Shown one piece after another: positions 1-64,000 of a stretch of 64,000 nucleotides of DNA. Under the pieces are notes generated by a model. That model was not told the DNA's origin. It searched no databases and saw nothing but the letters and a program-made list of their open reading frames with translations. The position numbers and the translations under genes were made by a program. The stretch is taken from positions 124,001 to 188,000 of the forward strand of contig JAGWWY010000003.1 of NCBI GenBank assembly GCA_018970145.1. Reading direction: 5' to 3'. This DNA is from Gammaproteobacteria bacterium. GTDB lineage: Bacteria; Pseudomonadota; Gammaproteobacteria; Steroidobacterales; Steroidobacteraceae. Position 1 is the stretch's first letter. The number at the start of each line of letters is the position of its first letter.

Positions 1-1142
1 GCGAAAAAGCCCACTTCGATGTCCGGTGCAGTCGTGACCGTTCCCCCAAGTGGCGGGAGTTGTCCGGCGATGCTTTTGATAAGCGTGGATTTACCGGCAC
101 CGTTTCGTCCAAGAATGCCGATACGCGCACCGGGTGGGATCGAGAGCGAAAAGTCCTCGATGATCAGCTGATCGCCGTATCCGGCAGAGATCCGATCGAG
201 TGAGACGAGTGGCACCGGAAGTTTGCGCGGTTCGAGAAATTGCCAGTCAAAGGTGTGTTCGACCCGCTGTGTGACCAGCGTCGGCAATCGTTCCAGCCAC
301 TTCAGCCGGCTTTGCGCTTGTCTAGCTTTGCTAGCCTTGGCGCGGAATCGCTCCACGAAGCTACGAACATGATCGGCTTCACGACGAATTTTTTCGTTCT
401 GCGCTTGCTGCTGAGCGAGTCTTGCTGCACGTTGTGTCTCGAAATCGGAGAAGTTACCGCTGTATGCGGCGAGTGTTCCAAGGCTGACATGTAGGACACG
501 ATTGATGACGGCATCGAGGAAGTCTCGATCGTGCGATACCAACAATAGCGTGCCTGGATAACTTTGTAGCCAACGCTCAAGCCATAGCACGGCATCGAGA
601 TCCAGATGGTTCGTCGGTTCGTCGAGCAGCAATACGTCGGAGGGACACATCAACGCCTTGGCGAGATTAGCTCGCATGCGCAACCCACCGGAGAACTCTT
701 TGATGGGTTGATCGATACGTTGGCTGTCGAAACCGAGTCCATCAAGTAGAGCGGCCGCTCGACTGCGCGCCGTATAGCCGCCGAGTTGATCGAAATCGGC
801 CAATGCTTGGGCGTGTTGGATACCATCTTCGCGACGTTCCGCTTCGGCGAGAGCGTACTCGCAGCGACGCAAAGTGACGTCGCCATCGATGACGTGCTCG
901 ATAACGGGACGATCAGAGTCGGGAAGCTCCTGAGTCACGGCAGCGAAGGTCAGGCCGCCCGGTATTTCGAGGGTGCCTTGATCCGGCGTCAGTTCGCCCT
1001 TGATGAGTGCGAGTAACGACGATTTGCCACTACCGTTACGGCCGACGATGCCGACCTTCTCGCCTCGCAGAATGCTGGCGGTGGCGGAATCGAGTAGGGG
1101 CTCAGGACCACGCCGAAGCCGAACATGACGCAAGTGAATCAC
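1..1142 (-). CDS. ABC-F family ATPase (YheS-like), 3' end cut by window edge
   Basis: Soluble tandem-ATPase protein of the ABC-F family; members act on the ribosome (translation factors or antibiotic protection) rather than in transport. About 380 codons are visible. A first Walker A, GRNGSGKSS, lies near residues 35-43. A DEPTNHLD-type Walker B with a following SHDR switch comes near residue 180-200. A charged linker follows, and a second Walker A, GRNGAGKST, lies near residue 350. The protein runs off the left edge before its second signature motif. The GTG start at 1142 is supported by a TAGAAT box exactly 7 nt upstream. The order of domains and the long linker resemble YheS more than Uup. 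It is divergent from the peptidase gene that follows. The family is sure; the exact subgroup is not. Confidence 0.9.
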   Translation of the reverse strand, partial: MIHLRHVRLRRGPEPLLDSATASILRGEKVGIVGRNGSGKSSLLALIKGELTPDQGTLEIPGGLTFAAVTQELPDSDRPVIEHVIDGDVTLRRCEYALAEAERREDGIQHAQALADFDQLGGYTARSRAAALLDGLGFDSQRIDQPIKEFSGGLRMRANLAKALMCPSDVLLLDEPTNHLDLDAVLWLERWLQSYPGTLLLVSHDRDFLDAVINRVLHVSLGTLAAYSGNFSDFETQRAARLAQQQAQNEKIRREADHVRSFVERFRAKASKARQAQSRLKWLERLPTLVTQRVEHTFDWQFLEPRKLPVPLVSLDRISAGYGDQLIIEDFSLSIPPGARIGILGRNGAGKSTLIKSIAGQLPPLGGTVTTAPDIEVGFF

Positions 1143-1155
1143 GGTCGCGATTCTA
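1143..1155 (-). promoter_or_regulatory. -10-like box for a leaderless ABC-F transcript
   Basis: On the minus strand TAGAAT (1155-1150) is followed by 7 nt and then the GTG start at 1142. No Shine-Dalgarno sequence is present. The arrangement matches other first genes in the window; that it drives a leaderless mRNA is inference. Confidence 0.5.
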
Positions 1156-1247
1156 CGCGACTGCTTGTGTATGCTCGTCACAGTGAGCATCGAAATTTTC
1201 CGCGACGCCATCTGCCCAGGGTGCCTCTTTGGGCAGCGACGCCATTG

Positions 1248-1937
1248 GTGACCGCTGTCGTGACTGCGGATGAGTTGACCGGGCGAACTCGCTCGCACGT
1301 CATCGACCTGCCTGCCGTAGGCTGCGTCTTGCATCGCGACGCCGTGCAGCCTTTTCTCGATCTGCGCGAGGCTGCCAGGGCAGCCGGTCACGACTTGGTC
1401 GCGGTTTCGTCTTTTCGCGATTTCGACCGGCAGCGTTTGATATGGAACGGTAAATTTCGCGGTGAACGAGCTGTACTCGATCGGCGAGGACAATTACTCG
1501 ATTTACGCGATCGATCGGTGGCGGATCGAATCAACGCCATCCTGTGCTGGTCGGCGATGCCCGGTGCCAGCCGTCATCACTGGGGCAGCGATGTCGATGT
1601 GATTGATCGCAACGCCGTGGCGTCTAGTACGGCTGTCGAACTCATACCGGAGGCCTATTCGGGTGACGGGCCTCACGCCGCCCTGAGTGCGTGGCTATCG
1701 GAGAACATGGACAGCTTCGGTTTCTTCCGACCGTATGTCAGCGAGCGCGCCGGTGTGAGTCCTGAGCCTTGGCACTTGAGTTATGCGCCGATCTCGGTGC
1801 CGGCTCTGCAACAGATGACGCCCGTAGTGCTGCTTGAGGCTTGGCGAGGAAGTGAGATCGACGGTGTCGAGTGGCTGATCGACAACGTCGACCTATTGCA
1901 CGCGCGCTACGTGAAAGACATCGATCTCAGAGTATGA
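1248..1937 (+). CDS. M15 family D-alanyl-D-alanine carboxypeptidase (VanY-like)
   Basis: Zinc peptidase of the VanY/M15B type, expected to trim the terminal D-Ala from peptidoglycan stem peptides in the periplasm. The zinc site is clear: an SRHHWGSDVD block at about residues 108-117 supplies the first His and Asp ligands, and EPWHL near residue 180 supplies the catalytic Glu and last His. The frame is open back to an ATG at 1125, but the extra N-terminal 41 residues look unlike the family and would overlap the divergent ABC-F start. I therefore chose GTG 1248; GTG 1260 is equally possible and neither has a good ribosome site. I see no convincing signal peptide, so localisation is open. It overlaps the convergent exonuclease gene by 11 bp. 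Confidence 0.8.
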   Translation: MTAVVTADELTGRTRSHVIDLPAVGCVLHRDAVQPFLDLREAARAAGHDLVAVSSFRDFDRQRLIWNGKFRGERAVLDRRGQLLDLRDRSVADRINAILCWSAMPGASRHHWGSDVDVIDRNAVASSTAVELIPEAYSGDGPHAALSAWLSENMDSFGFFRPYVSERAGVSPEPWHLSYAPISVPALQQMTPVVLLEAWRGSEIDGVEWLIDNVDLLHARYVKDIDLRV

Positions 1938-2703
1938 AATCCGCCAGCACCGGTGTGTGATCAGAGGGTCTCTCAGCGCGACGTGGTTCTTTGTCGATGC
2001 GAGCTGCGACGCACTTCTGCGCGAGCGCGCCCGAGGCGAGTATCAAATCGATACGTAAGCCCGCGTTGCGGCGAAAGCCAGCAGCGCGATAGTCCCACCA
2101 ACTGTACGATTTGTCCGGCTGTTCGAATTGCCGGAACACATCGACCAACCCCGTCTGCAGTAAACGCCGATAGGCATTCCGCTCTGGCTCACTCACGTGG
2201 ACGTGACCAACCCAAGCGGCTGGATCATGAACGTCGCGGTCCTCGGGGGCGATATTGAAGTCACCCAACACCACGATCTGTTGCTCGGTTTGCAGTAGCG
2301 ACTCCAGCCAGTGCTGCAGCGCCTCGAGCCAGCGCAATTTGTAGGCGTACTTATCCGAGTCAGGCGCTTGTCCGTTCGGAACGTAAAGGTTGATGACCAC
2401 GAGCCCAGCGGTACGAACAGCCAGTACACGCCGCTGTTCATCTTCAAAACCGGGGATGCCGGTCGCCAGCACGTCGATGGGGTGGCGTGACAGGATAGCG
2501 ACCCCGTTGTAGGTGCGCTGACCAATGAAGGCGCATTGATAACCCAACGCGCCGATCTCCGCTGCTGGGAAATCCGGGTCTGGAAGTTTGGTCTCCTGCA
2601 GGGCGATGACATCAGGCTTGCTATCGCCAACCCATGCGGCTAACTGCGGCAATCGAACCCGCAACGAGTTGACGTTCCAAGTAGCGAGGGTGATCTGTGA
2701 CAT
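1927..2703 (-). CDS. xthA: Exodeoxyribonuclease III
   Basis: Mg-dependent AP endonuclease and 3'-5' exonuclease of the EEP fold, acting in base-excision repair. At 258 residues it has the usual length. Conserved blocks in order are TWNVNSLR at the N-terminus (Asn ligand), LQETK (catalytic Glu, about residue 37), [15 protein letters not shown] (Asp/Asn, about 150), a Trp-rich stretch with RIDLIL, and SDHTPV at the C-terminus (Asp-His pair). A second, more distant exonuclease III gene lies at 20523. It is divergent from glutathione reductase with only 36 bp between the start codons. A TAACCT box stands 6 nt before the ATG. Confidence in family is high. Confidence 0.95.
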
Positions 2704-2715
2704 CTGCCTAGGTTA
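2704..2715 (-). promoter_or_regulatory. -10-like box for xthA (leaderless pattern)
   Basis: Minus-strand TAACCT (2715-2710) ends 6 nt before the ATG at 2703. The match to the -10 consensus is weak, and an AGG inside the gap could instead be a poor ribosome site. Confidence 0.3.
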
Positions 2716-2726
2716 AACGACCTGTG

Positions 2727-2739
2727 TACGATAGCGGTC
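2727..2739 (+). promoter_or_regulatory. -10-like box for gor (leaderless pattern)
   Basis: TACGAT at 2727-2732 is followed by 7 nt and the ATG at 2740. No ribosome-binding sequence is visible in between. Only 36 bp separate this start from the divergent xthA start. Confidence 0.45.
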
Positions 2740-4095
2740 ATGGCTAGAAAAAATTTCGACTTGATCGTCATCGGGGGCGGTAGTGGCGGCTTGGCGTGTG
2801 CACAGCGTGCTGCCCAGTACGGAGCCAAGGTGTTACTAGCTGAATCGGCCCGCTTGGGTGGAACCTGTGTCAATGTCGGCTGCGTTCCCAAGAAGGTGAT
2901 GTGGAACGCAGCGAATATTGCCGAAGCCGCCGCAGACGCGCGGTATTACGGATTCGACATCGAGTACCGCAGCCACGATTGGTCAGCATTGCGCCACGCG
3001 AGAGACGCCTACATCACCCGCTTGAACGGGATCTATGAGCGCAATCTTGCGGCAAAGAATATCGAGTTCGTCCGTAATCGCGCGAGCTTCGTTGCGTCGC
3101 ACGAGATTCGCATCGGCGATGAACTTTTCGAAGCACCACGGGTGGTGATTGCGACGGGTGGTCGTCCCATTCTGCCCTCGATCCCGGGCAGCGAATATGG
3201 CATCACCTCAGACGGCTTCTTCGAGTTGGATCATCTGCCGTCGCGCACTGCCATCGTGGGTGGTGGTTACATCGCGGTTGAACTTGCTGGTGTCTTGCAA
3301 GCCTTGGGCAGCAAAGTCACCCTGGCGTTTCGTCGCGATCGAGTGCTGCGTCATTTCGATTCGATATTGTCGGATACGCTCATGAAAATCATGCGTGACG
3401 AGGGAGCGACTCTCATTGATCACGCTGCGCCGCGCGCGCTGGAGCGCGATATCGACGGTTCGCTGCGGCTATTGTTCGATGACGGTCGACAGGCAGGTCC
3501 CTTCGATTCGGTGATCTGGGCCGTGGGTCGCGAGCCGTTGGTCGACAAGCTGGCGCTCGATCGTGCGGGTATCCGGCTAGATAGTCGCGGTTTCATACCG
3601 GTCGATCGTTATCAGGAGACAACGGTAGCTGACGTCTACGCCATCGGCGATGTGACGGGGCAGGCGCAATTGACCCCCGTTGCGATCGCCGCGGGTCGCC
3701 GCCTTGCTGATCGCCTGTGGGGCGGTATGGCAGGACGTCACCTGGACTACGGCAATATCCCAACGGTGGTCTTCAGCCATCCACCGATCGGCACCGTGGG
3801 TCTCAGCGAAAGCGAGGCTATCGATCGCTACGGTGCACACGACGTCAAGATATACACATCAGGTTTCGTACCGATGTATCACGCTCTGACGCCACGCAAG
3901 CCGCGTGCTGAAATGAAACTCGTGACGGTGGGCGCGGATGAGCGGATCGTCGGTTGCCACGTGATCGGTGCTGGCGCTGATGAAATGCTGCAAGGCTTTG
4001 CCGTCGCCGTACGTATGGGCGCAACCAAGCGCGATTTTGACGACACTATCGCCATCCATCCCACTAGTGCTGAGGAATTCGTCACGATGCGTTAG
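2740..4095 (+). CDS. gor: Glutathione-disulfide reductase
   Basis: Cytoplasmic flavoenzyme that uses NADPH to reduce oxidised glutathione. The FAD-binding GGGSGG motif is at residues 12-17. The redox-active disulfide lies in [13 protein letters not shown], with Cys43 and Cys48. The second dinucleotide domain carries [11 protein letters not shown] followed by an FRRDR basic segment typical of NADPH rather than NADH binding, which separates it from lipoamide dehydrogenase. The FAD site YAIGDVTG comes next. The C-terminal HPTSAEE holds the catalytic His of the partner subunit. Length (451 aa) matches the family. It stands alone, and its start is preceded by a -10-like box rather than a Shine-Dalgarno sequence. 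Confidence 0.97.
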
Positions 4096-4177
4096 GCGCG
4101 GGCGGTCGCTGTCCGCACGGTACACGCCCGGGTAGCCACCCGTTGACTTGCCGCAGCCCCGGACGCCGAATGACGCC

Positions 4178-4621
4178 ATGAGGCGCGCAGTTGGACGAGC
4201 ATGCAAGCGGGTTTTTTTGGGGCTGCTATTGCCGATAGGGACGATCGGCTGTGCTCGTCAGCCGACACCAATGGCAGCTGAGCAGCTACAGATCAAAATC
4301 AATCTGCTCTGCACCACCTGCGATGACTTTCTGCAAGGCACGCCATCCGGTCGATCAACGGAATCGGAGTTCCAACGGTATCGACTGCGAGAAAAGTCTT
4401 TCTTTGCGCAGATCGCTACCATCTCTGATTATTTGATCCATTGGATCCACCAGCAGACGAACGACAGACGGCCACTGTCGGGCCATGCTGCTCGCCTTTG
4501 CTGTGGGCGGGTATTACGATGCCTCGCTTATTTTATTGACCTTTTACTCGCGCCTTTTTTCGTCGTGCCGACCGGACGTGGGTATGGTCTCGACAAGCAG
4601 TTGCACGCCAGATATTCCTAA
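4178..4621 (+). CDS. Putative small lipoprotein, frame of second half uncertain
   Basis: Function not recognised. The N-terminus is basic and then hydrophobic and ends in an IGC lipobox-like motif at about residues 22-24, suggesting a lipoprotein. A CTTCDDFLQG segment follows. The first ~90 residues look like a real protein. The last ~60 are a Cys/Leu/Phe-rich stretch that may not be in the native frame: from about 4484 a neighbouring frame also stays open, up to 4648. A frameshift or recent decay is therefore possible. An upstream ATG at 4148 adds ten residues ahead of the signal, so I prefer 4178. It ends 27 bp before an MFS gene and may be co-transcribed with it. Low confidence as an intact gene. 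Confidence 0.4.
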   Translation: MRRAVGRACKRVFLGLLLPIGTIGCARQPTPMAAEQLQIKINLLCTTCDDFLQGTPSGRSTESEFQRYRLREKSFFAQIATISDYLIHWIHQQTNDRRPLSGHAARLCCGRVLRCLAYFIDLLLAPFFVVPTGRGYGLDKQLHARYS

Positions 4622-4648
4622 TCCATTTTCTTTGGCTGAGGTTCTCTA

Positions 4649-5920
4649 ATGAATACGTTCGGACCCGTGCGTTTGATGCCGGGTGTCACCCGAGGGCATG
4701 TCGCGGCTTATCTCTGGGCAGCTTTCGTCAGTATCGGAATATTCACCTACGCTACGGCGCTGCAGCCGTATCTGCTTGAGGTCAATATCGGCGTGCCCTC
4801 GGGGGAGCGAGGCGTAGTCTCCGGTAATCTGCAATTCTGGCAAGAAATCGTCACGCTGCTTTGCGTCGGTCTTTTTGGTGCGTGGTCTGATCGGGTTGGA
4901 CGACGGGTTGTCTACATCGTCGGATTTTTGATCACAGGACTTGCGTATGCTGCCTATCCGTTTGCTGATGATGTTGGTCAACTATTGATCTACCGTCTCA
5001 TTTATGCGGTCGGCATCGCCGCCCTTGGCGGTATGTTGGCCACAGTTTTGGCGGATTATCCGATCGACGCTGATCGCGGCAAACTAACCGGCATCTCGTT
5101 CTTTTTGAATGCGGTCGGTGCACTGCTGTTTTTTGCAGTGCTTACCCGGTTACCGGCGCTGTACCAAGGTTTTGGTGCCACCGAAACTGAAGCGGGTCGC
5201 TTTGCATATCTGTCAATTTCGGCGGTATGCGTGGTGAGCGCCTTGATCATGTTGGGCTTGAAGCCGGGCGCACCCGAGCAACTGACAGAGCGGTTGCCTT
5301 TGATGTCCTTGCTACGGCAAGGACTGAGTGCAGGCAAGCGGCCGCGAATCGCCTTGGCTTATGCCGCTTCCTTCGCAGCCCGCGCCGATCTGGTCATCGT
5401 GGCGTTGTTTCTTTCGCTTTGGGTGCAATCTGCCGCGTTGGCTGACGGCGCGACGGCAGCAGAGGCAACCTCGAGACAAGGGGCTCTCTTTGGAATCGTG
5501 CAGGGTAGCGCGATGCTGTGGGCACCCGTTTTCGGATGGCTCGCAGACAAGATTGATCGTGTCACCTTGGTCATCATGGCGACTGTGCTCTCCGTAGCCG
5601 GTTACGGTTGGATGGGCTTAACGCCAGATCCAGCCGTCGGGACGGCCGCGTTCGGCGCTGCCGCTTTGTTGGGCGTCGGTCAGGCGAGCGGCATTCTCGC
5701 CTCGCAGGTTTTGATCGCTCAGGAAGCGCCGGGTGCCATCCGAGGCGCCGTCATCGGGATGGTCGGCTTTTTCGGGGCTCTCGGTATCTTGGCGATCTCC
5801 AAGATCGGCGGCATCGCATTCGATGCGTGGCGTCCGGGTGCGCCCTTCATCATCATGGCCGGCGCCAATGTGCTATTGCTGGGCTACGCGATTTGGGTGA
5901 GGACTCGGCCGAACGGCTGA
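4649..5920 (+). CDS. MFS transporter
   Basis: Polytopic inner-membrane carrier of the major facilitator superfamily with twelve probable helices over 423 residues; substrate unknown. The loop 2-3 signature GAWSDRVGRR lies near residue 75-85, and a weaker counterpart, GWLADKIDR, follows helix 8. A TGAGG ribosome site precedes the ATG by 7 nt, so this start is well supported. It is a paralogue of the carrier at 12217: both begin with a similar Pro-Gly stretch, share LQPYLL/IQPYLL in helix 1, and share an ASQ..QEAP..RGAV segment near helix 10-11. It ends 2 bp from the convergent yqhA gene. Confidence 0.85.
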   Translation: MNTFGPVRLMPGVTRGHVAAYLWAAFVSIGIFTYATALQPYLLEVNIGVPSGERGVVSGNLQFWQEIVTLLCVGLFGAWSDRVGRRVVYIVGFLITGLAYAAYPFADDVGQLLIYRLIYAVGIAALGGMLATVLADYPIDADRGKLTGISFFLNAVGALLFFAVLTRLPALYQGFGATETEAGRFAYLSISAVCVVSALIMLGLKPGAPEQLTERLPLMSLLRQGLSAGKRPRIALAYAASFAARADLVIVALFLSLWVQSAALADGATAAEATSRQGALFGIVQGSAMLWAPVFGWLADKIDRVTLVIMATVLSVAGYGWMGLTPDPAVGTAAFGAAALLGVGQASGILASQVLIAQEAPGAIRGAVIGMVGFFGALGILAISKIGGIAFDAWRPGAPFIIMAGANVLLLGYAIWVRTRPNG

Positions 5921-5922
5921 GA

Positions 5923-6441
5923 TTACTTGGTGTCTGTCTGATCGCGATGTCCGGCGAAGGACATACGATCCAAGACACCGAGCAGCAGCGCCGAGACGAC
6001 GAACGTGAGGTGTAACATGACGTACCAAAAGATCTTGTCGTTCGGGATCGTCTTGGCATCCATAAAGACTTTCAGCAGATGAATGGATGAGATGGCGACG
6101 ATGGATGCAGCGACTTTGAGTTTCAGCGTGCCTGCGTCCAATTTGCCGAGCCAGCCGAGCTTTTCGCCGTGCTGTGCGACATCGAGTCGCGAAACGAAGT
6201 TCTCATACCCAGAGAACATCACCATCACGATGAGGCTGCCGACCAGCACGATATCGATCAAGGTCAGCACGATCAGCACCAACTGATCCTCGGGCATCGA
6301 ACCAACCTCGAGGATGACGTGCAGCGCCTCCTGGAAAAATTTGACGCCGAGTGCAATTAGCGCAAGCGACAGACCGAGATAGAGTGGCGCGAGCAACCAG
6401 CGACACGCGAAAATCAGTTTCTCAAGACTTTTTTCAATCAC
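5923..6441 (-). CDS. yqhA: YqhA/UPF0114 (TIGR00645) membrane protein
   Basis: Small inner-membrane protein of the YqhA family, whose biochemical role is not established. The 172 residues hold about four hydrophobic segments. The family-typical N-terminus [13 protein letters not shown] is followed by a central [13 protein letters not shown] block and a conserved [23 protein letters not shown] stretch around residues 100-125, which I recognise as the family core. Translation starts at a GTG (6441) with a GTGGAG ribosome site about 11 nt upstream, unlike many neighbours that lack one. It is convergent with the MFS gene at 2 bp. Confidence 0.88.
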
Positions 6442-6486
6442 GAACCGTTCTCCACTGAAGATGCTGTCAAAAGGCGTCGCATCATT

Positions 6487-7026
6487 CTAGCTTGCATCGC
6501 CTCGGAAAATAGGGCCTCGGAAAATATGAACGGGTGGCGCCCCAGAATTCAAGGATTTCTCTTCGACGAACTGCAGCCCGAGCTTTTCCAATACGCGGAT
6601 CGACCGATGGTTGTGTGGCAGCGTAATGCCGTAGACCGAGGTAATGGCGAGCTTTTCCCGTCCTCGGCTGAGCACGGCAGTCGCACCCTCGGTGGTATAG
6701 CCGACCCCCCAATACACCGGAGTCACGGCGAAGCCGATATCCGGCCCGGGTAGAGACGGGCGCCGAACGAGTCCGCACATACCGATACCGGCCGGCTCGG
6801 CGTTGGCTTGTTTGAGCCCCATCCACAGCAGACCATGCCCATGTTCGGCATAGCTTGCGATGGGCCCCTCGCGAAGGTAGCGACGCGCGTCGTCGATCGT
6901 TCTGACGCCTCGATCGCCGATGAATTCGTGGAAGGACGGTTCGTTGAGTAGAGCGAGCACCATGGCCGCGTCCGTCTCGACAAACTCGCGCAACACGAGA
7001 CGGGGCGTTTCGATATCCCAGTTCAT
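6487..7026 (-). CDS. GNAT family N-acetyltransferase (RimJ/RimL-like)
   Basis: Acetyl-CoA-dependent acetyltransferase of the GNAT fold, in the RimJ/RimL-type subgroup that acetylates N-terminal amines or small amines; the substrate cannot be told from sequence. The N-terminal ETPRLVLREF block, central IGMCGLVRR and PDIGFAV strands, the acetyl-CoA pyrophosphate region around GVGYTTEGA, and the late HNHRSIRVLEKLGL helix are all present in order over 179 residues. Two ATGs lie upstream (7035 and 7038), but ATG 7026 fits the family start and has a TATGAT box exactly 7 nt before it. Only 23 bp separate it from the divergent photolyase start. Confidence 0.85.
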   Translation of the reverse strand: MNWDIETPRLVLREFVETDAAMVLALLNEPSFHEFIGDRGVRTIDDARRYLREGPIASYAEHGHGLLWMGLKQANAEPAGIGMCGLVRRPSLPGPDIGFAVTPVYWGVGYTTEGATAVLSRGREKLAITSVYGITLPHNHRSIRVLEKLGLQFVEEKSLNSGAPPVHIFRGPIFRGDAS

Positions 7027-7039
7027 GTCCGGCATCATA
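7027..7039 (-). promoter_or_regulatory. -10 box for the GNAT gene (leaderless pattern)
   Basis: Minus-strand TATGAT (7039-7034), 5 of 6 to the -10 consensus, then 7 nt, then ATG at 7026. It interleaves with the opposite-strand box of the photolyase gene. Confidence 0.5.
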
Positions 7040-7049
7040 AGATGTTGTC
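7038..7049 (+). promoter_or_regulatory. -10-like box for the photolyase operon (leaderless pattern)
   Basis: TAAGAT at 7038-7043 followed by 6 nt and the ATG at 7050; no ribosome site can fit between it and the divergent gene. Confidence 0.45.
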
Positions 7050-8645
7050 ATGACCAAGCAATCTAGAACGGCGGCCACACCTCAGCCCGTTCGTCATCTC
7101 GTTGTCATCCTTGGCGACCAACTCGACCGGGAGTCTGCCGCGTTTGACGGATTCGATCGCAAGCAAGATGTCATCTGGATGGCCGAGGTGATCGAGGAGT
7201 CGATCAAGGTACCGGTGAGCTTGCCGCGAATCGCGATTTTCCTGGCGTCGATGCGGCACTTTCGAGACGCCCTGCGTAGCGAGCGACTCGCGGTCGATTA
7301 TAGCGAGCTCGCTCTAGGCGAACCCTCGTTGGTCGACGCGTTGATAGGAGCATTGCAACGTCATCGGCCCACCAAGGTCGTAATGGTCGAGCCCGGTGAG
7401 TGGTCGGTACGGGAGAGCTTGCGAGCAGCCGTTGCACAGCAGGGTGTCGTCTTGGATGAACGAGCCGATCGCCACTTTCTTTGCTCGCACTCCGAGTTTG
7501 CAGAACATGCCCGCGGCCGAAAACAGTTACGCATGGAGTTTTTCTATCGCGAGATGCGACGTAAGCACGCTGTGTTGTTGGATGGCACCGGCAAGCCTGA
7601 AGGCGGCGAATGGAATTACGATGCCGAGAACCGTGGTAGCTTTGGCAAGACGGGGCCCGCTCATGTACGGCCGCCTGTTCGCTTCGGCCCCGATTCTTTG
7701 ACCCGACAAGTGATCGGTGAGGTTCAAAGACAGTTTCCGCAACACGTCGGTAAACTGGAACGCTTTGACTGGCCCGTCACTCGCGATCAAGCGCTGCTCG
7801 CATTACAAGATTTCATTGATCACCGGCTCGGTCATTTCGGTGAGTACCAGGATGCAATGTGGACCCGCGAGCCATGGCTTTATCACTCGCGTATTTCCGC
7901 GGCGCTCAATCTCAAATTGCTTCGTCCGCTCGAGGTGATCAAGGCCGTCGAGTCGGCATATCGGTCAGGCAAGGCGCCGCTTGCGGCGACTGAAGGGTTC
8001 ATTCGTCAGATTCTTGGTTGGCGCGAGTACGTTCGCGCAGTGTATTGGCATCTCATGCCGGGCTACGGCGAGCGCAACGGCATGTATGCCAATGAACCCC
8101 TACCGGCTTTCTTTTGGACGGCGACAACCGAGATGCAGTGCCTTGCCGACTCGATCGGACAAACTCTCGAGCTAGGTTACGCTCATCATATCCAGCGCTT
8201 GATGGTGACCGGGCTGTTCTGTTTGTTGCTCGGCGTCAACCCGAAAGAAGTCCACGCTTGGTACCTCTCGGTTTATGTCGACGCCGTGGAGTGGGTCGAA
8301 TTACCCAACACCCTCGGGATGTCTCAGTATGCTGATGGCGGGGTCATGGCTTCGAAACCGTACATCGCAACCGGTCGGTACATTGACAAGATGAGCAACT
8401 ACTGTCGTCAGTGTCGCTACAAACCTGCTGAGGCGACGGGAGAGGCCGCCTGCCCGTTTACGACGCTCTATTGGGATTTTCTGATTCGCCACGAAAAGGA
8501 GTTGTCGGGTAATCCGCGAATGATCATGCAGGTTCGTAACTTGACACGACTGACCGCAGAGCGCCGAGCGAGCATCGTCACGGCCGCACGCGATTTGCGT
8601 CGATCGCTGCGTCTTGCAGACAATGGTAGTAACCTAAGCCCATGA
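7050..8645 (+). CDS. FeS-type cryptochrome/photolyase (PhrB-like, (6-4) photolyase group)
   Basis: DNA repair flavoprotein of the iron-sulfur bacterial cryptochrome/photolyase family (FeS-BCP), whose characterised members repair (6-4) photoproducts with light. The N-terminal LVVILGDQLD block starts the Rossmann-like antenna domain. The C-terminal FAD domain carries EGFIRQILGWREYVR and QRLMVTGLFCLLLG. Four cysteines, C364, C452, C455 and C468, have the spacing expected for the [4Fe-4S] ligands, and WDFL follows the last one, so the cluster should be intact. Length (531 aa) is normal. It heads a run of seven genes with 1-4 bp overlaps. Confidence 0.93.
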   Translation: MTKQSRTAATPQPVRHLVVILGDQLDRESAAFDGFDRKQDVIWMAEVIEESIKVPVSLPRIAIFLASMRHFRDALRSERLAVDYSELALGEPSLVDALIGALQRHRPTKVVMVEPGEWSVRESLRAAVAQQGVVLDERADRHFLCSHSEFAEHARGRKQLRMEFFYREMRRKHAVLLDGTGKPEGGEWNYDAENRGSFGKTGPAHVRPPVRFGPDSLTRQVIGEVQRQFPQHVGKLERFDWPVTRDQALLALQDFIDHRLGHFGEYQDAMWTREPWLYHSRISAALNLKLLRPLEVIKAVESAYRSGKAPLAATEGFIRQILGWREYVRAVYWHLMPGYGERNGMYANEPLPAFFWTATTEMQCLADSIGQTLELGYAHHIQRLMVTGLFCLLLGVNPKEVHAWYLSVYVDAVEWVELPNTLGMSQYADGGVMASKPYIATGRYIDKMSNYCRQCRYKPAEATGEAACPFTTLYWDFLIRHEKELSGNPRMIMQVRNLTRLTAERRASIVTAARDLRRSLRLADNGSNLSP

Positions 8646-9469
8646 CGTCGGCGACTCATAATCTTTCGCAGCGATTCCCCCGAAAGCGCGCCTTCATCAC
8701 GGGTGCGGCGAGCGGCCTCGGCCTTGCATGCGCCGAAATTTTGGCTCGCGAAGGTTGGCAACTGTTTTTGACCGATGCCGATAGCGCTCGGCTCGAGCTC
8801 GTCACACAAAGTTTCCTGCGTGATGGCGCGAGCGTGACATCTTATGTTTGTGATGTACGAGATGCAGACGCTCTTGAGTCGGTCGTAGGTGCCGCCTGTG
8901 AGCGCGCGGGCGGGATCGATCTCGCCATCCATTGCGCTGGCGTCGCGGCTGCTGGTCCGTTTCATGTCACAACGAGCGATGACTGGCGCTGGGTCCTCGA
9001 AATCAACCTGATGGGAGTCGTCAACGCCAGTCGATCCGTTATCCAGAGAATGGCGCGCGGTCAGGGCGGCATCATCATCAATATTGCAAGTGCAGCCAGT
9101 TTCTGTACTGGCACTCAGATGTCGATCTACAACACGTCCAAGGCGGCAGTTGTTGCGCTGAGCGAATCTTTGATGCAGGAGTATGCGGACTACGGCGTAC
9201 ATGTCGTGGCTGCGATGCCGGGGTTTTTCCAAACACGACTGATGGAGTCGGCGCGCGGCCCGGACCGCACGCTAGAGGCGGCACGGCGTTTGATCGAGAC
9301 GTCAAATTTGGCAGCAGAACAAGTAGCCGAAGAAATGCTTTGGGCTGCCGCACGTGGATCCACGCATTTCGTTTATCCAAGTCGGTATCGGTGGCTGTGG
9401 CGTCTGAAGCGCGCGATGCCGCAGCGTTTTCAGAAGCTGTTGCCGCGCCTTCTCAAACGGAGAGCCTGA
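8642..9469 (+). CDS. SDR family oxidoreductase
   Basis: NAD(P)-dependent classical short-chain dehydrogenase/reductase, substrate unknown. It shows the TGAASGLG cofactor motif near residue 20, a CDVRD adenine-binding segment, HCAGVAAAG (the NAG-like motif), an active-site Ser in the INIASAASF strand, and YNTSK holding the catalytic Tyr and Lys at about residues 163-167. At 275 residues it is a little longer than the classical subfamily, with a basic C-terminal tail. It overlaps the photolyase gene by 4 bp (ATGA) and the following VOC gene by 1 bp, so it is almost certainly in the same operon. Confidence 0.9.
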
Positions 9470-9894
9470 TGTTGTCGCCTTTTCACCTCGCAATACCGAT
9501 ACACGATATCGAAGCTGCGCGAAATTTCTACGGTAGTTTGTTTGGTTGCGCCGAAGGCAGATCGGCGGACGATTGGGTAGATTTCGACTTTTTTGGCCAT
9601 CAATTGGTGGCGCACCGTGATCCTGCCAAGCAGGCATTTTCGCGAGCCTCACACACCAATAAAGTGGATGGTAAAGATGTGCCCGTGCCACATTTCGGCG
9701 TGGTTTTGACATGGGAGAAATGGCAGATGCTCGCGACCCGTCTCAGTCAAGCGGGAGTCGAGTTCGTGATCGAGCCCGGCATCCGTTTCGCAGGCGAGGT
9801 GGGAGAACAGGCGACTTTCTTTTTGTACGACCCGTCGGGAAATGCGCTCGAGTTCAAAGCGTTCAAGGATCCCTCGCGACTCTTCGCCAAGTGA
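9469..9894 (+). CDS. VOC family (glyoxalase/dioxygenase fold) protein
   Basis: Single-chain vicinal-oxygen-chelate protein of 141 residues; the reaction is unknown. The N-terminal [20 protein letters not shown] contains the first metal His, the middle VPHFGVVL the second, and [16 protein letters not shown] the Glu, which together form a typical VOC metal site. The ATG overlaps the SDR stop by one base. The frame is open further back to 9340, but that extension is the SDR coding region read in another frame, so I reject it. It overlaps the downstream hydrolase by 4 bp (GTGA). Confidence 0.88.
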
Positions 9895-10763
9895 TCGAAA
9901 CCGCCCTGCGTGATCACTGCATCGGCGTCGCCGATGGATTGACGCTGTACTGCCGGGATTATCTGGGCGACTCATCGCATCGGCCGGTGCGCGTGCCGGT
10001 GCTCTGCCTCCCTGGGCTGACCCGTAACGGACGCGACTTTCACGATCTAGCATTGCACCTCTCGGCCGTGCGTCGGGTGCTTGCGCTAGATCTACGAGGG
10101 CGAGGACGATCTGATCACGACCCCGATTGGCGTCGTTATCGACTTGATGTGTATGTCGAAGACGTCATCGCGGTGCTGGATACACTCGCGGTTTCGCGCG
10201 TCATCGTCATCGGCACTTCGCTGGGCGGCCTTGTCGGCATGTTTTTCGGCGTGCAGTATCCCGAGCGATTGAGCGGGCTCGTTCTGAATGACATCGGTCC
10301 TGAGTTGGATCCGCGGGGGATGAACCGCATCGCAAGTTCGGTAGGGCAGTCGGCCCCCGTCGACAACTGGGAACAGGCTGCCGCGGTGATCAAGGCAGCA
10401 CATGCCACCGTCATGCCGGATTTCACCGCGGCAGATTGGACTCTCTTTGCAAGACAGGTTTATCGAGAGCGCGACGATGGGCTGATCGTGCGCGATATGG
10501 ATCCGCAGATCGGCAAGGCGCTACGAGAAGGACCGACTCCAACGCCGGATCTTTGGCAAGCTTTTGACTCTTTGGGATCTTTGCCGATATTGACGCTGCG
10601 TGGCGAGTTATCGGATCTGCTGACGCAGGCGACGGTATCGCACATGCAGCAACGGCATCCGACGATGAGCGCGGTACTCGTGCCCAACCGAGGCCATGCG
10701 CCGACACTCAACGAGCCTGCGAGTCGAGCAGCGATAGACCACTTTTTGGAGGAGTTGTCGTGA
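9891..10763 (+). CDS. Alpha/beta hydrolase
   Basis: Serine hydrolase of the alpha/beta fold, substrate unknown. Over 290 residues it shows [13 protein letters not shown] (oxyanion region), [12 protein letters not shown], the nucleophile elbow GTSLGG with the catalytic Ser near residue 107, an Asp after LTLRGELSD, and a late His in NRGHAPTL. Translation starts at a GTG that overlaps the VOC stop by 4 bp; the longer frame back to 9711 is a shadow of the VOC gene. It overlaps the symporter gene by 4 bp. Similar to soluble epoxide-hydrolase or lactonase-like esterases, but I cannot choose among them. Confidence 0.87.
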
Positions 10764-12217
10764 CCGATTCCATGGTGACGTTGCTGACCATGACTCTCTA
10801 TATGGGAGTTTGTCTCGTGCTCGGTGGTATCGCATGGCGCCGCACACGCAGTCTTGACGATTTCATCCTCGGTGGCCGTAGTCTTGGCAGTTGGGTGACG
10901 GCCTTGAGCGCACAGGCCACCGATATGAGTGGTTGGTTGCTGATGGGTTTGCCTGGCCTCGCCTATGCCTCAGGATTTGATTCGGTGTGGTTGCTGCTCG
11001 GGCTCGTGGTCGGTACTTGGCTGAATTGGCGTTTCGTCGCAGCGCCGTTGCGAGAAGCAACCGAGCGATTCGGTAATGCGTTGACATTGCCAGACTATCT
11101 TGAGTATCGGTTCGATGATCGTAGTCATCGTTTGCGGGCTTTGTCGGCAATCGTGATTCTGCTGTTTTTCATCTTTTATACGAGCTCTGGCTTTGTCGCC
11201 GCAGGTCGCTTGTTCGAAGCACTTTTCGAGATTCCTTACATCGAAGCCATGTTGTGGGGAACGGCGGCGATGTTGGCATATACATTTCTCGGTGGTTTTC
11301 TTGCCGTCAGCTGGTCCGACGTACTGCAGGGTACGTTGATGTTTTTCACCCTGGTTCTTGTCGCGATTTTGGGTGTCTCGATAGCAGGCGGCATCGAGGC
11401 CACATTCACTCGACTCGAGTCACTTGATGCGCAATTGCTGGATCCCTTCGTCGCCGACGACGGTGCGACGCTCGGATGGGTCGGGATCGTCTCGCTGTTG
11501 GCCTGGGGGCTGGGTTACTTCGGACAGCCCCATATCCTCGCGCGCTTCATGGCTGCACGGTCGGCTTTGCACATTACCGTGGCGAGACGCGTGGCAATGG
11601 GCTGGGTGGTAACCGTGCTCGTTGCAGCAGTGGTCGTGGGTCTGAGTGCGCGCCTCGTGTTACCAATCGAATTAAGCGGCCCGGATACGGAGAAGGTTTT
11701 TATCGTGATGTCGACGACGTTCCTGCCACCGATCTTCGCTGGTATTTGTCTCGCCGGTGTGATGGCCGCCATCATGAGTACGGCGTCTGCGCAGTTGTTG
11801 GTGGCATCGTCAGCTCTGGCCAACGATCTCTATCGCAGCTTGTGGCGTCGTGACGCCTCGCAGGCGGAGTTGCTCTGGGTTGGACGTGTTGCCGTTCTGC
11901 TGATTGCCTCGCTCGCCATGTGGCTCGCCCGAAATCCGGACAACACGGTTTTGTCCTTGGTCGCTTGGGCTTGGGCCGGTTTTGGCGCTGCGTTCGGACC
12001 AGTCGTGATTTTGTCGCTGTATTGGGGGGGCATGACGCGAGCCGGTGCGTTAGCGGGCATTCTCGCTGGGGGCGCGACCGTCGTGCTTTGGAAGCAGCTG
12101 GCACCGCTCGGCGGTGTCTTTACGCTCTATGAACTGGTGCCGGGTTTTCTCCTCTCGGCAGCGGCGATCATGCTGACAAGCCGCCTGACGGGCCGACAGA
12201 CAGGTGACCCAAGCTGA
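10760..12217 (+). CDS. putP: Sodium/proline symporter family protein (PutP-like)
   Basis: Sodium:solute symporter (SSF) of the inner membrane, with about twelve to thirteen hydrophobic segments over 485 residues. The N-terminal YMGVCLVLGG, the block DFILGGRSLGSWVTALSAQATDMSGWLLMGLPG with its Na+ site residues, NWRFVAAPLR, the TLPDYLEYRF segment and the SFAR-like GYFGQPHILARFMA are all hallmarks of PutP. Proline is therefore the most likely substrate. It starts with GTG inside an ATG-rich context and overlaps both neighbours (4 bp and 1 bp). No proline dehydrogenase gene is nearby, so its role in this operon is unclear. Confidence 0.9.
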   Translation: MTDSMVTLLTMTLYMGVCLVLGGIAWRRTRSLDDFILGGRSLGSWVTALSAQATDMSGWLLMGLPGLAYASGFDSVWLLLGLVVGTWLNWRFVAAPLREATERFGNALTLPDYLEYRFDDRSHRLRALSAIVILLFFIFYTSSGFVAAGRLFEALFEIPYIEAMLWGTAAMLAYTFLGGFLAVSWSDVLQGTLMFFTLVLVAILGVSIAGGIEATFTRLESLDAQLLDPFVADDGATLGWVGIVSLLAWGLGYFGQPHILARFMAARSALHITVARRVAMGWVVTVLVAAVVVGLSARLVLPIELSGPDTEKVFIVMSTTFLPPIFAGICLAGVMAAIMSTASAQLLVASSALANDLYRSLWRRDASQAELLWVGRVAVLLIASLAMWLARNPDNTVLSLVAWAWAGFGAAFGPVVILSLYWGGMTRAGALAGILAGGATVVLWKQLAPLGGVFTLYELVPGFLLSAAAIMLTSRLTGRQTGDPS

Positions 12218-13515
12218 TGAGCGACACGCTATCCCCGCGACGTCTCGGCCCGGTATATCTCGCTCCGGGTTACAGCGCGTGGAATGCCCGATCGTACCTG
12301 CTGGCCGCCATGATCACTGTCGGCATGCTGGCTTTCATCAGTTTCATACAACCGTACTTGCTCAACGCCAATTTGAAGGTGGCGAGTGACGAGCAGGGCC
12401 GTGTGCTCGGACTACTCGGTTTCAGCAACGAATTGTTGTCGCTGTTGTTGGTTGCACCGATCGGTGCATTGTCCGACAAGATCGGTCGGCGACCTGTTTA
12501 TACCTTGGGATTTCTGTGGCTTGCGGTCGGATTCTTTCTTTATCCGTTGGCGCGAACCGTGCCGCAGCTCTTGGCGTGCTCGCTTTTTTTCGCAGTCGGT
12601 GTCGCAGCCGTCGGTTGCATGATGGCAACGGTGCTCGCCGATACGCCAAGGGAAGGGTCGCGCGGCGTATTTGTCGGCATCACCGGCTTTTGTCAGGGCC
12701 TCGGTGCGACCTTGGCGGTGCTCGTGCTCGGCAAGTTTCCGCAACGCCTTGCCGCAGAGGGAATGGATGCGATCACGGCAGGACAAATCACACTCGGTTT
12801 AGGATCCGTACTATGTGTCTTGTCCGCGCTCGTTTGTTGGAGTGGGCTGCATCGTGGCACGCCTAGCGAGATGGGGCAGCGTGAGCCGCTCGCGCAATTA
12901 CTGCGGGCGGGTTTGGCGGCAGCCCGATCGAATCCGCGAATCTGGTTCGCCTATTTGCTGCAGTTCGTGTCCTTCGCAGATCGAATTGTCATCGGCACCT
13001 TCTTCAGTGCACGTTTGCAACAAACGGCCATCGCCAACGGACAGACGGTCGGCGAAGCCGTGTCCGCCGCAACAAGACCATTCGTGATCGCCAACGTCTC
13101 GGCGCTGGTGTTTGCCGTATTCTTTGGTCTGTTACTCGATCGGTTGAACCGAATTGTGGCGGGTGTCATCGCCATGCTGATCGCCGGTGTGGGCTATGTG
13201 GCCGGCGGATTTGTCGGAGACCCGGCTAGCGATTGGATCATTCCGGTTGCCATCATGCTGGGCATGGGTCAGATCTGCGCCATCATCGCCAGTCAGACGG
13301 TGTTGGGTCAGGAGGCACCTCCAGACCTGCGGGGCGCCGTATTCGGGCTCGCGGGTATATTCGCATCCTTCGGTATCTTGTTCACGACGGCCGTCGGTGG
13401 ATGGTTGTACGACTTGATCGACCGGAGCGCGCCGTTTTTCCTGATCGGAGCGGTGAATCTCGGCGTGATGATTTTTGGTCTGGCATTGCTTCGGCAGAAT
13501 ACGACTCGATCATGA
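12217..13515 (+). CDS. MFS transporter, paralogue of the carrier at 4649
   Basis: Twelve-helix major facilitator of 432 residues, substrate unknown. The loop 2-3 motif GALSDKIGRRPVY and a second copy, GLLLDRLNR, are in the expected places. Helix 1 contains FIQPYLL, and helix 10-11 contains ASQTVLGQEAPPDLRGAV, both closely matching the MFS protein encoded at 4649, so the two are paralogues. Its ATG overlaps the symporter stop by one base, and its stop overlaps the ATP-grasp start by 4 bp. Confidence 0.87.
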   Translation: MSDTLSPRRLGPVYLAPGYSAWNARSYLLAAMITVGMLAFISFIQPYLLNANLKVASDEQGRVLGLLGFSNELLSLLLVAPIGALSDKIGRRPVYTLGFLWLAVGFFLYPLARTVPQLLACSLFFAVGVAAVGCMMATVLADTPREGSRGVFVGITGFCQGLGATLAVLVLGKFPQRLAAEGMDAITAGQITLGLGSVLCVLSALVCWSGLHRGTPSEMGQREPLAQLLRAGLAAARSNPRIWFAYLLQFVSFADRIVIGTFFSARLQQTAIANGQTVGEAVSAATRPFVIANVSALVFAVFFGLLLDRLNRIVAGVIAMLIAGVGYVAGGFVGDPASDWIIPVAIMLGMGQICAIIASQTVLGQEAPPDLRGAVFGLAGIFASFGILFTTAVGGWLYDLIDRSAPFFLIGAVNLGVMIFGLALLRQNTTRS

Positions 13516-14369
13516 TCCCACTCAAAATAGCGACCTGTCGGCCGTTACCTGAAGCCGATGTCGATGAACAGCTCCTGCTCGACGCCCTGCGTGCAGAGGG
13601 TATCGATGCCCGCCTGACACCGTGGCGCGAGGATGTTGATTCCGAAGACGCGACGCCGACGATCATTCGCTCGACTTGGGACTACATCCATCACGTTCCT
13701 GATTTTTTTCGCTGGGCGGAAGCAGTATCGCTACGCGCCCCGCTCTGGAATCCGCTCGATATCATTCGACGCAATGCGCACAAGAGTTATCTGCTCGAAC
13801 TGCAGGAGCGTGGAATCCCGGTGACTCCGACAATTCTGGCGCATCGCGGCGATCAGCGGACACTGGCTGCTATGGTGGCAGAGTCGCGCTGGGTGGATGT
13901 CGTCGTCAAGCCTGCGGTTGGAGCGGGCTCCTTTGAAACCTATCGATTACGTAGCGATGATTCGCGGTGCAACGAACTCTTTTCGAAGCTGTGCGCAGAG
14001 CGCGATGTGCTGATCCAACCCTATCTGCCCTCGGTCGAGGGATACGGTGAGCGAGCGTTGGTGTGGATCGACGGTGAGTTCACTCACGCGGTGCGCAAAT
14101 CGCCACGCTTCGCCGATGGGGCTGAAAGTGTCTCTGAAGCCTTACCGATCTCGAGTGCCGAGGTCGCGCTAGGTCATGCCGTTTTGCACGACGTTGCCGA
14201 TCAGCTGCTGTACGCGCGCGTCGATGTCGCGCCGGGCGTCGATGGCATGCCGGTGCTGATGGAACTCGAGCTCATCGAGCCGTCGTTATTCCTGATGCAG
14301 AGCCCCCGCGCCCTGCGACGCTTGGTCGAGGGCATCGGTCGTCGTCTCCAGTCGGACGCGCGATACTAG
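13512..14369 (+). CDS. ATP-grasp domain protein
   Basis: Probable ATP-dependent carboxylate-amine or carboxylate-thiol ligase of the ATP-grasp fold (RimK/glutathione-synthetase-like), 285 residues; substrate unknown. An N-terminal pre-ATP-grasp part ends at RSTWDYIHH. NAHKSYLLELQERGIPVTPT introduces the ATP-grasp domain. VVVKPAVGAGSFETYRL supplies the ATP-binding Lys and flexible loop. LIQPYLPSVEGYGERALVWI and the late DVAPGVDG...LMELELIEPSLF carry the hinge and metal-binding Glu residues. Homologues are sometimes annotated as cycloserine biosynthesis DcsG-like. It ends the seven-gene run and shares a CTAG with the convergent gene, so both stop codons overlap. Confidence 0.82.
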   Translation: MIPLKIATCRPLPEADVDEQLLLDALRAEGIDARLTPWREDVDSEDATPTIIRSTWDYIHHVPDFFRWAEAVSLRAPLWNPLDIIRRNAHKSYLLELQERGIPVTPTILAHRGDQRTLAAMVAESRWVDVVVKPAVGAGSFETYRLRSDDSRCNELFSKLCAERDVLIQPYLPSVEGYGERALVWIDGEFTHAVRKSPRFADGAESVSEALPISSAEVALGHAVLHDVADQLLYARVDVAPGVDGMPVLMELELIEPSLFLMQSPRALRRLVEGIGRRLQSDARY

Positions 14370-15046
14370 ATCACCACCAGTCGCGCACCTTCCGGAGACT
14401 CGAAGACCGTGCGGTCCGCAGCGCCGGCGCGTTGGAAAACGAGCGCGGGCTTATCGAGCCATGACTCATCGTGGATGCCGATGGTGAGCCCCGCGGCATC
14501 GAACAACGCTGCGGGCCAATGGCGCGAGTCAAGCGACGGCATGGTGAGCGGCGTGGCGCCAAGTGCACGCCAGAATCCGCGCGAGATTTCAGGTGCCGCC
14601 GAGGGGAGGCTGAATCCAAGGAATTGCCCGAGGGTGCGACTGCGGCCGCTTGAGGCGAGTGCATCGACATGATGGGTCGCCTTCTCGAGTAAGGTGACCA
14701 TATGACCGGCAGGATCGCGAAAACCGAATTCTTTGAACTGTCCCGGCTCGGTTTTTGCGAAAGCGATCACGGCTCCGGCATCTCGGAACGACTCCAGCGC
14801 GTCCGTGAGACCTTGCTGCACACAGGTTATCGAGGGTGACGGGAAGCGATACTCATGCAAGCCGATGACGAGACTCCCGAGACTCACGACCGCATAGGGA
14901 TGGGGCCAAACTGACTCCACCCGATGCGCTACGAATCCCATCAAGTCATAGAACCGCAGCGATTCGTCGAGACTGTCTGTCGAGACGCTGATTTCGTGAA
15001 ATCGCCCGAGTGATAACCCTGTTTCGCTCATGTCCTCTGCATTCAT
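14366..15046 (-). CDS. VOC family protein (two glyoxalase-like modules)
   Basis: Cytoplasmic protein of 226 residues in the vicinal-oxygen-chelate superfamily. The first module has FHEISVSTDSLDESLRFY at the N-terminus and FRDPAGHMVTLLE near residue 115-125, which fits a metal-type VOC half. The second half (from about residue 135) repeats the fold more loosely, ending in FESPEGARLVVI. Metal ligands in the second module look incomplete, so it may be a binding rather than catalytic unit. The start overlaps the stop of the upstream oligopeptidase gene by 4 bp, and its stop overlaps the convergent ATP-grasp stop by 4 bp. Confidence 0.8.
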   Translation of the reverse strand: MNAEDMSETGLSLGRFHEISVSTDSLDESLRFYDLMGFVAHRVESVWPHPYAVVSLGSLVIGLHEYRFPSPSITCVQQGLTDALESFRDAGAVIAFAKTEPGQFKEFGFRDPAGHMVTLLEKATHHVDALASSGRSRTLGQFLGFSLPSAAPEISRGFWRALGATPLTMPSLDSRHWPAALFDAAGLTIGIHDESWLDKPALVFQRAGAADRTVFESPEGARLVVI

Positions 15047-17178
15047 GGCTTCGAAAGACCGGCCTGCCAGAGGATGAACGCATACTCTTCCGCGATTTCA
15101 CGATAGCGCTCGAATCGACCCGATTTGCCGCCGTGCCCCGCTTCCATGTTGGTACGCAGCAGGAGGGGATTACGATCTGTTTTGTTGGCGCGCAATTTGG
15201 CAACCCATTTAGTGGGCTCCCAATACTGCACTTGGCTATCCCAAAGCCCGCTCGTGACGAGCATCGCAGGATAATTTTTAGCCTCGATCTGATCATAGGG
15301 CGAGTAGGAGAGCATGTAGTCGTGCGCTTCCTTAGAGGCCGCAGGGTTGCCCCACTCGTCAAACTCATTGGTGGTCAGCGGAATGCTCTCATCAAGCATC
15401 GTCGTCACGACATCGACGAAAGGCACATGCGCTACCAAGGCTTTGTAGTCTGAGGGCGCCATGTTGGCAATCGCACCCATCAACAGGCCGCCTGCACTAC
15501 CCCCCATGCCGAACACTCGTCTCGGATCAGCCACCTTGTTGGCAACCAGATAGCGCGTGACATCGATGAAATCGGTGAAGGTGTTCTTCTTTTTTTGCAG
15601 TTTACCGTCTTCATACCAGTGGCGTCCCATTTCCTGTCCGCCACGGATGTGCGCGATCGCATAGACGAAGCCGCGATCGACGAGTGACAGAATGACGGAT
15701 CGGAAGGTCGGATCCGTCGAAGAGCCGTAGGAGCCATATGCATATTGGTAGAGAGGCGCCGTTCCATCGAGCGGTGTGCCGCGCCGATACAGCAACGTGA
15801 CGGGGATCTTTGCGCCATCGCGGGCAGTTGCCCATCGATACTCAGCCACATAGTTAGCGCTGTCGAATCCGCCCAGCACGGGTTCGCGCTTGAGTTCTTG
15901 TTTCTTGCCAGTAGCGACGTCGTAGTCATACGTGGTCGACGGCGTCGTTGGCGACGTGTAGACGTAGCGTAGCAATGACGTGTTCGATTCAGTGTTATTG
16001 CCGAGATACATGGTGTACGCAGGATCGCTTGCGTCCATCAAGAACGATTTACCGCTGCTCCACGCATGAATGCGCAAATTTTGCAGACCACCCGAACGCT
16101 CGGATACGGCCAAGAAGTCATCGAAGGCCTCGAAACTGTCGACGAAAGCGTCGCTTCGATGAGCGATGACGTCCTGCCAACCGTTGCGATCAGCGACCTT
16201 GTTGATCGGGACTTCGACGATGCGGAAGTTTTTGGCCTGCCAGTTCGTTCGGATGATGAAGCGATCGCCGACATCCTCGAGCTGATATTCATGATCCCGT
16301 TCGCGCGGTAGTGCAACTTTGAACGACAATGCTGCATCGTTGGCATCGGCATACTGATACTCCGATGACACGGTGCTTTGCGATACGATGAACAGGAATC
16401 GGTCCGTCTTCGACTTGCCAATACCCATGTAGAAACTATCGTCTTGCTGCTGATAAACCAGCGAATCTGTCGCCATCTCCGTGCCACGACGATGTTTGTA
16501 AACCGCGTTGCCTAGCAGTGTTTGCGGGTCCTTGCGGATGTAGAGCAAGGTGGCGTTGTCATTGGCCCAAGCGAGATTCGCCTCCACGTTTGTCAAGACA
16601 TCCGGCAAAAATTCACCCGATTGCAGATCTTTAATTCGCACTTCGTATTGACGGCGTCCGACAAAATCTTCGGCAATCGCCGCCCATCGCCCATCAACGC
16701 TGACTTCGAGTTCCGCTAGCTGATAAAAATCGCGGTCTGTGGCGCGTTCATTGCCATCAATGATGATTTCCTCGGCCGCCTCGAGCGAGCCCCTTTTGCG
16801 GGCATAGATCGGATACTGTTTACCGGTTTCATAGCGGGTGTAATACCAATAGCCATGACGTCGCTGCGGAACCGACGAGTCGTCCTGTTTCAGACGACCG
16901 ATGATTTCACCGTAGATTTTCTGCTCGAGCTCGCGATGCGGCGCCATCGCAGAGGCGAGGTAGTCATTTTCAGCTTTGAGATACGCGAGCATCTCGGAGT
17001 TCTGGCGCTCGTCATCACGTAACCAGTACCAAGGATCCTGGCGCTCGCCGAAAGGCGATTTGACCGTATGGGGCTTTTGCGCGGCGCGCGGCGTAGACAT
17101 TTTTTCGGTTGCCAGGGTGATAGTGGAGGTCAGCATCAAAGCGAGGGCGACGACGCCCAGTCGAGCAGCTTGAAACAT
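15043..17178 (-). CDS. ptrB: Oligopeptidase B (S9A prolyl oligopeptidase family), exported form
   Basis: Serine peptidase that cleaves short peptides after Arg/Lys. The 711 residues comprise an N-terminal beta-propeller and a C-terminal alpha/beta-hydrolase domain. The start of the mature part, KSPFGERQDPWYWLRDDER, is typical of oligopeptidase B. Catalytic residues: Ser561 in GGSAGG, an Asp in LWDSQVQYWEP, and a His in EAGHGGKSGR. Unlike the cytoplasmic E. coli enzyme it carries a clear cleavable signal peptide (about 23 residues), so a periplasmic role is likely. It lies 14 bp after the MFS stop and overlaps the downstream VOC gene by 4 bp. Confidence 0.92.
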   Translation of the reverse strand: MFQAARLGVVALALMLTSTITLATEKMSTPRAAQKPHTVKSPFGERQDPWYWLRDDERQNSEMLAYLKAENDYLASAMAPHRELEQKIYGEIIGRLKQDDSSVPQRRHGYWYYTRYETGKQYPIYARKRGSLEAAEEIIIDGNERATDRDFYQLAELEVSVDGRWAAIAEDFVGRRQYEVRIKDLQSGEFLPDVLTNVEANLAWANDNATLLYIRKDPQTLLGNAVYKHRRGTEMATDSLVYQQQDDSFYMGIGKSKTDRFLFIVSQSTVSSEYQYADANDAALSFKVALPRERDHEYQLEDVGDRFIIRTNWQAKNFRIVEVPINKVADRNGWQDVIAHRSDAFVDSFEAFDDFLAVSERSGGLQNLRIHAWSSGKSFLMDASDPAYTMYLGNNTESNTSLLRYVYTSPTTPSTTYDYDVATGKKQELKREPVLGGFDSANYVAEYRWATARDGAKIPVTLLYRRGTPLDGTAPLYQYAYGSYGSSTDPTFRSVILSLVDRGFVYAIAHIRGGQEMGRHWYEDGKLQKKKNTFTDFIDVTRYLVANKVADPRRVFGMGGSAGGLLMGAIANMAPSDYKALVAHVPFVDVVTTMLDESIPLTTNEFDEWGNPAASKEAHDYMLSYSPYDQIEAKNYPAMLVTSGLWDSQVQYWEPTKWVAKLRANKTDRNPLLLRTNMEAGHGGKSGRFERYREIAEEYAFILWQAGLSKP

Positions 17179-17192
17179 GTCACGGCATCTCC

Positions 17193-18416
17193 TCAGTTTC
17201 GATTTTCCGGTGCCTGCATGGCCTTATCGAGCATGAAGGACATCACCAACGATATCAGCGATAACGCTGCGCAAAACGCCAACATCGGCACGGGCGTGTC
17301 CGTCGGCATGAAGCCCACCGCCTGTACAGCCAGTGCAGCCATGGCCTGCTGCGAGAAGCCTATCAGGCCCGAGGCTGCGCCGGCATAGCCTGGAGCAAGA
17401 CGAACGGCGGTGGCCGTGATGTGCGGCAAGGCCAAGCCTTGGGCGAGGGCCAGTGGGAACATCGGCAAGAACCAGTAGATCGGATGCGTGAGACCCACTG
17501 CAACGAAACCAAAAGCGAGGCAGGCCGCGCCTGCCTGAAGCAAAATACCGAAGCGCGCAACTCGCTCCATACTCGCATGCCCGCGCAGACGAGAGACATA
17601 GAGATTGCCCAGAAAGTATCCCGAGGACAAGAAAAATACATATAGACCGAAATCGGTCGCAGGTTTGCCGAGCATATCGCTCATGACATAGGGTGCGAGT
17701 GTGATGAAGCCGAGATAAAGCGCGTAGATCACGCCAGCATCCACCGCGCATTCGAGAAACACCCGCTTGCGCAACAACTTAACCGAGGCGCGTCCCACTT
17801 CGGCCAAGGTCAAAGAATCCACTCTGACAACGCGCGTCTCAGGTAGCCAGCGCCACGCAGCGAGCCCGATCACAATCGACAGCACGAGTAACAAGACAAA
17901 CGGAGCATGCCAACCTGCCGATTCCGTGATGAGGCCGCCGAGATAGGGCGATATGGCCGTGCCCATCATCATCACGAGTGTCAGATGGGCGAGCCCGCGG
18001 GCTAATCGCCAGTCGTTGTAGATATCGCCTAGCACCGCGCGAGCCACCGTCGTATTTGCCGCACAGCCGATCGCCTGCACCGCACGTGCGAACACGAGCA
18101 ACTCTAGTGTTGGCGCAAAAGTCGCCAAAATCGAGCCGATAAAGAAAAACACCAGACCGCCGATGATCAGCGGTCGGCGGCCATAGCGATCCGATAGCGG
18201 TCCGGCGAGCGGAATTCCTGCGGCAAACGTAAATAAAAAAACACTGATGATCGCCTGCGTGGCGGCAGTCGTTGCGCCGAACTCGTCGCGGATTGCGGGC
18301 AATGCGGGGATCAGCAGCAGGGTCGATATCGGCCCTAGCGCACTCGATGCTGCCAGTAGCGCCAACAGCCCGCGATCGGCTTTCGCCGATGCGGCGCCAT
18401 CCGCAGATTCGGTCAC
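17193..18416 (-). CDS. Bcr/CflA-type MFS multidrug transporter
   Basis: Twelve-helix drug:H+ antiporter of the DHA1 family, 407 residues. It has PALPAIRDEFG after helix 1 and GPLSDRYGRRPLIIGG in loop 2-3, both characteristic of Bcr/CflA. In helix 4-5 ARAVQAIGCAANTTVARAVLGDIY fits the family. Helix 11 shows an LAPGYAGAASGLIGFSQQ antiporter-like segment. Substrate is unknown. GTG start overlaps the aldehyde dehydrogenase stop by 4 bp (GTGA), so the two are translationally coupled in the pyrE operon. Confidence 0.88.
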   Translation of the reverse strand: MTESADGAASAKADRGLLALLAASSALGPISTLLLIPALPAIRDEFGATTAATQAIISVFLFTFAAGIPLAGPLSDRYGRRPLIIGGLVFFFIGSILATFAPTLELLVFARAVQAIGCAANTTVARAVLGDIYNDWRLARGLAHLTLVMMMGTAISPYLGGLITESAGWHAPFVLLLVLSIVIGLAAWRWLPETRVVRVDSLTLAEVGRASVKLLRKRVFLECAVDAGVIYALYLGFITLAPYVMSDMLGKPATDFGLYVFFLSSGYFLGNLYVSRLRGHASMERVARFGILLQAGAACLAFGFVAVGLTHPIYWFLPMFPLALAQGLALPHITATAVRLAPGYAGAASGLIGFSQQAMAALAVQAVGFMPTDTPVPMLAFCAALSLISLVMSFMLDKAMQAPENRN

Positions 18417-19870
18417 GTCGCGAGGCCGCCCACGCAGACGTATTTCATCTCCGTGTATTCATCGATACCGTAGCGCGAACCTTCACGCCCGAGTCCAGAT
18501 TCTTTCATGCCACCGAACGGTGCGACTTCCGTCGACATCAAGCCGGTGTTGACGCCGACGAGTCCGTACTCAAGCGCTTCTTGTACGCGCCAACTGCGCG
18601 CAAGATCGCGTGTATAGAAGTAAGCGGCGAGACCGAACTCCGTATCGTTGGCCATACCGATGACATCGACTTCGGTTTCGAACTTGAAGAGGGGGGCAAC
18701 CGGGCCAAAGGTTTCCTCGCGCGCAACCCGCATCTGCGCCGTGACATCCAACAGGATGGTGGGCTCGAAGAAGGTGCCACCGAGGGCGTGAGGCTTGCCG
18801 CCACAAGCAATGCGTGCGCCATGCTGCACAGCATCAGCGATATGTGCCTGAACTTTCTCGAGTGCCCGCTGATCGATGAGCGGCCCCTGATCCGTGGGCC
18901 CCTGCAAACCATCGCCCACACGCAGAGTGGATACTGCTTGCGCCAACTTCGCCGCAAAAATTTCGTAGACGCCGCTTTGCACGTAAATCCGGTTCGCGCA
19001 GACGCAGGTCTGACCGGTGTTTCGGTATTTGCTCGCCATCGCACCTTGCACGGCGGCATCGAGATCAGCGTCGTCGAACACAATGAAAGGTGCGTTACCG
19101 CCCAATTCCATCGATACTTTCTTGACGGTATCGGCACATTGGGCGATCAGCTTTTTACCTACGGCGGTCGAGCCTGTGAAGCTCAGCTTTCGAATCAGCG
19201 GATGGCGTGTCAGTTCGCCGCCGATTTGTTCGGCATCGCCGGTGATGACATTAAAGACACCGTCGGGTACGCCGGCGCGCTGCGCGAGCTCTGCCAAGGC
19301 GAGCGCCGAGAAAGGCGTTTGCGGTGCTGGTTTGCAAACGAAAGTACAACCTGCCGCCAAAGCGGGACCAAGCTTGCGTGTAATCATGGCGGCCGGAAAG
19401 TTCCACGGCGTGATCGCCGCCGCGACACCGACGGGTTGTCGCAATACCAACACGCGCGAATCAGCACGGAAAGTCGGAATTACATCGCCATAGATTCGCT
19501 TGCCTTCTTCGGCAAACCATTCGAGGAACGAGGCTGCGTAGGCAATCTCGCCTTTCGACTCTGCCAACGGCTTACCTTGCTCAGCGGTCATGATGATGGC
19601 TAGGTCGTTCGTATTGGCGAGCATCAAGTCGGCAAAGCGACGCAGAATTACCGCGCGTTCTTTAGCTGTTTTTCGCGACCAGTTCGATAAAGCGGCTGCT
19701 GCGGCTTCGATCGCGGTTTGGGTTTCGACAGCGCCCATCATCGGCACTTCGCCAACGACGGTGCCATTGGCCGGATTGCGAATAGCAATGCGTCGTCCGT
19801 CAGCTGCCGCCATCCAGCGACCGGCGATCCAAGCATCTTGCTTGAGTAGTGAAGCGTCTTCGAGTTTCAT
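18413..19870 (-). CDS. gabD: NAD(P)-dependent succinate-semialdehyde dehydrogenase
   Basis: Aldehyde dehydrogenase superfamily enzyme, closest to GabD, which oxidises succinate semialdehyde to succinate. Conserved stretches include [20 protein letters not shown] (cofactor and oxyanion Asn), [21 protein letters not shown] with the general-base Glu, the catalytic Cys289 in NTGQTCVC, and [11 protein letters not shown]. The C-terminal [25 protein letters not shown] is typical of GabD. Length (485) is normal. It overlaps pyrE by 4 bp. No gabT is nearby, so a GABA pathway is not implied by context, and related semialdehydes are possible substrates. Confidence 0.9.
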
Positions 19871-20505
19871 GCTGCTTTGATTCCATAACGAGCGCGATAC
19901 GCCTCGAGCGCGGCGCGTTGCTCAGCGGGTAAGTCGCTGGCGATGAGGTCTGCCAAAGTCAGCAGGCTGACACAACGCAAACCGAATTGCTGTTCGACCT
20001 CTTGTACGGCCGAACGATCGCCCGCACCACGCTCTTGTCGATCGAGTGCAAGTAAGACCGCTACGGGTTGCGCACCGGATTGTTTGATCAGATCGACCGA
20101 TTCGCGAACCGCCGTGCCTGCGGTGATGACGTCATCAACGATTACGACACGTCCGGCGAGCGCTTGCCCCACGATTAGCCCGCCTTCGCCGTGGTCTTTG
20201 GCTTCCTTGCGATTGAACGACCAAGGGACTCGGATACCGTGATGTTCTGCCAAGGCCACCGCCGTCGAAGCGACGAGTGGAATGCCTTTGTAGGCGGGGC
20301 CAAACAGCATATCGTAGTTCACGCCGGACTGAATCAAGGCAGCGGCATAACACTGACCCAGAATCGCGAGCGCTTCGCCATCGTTAAACAGACCGGCATT
20401 GAAAAAGTAGGGGCTCTCGCGCCCCGACTTCAGGGTGAACTGCCCGAAGCGCAGGGCTGAGCGGGCGAGAGCGAGGTCGATGAATCTGCGTTGATGGGAC
20501 TGCAT
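19867..20505 (-). CDS. pyrE: Orotate phosphoribosyltransferase
   Basis: Cytoplasmic enzyme of pyrimidine synthesis that joins orotate and PRPP to give OMP. Diagnostic segments are [16 protein letters not shown] near residue 20-35, [11 protein letters not shown] near 72, and the PRPP loop [13 protein letters not shown] near 122-135. Length of 212 is normal. It is the first gene of a five-gene minus-strand operon and is only 17 bp from the divergent exonuclease start. A TATGAT box lies 6 nt before the ATG, which argues for a leaderless message. Confidence 0.96.
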
Positions 20506-20517
20506 CTGGCTATCATA
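20506..20517 (-). promoter_or_regulatory. -10 box for pyrE (leaderless pattern)
   Basis: Minus-strand TATGAT (20517-20512) is followed by 6 nt and the ATG at 20505. The same bases read TATCATA on the other strand, so the -10 boxes of both divergent genes coincide. Confidence 0.55.
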
Positions 20518-20522
20518 CCGCC
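20511..20522 (+). promoter_or_regulatory. -10 box for the second exonuclease III gene (leaderless pattern)
   Basis: TATCAT at 20511-20516 followed by 6 nt and GTG at 20523. It overlaps the pyrE -10 box by five bases on the opposite strand. I see no good -35 on either side. Confidence 0.5.
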
Positions 20523-21290
20523 GTGCGCGTCATCACTCTGAATGCCAATGGAATCCGTTCCGCTGCGAGCAAAGGCGCTTTCGCCTGGTTGCGGCAGCAG
20601 GGTGCCGATGTCATCTGTTTGCAAGAGACCAAGGCACAGGAGCACCAGTTAGCCGGTCATGACGTTGATTTGGAGGGCTATCACCGTCACTTTTTCGATG
20701 CCGAGCGACCTGGGTACTCCGGAGTCGCACTGTATTGCAGAGCCAAGCCCGACGCGGTGATACGCGGCTTTGGCGTACCGGAGTTCGACCGCGAGGGTCG
20801 CTACCTTGAGGCTCGCTTCGGCCAGCTAGCGGTGGTTTCGTTGTACTTGCCGTCCGGATCTTCGGGCCCAGAGAGACAAGCCTCGAAGTTTCGTTTTCTC
20901 GATGCCTTCATGCCGCATCTGCAGAAGCTCAAGCGTCGCAAGCAGGACTATATCCTCTGCGGCGATTGGAACATCGCCCACCGCGAAATTGATCTGCGCA
21001 ACTGGAAATCGAATCAGAAGAATTCGGGATTCCTGCCGGAGGAGCGTGCTTGGCTCGACGAACTGTTCGGACCAAGCGGCTTCGTCGACGCTTTCCGTGC
21101 CGTCAACGACCAGCCGCATGAATACACGTGGTGGTCCAATCGTGGACAGGCTTGGGCGAAGAACGTGGGCTGGCGTATCGATTATCAGATCGTGAGCCCT
21201 CGCTTGGCGGGTACTGCGACGGCGGCCTCGATCTACAAGGCTGAGCGCTTCTCCGATCACGCCCCCCTCACGCTCGACTATCAGCTGTGA
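20523..21290 (+). CDS. xth: Exodeoxyribonuclease III (second paralogue)
   Basis: AP endonuclease/3'-exonuclease of the exonuclease III family, 255 residues. [16 protein letters not shown] at the N-terminus, LQETKAQ (catalytic Glu), CGDWNIAH (Asp/Asn), and FSDHAPL (Asp-His) are in order. Its [22 protein letters not shown] segment marks a subgroup distinct from the XthA-like protein at 1927, so the two are ancient paralogues rather than a recent duplication. GTG start with a -10-like box 6 nt upstream. It is followed after 13 bp by an AmpG-like gene. Confidence 0.94.
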
Positions 21291-21303
21291 TTCAGCATCA
21301 GTC

Positions 21304-22575
21304 GTGATCAAGCCCTACCTCGCCCGCGAATCTTTGGCTGCGTTTTTCGTCGGTATTTCCTCGGGCTTTCCCTACGCCATGATCGGCGCGACGTTGACCA
21401 CCCGGCTTGCGCAGGATGGGATCGACAAGCGCGCGATCACGGCGTTCGCGCTGGCTTTTCTCGTCTATAACCTCAAGCCCTTGTGGGCTTGGGTCGTCGA
21501 TGGCATTCGCTTGCCGTTGATCGGTCGTCTTGGTCAAAGAGTTTCCTGGATGTTGTTCTCCGGGTTGCTCGTCATTGCAGCAACCTTTAATTTGGCCTTT
21601 GTCGATCCGGCCGCTAGCTTGCAGACCACGATCGTGGCGGCAGTGTTGCTTGGCGTAGCCGGCGCCACATACGACATCGTCATCGACGCGTATCGAATCG
21701 AGACCTTGCAGCCGCACCAACTCGGCATTGGTGCTGGCATGTCGCAGTACGGTTGGCGTATCGGCTCCGCGGCGGCGGGTGCGGTCGCTTTGCTGGTGGC
21801 GGCGCGTGAAGGTTGGACCGTAGCTTATATGGGTTGCGCCGCTTTCGCGCTGCCGGCCATGTTTACGGCCTTGGCCTTCGGTGAGCCCGCGCGGCGCGAA
21901 GTTGTGTCAGAGCGGCGCGATCTGGGTTCGGTATGGCGCGCTATAGAGGGTCCTTTTCGCGAATTCCTGCAGCGACCGGGCGCAGGTCTCGTGCTCGCAT
22001 TCGTCTTGGTGCACAAGGTGGGCGATACGCTTGCGAATTTGACCTTCCGCTTGTTGTTCAACGATCTCGGTTACACCAATGATGAAATTGCCGTGTATGA
22101 CGTCGGCGTCGGGTTTTGGGCTTTTCTCATCGGCATCTTCGTCGGCGGATTGATCTTCGGTCGATGGGGTTTACAGCGTTCGGTGCTTTTGGCGCTTGTA
22201 TTGATGGCGATATCCAATTTGTCTTTTGCCGGATTGGCCGCTGCGGGTCACAGCAACCTCGGACTGGCCGCGGCGATCGGCTTCGAGAATTTCGCTAGCG
22301 GCTACGGTGGCGTCGTAGTCGTCGCGTATTTTTCGGCACTCTGCAATTTGCAATTCACCGCCGCGCAATATGCACTGATCTCGGCGGCAGCCAGCGTGAT
22401 CGGTCGTGTCTTGACCGGTACGACGGCGGGCTCCTTGATCGAAGCGGTGGGTTATGTCGATTTCTATTTGCTCACCACGCTTGCAGCACTACCGGGCGTT
22501 TTGCTTTTCATCTTCATGATGCGGCGTGGGCTCGTCGAAGGATCATTGGGTAGCGCAGGACGGACCCAGTCGTGA
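21304..22575 (+). CDS. AmpG-like MFS permease
   Basis: Twelve-helix inner-membrane carrier of 423 residues, related to the AmpG group that imports GlcNAc-anhydromuramyl muropeptides. AmpG-like features are FFVGISSGFPYAMIGATLTT in helix 1, FLVYNLKPLWAWVVDG in the first loop, and GATYDIVIDAYRIETL in helix 4-5. A FENFASGYGGVV segment follows near helix 9. True AmpG is possible, but no recycling genes (ampD, nagZ) are nearby, so the substrate is inferred. GTG start; overlaps the Rieske gene by 4 bp. Confidence 0.85.
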   Translation: MIKPYLARESLAAFFVGISSGFPYAMIGATLTTRLAQDGIDKRAITAFALAFLVYNLKPLWAWVVDGIRLPLIGRLGQRVSWMLFSGLLVIAATFNLAFVDPAASLQTTIVAAVLLGVAGATYDIVIDAYRIETLQPHQLGIGAGMSQYGWRIGSAAAGAVALLVAAREGWTVAYMGCAAFALPAMFTALAFGEPARREVVSERRDLGSVWRAIEGPFREFLQRPGAGLVLAFVLVHKVGDTLANLTFRLLFNDLGYTNDEIAVYDVGVGFWAFLIGIFVGGLIFGRWGLQRSVLLALVLMAISNLSFAGLAAAGHSNLGLAAAIGFENFASGYGGVVVVAYFSALCNLQFTAAQYALISAAASVIGRVLTGTTAGSLIEAVGYVDFYLLTTLAALPGVLLFIFMMRRGLVEGSLGSAGRTQS

Positions 22576-22946
22576 CGCAACGGTTGTGCCGGCTCGCTGA
22601 TTTCGAGGCGACCGGCAGTGTCAGTTTTCAGGTGGGCGAGGGTGACTGGCCGGTGCGCGGGTTTATCGCGCGTCTTCCCGATGGCAGCGGTTTTCGAGCC
22701 TGGGTCAACCGCTGTCCGCATGCCCGTCATCCGCTCGATCTGTTACCCGGCCGTTTTCTCACGGCCGACGGGCAGTGGATTCAATGTTCGTCGCACGGCG
22801 CGCTGTTTGCGCCCGACACGGGCATCTGTGTGGCAGGCCCCTGCGTTGGCCAGGGTTTGCAGCCGATTTCGATCATCGTGGCGGGCGATGAAATCAGACT
22901 GGCCGAGGCATCGCCGAACGGCGACAATGCGCGCCGCTCACCATGA
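22572..22946 (+). CDS. Rieske [2Fe-2S] domain protein
   Basis: Small electron-transfer protein of 124 residues with a complete Rieske cluster site: Cys48-Pro-His50 and Cys72-Ser-Ser-His75. The short spacing between the two pairs matches soluble ferredoxin-like Rieske proteins (NirD/BphF type). It could serve as a redox partner of an oxygenase, but no oxygenase component is next to it. GTG start overlaps the AmpG-like stop by 4 bp, and its stop overlaps marC by 4 bp, so it is translated as part of this operon. Confidence 0.88.
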   Translation: MTQRLCRLADFEATGSVSFQVGEGDWPVRGFIARLPDGSGFRAWVNRCPHARHPLDLLPGRFLTADGQWIQCSSHGALFAPDTGICVAGPCVGQGLQPISIIVAGDEIRLAEASPNGDNARRSP

Positions 22947-23578
22947 TCGAATCCTTCCTCAAATTTTTCGTCGTGTTCTTCCTCGTGGTCGAACCGATTT
23001 CGCTTGTCCCGGTTTTTGCGAGTCTCACCGAGGGCGCAAGCGCCCAGTATCGCCGTCGCATGGCGATCAAGTCCGTCGTTGTGGCGGGTCTGATCATCCT
23101 CGGCTTTGCGCTGAGCGGAGCCACTTTTTTGAGTGCCATGGGCATCAGTATCGATTCATTCCGAATTTTCGGCGGCTTGCTGCTGTTTCTTGTCGCTCTC
23201 GAAATGGTGTTCGCGCGCGAGTCCGGTACACGAACCTCGACGGACGAGCAGGCAGAGAGTCGGCGGCGTGCCGATATCTCCGTGTTCCCCTTGGCTTTTC
23301 CGTTCATGTCGGGCCCCGGCGCCTTGACCACCATCCTGTTGTGGTTCGGTCCGGTCTCCGTGATCGATCAGCCCGTCTTGTTTGCCGCTCTATCGGCAGC
23401 CGCGCTGCTGGTATTGGCGATTTCTTTGGGGATGATGTTGGCAGCAGGTCCGCTGATGCGTTTGCTAGGCGCAACCGGTACCAACGTCGTAAACCGTCTA
23501 CTCGGTGTGATTTTGGGCGCGCTCGCTGTTCAGTTCATCGTCGATGGCATTCGGGCGAGCTTCGGTATCACGCTCTAA
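22943..23578 (+). CDS. MarC family membrane protein
   Basis: Six-helix inner-membrane protein of the MarC family, function not established. Typical features over 211 residues: VEPISLVPVFASLTEG in helix 1, a central FPLAFPFMSGPGALTTILL motif near residue 115-130, and TNVVNRLLGVILGALAVQFIVDGI near the C-terminus. It overlaps the Rieske gene by 4 bp and shares a CTAA with the convergent trmB, so the two stop codons overlap. Confidence 0.92.
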   Translation: MIESFLKFFVVFFLVVEPISLVPVFASLTEGASAQYRRRMAIKSVVVAGLIILGFALSGATFLSAMGISIDSFRIFGGLLLFLVALEMVFARESGTRTSTDEQAESRRRADISVFPLAFPFMSGPGALTTILLWFGPVSVIDQPVLFAALSAAALLVLAISLGMMLAAGPLMRLLGATGTNVVNRLLGVILGALAVQFIVDGIRASFGITL

Positions 23579-24285
23579 CGCGAGATTCGTCGAAACGAAA
23601 GATCCCAAACGCCATGGCCCAGTCGTTGCCCTCGCCTCTCGAAGCGGGTTAGCGCGCGCCAAGTCGGTCGTGGTACGAAACCCTCGCTGCCACCTTGCTC
23701 TTCGCTGCGGTTGGAGAACGCGGGGCTCGCGCCGATCACCTCGCGCATCTGCAGAGCATAGGGCTCCCAATCGGTCGCGAGCTGTAGCAAGCCGCCCACC
23801 TTGATTTTCCGAGCCAACAACTCGACGAAAGTCGTCTGTACCAGCCGACGCTTGTGATGTCGCTTTTTGTGCCAAGGATCGGGGAACAGGATCAGCACTT
23901 CCGACAACGACGAATCGGCCAAATGCTGATCCAACACCTCGACGGCGTCATGACAAATCACTTTCAGGTTACGAAGACCCACTTCCTTGGCCTGTAGCAG
24001 GGCATGACCGACGCCTGCACGGTGTACTTCGATTCCGATAAAATCCCGTTCAGGATGCTGGCCTGCGTACTCCACGAGATTGTCACCGTTACCGAAACCG
24101 ATCTCGATGACTTTATCGGCGGCACGACCAAAGATATCGGTCAGTACGAGTTGTTCGCGCTTCTCGGGGTCGATGTCGATTCCGAAGCTGGGCCAATCGA
24201 GCTCGAGGGCGCGGCGTTGTGCCTCGGTCATTCGACCCGCGCGCAACACGAAGCTGCGGATTCGGCGGTGGGATTGCTCTGACAT
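23575..24285 (-). CDS. trmB: tRNA (guanosine(46)-N7)-methyltransferase
   Basis: SAM-dependent enzyme that methylates G46 in the tRNA variable loop. The FGNGD SAM motif lies near residue 65-69, LILFPDPWHKKRHHKRRLVQ (the TrmB signature with the catalytic Asp) near 140-160, and LATDWEPYALQM near 185. The N-terminal part RRIRSFVLRAGRMTEAQ is typical. The frame is open to an ATG at 24318, but ATG 24285 is the family start and has CATAAT exactly 6 nt upstream. 236 residues, normal length. Confidence 0.95.
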   Translation of the reverse strand: MSEQSHRRIRSFVLRAGRMTEAQRRALELDWPSFGIDIDPEKREQLVLTDIFGRAADKVIEIGFGNGDNLVEYAGQHPERDFIGIEVHRAGVGHALLQAKEVGLRNLKVICHDAVEVLDQHLADSSLSEVLILFPDPWHKKRHHKRRLVQTTFVELLARKIKVGGLLQLATDWEPYALQMREVIGASPAFSNRSEEQGGSEGFVPRPTWRALTRFERRGQRLGHGVWDLSFRRISR

Positions 24286-24297
24286 GGTGCAATTATG
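24286..24297 (-). promoter_or_regulatory. -10 box for trmB (leaderless pattern)
   Basis: Minus-strand CATAAT (24297-24292), 5 of 6 to consensus, then 6 nt, then the ATG at 24285, without a ribosome site. Confidence 0.5.
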
Positions 24298-24392
24298 ACA
24301 GCCAGTTGCATTCAGCACTTGCGTCGGCGGCTTGCAATTGCGAAAGTTCCGCCCCGGTTCAACCCGCCCGATTCGAAGGATTCTCTCAAGCC

Positions 24393-25130
24393 ATGCCTGA
24401 TCTCGCTCATACCGAAGTACTGCGCTACAACGCTGGTGGAAAAGATTTCGCGAGCTACGTCGCCTCCGACCCGGCGCGTGTCGGTAAACGTCCGGGTGTC
24501 ATCGTGTTGCCGGAGTGGTGGGGCCTGAACGACTATCTGCGTCGTCGAGCGCGTGAGCTCGCCGGTCTCGGTTTCGTCGCGATGGCGACCGACGTCTATG
24601 GCGATGGTCGTGAGGCGGCCGACTCCACCGAGGCGGGTCAACTCATGGGCGGTCTGTTCGCCGACATTCCGTCTTTGAACGCTCGTCTACAGGCTGCCTA
24701 CGAGCAACTGCGTGCGCATCCTTTGGTGGATTCGGATCGCATCGGCGCCATGGGCTATTGCCTAGGCGGCGCGCTGTCGTTGCACATGGGGCGCCTCGGT
24801 ATTCCGCTAAAGGGCGTCGCAAGTTTTCACGGGGCACTGACTCGAGTGCACGAGGCGAAGCCAGGCGAGTTCAAGGCTGCCGTCCTGATCTGCCACGGCG
24901 AGGCGGACGGGATGGTACCCGCCGAGGACCAAGCGAATTTCCGCAAAGAAATGGAACAGCTCGGTGTTGATTACCAGTTCAATTCCTACCCGGGCGCGAA
25001 ACACGGCTTCAGCAATCCTGAGGCGACTGAGAAAGGTAAAAAATACAACTTGCCGCTCGCGTACGACGAGAAGACCGATCGTCAGTCGTGGGAGGACATG
25101 AAGTCTTTCTGGGCGAAGGTATTTCGCTGA
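24393..25130 (+). CDS. Dienelactone hydrolase family protein
   Basis: Alpha/beta hydrolase with a Cys nucleophile, of the dienelactone hydrolase family. Signature blocks: VIVLPEWWGLNDYLRRRARELA near residue 32-53 (with the Glu that activates Cys), GYCLGG with Cys123, HGEADGMVP with the Asp near 172, and PGAKHGFSNP with the His near 203. Length 245 is normal. A long open frame extends back to 24219, but that part overlaps the trmB promoter, and ATG 24393 has an AAGGA site 14 nt upstream. Substrate unknown; similar proteins act on lactones or short esters. Confidence 0.88.
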   Translation: MPDLAHTEVLRYNAGGKDFASYVASDPARVGKRPGVIVLPEWWGLNDYLRRRARELAGLGFVAMATDVYGDGREAADSTEAGQLMGGLFADIPSLNARLQAAYEQLRAHPLVDSDRIGAMGYCLGGALSLHMGRLGIPLKGVASFHGALTRVHEAKPGEFKAAVLICHGEADGMVPAEDQANFRKEMEQLGVDYQFNSYPGAKHGFSNPEATEKGKKYNLPLAYDEKTDRQSWEDMKSFWAKVFR

Positions 25131-25141
25131 CGGTTGGTGGG

Positions 25142-25918
25142 CTATTCGTCGAAGCGCAGGTGCTTGACGCTCTTGCCGTGACGACGAAGCAGGCGCAGCG
25201 CTTCAATACCGATGCGGATGTGCCGCTCGACGAAGACGTCGGTCACCACGCGATCTGAGGCCTCGGTTTTGACGCCCTCGGGGATCATCGGCTGATCGCT
25301 GACGAGCAGCAGCGCCCCCGACGGAATTGCGTTGGCGAAGCCCGCCGCAAAAATCGTGGCAGTCTCCATGTCGATCGCCATGCAGCGAGTTTTGCGCAAG
25401 TATTCTTTGAATTCGTCGTCATGCTCCCAGACGCGCCGATTGGTCGTATAGACCGTGCCGGTCCAGTAGTCGCAATCCAGATCACGAATCATCGTTGACA
25501 CAGCACGTTGCAAACTAAACGCTGGCAACGCGGGAACTTCCGGTAAAAGATAGTCGTTCGATGTACCCTCGCCACGAATGGCGGCGATCGGCAGCACGAG
25601 ATCCCCAATCTGGTTCTTGCGCTTCAAACCGCCGCATTTGCCCAGAAGCAATACCGATTTCGGTGAGACCGCCGAGAGTAAATCCATCACGGTGGCGGCG
25701 TTAGCACTGCCCATGCCGAAGTTGATCATGGTGATGCCATCCGCGGTCGCGTTGGGCATCGGCCGATTTGTGCCGCGGATCTCGGCGCCGGTCATCTTCG
25801 CGAACAAGTCGAGGTAATGTCCGAAGTTCGTCAGCAGGATGTGTTGTCCGAAGTCCTCTAGGGCTGACCCCGTGTAGCGGGGAAGCCAGTTGTCGACGAT
25901 TTCTTTCTTGGTTTTCAT
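25142..25918 (-). CDS. amn: AMP nucleosidase (short form)
   Basis: Hydrolyses AMP to adenine and ribose-5-phosphate. The 258 residues correspond to the nucleoside-phosphorylase-like catalytic domain only, as in the short AMP nucleosidases, and lack the N-terminal domain of E. coli Amn. Recognisable blocks are ITMINFGMGSANAATVMDLL, LLLGKCGGLKRKNQIGDLVLPIAAIRGEGTS and the MDMET-like CMAIDMETATIF. Two codons from an upstream ATG (25936) are less likely than ATG 25918, where MKTKKEIVDNWLPRYTG matches the family. A TAACGT sequence lies 8 nt before this ATG. It shares a 127-bp divergent region with the S9 peptidase gene. Confidence 0.92.
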   Translation of the reverse strand: MKTKKEIVDNWLPRYTGSALEDFGQHILLTNFGHYLDLFAKMTGAEIRGTNRPMPNATADGITMINFGMGSANAATVMDLLSAVSPKSVLLLGKCGGLKRKNQIGDLVLPIAAIRGEGTSNDYLLPEVPALPAFSLQRAVSTMIRDLDCDYWTGTVYTTNRRVWEHDDEFKEYLRKTRCMAIDMETATIFAAGFANAIPSGALLLVSDQPMIPEGVKTEASDRVVTDVFVERHIRIGIEALRLLRRHGKSVKHLRFDE

Positions 25919-25996
25919 GGGGCGAGACGTTAGCACGCGACGCGTTCTGGCGATGGCGGGCGGCTTGTGGCAACGTGAAAGCTTGACGCTGTTATG

Positions 25997-26018
25997 GTGT
26001 TATATTTACATATAACAC
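25997..26018. promoter_or_regulatory. Perfect 9-bp inverted repeat between amn and the S9 peptidase gene
   Basis: GTGTTATAT, four bases, then ATATAACAC: a perfect 22-bp palindrome with a 4-bp centre. It sits 28 bp before the peptidase ATG and 79 bp before the amn ATG. A TTGACG at 25983-25988 could be the -35 of the peptidase promoter, which would put the palindrome over the spacer and -10 region, as expected of a repressor operator. The regulator is unknown. Confidence 0.55.
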
Positions 26019-26045
26019 TAAGAGCCCACCCTTATAGGAACGTCC

Positions 26046-28073
26046 ATGAAAGCCCTTCAATCCTTGCTAGTCGGAGTCCTCGTGACCAGTTCCCTCTATT
26101 CGACCGCCACCCCGGCCATCGCCGCGGCAGCGGCGGCCCCTCTCATCGAGCGCAGCAAGCTCTTCGGCAATCCGAGTCGGGCGGGTGCGTCGCTAGCGCC
26201 GAACGGCGAGTGGCTCTCGTGGTTGGCGCCGCGCGATGGCGTGCTGAATATCTGGGTGGCACCGGTTGCCGATCTTGCGGCCGCGAAGCCACTCACGGCC
26301 TCCAAAGATCGACCCATTCGTCAAACGTTCTGGGCGCCAGACAGCAGCATGGTGATGTACGTCCAAGACAAAGGTGGTGATGAGAACTTTCTGCTGTACG
26401 GCATTGACGTCAAAAGTGGAGTCGAACGAACGTTGACGCCGTTCGAGAAAACGCGAGTCCAGGTCATTAACGTTTCGCCGCTCATCAAGGATCGGATTCT
26501 CGTCGGATTGAACAATCGTGATGCGCGTTGGCACGACGTGCACAGTTTAGAACTCAAGACCGGCGAGTTGACGGAGATCATGCGCGGCGATGGCTATGCC
26601 GGCTTTTTGGCCGATGCCAATCTGGCTATCCGCATGGCGTTGCGTCCGAATGCAGACGGCGGCTACGATTTCTTTACCGTGAACAACAATACGGTCGACC
26701 AAAAACCGCTTGCCTCGACCACTCTCGAGGATTCTTTGACGACGCAGCCCGGCGGGTTTACAACCGATGGAAAAACCTTGTATTGGATTGATAGTCGCGG
26801 ACGCAACACGGCCGCTTTGATTGCACAGGATGTCGCCACGGGTAAGACACGAGTGGTTGGCGAGAGCCCGCGAGCCGATATCAGTAATGCGATGAGCAAC
26901 CCCAAGACGGGGGAAGTCGAGGCGTATGCCGTCACTTACCTGCGTGACGAGTGGGTCGCGATCAATCCGAACATTGGCGCGGATCTCGCTTGGTTGCGAG
27001 AGCGACTCAAGGGTGATGTCAGCGTCACGACGCGCACAGAAAATGATCAGCTATGGACGGTTGCCGTCGATCCGGTCGTTTCGTCGCCATCGGTATATTT
27101 GTTTGATCGCAAGCAGCGCAAATTAACGGAACTCTATGTCTCGCGCCCCGAGCTTGTCGGTGCGCCGCTGCAGACCATGCATCCGATCGAACTGAAATCG
27201 CGCGATGGTTTGACGCTCCCGAGTTATCTGACATTGCCGCCCGGCAGCGACCGTAACGGTGACGGTCGTCCCGAAGCGCCAGTGCCGTTGGTCTTGTTGG
27301 TACACGGTGGGCCGTGGGCACGTGACGATTTCGGTTACAACCCGTATCACCAATGGCTCGCTAATCGCGGATACGCCGTGTTGTCGGTCAACTACCGCGG
27401 ATCTACGGGTTTCGGCAAGAGCTTCATCGAAGCCGCCAATCTCGAATGGGCTGGCAAGATGCATGACGACTTGATCGATGCAGTGCAGTGGGCGATCGAC
27501 CAGAAAGTTTCACCCGCAGACAAAATCGCCATCATGGGTGGCTCGTACGGCGGGTACGCCACACTCGTAGGACTGACTTTTACGCCGACCACCTTCGCTT
27601 GTGGCGTGGATATCGTCGGGCCCTCTAACCTCGAGACCTTGTTGAAAACGATTCCCCCGTACTGGACTGCCGGGATTCAGCAATTTCACCGCCGTATGGG
27701 CGACCCCAACACGCCCGAGGGTCTGGCACTCCTCAAGGAGCGTTCGCCGCTCTACAAAGCCGGTAACATCGCGAAGCCGTTGTTGATCGGGCAGGGTGCT
27801 AACGATCCGCGCGTTAATCAGGCCGAGTCCGATCAAATCGTCCATGCGATGCAGCAGAAGGGGATTCCGGTGACCTACGTGTTGTTCCCCGACGAGGGTC
27901 ATGGGTTCGCACGTCCGGAGAACAACATCGCCTTCAACGCGGTGACCGAAAACTTTTTGGCGACTTGTTTGGGCGGCCGCGCGGAGCAGATCGGCGCCAC
28001 AGTCAAATCGTCGTCGGCTCAAGTGCCGGTGGGTGCTGCTTTCACGCCTGGGCTTGAAGCCGCGTTGAAGTGA
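26046..28073 (+). CDS. S9 family serine peptidase (dipeptidyl/acylaminoacyl peptidase type), exported
   Basis: Secreted or periplasmic peptidase of 675 residues. A signal peptide covers about the first 28 residues and ends in an Ala-rich stretch. A beta-propeller region follows up to about residue 390, then a C-terminal alpha/beta-hydrolase domain. Catalytic residues: Ser500 in GGSYGGY, Asp in GANDPRVNQAES, His in DEGHGFARPEN. LVHGGPWARDDFGYNPYHQWLANRGYAVL is the usual oxyanion region. AGGA lies 7 nt before the ATG, so it has a normal leader. It is followed by two genes with 4-bp overlaps. Confidence 0.92.
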   Translation: MKALQSLLVGVLVTSSLYSTATPAIAAAAAAPLIERSKLFGNPSRAGASLAPNGEWLSWLAPRDGVLNIWVAPVADLAAAKPLTASKDRPIRQTFWAPDSSMVMYVQDKGGDENFLLYGIDVKSGVERTLTPFEKTRVQVINVSPLIKDRILVGLNNRDARWHDVHSLELKTGELTEIMRGDGYAGFLADANLAIRMALRPNADGGYDFFTVNNNTVDQKPLASTTLEDSLTTQPGGFTTDGKTLYWIDSRGRNTAALIAQDVATGKTRVVGESPRADISNAMSNPKTGEVEAYAVTYLRDEWVAINPNIGADLAWLRERLKGDVSVTTRTENDQLWTVAVDPVVSSPSVYLFDRKQRKLTELYVSRPELVGAPLQTMHPIELKSRDGLTLPSYLTLPPGSDRNGDGRPEAPVPLVLLVHGGPWARDDFGYNPYHQWLANRGYAVLSVNYRGSTGFGKSFIEAANLEWAGKMHDDLIDAVQWAIDQKVSPADKIAIMGGSYGGYATLVGLTFTPTTFACGVDIVGPSNLETLLKTIPPYWTAGIQQFHRRMGDPNTPEGLALLKERSPLYKAGNIAKPLLIGQGANDPRVNQAESDQIVHAMQQKGIPVTYVLFPDEGHGFARPENNIAFNAVTENFLATCLGGRAEQIGATVKSSSAQVPVGAAFTPGLEAALK

Positions 28074-28603
28074 AATTCGATCTACAGCCCACTTTGATCG
28101 GTTCTCTCGTGTCACTGCGCCCCCTCGGGCGCAGTGACTACGAAAACTTATTTGCGGTCGCCAGTGACCCTTTGATCTGGGAGCAACACCCCGAGCCTAG
28201 CCGCTGGCAGCGACCGGTGTTCGAAGCCTTGTTCGAGCGCTTGTTGGAGTCTGGCGGCGCGCTATTGGTGCAAGAGACATCAAGCGGTGCAGTGGTCGGC
28301 TCGTCCAGTTATTACGCTTGGAACCCTGAGGCTAACGACGTGGTCATCGGCTATACCTTTTTGGCTCGTCGTGTTTGGGGCGGCCGTCATAACGCCGAGC
28401 TGAAGCGGCTGATGGTCGATCATGCGTGTCGGTTCGTTGATCGAGTCTGGTTCCACGTCGGTAACGGCAATCGTCGGTCGCAAATAGCGATGACGAAAAT
28501 CGGCGCACGGCTCTCCCATGAGGCTATTCGCGAGAGCGGCGGTGTGACGACATCATTTTTGCATTATGTAATTGAGCGCGACTCCTGGCAGGCAAAACAA
28601 TGA
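28070..28603 (+). CDS. GNAT family N-acetyltransferase
   Basis: Acetyltransferase-like protein of 177 residues in the RimJ/RimL group. LIGSLVSLRPLGRSDYENLF at the N-terminus, a VVGSSSYYAW strand, a GYTFLARRVWGG acetyl-CoA segment with an altered pyrophosphate loop, NAELKRLMVDHA, and a VGNGNRRSQIAMTKIGA helix are visible. Substrate unknown. GTG start overlaps the S9 peptidase stop (GTGA), and its stop overlaps the yciB-like gene, so it is coupled to both. Confidence 0.85.
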   Translation: MKFDLQPTLIGSLVSLRPLGRSDYENLFAVASDPLIWEQHPEPSRWQRPVFEALFERLLESGGALLVQETSSGAVVGSSSYYAWNPEANDVVIGYTFLARRVWGGRHNAELKRLMVDHACRFVDRVWFHVGNGNRRSQIAMTKIGARLSHEAIRESGGVTTSFLHYVIERDSWQAKQ

Positions 28604-29205
28604 CGGATGAAGCCGAACGAGCCGAACGCCTGCAGGCCGAGCAAGCCGCGCAATGGAGTCGTAACAAGTATTCGTTTTATGTCGACATCGGACTCGGTGC
28701 GATGTTTTTCATTCTGGCGAAGCTCACCGACGACTTGCCTTTCGCGGCAATCACGACGGCCATGGCGGGCCTTGCCGTCGCTATCGTGCAGCGTTTCGTA
28801 AAAGTGGATTTATTGGGTGGCCTCGCGATGTTTGGCGTCGTGATGTTGTTGGTATCTGCCGCGTTTTCTTACGCGTTTGACGATGACTGGGCGGTCAAAA
28901 TGAAGAGCACCATCCTCGGTGCGATGGTCGCAACGCTGATGTTCGCAGACGCCAGCTTTAATCGAGGTCGCTATTTCGGAGGGCGACTCGGGCGTTACAT
29001 GCCGATGCCGATCGTGCCGCAACGCCTGGCACTCGGAATGGCCGTGCTCGGTGTCGTGATGGCGGCCGTCAATTGGCTCGTAGCGACTTACCTATCCACC
29101 GATCTTTGGTTGTACTACACGAGCTTCGGCGATTTTGTGCTCACGGTCGCGTTGGTATTCAGTGTCATGCGATACGCGCAGCGTAGAGACGGTGAAACGG
29201 AGTGA
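28600..29205 (+). CDS. YciB/IspZ family inner-membrane septation protein
   Basis: Polytopic membrane protein of 201 residues with about five hydrophobic segments, resembling YciB (septation protein A), which affects cell-envelope synthesis and division. A cytoplasmic N-terminal charged stretch is followed by DIGLGAMFFILAKLTDDL, and a VKMKSTILGAMVATLMFADASF block near residue 100-120 corresponds to the family's KPTI segment. NWLVATYLSTDLWLYYTSFGDF is the conserved late motif. The match is by eye and somewhat divergent, so another membrane family is possible. It abuts the convergent gene with no gap. Confidence 0.7.
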   Translation: MTDEAERAERLQAEQAAQWSRNKYSFYVDIGLGAMFFILAKLTDDLPFAAITTAMAGLAVAIVQRFVKVDLLGGLAMFGVVMLLVSAAFSYAFDDDWAVKMKSTILGAMVATLMFADASFNRGRYFGGRLGRYMPMPIVPQRLALGMAVLGVVMAAVNWLVATYLSTDLWLYYTSFGDFVLTVALVFSVMRYAQRRDGETE

Positions 29206-29631
29206 TCAGTCCGTCCAGGCTTTTTGCAGGCTAGCGACGTTTTTGCGACCGCCGTTCTTGCGCAAGTAGTCGAGTATGAATGTGCGATGGCGTTCGATTT
29301 GATCGCGGGGCAAGGCTAGTTTGTCGTAGGCGGCAGGGACGCTGGCCATATCCTTGGGCATGTCTGCGGCGAGTACGTTGGCAGCTTGGTTGATGACCCG
29401 TTCGGTTCCCGGTAAGGACTCGGTCAGAGCGACGAATTCAGCTTCGGGGAGACGGATTTTGGCGACATGCAACAGCGTGCCCGTCGCGGCCACAGACTTG
29501 GAGACGGGCAGCTCTAGGGCGAAGCCGAGTTCCCGCACGACCTCATCCACGCCGCCCTGCACTTGGGCGAGGGTTGGCGTAGCGACGAAACAAGATAAAA
29601 CGACCGTACAGAGCGTGTGGCGTAACGCCAT
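29206..29631 (-). CDS. Exported protein, probably DUF2780 family
   Basis: Function unknown. A signal peptide spans about residues 1-22 and ends at LAQ. The mature part (about 120 residues) has a VAATGTLLHVAKIRL segment and AEFVALTESLPGTERVINQA, a pattern I associate with DUF2780 (VcgC/VcgE) proteins. The frame opens earlier at 29670, but ATG 29631 follows a strong GGAGGGGAG ribosome site and begins the signal peptide. Its C-terminus (residues ~105-140) is charged and helical. It faces the YciB-like gene end to end. Confidence 0.65.
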   Translation of the reverse strand: MALRHTLCTVVLSCFVATPTLAQVQGGVDEVVRELGFALELPVSKSVAATGTLLHVAKIRLPEAEFVALTESLPGTERVINQAANVLAADMPKDMASVPAAYDKLALPRDQIERHRTFILDYLRKNGGRKNVASLQKAWTD

Positions 29632-29731
29632 ATTTGGATACTCCCCTCCGAACACGGTACGTTGTCGCACAAAAGTCTTCTACAAAACATGTCCCAAAAC
29701 GCAATATATTTTTTGATGAGCAGGTAATTAC

Positions 29732-30586
29732 ATGCGCCGTGTTCACTTCGTCGATGTTTTTTCGGCCGATCCTTTCCTCGGGAACCCGGTCGCTGTGGTT
29801 TTAGATGCTGAAGGTCTGTCTGCCACAGATATGCAAAAAATCGCTCGCTGGACCAATTTGTCGGAAACGACCTTTGTTTTACCGCCCACGGTGCAAGGCG
29901 CCGATTACCTTTTGCGTATATTTACGCCGCTCCGTGAGCTGCCGTTCGCCGGGCACCCCACCCTCGGTAGTGCGCACGCGGTGCTGTCGGTCGGCTGGAC
30001 CCGTAGTCACGGACGTCTGACTCAGGAGTGCGGCGCGGGTAGCGTTGTCATCATTCCGTCATCTGACAACGGTGTCGCGAAATATCAGCTGCAGCTACCG
30101 ACAGCCGTCACGTCGATCGTGACTCCCGGGATCGTCGCCGCATTGATCGATATCCTTGGGTGTGAGCTCGATCAGTCACGAGAACCGCGCGTCATTGATA
30201 TCGGACCAAAGTGGCTGGTGGCCAAAATATCTTCGATCGAGCGACTGCTCGCAGTCACGCCGGCTTTAGGCGCGCTGAGATCTCTCGAGGAGTCTCTCGG
30301 AATCACGGGCGTCACCGTCTACGCCGAGTCGCCAGGTGGTGTCGAGGTTCGCTCGTTCGCACCCTCGCAGGGAGTCGATGAGGATCCCGTTTGCGGTAGC
30401 GGAAATGGTGCCGTTGCCGTCTTTCGACGCCTCACCGGCGAGCTCCAACGGGGCGAGCGTTACACGGCAACCCAGGGACAGTGTGTCGGGCGCCGCGGTC
30501 GGGTCGAGATCGAAATTGGAGCGGAGGGCGAAATCGGGGTGGGCGGCGCCTGTGTGACGACTCTCACTGGCTCAATCTCGGGGTAG
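29732..30586 (+). CDS. PhzF family isomerase-like protein
   Basis: Member of the PhzF/YddE family of diaminopimelate-epimerase-fold enzymes, 284 residues. VDVFSADPFLGNPVAVVLDA at the N-terminus, the LSETTFVLPP block with the catalytic Glu near residue 46, LPFAGHPTLGSAHAVL near 70, and DEDPVCGSGNGAVAVF near 210 are hallmarks. No other phenazine genes are present, so this is a stand-alone family member whose substrate is unknown. A GCAGGT site precedes the ATG. The 3' end overlaps the convergent ybaN-like gene by 15 bp. Confidence 0.9.
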   Translation: MRRVHFVDVFSADPFLGNPVAVVLDAEGLSATDMQKIARWTNLSETTFVLPPTVQGADYLLRIFTPLRELPFAGHPTLGSAHAVLSVGWTRSHGRLTQECGAGSVVIIPSSDNGVAKYQLQLPTAVTSIVTPGIVAALIDILGCELDQSREPRVIDIGPKWLVAKISSIERLLAVTPALGALRSLEESLGITGVTVYAESPGGVEVRSFAPSQGVDEDPVCGSGNGAVAVFRRLTGELQRGERYTATQGQCVGRRGRVEIEIGAEGEIGVGGACVTTLTGSISG

Positions 30587-30991
30587 AGGGCGAGTCGCGA
30601 GCCAGATAGCGAGACTGGCGAGCACGACGCCGAGACTCGCGATGATCCAGCCCAGCCCGACGAAGTAGGCGCTGATCATCCAACTGGCACTGATACCAAC
30701 GACGGCGAGCACTTTACCGCGTCGCGATACCCTTCCACCGTCTTCCCAGTCGCGCAGCGGCTTGCCAAATCGGCGGTGCTGCAAAAGCCGCTCTCGCCAG
30801 TGTGGTGCGCCTTTGCCGAAGGCCCACACACCGATGATTAGGAAGATAGTCGTCGGCAGGATCGGCACAAAAGCGTTGACCAATCCGACCGAGGTGCTAA
30901 CGACGCCGACAACACGCCACAGCAGGATCCCCAGCGGGATTCCGAACAGCAGTCTTCGGGCAATACGATGATCTGGCGGGGGAGCGTTCAA
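30572..30991 (-). CDS. YbaN family (DUF454) membrane protein
   Basis: Small inner-membrane protein of 139 residues of unknown function. The GLVNAFVPILPTTIFLIIGVWAFGKGAPHW block near residues 35-65 and the following LLQHRRFGKPLRDWEDGGRVSRRGK cytoplasmic stretch are typical of DUF454/YbaN, followed by two more hydrophobic segments. The first codon in frame is a TTG at 30991 with no good ribosome site. An internal start is possible, but the first transmembrane helix begins only a dozen residues in, so I kept it. Confidence 0.85.
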   Translation of the reverse strand: MNAPPPDHRIARRLLFGIPLGILLWRVVGVVSTSVGLVNAFVPILPTTIFLIIGVWAFGKGAPHWRERLLQHRRFGKPLRDWEDGGRVSRRGKVLAVVGISASWMISAYFVGLGWIIASLGVVLASLAIWLATRPLPRD

Positions 30992-31129
30992 GGCGGACAG
31001 CGCTGCAGCGGGGTTGCAGTGTGCCAGATGCGGTCACGACTGTCTGCCGGTCTAGGCATCGCCCGGTGTCTCGGCGTATGGTGGCTCTCGGGGGTTGTTT
31101 TTGCCGGGGTATCAAGGGGAGTCGGTAAC

Positions 31130-32398
31130 ATGATTCGATCGCATCTTGTCGCAGCGACTCTGCTCAGCGGCACCAGCCTGCTGGCACTGGCCGCGCCCAT
31201 TCAAGTCAACCCTGACGGTCACAAGGCGGCCGCTCCTGATTTGGCGGTCGCCCGCAATGGAGACGTGGCCATTCTTTGGGTTGATCGAGCACCCAACGCC
31301 AAAGCTGCCGGTAACCACGATCGACATATCGCGGCTACCGATGTGTATGTTGCCGTCGAGCGCGTCGATGGCAAGGGTTTCGCTGCGGCGGTCAAGGTTA
31401 ACGATACTGCCGGGGCCGTGTGGGGCCAGCAGGTCAGTCGCCCGCGCATCGTCGCGACACCGAATGGTACGTGGCATGTGTCGTACGCCGTCAACGAACT
31501 CCATCCGACCCACCAGAAAACGGCGTTGACCACGCACTACACACGCTCCACCAATGCGGGCCGAAGCTTTGAAGCGGCACGTCGACTATCGAGTTTGACC
31601 GATCAAGACATGAGCGGAACGATACACGGCGGCTTCGTCAGTGCAGCGGCGTTCGGAACTTTGGCAGCCGCCGCGGACGGTAGTGTCCATGTACTTTGGA
31701 TCGACACGCGTCATATGCAGCCGGACAGTGAGTCGGGGTCGATGTATGCCGCGGTCTCGCGTGACGATGGACGTTCTTTCTCGGTCGAGCGCAGCATCGC
31801 CAACACCGGTGTTTGCCCGTGCTGTCAGTTGATGGCGGTGACAAACGCTCGCAGCGAGCTGATTTTGGGCTCACGAAAAGTGCTGCCAGGCAGTGTTCGC
31901 CCCGCTACGGTCATGCGTCTTTCACCGATTTCTAAAGCCGACCCGGAAGCGATCAACATTGGCGGGGCCCCATGGCAAATTGCCGGCTGTCCCCTCAAGC
32001 CGACAGCGGTTGCTGTCGCAGGCGATCGAGTTTTCGCCGCGGTCCATAACGGCGGTGAGGAAAAACCCGGCGTGATCTTCTCTGTATCCAAAGACAACGC
32101 AGCCCACTTCGACTTCAAGGGTCCCGTACATCCTGAGGCCGCTATCTCCGATGCGCCGAGTATCGCGAGCAATGGTAAGACCGTGCTGGTTGCGTGGCAT
32201 GCGAGAGCGAATGGACCTCGCCATGTTTTCTATCGTTACTACAACTTGGATGGCGAGGCCCAAGGCGGCGTTCAGGAGTTGCCAACCGGTGATCTCGCAG
32301 CACAGTCACCGGTGTTGGCTGTTCGGACCGATGGTAACTATCAACTCGCGTGGCAGCAGGGTGACAATGTCTTTACGGACGTACTGGCAGGACAGTAA
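31130..32398 (+). CDS. Secreted BNR/sialidase-like beta-propeller protein with Cys motifs
   Basis: Exported protein of 422 residues; function unknown. The signal peptide (about residues 1-21) ends at LAA. The rest shows repeated propeller-like segments with Asp-box-like elements (TNAGRSFEAARRL, SRDDGRSFSVERSI, SKDNAAHFDFKG), as in sialidase-like folds, but the full set of sialidase active-site arginines is not evident. A CPCCQ motif near residue 226 and a GCPLKP later are unusual and suggest a disulfide, metal or heme-related role. ATG 31130 has AAGGGGA upstream; the open frame back to 30968 is unlikely. A thioredoxin-like gene starts 2 bp after its stop. Confidence 0.75.
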   Translation: MIRSHLVAATLLSGTSLLALAAPIQVNPDGHKAAAPDLAVARNGDVAILWVDRAPNAKAAGNHDRHIAATDVYVAVERVDGKGFAAAVKVNDTAGAVWGQQVSRPRIVATPNGTWHVSYAVNELHPTHQKTALTTHYTRSTNAGRSFEAARRLSSLTDQDMSGTIHGGFVSAAAFGTLAAAADGSVHVLWIDTRHMQPDSESGSMYAAVSRDDGRSFSVERSIANTGVCPCCQLMAVTNARSELILGSRKVLPGSVRPATVMRLSPISKADPEAINIGGAPWQIAGCPLKPTAVAVAGDRVFAAVHNGGEEKPGVIFSVSKDNAAHFDFKGPVHPEAAISDAPSIASNGKTVLVAWHARANGPRHVFYRYYNLDGEAQGGVQELPTGDLAAQSPVLAVRTDGNYQLAWQQGDNVFTDVLAGQ

Positions 32399-32400
32399 AC

Positions 32401-32895
32401 ATGAGCGTCAGGTCGATCATCATCGCGATGCTGCTCTCGTGCACTGCGCAGTGGTCGTGGGCAGAAAGCCCGACGCGGGCCATATACGCCGAGGAGTTCA
32501 AGCGAATTCTGAAAAGTCATCAGGGCGATCTGGTGATCGTCAATTTCTGGGCGACTTGGTGTGCGCCGTGTCTCAAAGAAATCCCTGACTTGCTTCGTCT
32601 ACAGCAAGAGAATGCATCGGCAGGCGTTCAACTGATCGGGGTGGCGGTGGATGAGCCGACACCTAATTCAGTTGAGGTCGAGCGTTTTCGCAGTCGCTAT
32701 TTTCCGACGTTTCGTACCTATGCGCGGGCGGGGACCGAAATGGATGAGCTCGCTCAAGTCGTCGACCCCACCTGGAACGAAGTCGTACCGACGACCTACC
32801 TGCTCGATCGCGATGGACGTGTCACCCAACGAATTCAGGGCAAGAAAACGCTCGAGGAGTTTCGCTTGGCGCTGGAAGCGGTTAGTCGGCGGTAA
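32401..32895 (+). CDS. TlpA-like thioredoxin-fold protein, periplasmic
   Basis: Exported thiol-disulfide oxidoreductase-like protein of 164 residues. A signal peptide (about 21 residues ending at WA) precedes a thioredoxin domain with the redox motif W-C54-A-P-C57 in FWATWCAPCLKEIPDL and a cis-Pro region at VPTTYLLDRDG. This is the TlpA/ResA-type arrangement, usually a reductant for periplasmic cysteines. The gene starts 2 bp after the CPCC-containing propeller gene, which makes that protein its probable partner. It overlaps the convergent membrane gene by 14 bp. Confidence 0.88.
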   Translation: MSVRSIIIAMLLSCTAQWSWAESPTRAIYAEEFKRILKSHQGDLVIVNFWATWCAPCLKEIPDLLRLQQENASAGVQLIGVAVDEPTPNSVEVERFRSRYFPTFRTYARAGTEMDELAQVVDPTWNEVVPTTYLLDRDGRVTQRIQGKKTLEEFRLALEAVSRR

Positions 32896-33388
32896 GGCGC
32901 TCGCGCAGGAGACGAAAATTCCAGCGATCACCGACCGCCGGTAACTCGGCACAACGCAGGACATTGATGATTGTGAACGACCACGCCGTGAGGCGTAACA
33001 GCAGAATCGCCGTGAATTCCCACGACGGGTTGATGAATCGCGTGGGGTAGACTTCCAACACGTCGGCAACGAGATTGGTGCTCGCGCTCACGGCAACCGT
33101 CAAAAAGACAATGCCTGTGTATTTCCCGTAAGTGTAGGAGTACCAAGCGACCGCGATCAGCACGAGCATCAGCAGGCCGCGCAGATAAAAGACGCCGGCG
33201 TAGCGATCAACCAGTTCCGGTGACGAAAAAACACTGGCTGCGATTTCTTTTGGAGCTGTGATCAATGCGATCGCAGCCGCGCCGGATAGCAGCGCGATAA
33301 ACAGGGTACGGAGAGGAAAATACGGATCGACTGGACGCTCGTAACCACCGGCCGTCCCGATCAACGCCTCGAGTTCCTGCAGCGACAA
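32882..33388 (-). CDS. Four-helix membrane protein of unknown function
   Basis: Not recognised. 168 residues with four clear hydrophobic segments (about residues 27-45, 68-84, 90-110 and 125-142), a short acidic N-terminus and a basic C-terminal tail. The reading frame begins at a TTG (33388) preceded by an A-rich stretch (CATAAAAAAG), with no ribosome site. Topology suggests an inner-membrane protein with cytoplasmic ends. It is convergent with the TlpA gene with 14 bp overlap and is not obviously in an operon. Confidence 0.65.
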   Translation of the reverse strand: MSLQELEALIGTAGGYERPVDPYFPLRTLFIALLSGAAAIALITAPKEIAASVFSSPELVDRYAGVFYLRGLLMLVLIAVAWYSYTYGKYTGIVFLTVAVSASTNLVADVLEVYPTRFINPSWEFTAILLLRLTAWSFTIINVLRCAELPAVGDRWNFRLLRERLTAD

Positions 33389-33422
33389 CCAACTTTTTTA
33401 TGTTGCACCATACGAGTGCAGT

Positions 33423-34157
33423 TTAAAGCTCTTGAACACGCGTCTCAAGCAAGTCGCACTTGTGACATATACCTACGATGTCGCGAGCGAGGGCAGCGTA
33501 GCTCGCCGCAGAGGGGTGAAAACCATCGCTTGAAAACTCGTCTGGCTCGGGACGCGAGTAGATCGGCACGTAGCACACGGCCGGAGTGGAGTCGCAGTAG
33601 CGTCGCGCGGCTCGATCGAAGTGGGCTGCGCGCCAGCCGAGCACCTGTCGCAGCGGTAAGGGTAATGCGGGAAAAACATCAAGCGGTGGAATGCCGAGAA
33701 GGGCGAGCCGGCTATTGGGAAAGCGCTGCTGAAGAGTGACGACGACTGCATCCAGATCCGCAAGCCATTGGTGGGTGAACGTCAGTCCCGTGATGTCATT
33801 TACGCCAGCCGATATCAACACCAAGGCGACGCGATCATCTCGTTCGAGCGACTCGACCAGTGATTTCACGCGCGCGCTTCGCGCGCCAATCTTCCCATAT
33901 CCCATCCACTCGATCGCTGTGCCTGTCGTCTCGTGCCAGTGCAGGGCAAGTTGCGAAATGATCGTCTCGGCGGCTTGATGTGCGCCAACCCCTGCAATGA
34001 TCGAGTCGCCCACGCCGATGATGCGCCGCGTCGGATGCTCACCAAACTGACCGCGTAGCTCATCAGCGGGTGCTCGAAAACGTGGCGTGTGCCGGCGTAC
34101 CCAAACGGCTTGGGGCAAAACCCACGGCAGCATCAGCCAAAAGGCAAAGTTCGGCAT
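33423..34157 (-). CDS. SGNH/GDSL hydrolase
   Basis: Esterase/lipase of the SGNH fold, 244 residues. Block I VGDSIIAGVGAH holds the nucleophile Ser near residue 52. Block III SAGVNDITG carries the oxyanion Asn near 118. The late DGFHPSAASY supplies the Asp and His. The N-terminus has a hydrophobic stretch (MPNFAFWLMLPWVL) that may be a membrane anchor or uncleaved signal, so a periplasmic location is likely. Substrate unknown; acyl-thioesterase I-like or acetylesterase activity is possible. A TATCAT lies 8 nt before the ATG. Confidence 0.9.
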   Translation of the reverse strand: MPNFAFWLMLPWVLPQAVWVRRHTPRFRAPADELRGQFGEHPTRRIIGVGDSIIAGVGAHQAAETIISQLALHWHETTGTAIEWMGYGKIGARSARVKSLVESLERDDRVALVLISAGVNDITGLTFTHQWLADLDAVVVTLQQRFPNSRLALLGIPPLDVFPALPLPLRQVLGWRAAHFDRAARRYCDSTPAVCYVPIYSRPEPDEFSSDGFHPSAASYAALARDIVGICHKCDLLETRVQEL

Positions 34158-34252
34158 AGCCCGCCATGATACGCGGCGATGAGTGCATCAGTCCGTCGGC
34201 GAGTTCGCGGCAACACACCGCGCTCGCCACGGCGAGTGTCTCTCGAGGAGTG

Positions 34253-34282
34253 TTGCGGGGGTCCGCGATCGCCTCTTAGAAT
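34253..34282 (+). promoter_or_regulatory. Candidate sigma-70 promoter of tRNA-Gly
   Basis: TTGCGG at 34253-34258 and TAGAAT at 34277-34282 are 18 bp apart, and the -10 ends 10 bp before the tRNA. A GC-only stretch follows the -10 as in many stable-RNA promoters. Confidence 0.5.
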
Positions 34283-34292
34283 GCGGCGGGAC

Positions 34293-34366
34293 GCGGGCGT
34301 AGTTCAATGGTAGAACTGTAGCTTCCCAAGCTACTAACGTGGGTTCGATTCCCATCGCCCGCTCCA
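34293..34366 (+). tRNA. tRNA-Gly (CCC)
   Basis: A complete cloverleaf of 74 nt including an encoded CCA. The acceptor arms GCGGGCG (34293-34299) and CGCCCGC (34356-34362) pair fully. The D arm is GTTC/GAAC, and the anticodon arm GTAGC-TTCCCAA-GCTAC reads CCC. The T arm GTGGG-TTCGATT-CCCAT closes with one G-T pair. The last 45 bases plus one flanking base recur at 35196-35241, marking this gene as an integration site. Confidence 0.97.
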
Positions 34367-34367
34367 T
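34322..34367 (+). repeat. 46-bp direct repeat, copy 1 (att-like, inside tRNA-Gly)
   Basis: From the anticodon loop to one base past the CCA of tRNA-Gly. It is identical to 35196-35241. This is the usual architecture of a tyrosine-recombinase attachment site at a tRNA 3' end; the inference of integration rests on that resemblance because no integrase is visible. Confidence 0.8.
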
Positions 34368-34393
34368 TCACTTACGCGTGTAATTCCTGCGCG

Positions 34394-34906
34394 ATGAATC
34401 AAACCGATAGATTATCCAGCACACCCATCATCCGGCTCTTCGAAAAGACCGATGCCGATGCCGTTAGCGCACTCGTCCTCGGAATTCAGAACGACGAGTT
34501 CAATCTGGGGTTGTCGATCTGCGACCAAGCTGATCTGACGGATATCGAGAGCTACTACCTTCACAGCAACGGAATATTCCTGGTTGCGGAGAATGACCGC
34601 TCGGATATCGTCGGAACAATCGGGCTACTACGTCTTCGTTCCGATCTTGGCGTGATGAAGAAATTCTTTGTTGCCGCTCCCTATCGTGGAAAAACACATG
34701 GCATCGCCCAGGCGCTCTACCAAGCATTCCTCAATTTCGCACAATCGGAGGGAATTCATCAGATCGTGCTAGACACGCCGTCGGCGGCGACCCGGTCTCA
34801 CGGCTTTTACCGGTCGGTTGGATTCGTGCAGATCGAGAGGGGCGAGCTACCAGTGATGTACGACTTCCCGGAACGAGACACCCTATTTTTCAAATTAGAT
34901 TTATAG
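34394..34906 (+). CDS. GNAT family N-acetyltransferase (island gene)
   Basis: Acetyltransferase-like protein of 170 residues. IIRLFEKTDADAVSALVLGIQNDEF at the N-terminus is typical of a GNAT group often found alone or beside MarR regulators. FLVAENDRSDIVGTIGLLRL gives strands 2-4, LGVMKKFFVAAPYRGKTHGIAQALYQA the acetyl-CoA site (about residues 93-117), and HGFYRSVGF the last helix. Substrate unknown. It starts 27 bp after the tRNA and is the only gene between the two 46-bp repeats, so it looks like the cargo of a small inserted segment. Base composition here is visibly more AT-rich than the flanks. Confidence 0.85.
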   Translation: MNQTDRLSSTPIIRLFEKTDADAVSALVLGIQNDEFNLGLSICDQADLTDIESYYLHSNGIFLVAENDRSDIVGTIGLLRLRSDLGVMKKFFVAAPYRGKTHGIAQALYQAFLNFAQSEGIHQIVLDTPSAATRSHGFYRSVGFVQIERGELPVMYDFPERDTLFFKLDL

Positions 34907-35195
34907 ACTTGTGCGCCCTGTAATGTGCCCACACAATCAATAGTGAAAGTCGTGAAAGAAATCGTCACTCTCACTCACAGAAATCATTTTTGTGATCGCG
35001 GTTTCCAAGTGCCAGATCGACATCACAAAAAGTCAACGAAAAATATCGTGCTCTGTGATAGCCTCACTTCAACAGTTGGGAAAAGCGATTCAGTCGATAG
35101 TGGAGTCTTACCACAGTGACTTCTCAGAGACGCACAGGTGCGTTTTGTAGGGAAACTACAGGGGTTTTTGAATCATATCAAAGATTGCGGCTGCC
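34907..35195. other. AT-rich non-coding stretch inside the repeat-bounded segment
   Basis: No convincing gene. It is more AT-rich than the surroundings and contains loose inverted repeats built on TCACA/TGTGA around 34975-35060. A 64-residue open frame at 34925-35119 shows no family features and is probably chance. This may be the remnant of a larger insert that lost its integrase. Confidence 0.4.
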
Positions 35196-35241
35196 CTTCC
35201 CAAGCTACTAACGTGGGTTCGATTCCCATCGCCCGCTCCAT
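35196..35241 (+). repeat. 46-bp direct repeat, copy 2 (truncated tRNA-Gly 3' end)
   Basis: Exact copy of 34322-34367 lying 874 bp downstream. It lacks the tRNA 5' half and cannot make a functional tRNA. It marks the far end of an inserted segment, or the junction between two tandem insertions. Confidence 0.8.
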
Positions 35242-35452
35242 CTTCCTCCTCCGTAAGATTCAGACGTCTCCAGATGCTCTCAGATGAAGAGAGCAGAGGG
35301 GGGATTACACCCCCGTCTGCGGCCCTTTTGGCCGTCCGTCAGAATGCGGCACCGGTCGTCACCCGCATGGGCGGAAACCCGGCACGGGGTTCCGTCGCGC
35401 CAGCGATAGAGCGCGGCCCCGAAATGGGGAGACGCTCAAGAATCACGGCAAT
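35242..35452. other. Non-coding stretch between the att-like repeat and abiEii
   Basis: No gene seen. A 7-bp hairpin (35275-35281 with 35289-35295, 7-nt loop) lies in it, without a T-run, so it is a weak terminator candidate for the abiE operon at best. Confidence 0.35.
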
Positions 35453-36277
35453 TCAGGTCTCGGGATTAAGTCCCTTCCACGGCTCGCCGGGAAGCAGCGG
35501 GCAGAAGGTATCCATGACAAGCTGTCCTGCTGCCTTCGGATTCCAGTCCTGCCCCGATGCAAGAAGCGGTGGCAGGTCCAAAGTGAAACGGTCGTCCGCC
35601 AGCTTGGCGATAAGATTCTCTTCAAAAAGCGCGCGGGGCATCTGATGCCCGCCCTCCTGCATATAGCGGGAAAAGGCTTCAATGATACGGGACGGGTAAA
35701 CGCCGCCTTGGGAAAGTGCAACCGCTATATCAAAAAGATCGCGTCCCTTGCGACGTTGGTAGAGCGCCCGGAGTTTCGTGCCCAAGAGTTCGTCAAGCGT
35801 GTAGGTGGTAATACCGGCTGCGCCATTGAACCATCGCGATGTCACGGTGAACGGCTCCTGCTGGAAGCCGAAGACGGCGAAATGCTCACGGGTATTGACC
35901 TCGACCTTTAGCCGTAAGGTTACGGGCGTCGGGTCTTCGGACTCAAAGTGATAGCTGAAAGTCACACGGCCCTCGGTCTGCCTCCATCGGGGCGTGCCAA
36001 GCCACGGATCGAGGACGCCGCGCAAAGCGTCCATCATGTCGCCTGCGGGTTCTGCCTTGATCTGCACAAGGTCAATGTCTTCGGAATAGCGGGCGGCGGG
36101 CTTGAGATAGAGTTTGTAAAGTGCTGTGCCGCCCCGGAAGGCCAGCGCGTCACGCAACAGCGGATGCGAGAAAATATCGACAAGTGCCCGGCTGATGACC
36201 AAATCCTGCTCGACCTGAAAATCCTGCACCCAGGGTGCAGTCGCCCGCCACTCGGTAATGTAGTCGCGGGGGATCAT
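35453..36277 (-). CDS. abiEii: AbiEii/AbiGii-type nucleotidyltransferase toxin
   Basis: Toxin half of a type IV-like toxin-antitoxin/abortive phage infection system. Members of this DUF1814 nucleotidyltransferase family transfer nucleotides to RNA targets such as tRNA acceptor ends and arrest growth. The 274 residues contain FRGGTALYKLYLKPAARYSEDIDLV near residues 47-72, with the GG.TAL.KLY and D.D active-site pattern, and a later DELLGTKLRALYQRRKGRDLFDIAVAL block near 165-190 (motifs III/IV). The ATG overlaps the antitoxin stop by 4 bp. Codon choice and style differ from neighbours, consistent with transfer. All catalytic positions I can see are intact. Confidence 0.9.
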   Translation of the reverse strand: MIPRDYITEWRATAPWVQDFQVEQDLVISRALVDIFSHPLLRDALAFRGGTALYKLYLKPAARYSEDIDLVQIKAEPAGDMMDALRGVLDPWLGTPRWRQTEGRVTFSYHFESEDPTPVTLRLKVEVNTREHFAVFGFQQEPFTVTSRWFNGAAGITTYTLDELLGTKLRALYQRRKGRDLFDIAVALSQGGVYPSRIIEAFSRYMQEGGHQMPRALFEENLIAKLADDRFTLDLPPLLASGQDWNPKAAGQLVMDTFCPLLPGEPWKGLNPET

Positions 36278-37074
36278 GTGTCGGCCTCAATGTCTGCGTT
36301 AATCAGAAGCTTCCAGTCGCGGTTTCGCAGTGCGCCATCGTGCGCAGCGGAAGGTTGCAGGGCGACGACATCGCGTGCGCGTGCGCGCACGAAATCTTTG
36401 AGAGATTGCGCCAGCGGCGCTTCCTCGATCAGCTCAAGCAGATAGCCGAGCCGTTGCACCCACGGCAGGGGGACGGTCGGCGCAAGCGTGACCAGTTCCT
36501 TTGGTTCAAGTCTTTCGGCAAGGTCGATCAGTACCGTGGCGACGGCATCCAGCCCGCCCACCTGCGTCTCGTAGCCCACAAGATCAAAGGCCGTCGCGGC
36601 TGGCGTGGAAACGGCAAGGAAGCCGCGCGGGGTATTGATGTTCTGCGTCGGTACTTTTGAAAGGCGCTTGCGCACATAAAAGGCTATGCGCACAAGGCCA
36701 CATTCAATGGGTCTGCGCGCCTTCTCCACCATCACCTGAAACCCCTGTGGGCGGTGGTGTGCTGCGCCGTGATACTGCGCGGCAGTGAGCAGCCCCGCAT
36801 AATAGGGCGCTCTGGCATGGGCCATCAGCGCCGGGATGAACTGGTCGGCGGGCAGACACCCGAGCGAACGATATTCAGGGGGCACGATGACATAGACGCC
36901 CCTGCCAGGACTTGCGATATCCCCCTTGCGGCGAAGGCGATTGAGGGCCAACTTGACAGCATCGGCGGATGAGCCAAGTGCCGATACAGCATCGGCAGAC
37001 GAAAAGAAGTATCGTCCGGCCTGCATGAGACCAGCGATATAGTCGCGAATCTGGATGCGAGAATCCGGTTTCAT
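36274..37074 (-). CDS. abiEi: AbiEi family antitoxin/transcriptional repressor
   Basis: Antitoxin partner of the AbiEii-like toxin. 266 residues: an N-terminal winged helix (RYFFSSADAVSALGSSADAVKLALNRLRRKGDIASPGRGVYVIVPPEYRSLG is spread over about residues 17-68) and a C-terminal AbiEi domain with LMAHARAPYYAGLLTAAQYHGAAHHRPQ and STPAATAFDLVGY. Known AbiEi proteins repress their own promoter by binding inverted repeats, and here a perfect 23-bp palindrome begins 6 bp upstream of the start codon. Both genes form one operon read away from the methyltransferase stub. Confidence 0.9.
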   Translation of the reverse strand: MKPDSRIQIRDYIAGLMQAGRYFFSSADAVSALGSSADAVKLALNRLRRKGDIASPGRGVYVIVPPEYRSLGCLPADQFIPALMAHARAPYYAGLLTAAQYHGAAHHRPQGFQVMVEKARRPIECGLVRIAFYVRKRLSKVPTQNINTPRGFLAVSTPAATAFDLVGYETQVGGLDAVATVLIDLAERLEPKELVTLAPTVPLPWVQRLGYLLELIEEAPLAQSLKDFVRARARDVVALQPSAAHDGALRNRDWKLLINADIEADT

Positions 37075-37080
37075 TATCTT

Positions 37081-37103
37081 AAAGTATCTCTAAATGATAC
37101 TTT
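37081..37103. promoter_or_regulatory. 23-bp operator palindrome of the abiE operon
   Basis: AAAGTATC, seven bases, GATACTTT: perfect 8-bp arms. It lies 7-29 bp upstream of the abiEi start codon. By analogy with characterised AbiEi repressors this is the autoregulatory site; that is inference. On the minus strand TACTTT sits 6 nt before the ATG and could be a -10. Confidence 0.65.
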
Positions 37104-37169
37104 GTGCAATCGAATCCGTAAAACCGGTAGGATATTCGCCGCAATTTATGCGGCAAATATGGCGACTAA

Positions 37170-37373
37170 TCACTGCATCGTCGGCATGAGGCCGGATGGC
37201 CGTTGCAAGATCGGCACAAGGAAGTTGCCGCTACCGCAAGCAGGTTCCAAAAAGCGAGCATCAATACGCTCAGTCTCGCTTTTAACAAGGTCGAGCATTT
37301 TTTCGACCAGCCAAGAAGGTGCACAGACTTCCCCATGATCGTCGACGCGCTTTGTTGATTTAGTAAGGCTCAT
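37170..37373 (-). pseudogene. Truncated adenine-specific DNA methyltransferase (restriction-modification remnant)
   Basis: 67 residues only. It begins with an ATG and contains DARFLEPACGSGNFLVPIL, a motif I SAM-binding segment (PACGSGNF) typical of Type I/IIG or Eco57I-like N6-adenine methyltransferases. The frame then stops after about 20 residues, long before the catalytic NPPY motif, so it is a 5' fragment. It lies between abiEi and the right end of the island and probably records deletion of a restriction-modification gene. Confidence 0.75.
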
Positions 37374-37374
37374 C

Positions 37375-37402
37375 TCATAGGTGGTGTGTCATAGGTGGTG
37401 TG
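37375..37402 (+). repeat. 14-bp tandem duplication at the island's right boundary
   Basis: TCATAGGTGGTGTG occurs twice in a row (37375-37388 and 37389-37402). The second copy encodes the end of the MAPEG protein, including its stop; the first lies just before the methyltransferase start. This may be a footprint of an insertion or deletion event at the island edge. Confidence 0.7.
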
Positions 37403-37832
37403 AAAAGTGGAACATCCCCACGACTGCGTGGGTTACGAGTCCGATCAGAAAAACGCTGGACAACAAGAATAGGAAAAAGCGCAGACGCACGTCGTTGAAA
37501 GTTGTTTGAACGAGCGTGTGAAGCACTCTGAGACTGACGTAACTCCAAGCGAAGCCGATGTTGATTGGATGATCGCCTTGGCCGAGAAACTGCAAGCTCA
37601 AGCAGACGGCATAGAACAGGGTCGGTTGCTCGAGCAGATGAATGTAGTTGTCTGACACCTGCTTGGCTCGATCAGGCATCAACGCATTAAGCTCTCGAGC
37701 AAACTTCCCGGCGTTAGGGGACAGTTTCAGGCGGAATAGATTTCGAACACGCTCGTAGGCGAGCCACGTCATCACCACCAAGGTCCAGCAAACCAACGCG
37801 ATAACCGGGGCAATCAGTCCGTGGTGGTACAT
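37389..37832 (-). CDS. MAPEG family membrane protein
   Basis: Four-helix membrane protein of the MAPEG superfamily (membrane-associated proteins in eicosanoid and glutathione metabolism), 147 residues. The LEQPTLFYAVCLSL segment near residue 68-80 and AWSYVSLRVLHTLVQTTFNDVRLRFFLF near 94-120 match the family's E..ERFF and N....R.RRF patterns. The exact enzymatic role of bacterial members is mostly unknown. AAGGA lies 8 nt before the ATG. Its 3' end runs into the tandem repeat at the island boundary, so it is the first gene outside the island. Confidence 0.88.
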   Translation of the reverse strand: MYHHGLIAPVIALVCWTLVVMTWLAYERVRNLFRLKLSPNAGKFARELNALMPDRAKQVSDNYIHLLEQPTLFYAVCLSLQFLGQGDHPINIGFAWSYVSLRVLHTLVQTTFNDVRLRFFLFLLSSVFLIGLVTHAVVGMFHFSHHL

Positions 37833-37890
37833 GAGTCGATTCCTTGTTCAATGGACGGCCGAGCAAGTATAGACCGTAGGGCTTGTGGGC

Positions 37891-37902
37891 TATGATCCCC
37901 CT
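37891..37902 (+). promoter_or_regulatory. -10 box for the DUF3297 gene (leaderless pattern)
   Basis: TATGAT at 37891-37896, 5 of 6 to consensus, then CCCCCT, then ATG at 37903. No ribosome site is present. Confidence 0.5.
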
Positions 37903-38151
37903 ATGACATCAACTCATACACCGACTTTCCCCGACCGCCTCAGCGTGGACCCGACGAGCCGTCATTACGACGAGGCGATTCTCTCGCGTAGCGTCGGGAT
38001 TCGCCTCAATGGTGTCGAATACACCAATGTCGAGGAATACTGCATCTCTGAGGGCTGGATTCGCACAGCCATCGGCAAGACGTTGGATCGTCGTGGCAGG
38101 CCGTTGACGATCACTCGCAAGGGTGTTGTCGAAGCGTTCTACAAAGACTGA
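37903..38151 (+). CDS. DUF3297 family protein
   Basis: Small conserved protein of 82 residues, function unknown. FPDRLSVDPTSRHYDEAIL at the N-terminus, RSVGIRLNGVEYTNVEEYCISEGWIR in the middle, and GRPLTITRKGVVEAFY at the end are the recognisable DUF3297 pattern; the family's usual length is 80-85 residues. No catalytic motif is evident. ATG 37903 is chosen over one six codons upstream because it matches the family start and has TATGAT 6 nt before it. Confidence 0.88.
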   Translation: MTSTHTPTFPDRLSVDPTSRHYDEAILSRSVGIRLNGVEYTNVEEYCISEGWIRTAIGKTLDRRGRPLTITRKGVVEAFYKD

Positions 38152-38168
38152 TCGCTGAGGGTCAAGGC

Positions 38169-38414
38169 TTGCACCGCGGACCACCGTATTGGTTTCCTAC
38201 CAAGACCTATGGTTGGGGATGGGGCTTACCGATCACATGGCAGGGATGGGTCGTTTTCTTAGCTTATCTTTTGAGCTTGCCGCTGGGATATTTCTGGCTC
38301 CCGCCCCATCAAGAGCTGCTCGGCTTTATGGTGTACACCCACGTCGCCACGGCCGTTCTTGTATTGATTTGTTGGTTCAAGGGTGAGCCGCCACGATGGC
38401 GATGGGGAAAGTGA
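38169..38414 (+). CDS. Small conserved two-helix membrane protein
   Basis: 81 residues, function unknown. PYWFPTKTYGWGWGLPITWQGW is followed by two hydrophobic segments (about residues 25-42 and 52-68) and a KGEPPRWRWGK tail. I have the impression of a widespread family of small bacterial membrane proteins with this N-terminal pattern. A TTG start is preceded by GAGGGTCAAGG, a good ribosome site. It follows the DUF3297 gene by 17 bp and may be co-transcribed. Confidence 0.75.
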   Translation: MHRGPPYWFPTKTYGWGWGLPITWQGWVVFLAYLLSLPLGYFWLPPHQELLGFMVYTHVATAVLVLICWFKGEPPRWRWGK

Positions 38415-38435
38415 TGCAAGGGCGCCTTCCGGCGG

Positions 38436-38717
38436 TCATTTCTTTGAAACGGTCAGACGCTTGATCTGTTCGTCGAGTGTTTCCAATATGCGCTGACGGG
38501 TCGCATCGGGCAGATTTGCGTCCGTTGCCAACTTTGAACGCGCAAGGACGAGTGCTTGTAACAACTCTGCATCAGATTTTTCGCCGATCGTGACAATTCT
38601 GGTCGTCGGGGCTGGATCTTTCTTTTTCTCGTCATCGCGGTCGGTGTCGATCGCGATGACGCAGCCCGAGAGGGTTAAAAGTGTCGTGAGTAACAGCAAT
38701 CGCTGCAAGTGAGTCAT
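38436..38717 (-). CDS. Small lipoprotein of unknown function
   Basis: 93 residues. A signal sequence with an LSGC lipobox puts the lipidated Cys at residue 19. The mature part is Asp/Lys-rich and then helical, with an EKSDAELLQALVLARSKL segment. No family recognised. Its ATG overlaps the stop of the XRE-VOC gene by 4 bp, so it is the last gene of a three-gene operon with a membrane protein and a regulator. Confidence 0.75.
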   Translation of the reverse strand: MTHLQRLLLLTTLLTLSGCVIAIDTDRDDEKKKDPAPTTRIVTIGEKSDAELLQALVLARSKLATDANLPDATRQRILETLDEQIKRLTVSKK

Positions 38718-39337
38718 GGTTCAATCTCCGAGGGGACAGGAACGACAGGTATTTCAGCGGGTTTCTCGGCGACATGCCAGAGAACGCCACTCGGATCGGA
38801 CAGATACAGAATCTTCAGGCCCCAAGGTTGCATAACTGGCGCGCGAAGCATGATGCCGGGGTATCGTTGCGGTAGATCGAGGCTCATAAGCCTTGACCAC
38901 CATTCCGCTGTATCGGCGACGAGTAGCTGCATCATGAAGCTCGCCGCAAACTCCTGGACGTAATAGTTCTGCAGCAAGAAGCGATAAGCCCCACATTCGA
39001 GTTCCGCCACTTCCGTGTTGACGAAATTTTCACGAAACCCGATCTCCCGGTAGAACGCGCGTGACAGCTCGAAGTTCCGTGCCGGCACGAAGGTCTTCAG
39101 ATCGAGGACGGCAGAGGTCCGTCTCGTCGGATCTCGAAAAATCGTCTCGATCGGCGCGTCGAATGTCTGGGCTAGCTTGAAGGCGAGCTCTAAGGTCGGA
39201 AGGTATTTTTCCAATTCGATCGCGTTAATCGTTTGTCGAGTGGCGCCGACCCGCTCAGCGAGCTGTTGCTGCGATAGACCAACACGCGTTCGAAATTCGC
39301 GGATTCGGTTATTGCGAACGGTCTTGTCAGACATCAC
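38714..39337 (-). CDS. XRE-type HTH regulator fused to a VOC domain
   Basis: 207 residues with two distinct parts. Residues 1-70 are a complete Cro/CI-type helix-turn-helix (NRIREFRTRVGLSQQQLAERV, then RQTINAIELEKYLPTLELAFKLA and IETIFRDP), typical of short XRE repressors. Residues 75-200 are a vicinal-oxygen-chelate domain (LDLKTFVPARNFELSRAFYREIGF, RFLLQNYYVQEF, LYLSDPSGVLWHVAE). No start codon exists at the domain junction, so this is a true fusion. The VOC domain may sense a small molecule. It overlaps both neighbours by 4 bp. The pairing with a DUF2178-like protein is typical for the HTH part. Confidence 0.88.
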   Translation of the reverse strand: MMSDKTVRNNRIREFRTRVGLSQQQLAERVGATRQTINAIELEKYLPTLELAFKLAQTFDAPIETIFRDPTRRTSAVLDLKTFVPARNFELSRAFYREIGFRENFVNTEVAELECGAYRFLLQNYYVQEFAASFMMQLLVADTAEWWSRLMSLDLPQRYPGIMLRAPVMQPWGLKILYLSDPSGVLWHVAEKPAEIPVVPVPSEIEP

Positions 39338-39870
39338 GATCGTTTGTAGAGAATGAGCATGGCGATGTTCCGTGCGATCTCTTGCAGCAGCAAGATGGTC
39401 ACGAGCGCGAGCACGATACCGGTCGCACTTGTCAGATCCAGTATCGCGAAATTGCTTCGTTTGAATGCGTCATTGGCAAGCACATGGAGGATGACGCACT
39501 GCGCCGAGAACACACCGACCCAGTAGGCCGATTGGTTCGCGTGCCTCTCGATTGCAAGATCGCGCTCATCGCGAAAGTCGATCAGTTCACCCTTCGACTT
39601 GAAGTAGACCCAAACAACGAGTTGGGCGATGGCCGCCATAATCCCGACGCCGAGGTAGGTGCCGAATAGGCGAGCGACGGACTGCTCGATGACCGTCAGT
39701 CCGATGGATTGGCCGAGAAGATCGACGCCAGCGGTTAGGCGCATCCACACGAACAGCAGGGCGGTGCCCCAAATGGCCAGCTCGGTCCAGGCCTTCTTTT
39801 CAGCCACACTCAGTTCGGGGGTGTACTTTTTCGACACGGCGGAAAACCTTACGTAAAGTCGATTGGTCAT
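39334..39870 (-). CDS. DUF2178-like four-helix membrane protein
   Basis: 178 residues, about four hydrophobic segments; function unknown. A DERDLAIERHANQSAYWVGVFSAQ stretch between helices 2 and 3 (about residues 102-125) is the hallmark of DUF2178-like proteins, which commonly pair with short XRE regulators. It is the first gene of the operon and starts at an ATG with TATTAT 6 nt upstream, inside a region that also holds a Fur-like box and a palindrome. Confidence 0.78.
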   Translation of the reverse strand: MTNRLYVRFSAVSKKYTPELSVAEKKAWTELAIWGTALLFVWMRLTAGVDLLGQSIGLTVIEQSVARLFGTYLGVGIMAAIAQLVVWVYFKSKGELIDFRDERDLAIERHANQSAYWVGVFSAQCVILHVLANDAFKRSNFAILDLTSATGIVLALVTILLLQEIARNIAMLILYKRS

Positions 39871-39882
39871 AGTTTAATAATA
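39871..39882 (-). promoter_or_regulatory. -10 box for the DUF2178/XRE-VOC operon (leaderless pattern)
   Basis: Minus-strand TATTAT (39882-39877) followed by 6 nt and ATG at 39870. It lies within the Fur-like box described next. Confidence 0.5.
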
Positions 39883-39891
39883 ATCATCGTA
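39873..39891. promoter_or_regulatory. Fur-box-like sequence
   Basis: The 19 bases here match the classical Fur consensus GATAATGATAATCATTATC at 13 positions, including the central AATCAT. A weaker match (10 of 19) lies at 39951-39969, nearer the TonB-dependent receptor. Iron control of the divergent genes is inferred. Confidence 0.45.
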
Positions 39892-39912
39892 ATGTAAAGT
39901 TCATTTTACATT
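39891..39912. promoter_or_regulatory. Perfect 8-bp inverted repeat (candidate XRE operator)
   Basis: AATGTAAA, six bases, TTTACATT, between the divergent DUF2178 operon and TonB receptor. A half-site-like CGTAAAG lies at 39852-39858. The XRE-VOC protein is the natural candidate to bind it; this is inference. Confidence 0.55.
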
Positions 39913-40029
39913 TATCCGGACGACAACCACCTCATGGCTTAGTTAACGCGAATCATTGTCATTAGCATTTGTGATTGCTATCTTGTGTAGGCGGTGTCCT
40001 TCACCGTGCGCAGAAGCGGAGCAAAGCAG

Positions 40030-42150
40030 ATGGGTCGGAACGGGTTCACTCAAGGTCTCGTGGTCGTGGCAGTCGTGCTGGCGGGCTCGGCTTTGCCAGC
40101 GGTCGACGGCGGCTTGGCCGGCGGCGGGGTGGATGAAACCGAATCCTCCGAGATGCGCACCAGGCTACCGACGATTCTCGTGATTGGCTCCAAGCCGGAA
40201 GATCGGCAGCGCCAACCCGCAGCGAACACGCTGGTGACCGCGGAGGAGCTCAACCTGCAACAGCCGCGCTCGACCGAGGAGGCGCTGCGAGGCGTACCTG
40301 GCGTCTCCATCAAGCCCGAGGAAGAGACGGCTATCGTTGGCAACATCGGCATTCGCGGCCTGAGCTCGTCGGACTACAAGACTCTGATTTTGGAAGATGG
40401 CGTGCCCGTGGCTCCCGGACTTTTCGTCGGCAACGGGCGTTACTACAACCCGCGTGTGCAACGCATGGACGGTATCGAAGTTCTGCGGGGGGCCGGTTCC
40501 TTGCGGTATGGCCCGAGCACGATCGGTGGCGTGATCAATTACGTCACGAAAAATCCACAGCCGGGTCTCGAGATCGCCATGCACACCGGGTCGTTCAACA
40601 CTCGCGAGTGGGGGATTGAGGCCGGTGGCCGATCGGGCTCCGGCGACGCGACCTTCGGGGTGGTGATCAGTCGCGTAGAGAGCGACGGGTTCATGGACAA
40701 AGAATTCAGTATGCGCGATGTGATGCTGAAAGCTGGATTGGAGTTTGGCGAGAATCAGCGCGTGGGCATGAAATACTCCGACTATCAAAACGACGCCAAT
40801 ATTTCGTATCGTGGTATTTTTCTTAGAGAGTATGAGTCTGGCAACGATCGCAATCCCGCGCCGGATGATTGGTTTTTGACCGGACGTCGCTCAATCGATT
40901 TAAACCACGAGTGGACGATCAACGATAAGTTACGCTTGAATACGACCGCTTTCAGCAGCGAGATGTATCGTGATTATTGGCGCTTTTCGACAAACAACAC
41001 GGCGAGCGCAGCAGCGCGTCGTTGGGTGTATACCGATAACCTGACTGGAAACAACCGCGCTTTCGAGCGTCTCGGCATCGATAGCCGTCTTTTTCTACAG
41101 CACGAAATCTTTGGCTTTGAGAGTGAGGCGGAAATCGGGCTGCGTTTCATGTCTGAGGAGATGCGCGATGTAACCGTAGCCGCCGTGCGGGCTACGCCGC
41201 GCAGTGGCATCGTCAATCGTGAGGTCGTCGACGCGGCTGATAGCTGGTCGATGCATCTGCAAAATCGTTTCGTCCTCACTGAGCAATTAGCCGTGACCGC
41301 TGGATTACGCGCCGAGGTCTATGAGCAGACTCGTCACGACCTGCGTCGCTCGGAAGCACAAGGAAATCGGGCCAAAACGAACAACACGGAATTGCTGCCG
41401 GGAGTTGGCCTCACTTGGAGCTTTTCGGAAGAGATTCAGGGCTTTGCCAACGCCTACAAGGCGTTCTCTCCGGCCCTCAATGGCGATGCACTTAGTGGAT
41501 TGGATGACCAGGAGCTCAGTGCCGAACAATCGATCAATATGGAGGCGGGCGTCCGGGGCTCAGCGGGCGATCTCGACTATGAAGCAACGCTCTTTCGCAT
41601 GGACTTTGACAACCAGATCATTCCCGCCAACAGTAACAGTCAGTTTCAAGTCACCAACGGCGGTAAAACCCTGCACCAAGGCGTGGAGCTCGGCGTCGGT
41701 ACTCGTCTTTTCGGCGGTTTTTCGATCGATGCCAACCTGACTTATATTGCCGATGCGAGATTCGTCGGCGATCGTTTTTCACGCGCCGGGGCTTTAACGA
41801 CGCCAGATGACAATCGCGTCCCTTACACGCCAGAGTGGATCGCGAACTTAGGGCTGTCTTACGATCGCGGTCCTGTGCGCAGTGCGCTTCGAATCCATCA
41901 TACGAGTTCGCAGTTTACCGACGTTCTCAACACCCGTGCGATCAATGAAAATTTGAGCGGTTTTTTTACGGGCAAGATAGACAGCTACACGATTGCCGAC
42001 GTGAGTGTGCTGTACCGACTCAACGATCGTCTCGAGTTGAGTGCCGCTGTGAAGAATTTGGCGGACGAGCGCTATATTGCGAGCCTTCGGCAGGGCATCT
42101 ATGTTGGCCCAGAACGCAGTTATGACGTCGGCGTCAGCTATCGATTCTGA
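40030..42150 (+). CDS. TonB-dependent outer-membrane receptor (FecA-like)
   Basis: Outer-membrane active transporter of 706 residues. A signal peptide (about residues 1-28) is followed by a plug domain with a VTAEELNLQQPRSTEEALRGVPGV stretch, IGIRGLSSSDYKTLILEDGVPVAPG, and RMDGIEVLRGAGSLRYGPSTIGGVINYVTK. The remainder is beta-barrel, ending in YDVGVSYRF with the terminal Phe needed for outer-membrane assembly. A classical TonB box is not obvious; TILVIGS near residue 48 is the candidate. The plug style resembles FecA and ferric-siderophore receptors. ATG 40030 is preceded by GGAGC; a GTG at 39994 would only add residues before the signal. Iron substrate is inferred from family and the Fur-like boxes upstream. 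Confidence 0.93.
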   Translation: MGRNGFTQGLVVVAVVLAGSALPAVDGGLAGGGVDETESSEMRTRLPTILVIGSKPEDRQRQPAANTLVTAEELNLQQPRSTEEALRGVPGVSIKPEEETAIVGNIGIRGLSSSDYKTLILEDGVPVAPGLFVGNGRYYNPRVQRMDGIEVLRGAGSLRYGPSTIGGVINYVTKNPQPGLEIAMHTGSFNTREWGIEAGGRSGSGDATFGVVISRVESDGFMDKEFSMRDVMLKAGLEFGENQRVGMKYSDYQNDANISYRGIFLREYESGNDRNPAPDDWFLTGRRSIDLNHEWTINDKLRLNTTAFSSEMYRDYWRFSTNNTASAAARRWVYTDNLTGNNRAFERLGIDSRLFLQHEIFGFESEAEIGLRFMSEEMRDVTVAAVRATPRSGIVNREVVDAADSWSMHLQNRFVLTEQLAVTAGLRAEVYEQTRHDLRRSEAQGNRAKTNNTELLPGVGLTWSFSEEIQGFANAYKAFSPALNGDALSGLDDQELSAEQSINMEAGVRGSAGDLDYEATLFRMDFDNQIIPANSNSQFQVTNGGKTLHQGVELGVGTRLFGGFSIDANLTYIADARFVGDRFSRAGALTTPDDNRVPYTPEWIANLGLSYDRGPVRSALRIHHTSSQFTDVLNTRAINENLSGFFTGKIDSYTIADVSVLYRLNDRLELSAAVKNLADERYIASLRQGIYVGPERSYDVGVSYRF

Positions 42151-42940
42151 CTTTTGTCAACGGACCAAGCCTGACAGTGAGTCGAGATATTTGACGAAGG
42201 CTTTTCGACCTTTGGTCGTTAGCCTTACCTCGGTGCGCGGTTTGCGGTCTTGGAATGACTTGTCGATCTCGACGTAGCCGGCCTCTTCCAGTTTGCGCAG
42301 GTGAACCGACAGATTGCCATCTGTCGTTTGCAGGTGCCGTTTCAGCGTGTTGAAGTCTGCCCGAGCCGCGCCGATGAGGAAGGCCATGATTCCTAGTCTC
42401 AATCGACCGTGGATGATCTCGTCGATCGCGTGACAGTCGGAGCCCGGGTACGACAGCGGTGAGTACGAGTGCGATCGCGTAAATCAAGAATTCCTGACCG
42501 GTACCTACGAACGCACCAAGCACCGGGATCGTTGCAAAAGCGGCGAAAGCCGTGACTTTCATCCAGCCTCGACGCGTCATCGCTGCGGCAACCAGCCAGC
42601 CGATGCCATACACGCTGAGCACTTGCAGGCTGACCGTGTTCATGAGGAAGCCGTCGCCGCGTTGATACGCCATGACGGCGGTTCCCATCCAGAAGGCGAA
42701 GATGCCGAAGCCGATCGCAGCCCACGCGGCGTTGATGGCACGGTTACTCGTATTTTCGACTTTATTGCGATCGCGTTTGATAAGAATCGCGAGATGCACT
42801 GCAAACCCCGCAGCCGCGATCAGCCATGCCATCGTGGCTTGGATTACCGCGAGGCCTAGGGACTCTCGGATGGGTGGCCATTGGACCAAGCTGGCCACTG
42901 CAAACCAACCGCCGCCGGCGATGAGATAAGGGCCTGCCAT
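42134..42940 (-). CDS. Six-helix membrane protein with out-of-frame C-terminal extension
   Basis: Function unknown. Residues 1 to about 160 hold six hydrophobic segments, beginning AGPYLIAGGGWFAVASLVQW. After VLTAVVPGLRLSR the reading frame continues without a stop for about 100 Arg/His/Pro-rich residues that coincide with the winged-helix gene in another frame. That tail is not protein-like and probably results from loss of the original stop or a one-base indel near 42440. ATG 42940 is preferred to ATG 42979. The pair membrane protein plus winged helix resembles two-gene units in which the regulator controls the membrane protein. Confidence 0.6.
   Translation of the reverse strand: MAGPYLIAGGGWFAVASLVQWPPIRESLGLAVIQATMAWLIAAAGFAVHLAILIKRDRNKVENTSNRAINAAWAAIGFGIFAFWMGTAVMAYQRGDGFLMNTVSLQVLSVYGIGWLVAAAMTRRGWMKVTAFAAFATIPVLGAFVGTGQEFLIYAIALVLTAVVPGLRLSRDRRDHPRSIETRNHGLPHRRGSGRLQHAETAPANDRWQSVGSPAQTGRGRLRRDRQVIPRPQTAHRGKANDQRSKSLRQISRLTVRLGPLTKVRIDS
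42157..42402 (-). CDS. Winged-helix transcriptional regulator (start disturbed)
   Basis: DNA-binding protein of at least 81 residues. LRLGIMAFLIGAARADFNTLKRHLQTTDGNLSVHLRKLEEAGYVEIDKSF covers a winged-helix of the kind found in small MarR/ArsR-like regulators, and KPRTEVRLTTKGRKAF forms the wing. The only start in frame is a TTG at 42402, yet the residues just before it (AIDEIIHGR) still look like the family N-terminus, with no ATG or GTG available. The frame probably was entered from a start now lost, by an indel in the overlapping membrane gene. Homologues commonly sit downstream of a membrane gene as here. Confidence 0.75.
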   Translation of the reverse strand: MRLGIMAFLIGAARADFNTLKRHLQTTDGNLSVHLRKLEEAGYVEIDKSFQDRKPRTEVRLTTKGRKAFVKYLDSLSGLVR

Positions 42941-43058
42941 CAGTGGCGCATCACGACCTGATTCCGCGAGTGATCGCAAAAAGGACAGATCGTCGCTCGG
43001 GGAGGGGGGCGGGCGGTGAGGGGAGTCAGGCGGTTAGGGCGCCGACGTTGCGCGAAAT

Positions 43059-43652
43059 TCAGGTCTTCGCGGGCTCAAAGAATGAGCGAACGTACGCAGT
43101 CACTGCACGAAACTTGGCTGGCACTTTCCCGAGTGCAGCGGAATCCGCTCGAGTCGGCTCGATCGGCAGCAGTAGCATCAACAACGCATAGATGAGCACG
43201 GCGGTGAAGCCGGAGAGTACCGTCATGATCACCAACACGATCCGTACCCAAACGACATCGATATCCGTGTACCGAGCGATACCCGCACAGATCCCCGCGA
43301 GAATCGCGCCTTCGTTGACTTGCTCGAGTCGCTTCGGCGGTGGCTGAGAATCACGCGGAATATATTCAGCCTTCGGTTCGTTGGGCTCTGAGGCGATGTC
43401 TCGCACTTCACCGACGTCAGCGAGGACGGCATCGAGCTCCATCAATGAAATCACCGTTTGTCCTGCGGGTAATCGCTGCAGGCAGCGATCTGCGATTGCC
43501 TGTTCGAGATCCGCCAGGATTTCATGCCGATCCGGATTCAGAGCAAGCGTGCGCGAGGCCTCCCCGAGGTAGTTTTCGAGTCGGACGAAGCTGGCTTCGT
43601 TCATCTGAACGGTGCTGCGGTTGAGGGACACCGTGATCGAAATACGTTTCAT
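43059..43652 (-). CDS. PspC domain membrane protein
   Basis: 197 residues. The N-terminal ~95 residues form a soluble domain with ASFVRLENYLGEASRTLALNP and EILADLEQAIADR, seen before PspC in many proteins. A PspC domain follows, with GAILAGICAGIARYTDIDVVWVRIVLVIMTVLSG (about residues 116-150) and a YALLMLLLP end of the second helix. PspC-type proteins sit in the inner membrane and take part in envelope-stress responses. The start overlaps the padR stop by 4 bp (ATGA), so the two are coupled; a longer frame reaching 43715 lies inside padR and is rejected. Confidence 0.88.
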   Translation of the reverse strand: MKRISITVSLNRSTVQMNEASFVRLENYLGEASRTLALNPDRHEILADLEQAIADRCLQRLPAGQTVISLMELDAVLADVGEVRDIASEPNEPKAEYIPRDSQPPPKRLEQVNEGAILAGICAGIARYTDIDVVWVRIVLVIMTVLSGFTAVLIYALLMLLLPIEPTRADSAALGKVPAKFRAVTAYVRSFFEPAKT

Positions 43653-43996
43653 GCGTGGGGGCTTCCGGTTTGAGCCGGCCCGAGTCGGGCCAAGGTTTGA
43701 TTGATGCGCTGCCAATAATCATCGAGCTGCGCGAGCTGCTGCAGTCCGGATTCGGTCAGCCGGTAGTATTTACGGGGGGGGCCGAACTCGGATTCACGCC
43801 ACTCGTAGTCGACCAATAACTCGCGGCGCAGCTTGCTGAGCAGCGGATACAGGGTGCCCTCTTGGGTGGCAAACACGGTACCCGCCAGCCGTTTAAGGAT
43901 GTCGGGGACATAGACTTGATCGCCGCCCACGATGCGCAACACGACAAATTCCAAGAGGCCTTTGCGTAGCGGGGCGAATTTCGAATCGGAGAACAT
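43649..43996 (-). CDS. PadR family transcriptional regulator
   Basis: 115-residue winged-helix regulator of the PadR family. APLRKGLLEFVVLRIVGGDQVYVPDILKRL gives the first helices. FATQEGTLYPLLSKLRRELLV is the recognition region with the diagnostic EGTLYPLL, and YEWRESEFGPPRKYYRLTESG is the wing. A C-terminal helix follows for dimerisation. ATG 43996 is the family start and has TATAGT exactly 7 nt upstream. It is followed by a PspC gene and faces a DUF4097-type gene across a palindrome that is its likely operator. Confidence 0.93.
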   Translation of the reverse strand: MFSDSKFAPLRKGLLEFVVLRIVGGDQVYVPDILKRLAGTVFATQEGTLYPLLSKLRRELLVDYEWRESEFGPPRKYYRLTESGLQQLAQLDDYWQRINQTLARLGPAQTGSPHA

Positions 43997-44009
43997 ACGT
44001 GCTACTATA
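43997..44009 (-). promoter_or_regulatory. -10 box for padR-pspC (leaderless pattern)
   Basis: Minus-strand TATAGT (44009-44004), 5 of 6 to consensus, 7 nt, ATG at 43996. It abuts the inverted repeat at 44011-44034. Confidence 0.5.
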
Positions 44010-44010
44010 C

Positions 44011-44034
44011 AGTACCTTTTTTCCACAAGGTACT
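44011..44034. promoter_or_regulatory. Candidate PadR operator (8-bp arms)
   Basis: AGTACCTT, eight bases, AAGGTACT: perfect inverted repeat in the 43-bp gap between padR and the divergent DUF4097-like gene. PadR proteins characteristically bind such palindromes near their own promoter. Assignment is inferred from position. Confidence 0.55.
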
Positions 44035-44039
44035 AGTCC

Positions 44040-44669
44040 ATGAAAAATTTCGCAGCACTGTTGCCCATCTCGTGCCTTTTGATGGCCAGCCCCATCGCCG
44101 TCGCGGCCGATAACACCCGTACGGTCAAACACATCTATCCCGCGAATGGCATCAGTCGTCTCGTCGTCGATAACCGAGTCGGCGAGGTAAGCATCCGGCC
44201 GGGAACTGGCGTTGCGTACGAAGTCACGGTGAACCTCGAGGGCAATCGTCACGGACTGATGCGCCAACTGAAGAGTGTGGACGGGCTGGATATCGGCGCA
44301 AAAACGAGCAATGGTCGTCTGCATCTAAAGTTTAACGAGGATGATGTCGACGCCGACTGGACCATCCTGCTGCCGAAGGCGCTGCCAGAAGAGGTCGGTG
44401 TCAATCTAGGCGTTGGGGCAATCGACCTCGTGGCGCCAAGCTCAGCAATCAGCATCGATCTTGGGGTTGGAGACGTCGATGTCACCACGCGTACCGCCAG
44501 TGCTGGCGAGATCACCCTGACGGTCGGCGTCGGCGAGGCCTCGGTGCGTGGTGTCCCAAGCTCGGTCAAAGCTTCCGGTGTGGCATCGAACGTCAGCTCG
44601 AAGGGCGATGGTGAGCGCGATGTGAGCGTCACGGTAGGTGTCGGCGATGCCTCGGTCGTGTTGAATTGA
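44040..44669 (+). CDS. Exported DUF4097-like beta-repeat protein
   Basis: 209 residues. A signal peptide (about 22 residues ending at VAA) precedes a beta-strand-rich protein with repeated NLGVGAIDL, DLGVGDVDV, TVGVGEASV, TVGVGDASV units, giving a right-handed beta-helix-like pattern as in DUF4097/adhesin-like domains. Such proteins are frequently encoded beside PadR/PspC genes. Function unknown. Divergent from padR across a palindrome, so it is probably under PadR control too. An AAGG sequence 9 nt before the ATG, itself part of the palindrome arm, may serve as the ribosome site. Confidence 0.78.
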   Translation: MKNFAALLPISCLLMASPIAVAADNTRTVKHIYPANGISRLVVDNRVGEVSIRPGTGVAYEVTVNLEGNRHGLMRQLKSVDGLDIGAKTSNGRLHLKFNEDDVDADWTILLPKALPEEVGVNLGVGAIDLVAPSSAISIDLGVGDVDVTTRTASAGEITLTVGVGEASVRGVPSSVKASGVASNVSSKGDGERDVSVTVGVGDASVVLN

Positions 44670-44695
44670 GCGGTCGGGGCGGTGATCATCACACG

Positions 44696-45820
44696 GTGAG
44701 TCGCCGCCTCTCCCCACACGCCCTGCTACCGGATGATCGCCACGACGAGCGCGAGCGGCAAGCTTTCGTAGGGGCGCTGCGCGGACATCTCGCGGGACGG
44801 GTGATGCCGGGCAATTATGCGATATATCGCGCGAGCGTCGAGCCCGAGTTCGAGCGTCACCATGGTCGTAAGCCTGTGCACCACAACGAAGTACGGGCTG
44901 TCATGGAGCGGCATCCGTACTATCAATTTTGGAGTGCCCTGCAGCGCTGTAGCCAGCAACGCATGTGGGATGCAGTCATTGATTCGGTGGAACGCGCGTG
45001 GCCGCGGCTTAACGGCAAGTTGAAGCGGTCGCCCAAGCGCGGGTCATTGAGACTCGACCCTGCTTTACCCATCCCGCGTTATCACACGGCGGCAGATATT
45101 CACCTACAACCGGGTGGCTACCATACTGATTTCGTTGATGGTGATGTTGCCGCTGGCGCGATCTACGATCTCGGACTCAACATCTACTCTCACGGAATGA
45201 TGGGACCGCGCAATGAGTATCTCGGTAACCTGTTGATCCAGTACTTTTTGAAGGCGCATCGTGGTTTTAAGCCGCAGCGAATTCTCGATCTGGGTTGTGC
45301 GATCGGCAACAGCACCCTGCCTTGGGCGCGGCAATTCAAAAACGCCCGTGTCGACGCCATCGACGTCGCAGCGCCACAGTTACGTTACGCGCATGCGCGC
45401 GCAGAGTCACTTGGTGTGCCTGTGCACTTCAGCCAGCAAAACGCCGAGCGCACCACCTTCGAAGATCAGAGTTTTGATCTTGTGATCTCTCACATCATGC
45501 TGCACGAGACGTCGCGCAGCGCGTTGAAGCAGATCTTTGTCGAGTGTCATCGTCTGTTGAGGTCTGGTGGCTTGATGCTGCATCTGGAAATCCCGCGCGG
45601 CAAAACCGTCATCGAGAACTTTCTCTACAACTGGGAGAGTTGGAATAACAATGAAACTTTCGGTCAGTACATGACTCATATCGACCTGGCGGATATTGCA
45701 CGACAGGCCGGGTTCGCCTCAGACAAGATCAGCTGCGCTGATCACGCAGTGCCACGCGAGAAAGAGCAACAGCTCTACTCCGAAGAGACACTCTGGAAAA
45801 TCGTCGAGGCACATAGATGA
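44696..45820 (+). CDS. Class I SAM-dependent methyltransferase
   Basis: 374 residues; substrate unknown. An N-terminal region of about 170 residues (RRLSPHALLPDD, then PGNYAIYRASVEPEFERHHGRKP and VMERHPYYQFWSALQRCSQ) precedes a Rossmann methyltransferase domain. That domain contains ILDLGCAIGNSTLPWA (motif I, about residue 201), VDAIDVAAPQL (motif II acid), FDLVISHIMLHE (motif IV) and LRSGGLMLHLEIPRGK. The N-terminal extension is reminiscent of a substrate-recognition module but I do not recognise it. GTG 44696 is chosen; a TTG at 44666 would overlap the previous stop by 4 bp and is also possible. DUF502 gene follows after 13 bp. Confidence 0.82.
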   Translation: MSRRLSPHALLPDDRHDERERQAFVGALRGHLAGRVMPGNYAIYRASVEPEFERHHGRKPVHHNEVRAVMERHPYYQFWSALQRCSQQRMWDAVIDSVERAWPRLNGKLKRSPKRGSLRLDPALPIPRYHTAADIHLQPGGYHTDFVDGDVAAGAIYDLGLNIYSHGMMGPRNEYLGNLLIQYFLKAHRGFKPQRILDLGCAIGNSTLPWARQFKNARVDAIDVAAPQLRYAHARAESLGVPVHFSQQNAERTTFEDQSFDLVISHIMLHETSRSALKQIFVECHRLLRSGGLMLHLEIPRGKTVIENFLYNWESWNNNETFGQYMTHIDLADIARQAGFASDKISCADHAVPREKEQQLYSEETLWKIVEAHR

Positions 45821-45833
45821 TCGAGGCACGCAA

Positions 45834-46412
45834 ATGAAGACCGTCGGAAGGCTGCTCGCCAAAGGATTGCTTACCATTCTGCCGATCGTTTTGACGGTCT
45901 ACTTCATCTACTGGCTCGGCGTGACAACGGAGTCGCTGCTCTCCGGCCTGCTCAAGGTGTGGTTGCCCGCTGAAATCTATATCCCGGGGATGGGTTTGGT
46001 AGCGGGATTTGTGGTGTTGATCGTGATTGGCTTGTTGGTGAACGCCTATGTCGTGCGCCGGGTGATTACCTTCAGCGAGTCACTGATTTTGCGCATCCCC
46101 GTGGTCAAGACCGTTTATTCGGCGGTTCGCGATCTGACCGGGCTGATGAAGATGGGCGAGAAGAGCGGCGAACTTCAGCGCGTCGTGATGGTGCAGTTCG
46201 GGCCGGGCAAAGTGATCGGTTTCGTGACGCAGGAGAACGCGATGCTGCCAGGACTCGGCAGCGACGAGGAGCTCGTCGCGGTTTATATGCCGATGAGCTA
46301 CCAGATTGGCGGCTACACTCTCTACCTGCCCCGCGACCGTATCGAGCCGACCGACCTTACGGTTGAAGCGGCCATGCGTATCGTGCTGACCGGCGGTATC
46401 CAGACTCAATAG
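45834..46412 (+). CDS. DUF502 family membrane protein
   Basis: 192 residues, function unknown. VGRLLAKGLLTILPIVLTVYFIYWL forms the first helix and GLVAGFVVLIVIGLLVNAYVVRRV the second. RIPVVKTVYSAVRDLTGLM (about residues 88-106) is the DUF502 hallmark, followed by a soluble beta-rich C-terminal part with VMVQFGPGKVIGFVTQ and VAVYMPMSYQIGGYTLYLPRD. The longer frame back to 45696 lies in the methyltransferase gene and is rejected. An 8-bp repeat (CGAGGCAC) precedes both the stop of the previous gene and this start, 17 bp apart. Confidence 0.9.
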   Translation: MKTVGRLLAKGLLTILPIVLTVYFIYWLGVTTESLLSGLLKVWLPAEIYIPGMGLVAGFVVLIVIGLLVNAYVVRRVITFSESLILRIPVVKTVYSAVRDLTGLMKMGEKSGELQRVVMVQFGPGKVIGFVTQENAMLPGLGSDEELVAVYMPMSYQIGGYTLYLPRDRIEPTDLTVEAAMRIVLTGGIQTQ

Positions 46413-46433
46413 CTTCACTCGAGGTATGACGAG

Positions 46434-48545
46434 ATGTCGAAAGTCGACTACAACATCAGGAATCGCACGGCGGTCATCGCCTTCGAAGCACCTCCGGTCA
46501 ACAGTCTGAGCTATGCGCTACGTGCGCCCTTGCTTGAAGCGCTCGAGCGTGCTTCGCACGATTCGTCTGTCGATGCTGTGGTGATGATCGGCTCGAACGG
46601 TACTTTCTGCGCGGGAGCCGATATCCGTGAATTCGGTGGCCCGGATGTGTTGCGCGGACCCACTCTTTGGACCATCAACACGGCGCTAGATGAGATGAAA
46701 AAACCCGTCGTCGCCGCCATCGAGGGTGTGGCGCTCGGCGGGGGTCTTGAACTTGCGATGAGCTGCCATCAGCGGGTGGCCTTGTCCTCAGCCAAGATCG
46801 GCTTGCCTGAAGTAAAGCTCGGTTTATTACCTGGCGCAGGCGGTACGCAACGATTGCCGCGGCTGATCGGCGTCGAGGGCGCGCTGAACGTGATGATGTC
46901 CGGAGAGCCGCTGCCGGTCGCGCTCTTTAAAGGCTCGCCGCTGTTGCAACGCATCGTTGACACCGATTTGCTAAGTGCGGCGATCGAGGTCGCCGATGCA
47001 GCAGCCGCAGCGCTAAAAGGGGGCAAGCCTTTGTTGCGAGCGCGCGATCTGCCGGTGCGCGAGCCTGATCTCGAAGCGCTTTGTCAGTTTGCGCGTAATA
47101 CGGCCAAAACAGCGTTCAAAGAGTATCCGGCGCCGCTGGCGATCATTGAAGCATTGCAAGTCGGTGCGACCAAAGGTTTTGATGCGGGACAACAAGAAGA
47201 GTTTGCCCAATTCAAGAAGCTGGTCGATAGCCCGGTATCTGCGGCGTTGCGACACGTTTTCTTTGCAGAGCGAGCTGCGCAGCGCATCGATGGTCTGCCA
47301 GCGGATATAAAGCCACGCACCGTTACGAAGGTTGCCATCATCGGCGCTGGCACCATGGGCACCGGTATCGCTATCAACTTTCTCAACGCCGGAATCGAAG
47401 CGCGTTTGCTGGAACTCAATCAAGAAGCGCTCGACCGTGGCGTACAGCGCATTCGTGAGGTTTACGAGGGGCAGGTCAAGAAAGGCAAGTTGGATGAGAC
47501 CAAGCGTCAAGCGCGAATGGATTTGCTAAAGCCGGTGCTCTCCTATGACGCGATCGCCGATGTCGATCTCGCGATCGAGGCGGTTTTCGAGGACATGACG
47601 GTCAAGCAGCAAGTGTTTGCGCAACTCGATGCCGTGCTGCGACCGGGTGCTATTTTGGCAACCAATACGTCCACGCTCGATGTCGACCAGATTGCAGCCG
47701 GTACGAAACGTCCAGCCGATGTCGTCGGCCTGCATTTTTTTAGTCCTGCCAACGTCATGCGTTTGCTCGAAGTCGTTCGCGGTGCGAAAACGGCGCCGGA
47801 TGTGCTTTTGACATCCATGACAATAGCCAAAAAGATCAAGAAGACGGCCGTCGTCTCTGGCGTGTGCGACGGGTTCATCGGTAATCGCATGATCAACCAA
47901 TATTTTGCGCAGGCGATGGCGATGCTTGATGAGGGCGCCAGCCCCGAGCAAATCGACAAGGCCATCGAAAAGTTCGGTTTTGCGATGGGACCGTTCCGAA
48001 TGGGCGATCTCGCCGGCAACGACATTGGCTGGCACATCCGCAAACGGCAGTACGCCGAGGGCACATTGAAGCGTCCCCAGGTCGTTGCGGACCGTCTGTG
48101 TGAAATGGGTCGTTTCGGTCAGAAGACCGGCGCTGGCTGGTACGACTATAAAAAAGGTGATCGTCAGGCATACCCCTCAACGATCGTCGCGGGTGTGATT
48201 GACGAGGCACGCAAGGCAGCCGGATCGTCGATACGTAAATTGACCGATGCCGAAATCGTCGATCGATTGGTCTATGCTCTGGCTAACGAGGGTGCACGCA
48301 TACTCGATGAAAAAATTGCCCAGCGGGCCTCGGATATCGATCTCGTCTATCTGATGGGCTATGGATTCCCCATCTGGCGTGGTGGTCCGATGCACTATGC
48401 CGAGACACAAAAACTGTACGAAGTCGTACGACGCATGCGGCAGTTCGGTGAGCAGGAGGGCGGCGATGCCAACTTTTGGAAGCCCGCCGCGCTGATCGCG
48501 CGACTTGCCACCGATAATCGCTCATTCAACGGAGGTGCAGCATGA
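46434..48545 (+). CDS. fadB: Bifunctional enoyl-CoA hydratase/3-hydroxyacyl-CoA dehydrogenase
   Basis: Multifunctional fatty-acid beta-oxidation enzyme of 703 residues. The N-terminal crotonase domain (about 1-190) has [11 protein letters not shown] for the oxyanion hole and [21 protein letters not shown] with a catalytic Glu. A dehydrogenase domain begins at [23 protein letters not shown] (about residue 300), then [33 protein letters not shown] with the catalytic His, and the C-terminal helical domain. The order hydratase-dehydrogenase matches FadB/FadJ and peroxisomal-type proteins. Its stop overlaps the thiolase start by 4 bp. Confidence 0.94.
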
Positions 48546-49741
48546 GCCGCGCCACAACCGGCCGCGAGGCCGTCGTCGTTTCGACTGCCCGTACGCCACT
48601 CGCCAAGAGCTGGAAGGGTTCCTTCAACATGACCCACGGCGCAACGCTCGGCGCCCACGCCGTGAAGGCGGCCATCGAGAGAGCCGGGGTCGACCCCGCG
48701 TCGATCGAAGATGTGATCATGGGCTGTGCCTATCCAGAGGGAGCAACGGGCAACAACATCGCTCGGCAGATTGCGTTGCGAGCCGAGCTGCCGGTGTCTG
48801 TTGCCGGTGTGACGGTCAACCGTTTTTGCTCGTCGGGTTTGCAAACGATCGCGTTGGCCGCACAACGCGTGATCGCCGGCGAAGGTGATGTTTATGTTGC
48901 AGGTGGCGTGGAGTCGATCTCGTGCGTCCAGCTGGAAGTGAATATGCACATGGTATTCGACGGTTGGCTGAAGAAGAACAAGCCGGCGATTTATCACTCG
49001 ATGTTGCAGACGGCTGAGACCGTTGCGGCTCGTTATGGAATTTCTCGCGAGCGCCAAGACGAGTATGGCGCACGTAGTCAGCAACGCGCTTGCGCCGCTT
49101 TAGCTGCGGGCCATTTCAATGCTGAGATCGCGCCGATCACCGTACGCATGGCAGGTATCGATCAGGCTGCCGGCGGAAAGTTGTTTACGCGCGAGGTGAC
49201 CGTCTCGCAGGACGAAGGCTTGCGCGAGGGGACGACTCTCGAGGCGATTGCGAAAATCAAATCAGCAACGCCCGGTGGTTCGGTGGCTGCTGGCAATGCG
49301 AGCCAGTTTTCCGATGGAGCGGGTGCGTGTGTGGTCATGAGCGCCGCCGAGGCGGAACGCGTCGGCGCGGAACCGCTCGGCATATTCCGAGGTTTCGCCG
49401 TGGCCGGTTGTGAGCCCGATGAGATGGGTATCGGTCCGGTCTTCGCGGTGCCCAAATTGTTGGCACGCGCGGGATTGAAGGTCGAGGATGTCGGTTTGTG
49501 GGAACTCAATGAAGCATTTGCGGTACAGGTTCTCTACTGCCGCGACAAACTCGGAATCCCCGATGATCGCCTGAATATCGACGGCGGCGCCATCGCGGTG
49601 GGCCATCCCTATGGCATGAGCGGTCAGCGTCTTGTCGGACATGCGCTGCTCGCGGGAAAGCGTCTTGGCGTGCGTCATGTCGTTGTGACGATGTGCATTG
49701 GCGGCGGCATGGGTGCGGCTGGCCTCTTCGAGGTCGTGTGA
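48542..49741 (+). CDS. fadA: Acetyl-CoA C-acyltransferase (beta-ketothiolase)
   Basis: Thiolytic enzyme that closes the beta-oxidation cycle, 399 residues. The nucleophile Cys96 lies in [35 protein letters not shown], the [14 protein letters not shown] block with the catalytic His, and [15 protein letters not shown] with the second Cys follow in order. Coupling to fadB by ATGA overlap supports a FadBA-type complex. Its stop overlaps the next gene, encoding a SOUL heme-binding protein, by 4 bp, which is not a usual fad partner. Confidence 0.95.
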
Positions 49742-50364
49742 GGCTCGGGCATGCTTTTGCCGGGTTGTTACTCACTCTGGCAAGTTGGCCGGCAATGGCC
49801 ATAGAAATCCCAGAGTATCGAGTGCTCGAGCAAGATGGCGCGTTCGAACTGCGAGCGTACTCGCCATACCTGATCGCCGAGACGCAGGTCGAAGCGGAAT
49901 TCATGAATGCGGGCAATATCGCCTTCGGCCGGCTCTTTCGCTACATCAGTGGTGCCAACACGGCGCAGGCTGAGATCGCCATGACAGCGCCGGTGGAACA
50001 GGCGCCTCAGGGCGAAAAGATCGCCATGACAGCACCTGTGGAGCAGGCAAAGGGAGACGGCGTTTTTCGTGTGGGGTTTGTCGTACCTCGCCAGTACAGT
50101 CGCGAGACCGTTCCAAAGCCCACCGATCCACGCGTTAGCGTTCGAGAGGTTCCTGCGAGAACCGTAGCGGTGTGGCGCTACTCTGGCCGTTGGACCGAAG
50201 AAAACTTTCGTGAGCACGAGCAAGATCTGCGCCGCGCCTTGCAAGCACGAGGCTTGCAAACCGTGCCCGGTGATAGCGCCATCATTGCCCGTTACGATGC
50301 GCCTTTCATGCCTTGGTTCATGCGCCGGAACGAAGTGCTGATTCCGTTGGAGAAGAAGCCATGA
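49738..50364 (+). CDS. SOUL family heme-binding protein, exported
   Basis: 208 residues. A signal peptide (about residues 1-21) is followed by a SOUL/HEBP domain starting at [19 protein letters not shown]. The pair of IAMTAPVEQ segments (separated by about ten residues) is the normal family pattern of two MT.PV motifs. [20 protein letters not shown] and [12 protein letters not shown] follow. SOUL proteins bind heme or act in its transport in other organisms; bacterial roles are unclear. GTG start overlaps the thiolase stop; its own stop overlaps the following hydrolase, so this gene is inserted into the fad operon. Confidence 0.9.
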
Positions 50365-51260
50365 GTTTCGAGAGCGAACGCCGCAGTCTGCAGCCTATGC
50401 CTTCTGTTGAACGGCGTGACTTCGTCAAAGCGGCGTTGATCGGTGGGTTTGCCGCCGCCACTGTCCCGGTGAGTGCCACGACGATCCAAACGAGTACTGA
50501 GGGTCTCGAGGCTGGCGAGGTCGCTATTCCAGCCGGTCAAGATCGGTTGCCGGCCTATCGCGCTCGTCCGCGCTCGGGACGCGATTGGCCACTGATTCTT
50601 GTCGTACAAGAAATCTTTGGTGTGCATGAGCATATTCGAGACGTGTGCCGTCGATTCGCCCGGCTCGGCGCCTACGCCATCGCTCCGGAGCTGTTCTTCC
50701 GCCAGGGCAATCCAGGCGCCGTTGTCGACATGCAAGTTTTGATGCGCGAGATCGTCGCGCGGGTGCCGGATGCTCAAGTGATGAGCGATCTCGATGCAAC
50801 CGTGGCTTGGTCGCGAGCTGACGGTGCCACGGGTAAGGCGGGGATCACGGGGTTTTGTTGGGGCGGTCGTATCACTTGGTTGTATGCCGCCCACTCCGAT
50901 GCTTTGGCCGCAGGTGTCGCTTGGTATGGCCGTCTCGCGGGTCAGGCGAGCGAGTTGCAGCCGGTGCATCCTGTGGATGTTGCCGCGCGGTTGCGAGTTC
51001 CGGTTCTCGGTCTGTATGCCGGCGAGGATGCGGGCATTCCGCTCGACTCGGTTGCCACCATGCGTACGGTATTGCAGGCCGAAGGTGTCTCTGCGGCAGC
51101 AAAGGGCTCCTCGATCACCGTTTATCCGCAAGCGAAGCATGGATTCCACGCTGACTACCGCGCCGCCTATCGAGCTGAAGATGCGCAACCTGCGTTCCTT
51201 GCCGCTTGCGCTTTCTTCCGTCAGCACGGCCTCGCACTCCAGAATTCGACATTAGACTGA
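50361..51260 (+). CDS. Dienelactone hydrolase family protein, Tat-exported
   Basis: 299 residues. The N-terminus carries a twin-arginine-like signal (ERRDFVKAALIGGFAAATVPVSA), so folded export is likely. The hydrolase domain contains ILVVQEIFGVHEHIRDVCRRFA (with the activating Glu), GFCWGG with Cys166 as nucleophile, LYAGEDAGIPLD (Asp) and YPQAKHGFHADYR (His). ATG 50361 overlaps the SOUL stop by 4 bp; a longer frame to 50313 is rejected. It is a distant paralogue of the cytoplasmic-looking hydrolase at 24393. Substrate unknown. Confidence 0.9.
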   Translation: MSFESERRSLQPMPSVERRDFVKAALIGGFAAATVPVSATTIQTSTEGLEAGEVAIPAGQDRLPAYRARPRSGRDWPLILVVQEIFGVHEHIRDVCRRFARLGAYAIAPELFFRQGNPGAVVDMQVLMREIVARVPDAQVMSDLDATVAWSRADGATGKAGITGFCWGGRITWLYAAHSDALAAGVAWYGRLAGQASELQPVHPVDVAARLRVPVLGLYAGEDAGIPLDSVATMRTVLQAEGVSAAAKGSSITVYPQAKHGFHADYRAAYRAEDAQPAFLAACAFFRQHGLALQNSTLD

Positions 51261-51266
51261 TCCCGA

Positions 51267-53087
51267 GTGCTGCTTCGATTTGATGACGTCTCGCTAGCCT
51301 TTGGTTCGCGCCCCTTGCTCGATCACGTCGATTTGAGCATCGGTGAGCGCGAGCGTGTTTGTATCGTCGGTCGCAACGGCGAGGGCAAGTCGTCATTGCT
51401 GCGTTTGGTTGCGGGTGTCACACCGCCTGATGATGGCGCGGTGTGGGTAAAGCCCGGTGCGCATCTTGCGATGCTCGAGCAGGATCTCGATACCATGACC
51501 GAGGCGAGCGTACTCGAGGTGGTGCAGGGTGGCCTTGCTGGCGCTCAAGGAGAGACTTGGGAACACACGCATCGAGTCGAGACGATTATTTCGCGTTTGC
51601 AGTTACCGGCGGAACAAGCCTTCGTAGGGCTGTCAGGCGGTTGGCGTCGACGGGTCATGCTTGGTCGGGCACTGGTGTCAGAGCCTGAGATCCTATTGCT
51701 CGATGAGCCAACCAACCATTTGGATATTTCGGCGATCGAGTGGCTCGAAGCGGTCATGCTCGAGTTTCGTGGCGCTTTGTTGTTCGTGAGTCACGACCGT
51801 ATGTTTGTCAATCGGCTCGCTACGCGAGTTGTTGAATTGGATCGCGGCAAACTGAGTTCGTGGCCGGGAAACTACGACGACTTCGTCACGAAAAAAACAC
51901 TGCAGCTCGAGATCGAAGCGAAAGCCAACGCGCTGTTCGACAAGAAACTGGCCGAAGAAGAAGTGTGGATACGCAAGGGTGTCGAGGCGCGGCGCACTCG
52001 TAACGAAGGTCGAGTGCGAGCTCTCAAAGAAATGCGCTCTGAGCGAAAATCACGCCGTGATCGTCTCGGGCAAGTCGAACTGGTCGTTACCGAGGCGACC
52101 GAGTCGGGAAAGCTGGTCTTTGAAGCCGAGCAAGCCAGTATTTCATTTGGCGATCACGAAGTGCTACGTGGGATCACGACGCGAATCCAGCGGGGTGATC
52201 GAGTCGGCATCGTCGGGCCGAATGGCGCCGGCAAGAGCACCTTAATCAAGTTGCTACTTGGCGAGCTGGAGCCCTCGAGCGGACGTGTCAAACGCGGTTC
52301 ACGACTGGAGATTGCCTATTACGATCAGCAGCGCGAACAACTGGATCTGGGCGCCTCTGTCTCCGACAACGTCAATGACGGTAATGCCTTTGTGCCGATC
52401 GGTGGTGAAAATCGTCATGTCTCGGGTTACCTGCGAGATTTCCTATTTAGACCTGACCAACTGCTGACACCGGCCAGTGCGCTTTCGGGCGGCGAGCGAA
52501 ATCGCTTATTACTCGCGCGCCTCTTTGCGCGTCCAGCTAATTTGCTCGTGCTCGATGAGCCAACGAATGATCTGGATATCGATACCTTGGAGTTACTTGA
52601 AGAGCTTGTTGCAAGTTTCGACGGCACACTGCTGCTCGTTAGTCACGATCGCAGCTTTCTCGATCGAGTGGTCACAAGTTTGTTGGTGCTTGAGGGCGAC
52701 GGTGGAGTCCGCGAGTTCGTCGGCGGTTGGACGGATTGGGAAGAGTGGAAGAGGAACAGCACTGTAGCAGCCAATATGGCGTCTGCCCGAAAGACGTCCA
52801 CGCTTGATTCGAAAGAGGATGGCGTGAGTGTGGCTCCGGTCGCACCCATCAAGAAAAAACGTCTGTCATATAAAGAGCAGCGCGAATTCGACGAGCTACC
52901 CGCGAAACTCGAGACGCTGGAGTCGCGCAAGTTGACGCTCGATGCTTTGGTTGCGGATCCGAACTTTTATGGTCGTGATCAGAACGAAATCAAAAACACC
53001 TTAGGTGAGTTACAAGCACTTGCTGAGCAGATCGATGCAGCGTATCTACGTTGGGAAGCGCTTGAAAAGTTGCAGGCGAGTGCCTGA
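51267..53087 (+). CDS. uup: ABC-F ATPase Uup
   Basis: Soluble tandem ABC ATPase, 606 residues, of the Uup branch that acts on the ribosome and in tolerance of replication problems. The first Walker A, GRNGEGKSS, lies at residues 35-43 and the second, GPNGAGKST, at 317-325. LSGGWRRRVMLGRAL and LSGGERNRLLLARL are the signature motifs, with DEPTNHLD and DEPTNDLD Walker B pairs. The linker between halves is the usual Arg/Lys-rich P-site-tRNA-interacting segment. The C-terminal ~80 residues form a coiled coil (YKEQREFDELPAKLETLESRK), characteristic of Uup. GTG start 6 bp after the hydrolase stop. Confidence 0.95.
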   Translation: MLLRFDDVSLAFGSRPLLDHVDLSIGERERVCIVGRNGEGKSSLLRLVAGVTPPDDGAVWVKPGAHLAMLEQDLDTMTEASVLEVVQGGLAGAQGETWEHTHRVETIISRLQLPAEQAFVGLSGGWRRRVMLGRALVSEPEILLLDEPTNHLDISAIEWLEAVMLEFRGALLFVSHDRMFVNRLATRVVELDRGKLSSWPGNYDDFVTKKTLQLEIEAKANALFDKKLAEEEVWIRKGVEARRTRNEGRVRALKEMRSERKSRRDRLGQVELVVTEATESGKLVFEAEQASISFGDHEVLRGITTRIQRGDRVGIVGPNGAGKSTLIKLLLGELEPSSGRVKRGSRLEIAYYDQQREQLDLGASVSDNVNDGNAFVPIGGENRHVSGYLRDFLFRPDQLLTPASALSGGERNRLLLARLFARPANLLVLDEPTNDLDIDTLELLEELVASFDGTLLLVSHDRSFLDRVVTSLLVLEGDGGVREFVGGWTDWEEWKRNSTVAANMASARKTSTLDSKEDGVSVAPVAPIKKKRLSYKEQREFDELPAKLETLESRKLTLDALVADPNFYGRDQNEIKNTLGELQALAEQIDAAYLRWEALEKLQASA

Positions 53088-53254
53088 GTTCGCGCGTCTG
53101 ACTCAAAAATACCGTGACGAACTGCTCATCGTAGTATAGACTCCTTGCTGAAAATTAAGGGTTGCGCGGTCAGCGCCCCCATTACTCGACTCGCAACTGA
53201 CCGCTACGGCTTTGTCCGTGTCGCGAGTCAAATCAACTACGGATCTCATCATCA
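53088..53254 (+). other. Long 5' region of rhlE with inverted repeats
   Basis: 167 bp without a gene. GCGGTCAG (53166-53173) pairs with CTGACCGC (53197-53204), and GACTCGC (53188-53194) with GCGAGTC (53223-53229). The two stems overlap, so the RNA could adopt alternative folds. The start codon has no clear ribosome site. Possible regulatory leader; a definite promoter could not be assigned. Confidence 0.35.
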
Positions 53255-54532
53255 ATGCAGTTTTCTGATCTCGGGCTCCAGCCTGAGTTGTTGCGTGCTG
53301 TCGCCGACAAAGGCTATGCCACGCCGACCCCCATCCAATTCAAGGCCATTCCTGCTGTTCTGTCCGGTCGAGATATTCTCGCGGGCGCACAGACGGGCAC
53401 TGGCAAGACAGCGGGCTTCGTGCTCCCTGTTTTACAGCGATTGAATGTCGCGAGTGGCCATGCGCCACGCGCACTCGTACTTAGTCCGACCCGCGAGTTG
53501 ACCGCGCAGATTGCCGAGAACGCCAAGGCATATGGACGCTACAAGAACGTCCGTTCTCAGGTGATTTTCGGCGGTGTCAGTGAAAAGCCCCAAATCGAAG
53601 GCTTGCGTCGCGGCTGTGACCTTCTGATCGCAACGCCCGGACGTCTGCTCGATCTCGTCGAGCAAGGCTACGCTGACTTGTCCAAGGTTGAATGCCTGGT
53701 TCTCGATGAAGCGGATCGCATGCTCGACATGGGCTTCATTCATGCCATCAAACGGATCATCAAGCTGCTGCCGGCACAGCGCCAGAACTTGATGTTTTCC
53801 GCCACCTATTCCGACGATATCCGGGAGCTGGCTTCAAAAATTTTGCGCAATCCCGTCTCGGTCGAAGTCGCCCCGAGAAACACGACGGCGGAGCGAGTCG
53901 ATCAAGTGGCGTTCAAGGTGCCGAAGGAGGCTAAGCGACACTTGTTGGTCCATCTATTTGATCATGGTGCGCAAGGCGAGGGGACGTGGCATCAAGTACT
54001 CGTCTTCACGCGAACCAAGCACGGTGCAAATCGATTGGCTCAACAACTCGAAGGAGCTGGCATCCGTGCTGCTGCGATCCATGGCAACAAGAGCCAGGGT
54101 GCGCGCGTGCGAGCTTTGGAGGATTTCAAGTCGGGTCAGATCGCTGCTCTCGTCGCAACGGAAGTTGCTTCACGTGGTCTCGACATCAAAGAATTACCGC
54201 AGGTCGTCAATTACGAGCTGCCGAACGTGCCGGAGGACTACGTTCACCGTATCGGTCGAACGGCCCGTGCCGGCGCGAGTGGTCGAGCGGTGAGTTTGGT
54301 GGCGCCGGATGAGGTCGGTCTATTGCGAGACATCGAAAAGACTATGGGTCGAGCTGTACCCGTGTTGCCGACACCGGCTTTCGAGGTCAAAACGCCGCAG
54401 CCGGTCAACCGCCCGACCGTTTCGCCGGGTAACCGAGCCGGATCAGCTCCGCGACCAGCAAATCACGCTGGTCGCCCTGGATCTCGATCACGCCGGCCCG
54501 GACGGTCCCGCCGCAGCCACAGCGCTTTTTGA
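53255..54532 (+). CDS. rhlE: DEAD-box RNA helicase RhlE
   Basis: ATP-dependent RNA helicase of 425 residues, involved in ribosome assembly or RNA decay. The Q motif [23 protein letters not shown] spans residues 3-30. [10 protein letters not shown] (motif I) follows near 47-56, then [13 protein letters not shown] at residues 151-154, SAT (motif III), and the helicase C domain with [21 protein letters not shown] and [11 protein letters not shown] basic Arg/Pro/Ser-rich tail of about 45 residues follows. Unusually, the last 128 bp overlap the convergent yciH gene, so the tail is encoded antisense to it. Confidence 0.95.
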
Positions 54533-54710
54533 GCTGCTTGGCGAGTTCTTCGAGCTGAGCTTGGGGCAGGGGCAGACCCGTGATGACGGAGACGCCCTTG
54601 CCGCCTCGGCCTGAGGTCTCGCGACCTACCCGTACCATCAACTTTCCCTGGCCCGCGAGTGGCGCGACGAGGGTGCCCGCCGCTGCTTTACGTTTTGCGT
54701 CAATGTTCAT
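54405..54710 (-). CDS. yciH: YciH/SUI1 family translation factor
   Basis: 101-residue member of the SUI1/eIF1 family, which influences start-codon selection. [23 protein letters not shown] (about residues 26-48), [42 protein letters not shown] at the C-terminus (in two adjoining blocks) are complete and typical. The whole C-terminal half lies antisense to the 3' end of rhlE, but since the conserved SUI1 pattern runs to the last residue, this gene is real. TAGACT stands 7 nt before the ATG; it is divergent from the cyclophilin gene by 43 bp. Confidence 0.92.
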
Positions 54711-54723
54711 GGTGTGAAGTCTA
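54711..54723 (-). promoter_or_regulatory. -10-like box for yciH (leaderless pattern)
   Basis: Minus-strand TAGACT (54723-54718) followed by 7 nt and ATG at 54710. 4 of 6 to consensus. Confidence 0.35.
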
Positions 54724-54741
54724 GGATAACCAAGAGCGCGC

Positions 54742-54753
54742 TAGAATCGCCCG
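54742..54753 (+). promoter_or_regulatory. -10 box for the cyclophilin gene (leaderless pattern)
   Basis: TAGAAT at 54742-54747, 5 of 6 to consensus, followed by 6 nt and ATG at 54754. No ribosome site. Confidence 0.5.
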
Positions 54754-55671
54754 ATGAATATCATTCGCGCGCGCCGGCTTCGTCTCGCCTCGATCGTGGC
54801 AGTGGCCTCATCGGCTCTTGGTCTTCAAGTCGCAGCGAGCGCTTCGCCTCCGCCCGGCACCATGGCGGCGGTCCTTGCCGCATCGTCCGCCGCAGATTGG
54901 CGCCCGCTCGATCCTGAAAAAACGCTCTATCTCGATCTCGAGAGCGGGCGAGTCATTTTCGAGCTCGCCCCGAATTTCGCGCCAGCGCATTTCGCCAATT
55001 TGCGCACCCTGACACAGGCAGGTTGGTTCGATGGGCTCAGCATCAATCGCGTGCAGGACAACTTCGTTACCCAGTGGGGTGACCCGGAGAGCAACAAGCC
55101 TTTGGGCGCTGCCCAAGCAAAAATTGCGCCGGAGTTCGAGCAGCGGTGGAATCACCGTTGGCGTATGACTCGCTTGCCGGATGGTGATGTCTACGCGCCG
55201 CAGGTGGGCTTCATCGAGGGCTTCGCGGCTGCGCTAGACGAACGCGCCGGCAAGGTCTGGCTGACGCACTGCTACGGTACGCTGGGTGTCGGGCGCGATA
55301 CCGCCGCAGATTCTGGGAATGCAGCGGAGTTGTACGCCGTGATCGGCCACGCGCCGAGACAACTCGATCGTAACATCACCGTGCTCGGCAGAGCGGTGCG
55401 CGGCATGGAGTTGTTGGCGGCATTACCACGCGGCACCTTGCCGTTGGGCTTCTATGCTAACGCAGAGGAGCGTATCCCGATCAAGCGTGTGCGTTTCGCC
55501 ATAGACCTTCCTCCCGCCGAGCGTATTCCTTTGGAGGTCCTGCGTACCGATACGCCGACCTTCGCCGCTTTGATCGAGTCGCGACGTAATCGACGCGATG
55601 AATGGTATCTGCAGCCTGCCGGCAAGATCGATCTTTGCAGTGTGCCCATCCCGGTAAGAGAGCGTCTTTGA
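54754..55671 (+). CDS. Cyclophilin-type peptidylprolyl isomerase, exported
   Basis: 305 residues. An N-terminal signal peptide (about 30 residues) suggests a periplasmic folding catalyst. The cyclophilin domain is recognisable from [54 protein letters not shown] (with the R.....Q core of the active site) and a [29 protein letters not shown] segment. The domain is interrupted and extended relative to PpiA, with an acidic insertion and a C-terminal part of about 60 residues of unknown role. It is followed after 13 bp by a flavin monooxygenase gene. Confidence 0.88.
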
Positions 55672-55684
55672 GCCCGATGGTTGC

Positions 55685-56869
55685 ATGACGCGGCAACCAC
55701 CTCAGACGATTATCATCGGCGCGGGCATTGGTGGGCTCGCTGCCGCACTGGCGTTATTACGCGCGGGACATCGGGTACGTGTGATCGAACAAAGCACTTC
55801 CTTGGGCGAGGTCGGTGCGGGTTTGAGTATCACGCCGAATGCCTCGAAGGCGTTGGCTTATCTCGGCTTAGCGGACCAGCTGGCACGGATCGGTAGCACC
55901 CCTACCGCCGGTAGCTTGCGCCACTACCGTACGGGCGAAGATCTGGTGAACTTGCCACAAGATGGTAGTCGACAGCGTTACGGATATCCGCTGTACCACG
56001 TGCATCGTGCCGATCTTCATCAGATTTTGCTCTCTGCTGTAACGGTGCTCGATGTCGACAGCATCGTCACTTCCGAAGAGTTCCTCTCCCTCAAAGAAGA
56101 GCAAGATCGCGTCTCGATTTTCTGCAAGTCCGGTCGGAGCGAGCAGGCCGATTATGTGGTCGGCGCTGACGGTATCCACTCGCGGGTTCGCGAGCAGTTG
56201 TTTGGTCCGGACCAACCGAACTTCACCGGGTATGTAGCGTGGCGTGGTTTGATCCCGGGCGGGCATGTGTCACCCGATCTACTCGACCCGCCGCTTTGCA
56301 TGACCTTGGGTCCGCGGCGCATGTTGATGCGCTATCCCTTACGGCGCGGAGCGTTGATCAATTTCGTGGCGATCGCCAAGCGCGACGTTTGGATGGAAGA
56401 AGGTTGGTCCGTCCCCAGCACGCTCGCTGAGTTGGCGACTGAGTTCGCGGAGTTCGAGCCGCGCGTCGTCGATCTTCTGACCCGGACACCACCCGATCGC
56501 CTCTATAAATGGGGTCTTTTTGATCGCGATCCGCTGCCATCTTGGACGCGGGGGCGAGTCACCCTACTCGGTGATGCCGCCCATGCCATGCCACCGTTTA
56601 CGGGACAGGGTGCCGTCATGGCCTTGGAAGATGCGGCTGTGCTTGGCCGTGCAGCGCAGGTGTGTGGAGCCGACGCTGTTTTTTTGAAGCGCTATGAGAA
56701 TGAGCGTATCGGTAGAGTGACCGATGCATTGGCAATGTCACGCGCACGGGCGGATCTCTACTTTGGCGATGAGCCTGCAGAGCAAGTCAAAGCACTCATT
56801 GCCGGTATGATGGAACTACGAACGCTGTATGACTACGATGCCGGAGCGGTCCGTTTCGAGGTCTTATAA
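55685..56869 (+). CDS. FAD-dependent monooxygenase (salicylate hydroxylase-like)
   Basis: Class A flavoprotein hydroxylase of 394 residues. TIIIGAGIGGLAAALALLRAGH (Rossmann FAD motif) is at the N-terminus. GADGIHSRVREQLFG (the DG motif, near residue 160) and RVTLLGDAAHAMPPFTGQGAVMALEDAAVL (GD motif, near residue 290) follow in order. This group hydroxylates aromatic rings such as salicylate or 6-hydroxynicotinate; the substrate here is unknown. Transcribed after the cyclophilin gene, and its 3' end overlaps the convergent alcohol dehydrogenase gene by 6 bp. Confidence 0.9.
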   Translation: MTRQPPQTIIIGAGIGGLAAALALLRAGHRVRVIEQSTSLGEVGAGLSITPNASKALAYLGLADQLARIGSTPTAGSLRHYRTGEDLVNLPQDGSRQRYGYPLYHVHRADLHQILLSAVTVLDVDSIVTSEEFLSLKEEQDRVSIFCKSGRSEQADYVVGADGIHSRVREQLFGPDQPNFTGYVAWRGLIPGGHVSPDLLDPPLCMTLGPRRMLMRYPLRRGALINFVAIAKRDVWMEEGWSVPSTLAELATEFAEFEPRVVDLLTRTPPDRLYKWGLFDRDPLPSWTRGRVTLLGDAAHAMPPFTGQGAVMALEDAAVLGRAAQVCGADAVFLKRYENERIGRVTDALAMSRARADLYFGDEPAEQVKALIAGMMELRTLYDYDAGAVRFEVL

Positions 56870-57988
56870 CGTCAACGTTTGACGCAGAGTCTCACCGCTC
56901 GCTAGTCGATCAAAGCCCTCGTTGATGTCATCGAGTACTAAGGTTTCAGACAATAATTTGTCTACCGGCAGCTTGCCGGCCTGATACCACTCGATATATC
57001 GAGGGATGTCGCGCGATGGCACGCAGCTGCCGAGGTAGCTGCCTTTGATCGTGCGTTCCTCTGCGACGATGCCGACCTGTGGTATCGAAAACATCGCTTG
57101 CGGATGGGCTAGCCCCGCAGTCACCGTCGTTCCGCCGCGGCGCGTGATGCGATAAGCGAGTTCCATCGCCTTGACGGCGCCGGCCATTTCGAAAGCGAAT
57201 TCCACGCCGCCTGAGGTGAGAGAGCGCACTTTGTCAACGCAGTCCGGATCGGCCGCATTGAAAGTGTGCGTTGCCCCCAAGTTGCGCGCCATCGCAAGTT
57301 TCGATTCCGACAGATCGACCGCAACCAGCGTTGTCGCTTCACGCAACCGTGCGCCGAGTAGCGCAGCGAGTCCAACGCCACCCAAGCCGATGACGGCAAC
57401 CGTGCGCTCGCTCGGTAGATCGGCAGTGTTGATCACAGCGCCCGTCCCGGTGATCACGGCACAACCAAAGACGGCCGCTTCTGCAAAGCCGAGCGATCGA
57501 TCAACCTTGACCAATGAATTGCGCGCCACGGTGGCATAGTCCGCAAACGCCGAAACGCCCAGATGGTGGTTGAGTTCAGTATCACGCCGCCGCAAGCGAC
57601 GCGCACCGCTGAGCAAGGTTCCGGCCGTATTGGCGACGAGTCCAGGCTCGCACAGAGCAGGACGACCGGAATGACACGGCTGACAAGTACCGCAACTCGG
57701 TACGAAAGCCGTGACGACATGGTCGCCGACGATGAGATCGGTGACCCCCGAGCCGATTTCTTCGACGACACCCGCGCCTTCGTGGCCGAGCACCATGGGT
57801 AGCGGTCGAGGTCGATTGCCGTCGATCACCGAGAGGTCGGAGTGGCAGAGACCTGCCGCCTTCATCTTGATGAGCACTTCGCCGGGCCCAGGTGGTGCCA
57901 GATCGACATCGGCGATCTCGAGTGGACGGGATTCGGCATAAGGCGCAGGTGCGCCGGTTCGAACGAGAATAGCAGCGCGAGTTTTCAT
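56864..57988 (-). CDS. Zinc-dependent alcohol dehydrogenase (class III-like)
   Basis: MDR-superfamily dehydrogenase of 374 residues. AAGLCHSDLSVIDGN gives the first catalytic zinc Cys, GHEGAGVVEEIGSG the His/Glu pair, and SCGTCQPCHSGRPALC the four structural zinc cysteines, which together mark a zinc enzyme. GLGGVGLAALLGARL is the NAD-binding motif near residue 200. The length and cysteine pattern resemble class III (formaldehyde/S-hydroxymethyl) or aryl-alcohol dehydrogenases; I cannot choose between them. The ATG has no clear ribosome site. It faces the monooxygenase gene. Confidence 0.9.
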   Translation of the reverse strand: MKTRAAILVRTGAPAPYAESRPLEIADVDLAPPGPGEVLIKMKAAGLCHSDLSVIDGNRPRPLPMVLGHEGAGVVEEIGSGVTDLIVGDHVVTAFVPSCGTCQPCHSGRPALCEPGLVANTAGTLLSGARRLRRRDTELNHHLGVSAFADYATVARNSLVKVDRSLGFAEAAVFGCAVITGTGAVINTADLPSERTVAVIGLGGVGLAALLGARLREATTLVAVDLSESKLAMARNLGATHTFNAADPDCVDKVRSLTSGGVEFAFEMAGAVKAMELAYRITRRGGTTVTAGLAHPQAMFSIPQVGIVAEERTIKGSYLGSCVPSRDIPRYIEWYQAGKLPVDKLLSETLVLDDINEGFDRLASGETLRQTLTL

Positions 57989-58056
57989 ATCCAGACGCTA
58001 CGCTGTCGGCGCCGCTGCTGGCAACTGTCTGGTCGGCGGGTGACAATGTCGCAGTT

Positions 58057-58509
58057 ATGAGTACCCGGTCAGCGATTCCGCAGCGCAACGAGTTTCCGTA
58101 TTTCCGGCCGATGATCACCCGTTGGCTCGACAACGATGCCTACGGGCATATCAACAACGTGGTGTATTACGAATACTTCGACACCACGGTGAATGCGTTT
58201 CTCATCGAGGCCACTGGCACCGACACACGATCGCTCGGGCAGATCGGCATCGTCGCCGAGACCGGTTGTGTGTTTCACTCGTCGCTGTCGTTTCCGCAGC
58301 CGCTCGATATCGGTCTTGCCGTCGAGCGCTTGGGTCGAAGTAGCGTCACTTATCGCTTGGGCGTGTTTGCCCAAGGCGCTCAGTCAGCAGCCGCGACCGG
58401 TAAGTTCGTGCACGTGTATGTGGATGCGCTAACGCGCCGTCCAGTGGAGATACCCGCGCTGATCCGCGCTATCTTGGAGCCGCTGGGTCGATTCTCAGTC
58501 GCGACGTGA
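58057..58509 (+). CDS. Hotdog-fold acyl-CoA thioesterase (4HBT family)
   Basis: 150 residues of the 4-hydroxybenzoyl-CoA thioesterase family. TRWLDNDAYGHINNVVYYEYFDT near residues 21-43 holds the D.YGH.NN..Y pattern with the catalytic Asp. ETGCVFHSSLSFPQPLDI and SSVTYRLGVF follow. Cleaves acyl-CoA thioesters; the chain type is unknown. It overlaps the convergent acetolactate synthase small subunit gene by 15 bp. Divergent from the zinc dehydrogenase with 68 bp between them. Confidence 0.9.
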   Translation: MSTRSAIPQRNEFPYFRPMITRWLDNDAYGHINNVVYYEYFDTTVNAFLIEATGTDTRSLGQIGIVAETGCVFHSSLSFPQPLDIGLAVERLGRSSVTYRLGVFAQGAQSAAATGKFVHVYVDALTRRPVEIPALIRAILEPLGRFSVAT

Positions 58510-58998
58510 GCGCTGCGCACGCTCGAGACGGCTGATACCCAGTGAGCCACTGCGCACCACTTCGATGATCTCGGCTCCCTTGCCGAGATCGGTGACGAAC
58601 TGATCGACTTCCTGTTCACTCGCTGTCAGTTCCACGATGAAGCCATCGCTTGCCGGATCGAGCACTCGACCACCGGCGCGAACGACATAACCGCGAACCG
58701 CATCAGATTGCTCGAGCCGGACCTTGAGCTTGAGCAGCACCAGTTCGCGCTCGATGTGTTCGCCTTGCGTCATGTCTTCAACGCTGACCACATCGATCAG
58801 CTTGTTGAGCTGATTGATGATCTGCTGCACGACCGAATCTGAGCCGCGCGTCACCAGCGTGATGCGTGAGACGGTTGCGTCATTGGTGGCAGCGACCGAC
58901 AGCGACTCGATGTTGTAACCGCGCGTGGAAAACAGACCCGCGACCCGTGTCAGGGCGCCGGCTTCGTTTTGCAGGTGGATGGCGATGATGTGTCTCAT
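58495..58998 (-). CDS. ilvH: Acetolactate synthase small (regulatory) subunit
   Basis: Regulatory subunit of acetohydroxyacid synthase for valine, leucine and isoleucine synthesis, 167 residues. An N-terminal ACT domain, HIIAIHLQNEAGALTRVAGLFSTRGYNIESLSVA (about residues 3-36), binds feedback valine in known enzymes. A second domain follows with LVLLKLKV and LTASEQEVDQFV. It is in the normal length range. The frame extends to 59193, but that part lies inside the divergent large-subunit gene. Unlike the usual ilvIH operon, this gene is transcribed in the opposite direction from ilvI/B, with an 85-bp gap. Confidence 0.94.
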   Translation of the reverse strand: MRHIIAIHLQNEAGALTRVAGLFSTRGYNIESLSVAATNDATVSRITLVTRGSDSVVQQIINQLNKLIDVVSVEDMTQGEHIERELVLLKLKVRLEQSDAVRGYVVRAGGRVLDPASDGFIVELTASEQEVDQFVTDLGKGAEIIEVVRSGSLGISRLERAQRSRRD

Positions 58999-59083
58999 GG
59001 GCGTGTCGTAGAGCATATTGCACGAGGCGGTCAAACTGGTAGTCTGAAAGACCCCCCGCCCATTTTTCTCTCGGGTTTTATCT

Positions 59084-60937
59084 ATGTCTGAGTCCACTGC
59101 TCCTAAGACCGTCTCCAAGCGCCATCGGAAGGCGGGCACGGTCATGACCGGGGCTGAGATGATCGTGCAAGTTCTCGTGGACGAAGGCACCACCGCTGTG
59201 TTCGGCTATTCCGGTGGTGCGATCCTGCCAACCTACGATGCAGTCTTTTTGCACAATCAGGCGCAAGCGGATCAAGGCATCGAACAGATGCCGCTGATCG
59301 TACCAGCGAATGAGCAGGGCGCAGGTTTCATGGCCGCAGGGTATGCCCGTGCCAGCGGACGAGTGGGTGTCTGTCTGGTGACCTCTGGTCCGGGTGCGAC
59401 CAACACCGTCACGCCGGTGCGCGATTCGATGGCTGACTCGATCCCGATGCTCGTGATCTGTGGTCAGGTTCCGACAGCGGCCATCGGTACCGATGCATTC
59501 CAGGAAGCGCCGGTCTCGGCCATCATGGGCTCTGTTGCCAAACATGTTTTCCTCGTCACCGATCCCGAAAAGCTCGAGGCAACGATTCGAACGGCATTTG
59601 AGATCGCTCGTACCGGCCGACCGGGCCCAGTCGTGATCGATGTGCCCAAAGACGTGCAGAATTGGTTGGGCACTTTCCGCGGCGAGGGGACCTTGCCGGT
59701 CCCTGGCTATCGAAAACGGCTCTTTGCCACGACGCACGCCGGTATCGAAGATGATGAAGCAGCGGCTTTCTTTGCGATGCTCCGTGATGCGCAGCGTCCG
59801 CTGATTTACGCAGGTGGCGGCGTCATCAACGGAGAGGCGTCTAGCGCGTTGACGGAGTTTGCTGAAACGTTCGGCATCCCGGTCGTGACGACCTTGATGG
59901 GGATCGGCGCCTTCGACACCACCCATCGTTTGTCCATGCGCATGCTCGGTATGCACGGCGCCGCCTTCGCCAACTACGCCGTCGACGATTGCGATCTCTT
60001 GCTCGCGCTGGGTTCGCGCTTTGACGATCGTGTTGCGGGCGTGCCCAACAAGTTTGCGCCACGCGCCAAAAAAATCGCGCACATCGATATCGATCGCGCC
60101 GAGATCAACAAGGTCAAGAGGGTTGACTGGAGTCATGTTGGGCAACTGCCTGAGGCTATCCGCGCCCTGACGGCGTTCGGTCGAAAAACCGGTTTTGCTG
60201 CTGATTACTCGCCGTGGCATCAGGAGCTCGAGCTGCTTCGTACCCGGCACGCCATGAATTACGACCGCTCTAGTCCGCTGATTCAGCCTTACTATGTGAT
60301 CGAAGAGATCAATCGTTTGACGCAAGGGCAGGCGATCATTGCGACCGGTGTGGGGCAACACCAGATGTGGGCCGCACAGTATTTCGATTTCTGCCGCCCA
60401 AGGTTGTGGTTGACTTCCGGATCGATGGGCACGATGGGCTTCGGCCTGCCTGCGGCCATCGGCGCACAATTTGCTGAGCCGAAAGCGTTGGTCCTCGATA
60501 TTGATGGCGACGCATCGATACGAATGAACTTCGGCGACCTCGAGACGGTGACCACCTACAACCTGCCAGTGAAGGTTGTGGTGTTGAATAATTTTGGTGA
60601 TGGCATGGTCAAGCAGTGGCAGAAGCTGTTCTTCAAAGGCCGACTGTCTGCCAGTGACAAGTCGCTGCATAAAAAAGATTTCGTGAAAGCCGCGCAGGCA
60701 GACGGTTTCGAGTTCGCAGTGCGTCTCGATCGCAAGGAAGATGTACCTCGGGTCGTGGAAGCGTTCGTTCGCTATCCAGGCCCCGCCTTCCTCGAAGTCA
60801 TTATCGATCCCGATGCGGGTGTTTATCCCATGGTGGGCCCGGGTCAATCGTACGATGCTATGATCACAGGCGATCACATCGTGGCGCGACATGCGCCGGT
60901 GAAGACCGACGCGCCTGGCCCTTCGGAAATGTTCTAA
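59084..60937 (+). CDS. ilvI: Acetolactate synthase large (catalytic) subunit
   Basis: Thiamine-diphosphate enzyme that condenses pyruvate with pyruvate or 2-oxobutyrate. 617 residues. The catalytic Glu77 sits in ANEQGAGFMAAGYARA, then TSGPGATNTVTPVRDSMADSIP, QEAPVSAIMGSVAKHVF, the FAD-binding middle domain, and the ThDP motif DGDASIRMNFGDLETV (around residue 475). The C-terminal MVKQWQKLFF segment is typical of biosynthetic ALS. It is longer at the N-terminus than E. coli IlvI by about 20 charged residues. Divergent from ilvH; followed immediately by a glyoxalase-like gene. Confidence 0.94.
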   Translation: MSESTAPKTVSKRHRKAGTVMTGAEMIVQVLVDEGTTAVFGYSGGAILPTYDAVFLHNQAQADQGIEQMPLIVPANEQGAGFMAAGYARASGRVGVCLVTSGPGATNTVTPVRDSMADSIPMLVICGQVPTAAIGTDAFQEAPVSAIMGSVAKHVFLVTDPEKLEATIRTAFEIARTGRPGPVVIDVPKDVQNWLGTFRGEGTLPVPGYRKRLFATTHAGIEDDEAAAFFAMLRDAQRPLIYAGGGVINGEASSALTEFAETFGIPVVTTLMGIGAFDTTHRLSMRMLGMHGAAFANYAVDDCDLLLALGSRFDDRVAGVPNKFAPRAKKIAHIDIDRAEINKVKRVDWSHVGQLPEAIRALTAFGRKTGFAADYSPWHQELELLRTRHAMNYDRSSPLIQPYYVIEEINRLTQGQAIIATGVGQHQMWAAQYFDFCRPRLWLTSGSMGTMGFGLPAAIGAQFAEPKALVLDIDGDASIRMNFGDLETVTTYNLPVKVVVLNNFGDGMVKQWQKLFFKGRLSASDKSLHKKDFVKAAQADGFEFAVRLDRKEDVPRVVEAFVRYPGPAFLEVIIDPDAGVYPMVGPGQSYDAMITGDHIVARHAPVKTDAPGPSEMF

Positions 60938-61357
60938 ATGAAATATCTGCACACGATGGTGCGAGTTGGCGATCTTGATCGTTCGTTGACCTTCTATCGC
61001 GATGCACTCGGTCTTGAAGAGATCTCTCGCAAGGACGTGTCGCAGGGGCGCTATACCCTCGTATTTCTAGCCGCTCCCGGTGATCACGCAGCGCAGGTCG
61101 AGCTGACCTTCAACTGGGATCCGGAGAGTTATCAGGGGGGACGCAACTTTGGTCACTTGGCTTATGGTGTCGAGAATATCTACGCCAGTTGCCAGCGCCT
61201 GATGGATCACGGCGTCACCGTTTTGCGTCCGCCTCGCGATGGCCGTATGGCCTTCGTACGCTCTCCGGATGGCATCTCGATCGAATTGCTACAGCAGGGC
61301 CCTGCTTTGCCGCCGGCTGAACCTTGGGCGTCCATGCCTAACAGCGGTACATGGTAA
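60938..61357 (+). CDS. gloA: Lactoylglutathione lyase (glyoxalase I)
   Basis: Metal-dependent VOC enzyme that isomerises the methylglyoxal-glutathione adduct. 139 residues. YLHTMVRVGDLDRSLTFYRDALG carries the first His ligand at position 5, GHLAYGVENIY the second His, and DPESYQGGRNFGH and SPDGISIELLQ the Glu ligands. The ATG directly follows the ilvI stop, so the two are co-transcribed. This pairing with acetolactate synthase is uncommon; methylglyoxal detoxification next to a pyruvate-using enzyme may be coincidental. Confidence 0.9.
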   Translation: MKYLHTMVRVGDLDRSLTFYRDALGLEEISRKDVSQGRYTLVFLAAPGDHAAQVELTFNWDPESYQGGRNFGHLAYGVENIYASCQRLMDHGVTVLRPPRDGRMAFVRSPDGISIELLQQGPALPPAEPWASMPNSGTW

Positions 61358-61359
61358 CG

Positions 61360-62052
61360 ATGAGCGTGCGATATCTCGTTCGCCGCGGTTTTCTGCCGAT
61401 GGCTTTGATGCTGACGGCTTTGATGCTTAGCCGCCAAGCATCGGCTGATACCGCTGCAGACGCATCGGTCGAGTATCGAGCGGCATTAGCGGCAGTACCT
61501 GACGCTCGTCGCGGCGATCAAATCTTTGCAACCTGCGCTGCCTGTCATGGTGTCGATGGCTCCGGTCTTCCGGATGGATCTATTCCGGTCATCGGCTCTC
61601 AGCACTATCCGGTCTTACTCAGACAGCTTGTCGATTATCGTCACGCTGAGCGTTGGGATATCCGCATGGAGCATGTGTCGCGATTGCAGGTGATGCAGAC
61701 TCCGCAAGACTTGGCGGATGTCGCTGCGCTCATTGCTTCGTTGCAGCCGATGGGTCCGACCGTACACGGCTCAGGCGAGGCTTTGACGAGTGGCGTGACC
61801 GTCTATTTCGAGAGATGCCAAGCTTGCCACGGCGCGACGGGTCAGGGTGACGGCGATCGCGGCATTGCACGGTTGGCCGGTCAACACCCGGAGTATTTGC
61901 TGCGGCAGTTCATCGATGTGGTTGAGTCGCGTCGTCCGAGACTGTCTAAGACCCACACGCCGCTGCTGCGCGGGCTACAGCGAGCCGAGCTTGAAGGTAT
62001 GGCCGATTACCTATCGCGCACTCGGCGATCTCGAGGGGATGTTGCTCCGTAA
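61360..62052 (+). CDS. Diheme cytochrome c, periplasmic
   Basis: 230 residues. A signal peptide of about 28 residues is followed by two class I cytochrome c domains, each with a heme site: C59-A-A-C62-H63 and C153-Q-A-C156-H157. Met axial ligands are plausible (for example in RLQVMQTPQ). This two-domain layout resembles cytochrome c4, an electron carrier to terminal oxidases. It could start at ATG 61351 or 61360; the latter is chosen without strong evidence. The 3' end overlaps the patatin-like gene by 14 bp. Confidence 0.9.
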   Translation: MSVRYLVRRGFLPMALMLTALMLSRQASADTAADASVEYRAALAAVPDARRGDQIFATCAACHGVDGSGLPDGSIPVIGSQHYPVLLRQLVDYRHAERWDIRMEHVSRLQVMQTPQDLADVAALIASLQPMGPTVHGSGEALTSGVTVYFERCQACHGATGQGDGDRGIARLAGQHPEYLLRQFIDVVESRRPRLSKTHTPLLRGLQRAELEGMADYLSRTRRSRGDVAP

Positions 62053-63430
62053 GCTCGCAGTGCGTGCATCAGCGCTGGTGCTGCTGTTTCTGGCAGCGTG
62101 CGCAACACCGAGAGCGTATCTCGGTGACTCGATAACCGAGATTGATGAAAATCACGGATATCGACTTGCGAAAGCGGTCACCGATCGCCCGACGGATGAT
62201 CGACTCGTCATCGTCAGCTTGTCCGGTGGAGGTCTTCGCGCTTCGGCAATGGCTTTTGGTCTATTCGAGCAGCTAGCTACCGATCGAATCGAGATCGATG
62301 GTCGGTCGCGTCGGATGCTCGACGAAGTCGATGTTATTTCGGCTGTCTCAGGTGGCGCGATCCCGGCCGCTTATTTCGTACTCCATGGCGACAAAATCTT
62401 CGAGCAGTTTCCGCAAGATTTTTTGTATCGCGATTTTTCCACCGAGATGCACCGCGAGATTGTATTCAATCCGCGAAGCTGGTTTCGATTGCCGTCGCGT
62501 CATTTTGATCGGGGCGATTTGTATGCCGAGTATCTCGACAAGAATTTGTTCGATGGTGTCAAGTATGGCGCTTTGCTCAACCGACCTGATCGTCCTTTTC
62601 TCGTCATCAACGCAACGGATATCGGAATCGCAGGACGTTTCGAGTTCACTCAAGACACGTTTGACCTGTTGTGCCTCGATCTAGCGCGATACCCTCTTAG
62701 TCGTGCGGTTGCAGCGTCGTCGTCAGTGCCGGCAGTGCTCACGCCGATCACGATACGAAACAGCGCTGGCCACTGTGGTTATCAAGTGCCCACTTGGGCG
62801 CTGCGCGCAGTCGACTCCAGAGACCATAGCTCTCGAGAGCATTTTCGAGCGGCGACGATTTTAGCTCGTAGTGATTCGCGAACCTATGCTTATCTACACT
62901 TGATGGATGGAGCGCTGAGCGACAATCTCGGGGTGCGCTCAACACTCGATGCACTCACCGACGGGGATGATGCGCTGCACTTTCAAAGTATGCTGCAACG
63001 CAGTGGAATTCGAAAATTGGTTTTCATCACGCTAAATGCTTCGGATACGCAATGGTCTCGCATCGCAGGCAGGCGGCGCCCGCCGGATATGATCGACATG
63101 TTGAAGTTGGTTGGCACTGTGCCGATGGATCGATATTCAGTCGAAAGCAAAGCGGTGCTGAAAGAGGCGTTGATTCGCTGGGCTGCAAGGTTATCCCCTG
63201 AAAACCCCGACGATGCGCTCCATTTCATTGATCTGAGTCTCGATAACCTTCGTGACCATCCGAGATTCAAGGATGTCACACAGATCGAGACCACGTTCAG
63301 TTTGAAGCGCTCTCAGGTAGATGAGCTACGCTGCGCCGCCAAGCTGCTCCTCAGTGGCGATCCGGAGTACAAGCGATTGCTCCGCTCGCAGGGGAGCGGG
63401 GTCACTGCGCCCGCTGCTTGCTCTTGGTGA
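62039..63430 (+). CDS. Patatin-like phospholipase lipoprotein
   Basis: 463 residues. A signal with an LAAC lipobox places the lipidated Cys near residue 21. The patatin/cPLA2-like domain follows: VSLSGGGLRASAMAFGL (the oxyanion glycines, about residues 60-76), a nucleophile region ISAVSGGAIPAAY (about 101-113), and a DGALSDNLGV motif with the catalytic Asp (about 287-296). The usual G-x-S-x-G is here A-V-S-G-G, as in some cPLA2-type members. It begins with GAGGGG before an ATG inside the cytochrome gene. Probably acts on membrane lipids in the periplasm or outer membrane. Confidence 0.82.
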   Translation: MLLRKLAVRASALVLLFLAACATPRAYLGDSITEIDENHGYRLAKAVTDRPTDDRLVIVSLSGGGLRASAMAFGLFEQLATDRIEIDGRSRRMLDEVDVISAVSGGAIPAAYFVLHGDKIFEQFPQDFLYRDFSTEMHREIVFNPRSWFRLPSRHFDRGDLYAEYLDKNLFDGVKYGALLNRPDRPFLVINATDIGIAGRFEFTQDTFDLLCLDLARYPLSRAVAASSSVPAVLTPITIRNSAGHCGYQVPTWALRAVDSRDHSSREHFRAATILARSDSRTYAYLHLMDGALSDNLGVRSTLDALTDGDDALHFQSMLQRSGIRKLVFITLNASDTQWSRIAGRRRPPDMIDMLKLVGTVPMDRYSVESKAVLKEALIRWAARLSPENPDDALHFIDLSLDNLRDHPRFKDVTQIETTFSLKRSQVDELRCAAKLLLSGDPEYKRLLRSQGSGVTAPAACSW

Positions 63431-63440
63431 ATCGCGCTGC

Positions 63441-64000
63441 TCACCAAGTCATGGAGATGCCCTTGGTCTTGAGATAGGGCTCAAGACCCTCCTTGCCGAA
63501 TTCCCGACCCCAGCCTGATTGCTTGTTGCCACCGAAGGGCATCGCGGGATCGAGCGCCGCGTGCATGTTCACGCTGACCTGCCCGGAGTCGATCTTGCGG
63601 ACCATTTGCATTGCGATCCCGAGATCCCGTGTCCAGACGCTGCCTGAGAGGCCATAGATGGTCGAGTTGGCCTCGCGTGCCACGTGATCGAGATTTCCGT
63701 CACTGAACCGATGTACACACAGCACAGGCCCGAAAATTTCGTTTTTTACCGGCGTCATCTCGGGCGTCGTCTTGGTGAGAATCGTCGGTTCGAAAAAGTA
63801 TCCGGCGCGATTCGGCGAGTTGCCTCCACAGACAATATCGGCGCCTTCTTTTCTGCCCGCTTCGACGAAGCCTTCGACGCGCTCACGTTGTTTGGCCGAG
63901 ATCAGGGGACCAAACTCCGAGGCCGGGTCTAGACCAGGGCCGAGCTTCATCGCGCGTGCGATGGTCGCGATCCCCTCGACGACGGCATCATGAATTTTCT
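63441..64000 (-). CDS. Aldehyde dehydrogenase, C-terminal part (5' end cut by window edge)
   Basis: C-terminal ~186 residues of an NAD(P)-dependent aldehyde dehydrogenase. GPGLDPASEFGPLISAKQRERVEGFVEAGR, GYFFEPTILTKTTPEMTPVKNEIFGPVLCV and the closing PAMPFGGNKQSGWGREFGKEGLEPYLKTK are typical. The GREFG...YL end resembles phenylacetaldehyde or betaine aldehyde dehydrogenases more than GabD. The catalytic Cys would lie outside the window. The frame is open to the window edge, so the visible ATG at 63950 is internal. It stops 10 bp from the convergent patatin-like gene. Confidence 0.9.
   Translation of the reverse strand, partial: KIHDAVVEGIATIARAMKLGPGLDPASEFGPLISAKQRERVEGFVEAGRKEGADIVCGGNSPNRAGYFFEPTILTKTTPEMTPVKNEIFGPVLCVHRFSDGNLDHVAREANSTIYGLSGSVWTRDLGIAMQMVRKIDSGQVSVNMHAALDPAMPFGGNKQSGWGREFGKEGLEPYLKTKGISMTW

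Follow-up and report, generated by a model that had tools for sequence, protein, structure and literature searches.

Candidate leaderless mRNAs in a minority of genes of an uncultured gammaproteobacterial lineage, with −10-like boxes concentrated in close head-to-head pairs

In the window, by which we mean the whole 64,000-nucleotide stretch of DNA analysed here, an initial annotation had listed thirteen gene starts with a −10-like hexamer ending exactly 6 or 7 nt before ATG or GTG. Are these hexamers promoters whose mRNAs begin at the start codon, or are they common AT-rich words that were picked because they fitted? We addressed this question with positional counts across the genome, comparisons with related genomes, and an analysis of gene arrangement. 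Genes with TANNNT at the distance indicated are called boxed.

Position and context of the hexamer

We counted TANNNT at each offset upstream of gene starts in a sample of 1,144,682 of the genome's 2,431,214 bases (47%), which held 916 genes and 364 first genes, with 59 genes at stretch edges excluded. A gene counted as first if it was divergent or lay 60 nt or more beyond the preceding gene. The gene finder was a 3-periodic Markov model whose choice of start rested solely on coding score and the type of start codon; a finder that used codon usage alone was dropped because its starts lay too far downstream. At offsets 5 to 10 before the 364 first-gene starts, the counts were 4, 22, 16, 10, 9, and 4, compared with a mean of 4.7 and a maximum of 9 per offset at control offsets 12 to 40 ahead of the same genes. 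The initial annotation had proposed a genome-wide count of this kind, and the sharp peak at 6–9 nt held without the window (29/336 first genes boxed at 6–7 nt; equal-width control windows, mean 7.6 and maximum 14). The same pipeline returned 0, 1, and 2 TANNNT at 6–8 nt for 110 first genes in an Escherichia coli K-12 sample, with no peak, and 7, 4, and 1 for 66 first genes in a Deinococcus radiodurans MP1 sample, where a peak was present. The excess over control was 9.5% for first genes and 2.6% for internal genes, of which 16/430 were boxed (control mean 5.0). By this crude count, the genome-wide excess corresponds to about 8–10% when taken over first genes and to about 5% over the full gene set. 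The stricter pattern TATNAT-6-ATG occurs at 21 sites in the whole genome, only 9 of them at a start chosen by the finder, which was run here on 3-kb loci whose ends may truncate genes.

The boxed genes differ from other genes in further ways. A Shine-Dalgarno match of at least 4 nt precedes 5/48 boxed vs 130/316 unboxed first genes (p = 2e-5), which agrees with the initial annotation's remark that most boxed genes lack this sequence; for internal genes the fractions are 1/16 and 210/414. We sought the 16S rRNA for its anti-Shine-Dalgarno sequence and found no match in this assembly. ATG is the start codon of 44/48 boxed vs 233/306 unboxed first genes (p = 0.014). Position 5 of the hexamer is A in 28/48 boxes (background 22%), and G stands two bases upstream of the hexamer in 27/48 (background 28%); the T of an extended −10 TG is not enriched at boxed promoters (19%). 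Nor is a −35 element enriched at boxed genes, where matches of at least 4 to TTGACA were as frequent at spacings of 16–18 (8/48) as at control spacings of 24–26 (8/48). For leadered boxes, 20–36 nt from the start, the −35 is enriched, with such matches in 16/61 vs 4/61 in the control.

Boxed starts in the window and in related genomes

A site-by-site check of the window found TANNNT ending exactly 6 or 7 nt before ATG or GTG at 11 of the 13 listed starts (Table 1); base composition predicts 0.28 over 13 sites and two offsets, for sites that the initial annotation had itself chosen. One other entry, the trmB start at 24285, stands as −10-like only; among genomes of the family, exact TANNNT occurs at 5–9 nt ahead of trmB in only 1/30. 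The last entry falls away: the letters at position 1142 are CGG, and there is no start codon there. Four of the 11 good sites went uncounted by the finder, which chose 7038 over 7026 and 54862 over 54754 and did not call genes at 37903 and 54710. It added boxed starts at 25918, 57988, and, doubtfully, 37074 (TACTTT/6). In the window alone, 9/28 first genes are boxed at 6–7 nt (Fisher p = 0.0009 vs the rest, post hoc). At 6–8 nt the window has 10/28, vs 38/336 first genes in the remaining sample, and is thus about three times richer.

Table 1. Candidate −10 elements ahead of starts in the window. Hexamers are given with their distance to the start codon in nucleotides; the last column includes, where available, the number of flank bases alike in G136.
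Box	Position	Strand	Downstream gene	Box in G073	Box in G136
TAACCT/6, −10-like	2710–2715	−	second exodeoxyribonuclease III gene, 1927–2703		TAACCT/6; 10/29
TACGAT/7, −10-like	2727–2732	+	glutathione reductase (gor), 2740–4095		TAGGAT/6; 14/29
TATGAT/7, −10-like	7034–7039	−	GNAT acetyltransferase, ATG at 7026; alternative start 7038 overlaps box	identical	
TAAGAT/6, −10-like	7038–7043	+	photolyase-related gene, 7050–8645	present	not found; G136 match begins only at residue 14
TATGAT/6	20512–20517	−	pyrE (orotate phosphoribosyltransferase), 19867–20505, predicted leaderless; TIGR00336	kept	kept; 23/29
TATCAT/6	20511–20516	+	xth (exodeoxyribonuclease III family), 20523–21290, GTG start, predicted leaderless; TIGR00633	kept	kept; 18/29
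TATCATA, shared symmetric −10	20511–20517	both	pyrE/xth, 6-nt spacer either side		
CATAAT/6, weaker −10-like hexamer, not TANNNT	24292–24297	−	trmB, 23575–24285	identical	
TAACGT/8, −10-like	25927–25932	−	phosphorylase superfamily, start 25918; absent from initial list		TAACTT/7; 11/29
TATGAT/6, −10-like	37891–37896	+	82-codon ORF at 37903	present	
TATTAT/6, −10-like	39877–39882	−	start 39870	absent at same offset	
TATAGT/7, −10-like	44004–44009	−	PadR-family regulator, 43649–43996	present	
TAGACT/7, −10-like	54718–54723	−	SUI1/YciH-type gene, 54405–54710; PF01253		TAGACT/6
TAGAAT/6, −10-like	54742–54747	+	cyclophilin-type peptidyl-prolyl isomerase, 54754–55671; PF00160	TAGAAT/6	TAGAAT/6; G136 start 13 codons further out
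TAGCGT/6, −10-like	57995–58000	−	alcohol dehydrogenase family gene, 56864–57988; absent from initial list		TAGCGT/6; 12/29

We compared these boxes with two related genomes. The same-genus genome G073 has TANNNT counts of 10, 7, and 5 at 6–8 nt for 177 first genes in 540 kb. It keeps 15/16 boxes, but its flanks are 90–91% identical and control TANNNT at 12–40 nt are kept at 33/47 (p = 0.09), so this genome is too close for box conservation to say much. For G136 we had 35 ortholog pairs with a median protein identity of 74%, including seven boxed first genes, all from the window. Six of these seven boxes are kept within 1 nt, compared with at most 3 in 20,000 shuffles of its upstream DNA. The pyrE and xth flanks are also alike in G136; without these two genes, 4/5 boxes are kept (shuffles, at most 2), and at those four only 10–14/29 flank bases are alike. 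Among genes unboxed here, 1/11 has a box in G136. This persistence suggests, for a small number of genes, that both box and spacing are under selection.

Close head-to-head pairs and the pyrE/xth gap

The most notable observation is that boxes concentrate in close head-to-head pairs. Where such pairs are at most 50 bp apart, 19/54 genes are boxed at 6–8 nt (control windows, 0–4), several pairs having boxes on both sides; for wider head-to-head gaps the fractions are 7/56 and 14/118. At pyrE/xth, the start codons are 17 bp apart and one symmetric −10, readable on both strands, lies in the gap. The identical 17-bp layout, with 6/6 boxes, is found in loci L039–L042. Among relatives, xth is boxed at 5–9 nt in 15/23 with a divergent pyrE within 60 bp, in 1/28 with a wider pyrE gap, and in 1/29 in which we found no divergent pyrE up to 400 bp away. 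The pair, boxed mostly when close and not when apart, offers a natural series for studying what makes genes change their mode of initiation.

Bidirectional bacterial promoters with a symmetric −10 were reportedly described by Warman et al. in 2021, and overlapping −10 elements between divergent genes are found in Bradyrhizobium liaoningense, an alphaproteobacterium. In the bidirectional promoters of Warman et al. (2026), opposite-strand start sites flank or lie within one shared −10 (PMC12825309), and pyrE/xth likewise has one −10 that can be read both ways. Unlike those promoters, it joins two conserved genes 17 bp apart that are both predicted to be leaderless, a word that occurs 0 times in the available part of that article (PMC12825309). 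In the csoR-cueA divergon of B. liaoningense, as the available part of its description has it, the −10s overlap in part, and one mRNA is leaderless by RACE while the other has a 42-nt leader (PMC5057107). That case resembles pyrE/xth in its overlapping elements and differs in being leaderless on one side only and in being a single regulated locus (PMC5057107).

We raise a broader idea tentatively, giving it somewhat less than even weight: leaderless initiation may serve this lineage as an architectural device that allows a head-to-head arrangement of conserved housekeeping genes, with starts down to 17 bp apart. There, −10 elements that need no −35 and have a G upstream, some of them symmetric, would fire leaderless mRNAs both ways; xth would be leadered at a wide gap and leaderless at a narrow one, and the initiation mode would be both predictable from gene spacing and switched by it.

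Proposed explanation, alternatives, and distribution

It is very likely, judging from sequence comparison, that in a minority of genes the mRNA starts at the first codon, without a ribosome-binding leader. More specifically, we consider it highly probable that the TANNNT boxes are −10 elements of vegetative-sigma promoters giving leaderless mRNAs at about a tenth of first genes and some 5% of genes overall, and most frequently where head-to-head pairs are close. The distance from −10 to +1 is usually 6–7 nt and the boxes are most frequent at 6–7 nt, so transcription would start on the start codon's first base or within 1–3 nt of it. An mRNA with neither leader nor Shine-Dalgarno sequence would then take the leaderless route, in which the ribosome binds a 5'-terminal start codon, alongside ordinary Shine-Dalgarno genes. 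Head-to-head starts at most 50 bp apart would use this mode most, perhaps because they leave scant room for two promoters and two leaders, and pyrE/xth, with its single −10 pointing both ways, would be the extreme case.

One objection, coincidence with selection of fitting hexamers by the initial annotation, draws on the choice of a window that is unusually rich in boxes and on the chance expectation of about 13 of the 48 boxed first genes. Individual sites are open to this reading, but for the set as a whole it is ruled out by the peak outside the window, the flat E. coli control, and persistence in G136, and we give it a negligible share of probability. It is also very unlikely, if less so, that TANNNT is an A/U-rich translational leader signal, to which ribosomal protein S1 or the 30S subunit binds, in place of a promoter. 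The small excess at internal operon genes and the lack of a −35 hexamer at boxed sites would fit such a signal. Against it, the excess is 3–4 times higher in first genes, the hexamer and upstream G obey −10 grammar, and the boxes are strongly biased to close head-to-head pairs, where both strands can share one symmetric element.

A closer rival accepts genuine −10s but has transcription start upstream of the codon, or at varying positions, leaving very short leaders of about 2–8 nt, so that the genes would be near-leaderless and not strictly leaderless. The shoulder of the peak at 8–9 nt (10 and 9 of 364) is consistent with this, as is the variation among relatives, in which xth boxes lie mostly 6 nt but in some cases 8 or 9 nt before the start, and those of gor 5, 6, 7, or 9 nt before it. 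We regard it as possible but rather unlikely, given that the mode at 6–7 nt puts +1 on the start codon and that ATG predominates among boxed starts. Leaderless mRNAs, as the initial annotation had proposed, are well supported by the peak, the E. coli and Deinococcus controls, the loss of Shine-Dalgarno sequences, and the relatives; its word "widespread" is too strong for about 5% of genes.

Leaderless expression itself is a known mode. In the available part of Zheng et al. (2011), TA-led genes, which are leaderless, have the first T of TANNNT about 12 bp before the start, and the middle three bases carry little information at high GC (PMC3160421). The distance here matches. Leaderless genes were reported there for 15/239 gammaproteobacterial genomes, at 3.0–5.7% of genes and mostly in Xanthomonadales and Legionellales, with averages of 19.2% of genes in Actinobacteria and 39.4% in Deinococcus-Thermus (PMC3160421). 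The hexamer and spacing are the same in those two phyla, and D. radiodurans MP1 gave the same peak in our counts, but in both groups leaderless genes are commoner than here. The initial annotation's view that such density would be notable in a gammaproteobacterium was therefore overstated: our value of about 5%, from a cruder count, falls inside the published range, and the window is a rich patch. What differs is that boxes here concentrate strongly in close head-to-head pairs, while the available part of that article does not name the present lineage and contains the word "divergent" 0 times (PMC3160421). Our analysis extends leaderless expression to an uncultured gammaproteobacterial lineage, with comparative evidence of kept box and spacing, and ties this mode to compact head-to-head gene pairs. 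For start-site annotation in the lineage, Shine-Dalgarno models alone would be insufficient.

The nearest named hits of the lineage were Gammaproteobacteria and Steroidobacteraceae MAGs. Five other genomes were sampled too sparsely for a verdict: TANNNT at 6–9 nt was absent from the stretches of G136 (with 9 first genes), G113 (with 30), and G025 (with 2); G010 had 1, 0, 0, and 1 for 40 first genes and G096 had 3, 2, 0, and 0 for 28. Loci L039–L050 gave 5, 3, and 2 at 6–8 nt for 105 first genes, but all were fetched around xth and so are not independent. The mixed-lineage loci L051–L118 showed no clear peak (14, 4, and 6 at 6–8 nt of 478, with 1–15 elsewhere). Across 147 genomes of the order, TATNAT-6-RTG outnumbered its reversed pattern in G000 (27 vs 6), G073 (26 vs 4), and G136 (34 vs 6), with little contrast in other family members (G112, 15 vs 14; G079, 30 vs 26). 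Across the class the trait is patchy and not unique. When TATNAT-6-ATG was compared with TATNAT-12-ATG, a contrast that is weak in AT-rich genomes, 10 of 114 genomes reached p < 0.01, where about 1 would be expected, and G000 (21 vs 5) and G010 (20 vs 4) were among the six lowest p-values.

Position of the hexamer and its frequency

The initial annotation had named thirteen starts with a -10-like hexamer, TANNNT, ending 6 or 7 nt ahead, and had proposed leaderless mRNAs. An exact hexamer precedes 11 of the 13, the exceptions being trmB, which has CATAAT at 6 nt, and position 1142, which has no start codon. Chance predicts about 0.3 such matches at 13 sites, but these sites had been picked by that annotation, and we therefore tested the rule on genes selected blind to upstream motifs. 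Genes were called by a 3-periodic Markov gene finder, with starts chosen by coding score and start codon, in 1,144,682 bases (47%) of the draft assembly under study (2.43 Mb, 23 contigs, 94.65% complete). The 916 genes comprised 364 first genes (divergent, or at least 60 nt from the previous gene), 430 internal and 63 intermediate genes, and 59 at stretch edges, which were excluded. The window spans bases 124001-188000 of one of these contigs. The best matches of the window's Xth protein are four MAGs, at 78-83%, labelled Gammaproteobacteria or Steroidobacteraceae.

In the 364 first genes the TANNNT counts for offsets 6, 7, 8 and 9 are 22, 16, 10 and 9, compared with a mean of 4.7 and a maximum of 9 at offsets 12-40: a peak at 6-9 nt, not a flat distribution. 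With the window excluded, 29 of 336 first genes carry it at 6-7 nt (control windows: mean 7.6, maximum 14). Counts at offsets 6-8 were 10, 7 and 5 in 177 first genes of the same-genus genome G073, 7, 4 and 1 in Deinococcus radiodurans MP1 (150 kb, n = 66), and 0, 1 and 2 in Escherichia coli K-12 (250 kb, n = 110).

The excess over control at 6-8 nt amounts to 9.5% for first genes, 2.6% for internal genes and 5.6% when all genes away from stretch edges are taken together. Leaving the window out lowers it to 7.9% for first genes (4.2-12.1%, bootstrap 95% interval) and to 4.8% overall. According to the available text of Zheng et al. 2011 (PMC3160421), 15 of 239 gammaproteobacterial genomes, chiefly Xanthomonadales and Legionellales, have leaderless genes, at 3.0-5.7% of their gene total, so the genome is ordinary in frequency for a gammaproteobacterium that uses them. 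The density thought notable at first is thus local: the window is the richest of 12 compared blocks of 60-80 kb, with 10 of 28 first genes boxed (hexamer ending 6-8 nt before the start codon). A strict pattern run over 114 genomes of the class gave an excess at p < 0.01 in 10, the host's family appearing twice among them. TATNAT-6-ATG clearly exceeded TATNAT-12-ATG in class members G187 (12/0), G181 (7/0), G275 (37/8), G214 (29/8) and G261 (16/3). Schmidtke et al. reportedly carried out a dRNA-seq study of Xanthomonas in 2012.

Signals and conservation at boxed genes

Shine-Dalgarno matches were found at 5 of 48 boxed versus 130 of 316 unboxed first genes (p = 2e-5), and ATG is the start codon in 44/48 versus 233/306. 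The whole assembly, 94.65% complete, gave no 16S rRNA match, so its anti-Shine-Dalgarno sequence is not directly readable. Among the 48 boxed first genes, hexamer position 5 is A in 28 and a G lies two bases upstream in 27; the T that would complete a TG extension is not favoured. A -35 signal was sought at boxed sites and none was found, whereas hexamers 20-36 nt upstream of starts have one at spacing 17; the leaderless promoters therefore appear to depend on the -10 together with the G upstream of it. The missing -35 is the main misfit to a classical promoter.

In G136, also of the genus, we compared 35 ortholog pairs (median protein identity 74%). Eighteen were first genes, seven of them boxed in the genome under study, all inside the window. 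G136 keeps six of the seven boxes within 1 nt (TAACCT and TAGCGT both at 6 nt; TACGAT at 7 nt becomes TAGGAT at 6 nt), and 20,000 shuffles of its upstream DNA gave at most 3. The lone exception is the gene at 7050, whose match there begins at residue 14. Two of the six, pyrE and xth, share one element, and their flanks are alike at 23 and 18 of 29 bases because they are coding; with this pair set aside, 4 of 5 boxes are kept against a shuffle maximum of 2, and the flanks of those four agree at 10-14 of 29 bases. The SUI1/YciH-type and cyclophilin-type boxes are also kept in G136, where the gene finder called neither gene. G073, which keeps 15 of 16 boxes, says little on conservation: identity across its flanks is 90-91%, and 33 of 47 TANNNT hexamers at other positions are retained too. 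The signal is real and kept in a relative, and leaderless mRNAs, the cause first named, are its likely source, as predicted from box position, few Shine-Dalgarno matches and conservation. Leaderless expression is a known mode; the literature searched gave no description of it in this lineage.

Across 30 family genomes, a set that counts ours and G073, 9 carry a gor box at 5-9 nt. TATCAT or TATGAT lies 30-42 nt before gor in 11, and in 8 of the 11 it is accompanied by a Shine-Dalgarno match of at least 4. The cyclophilin-type gene is boxed in 6 of 26 and trmB in 1 of 30. Initiation mode seems, from these sequences, to switch among more distant family members. The trmB matches at L274 (G159) and L276 (G048), both family genomes, each appear to contain one in-frame TGA. 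The short-chain dehydrogenase gene, internal to an operon, overlaps its neighbour by 4 nt and has TAACCT at 6 nt, kept in G073 and G136; this may be an extra internal leaderless promoter or conserved codons of the upstream gene.

Close head-to-head pairs

Divergent pairs with starts -25 to 50 bp apart make up 27 of 120 in our sample versus 1 of 32 in that of E. coli. Boxed genes number 19 of 54 in close pairs (gap -30 to 50; controls 0-4), versus 7/56 (controls 1-5) and 14/118 (controls 2-8) in wider-gap pairs; close pairs give 13/46 (controls 0-2) with the window excluded and 10/28 (controls 0-3) in G073. A literature search, incomplete in coverage and with sources available in part, found, among the papers listed, no survey tying leaderless genes to close head-to-head pairs, and the tie is worth testing.

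The clearest close pair is pyrE/xth, with starts 17 bp apart and a single TATCATA readable both ways, 6 nt from each. Four named relatives (L039-L042) have the identical 17-bp layout and both boxes. Among 80 named relatives, the xth box at 5-9 nt is present in 15 of the 23 whose divergent pyrE lies no more than 60 bp away, in 1 of the 28 whose gap is wider, and in 1 of the 29 for which no divergent pyrE was found within 400 bp, counts that are not independent events because the species are related. Symmetric -10 elements driving transcription in both directions are already known, from the available text of PMC12825309, and the divergon of PMC5057107, as far as its available text goes, has overlapping -10s with one mRNA leaderless.

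Coordinates of genes discussed, within the window
Gene	Position	Strand
Exodeoxyribonuclease III paralogue	1927-2703	-
gor (glutathione reductase)	2740 (start)	
Short-chain dehydrogenase	8642	
pyrE	20505 (start)	-
xth (exodeoxyribonuclease III paralogue)	20523-21290	+
trmB	24285 (start)	
SUI1/YciH-type (PF01253)	54405-54710	-
Cyclophilin-type	54754 (start)	

SUI1/YciH is the bacterial counterpart of a translation-initiation factor believed to affect the choice of start; the gene here, head to head with the cyclophilin gene, is itself predicted to be leaderless. Both exodeoxyribonuclease III paralogues have a leaderless-type box and a head-to-head neighbour.
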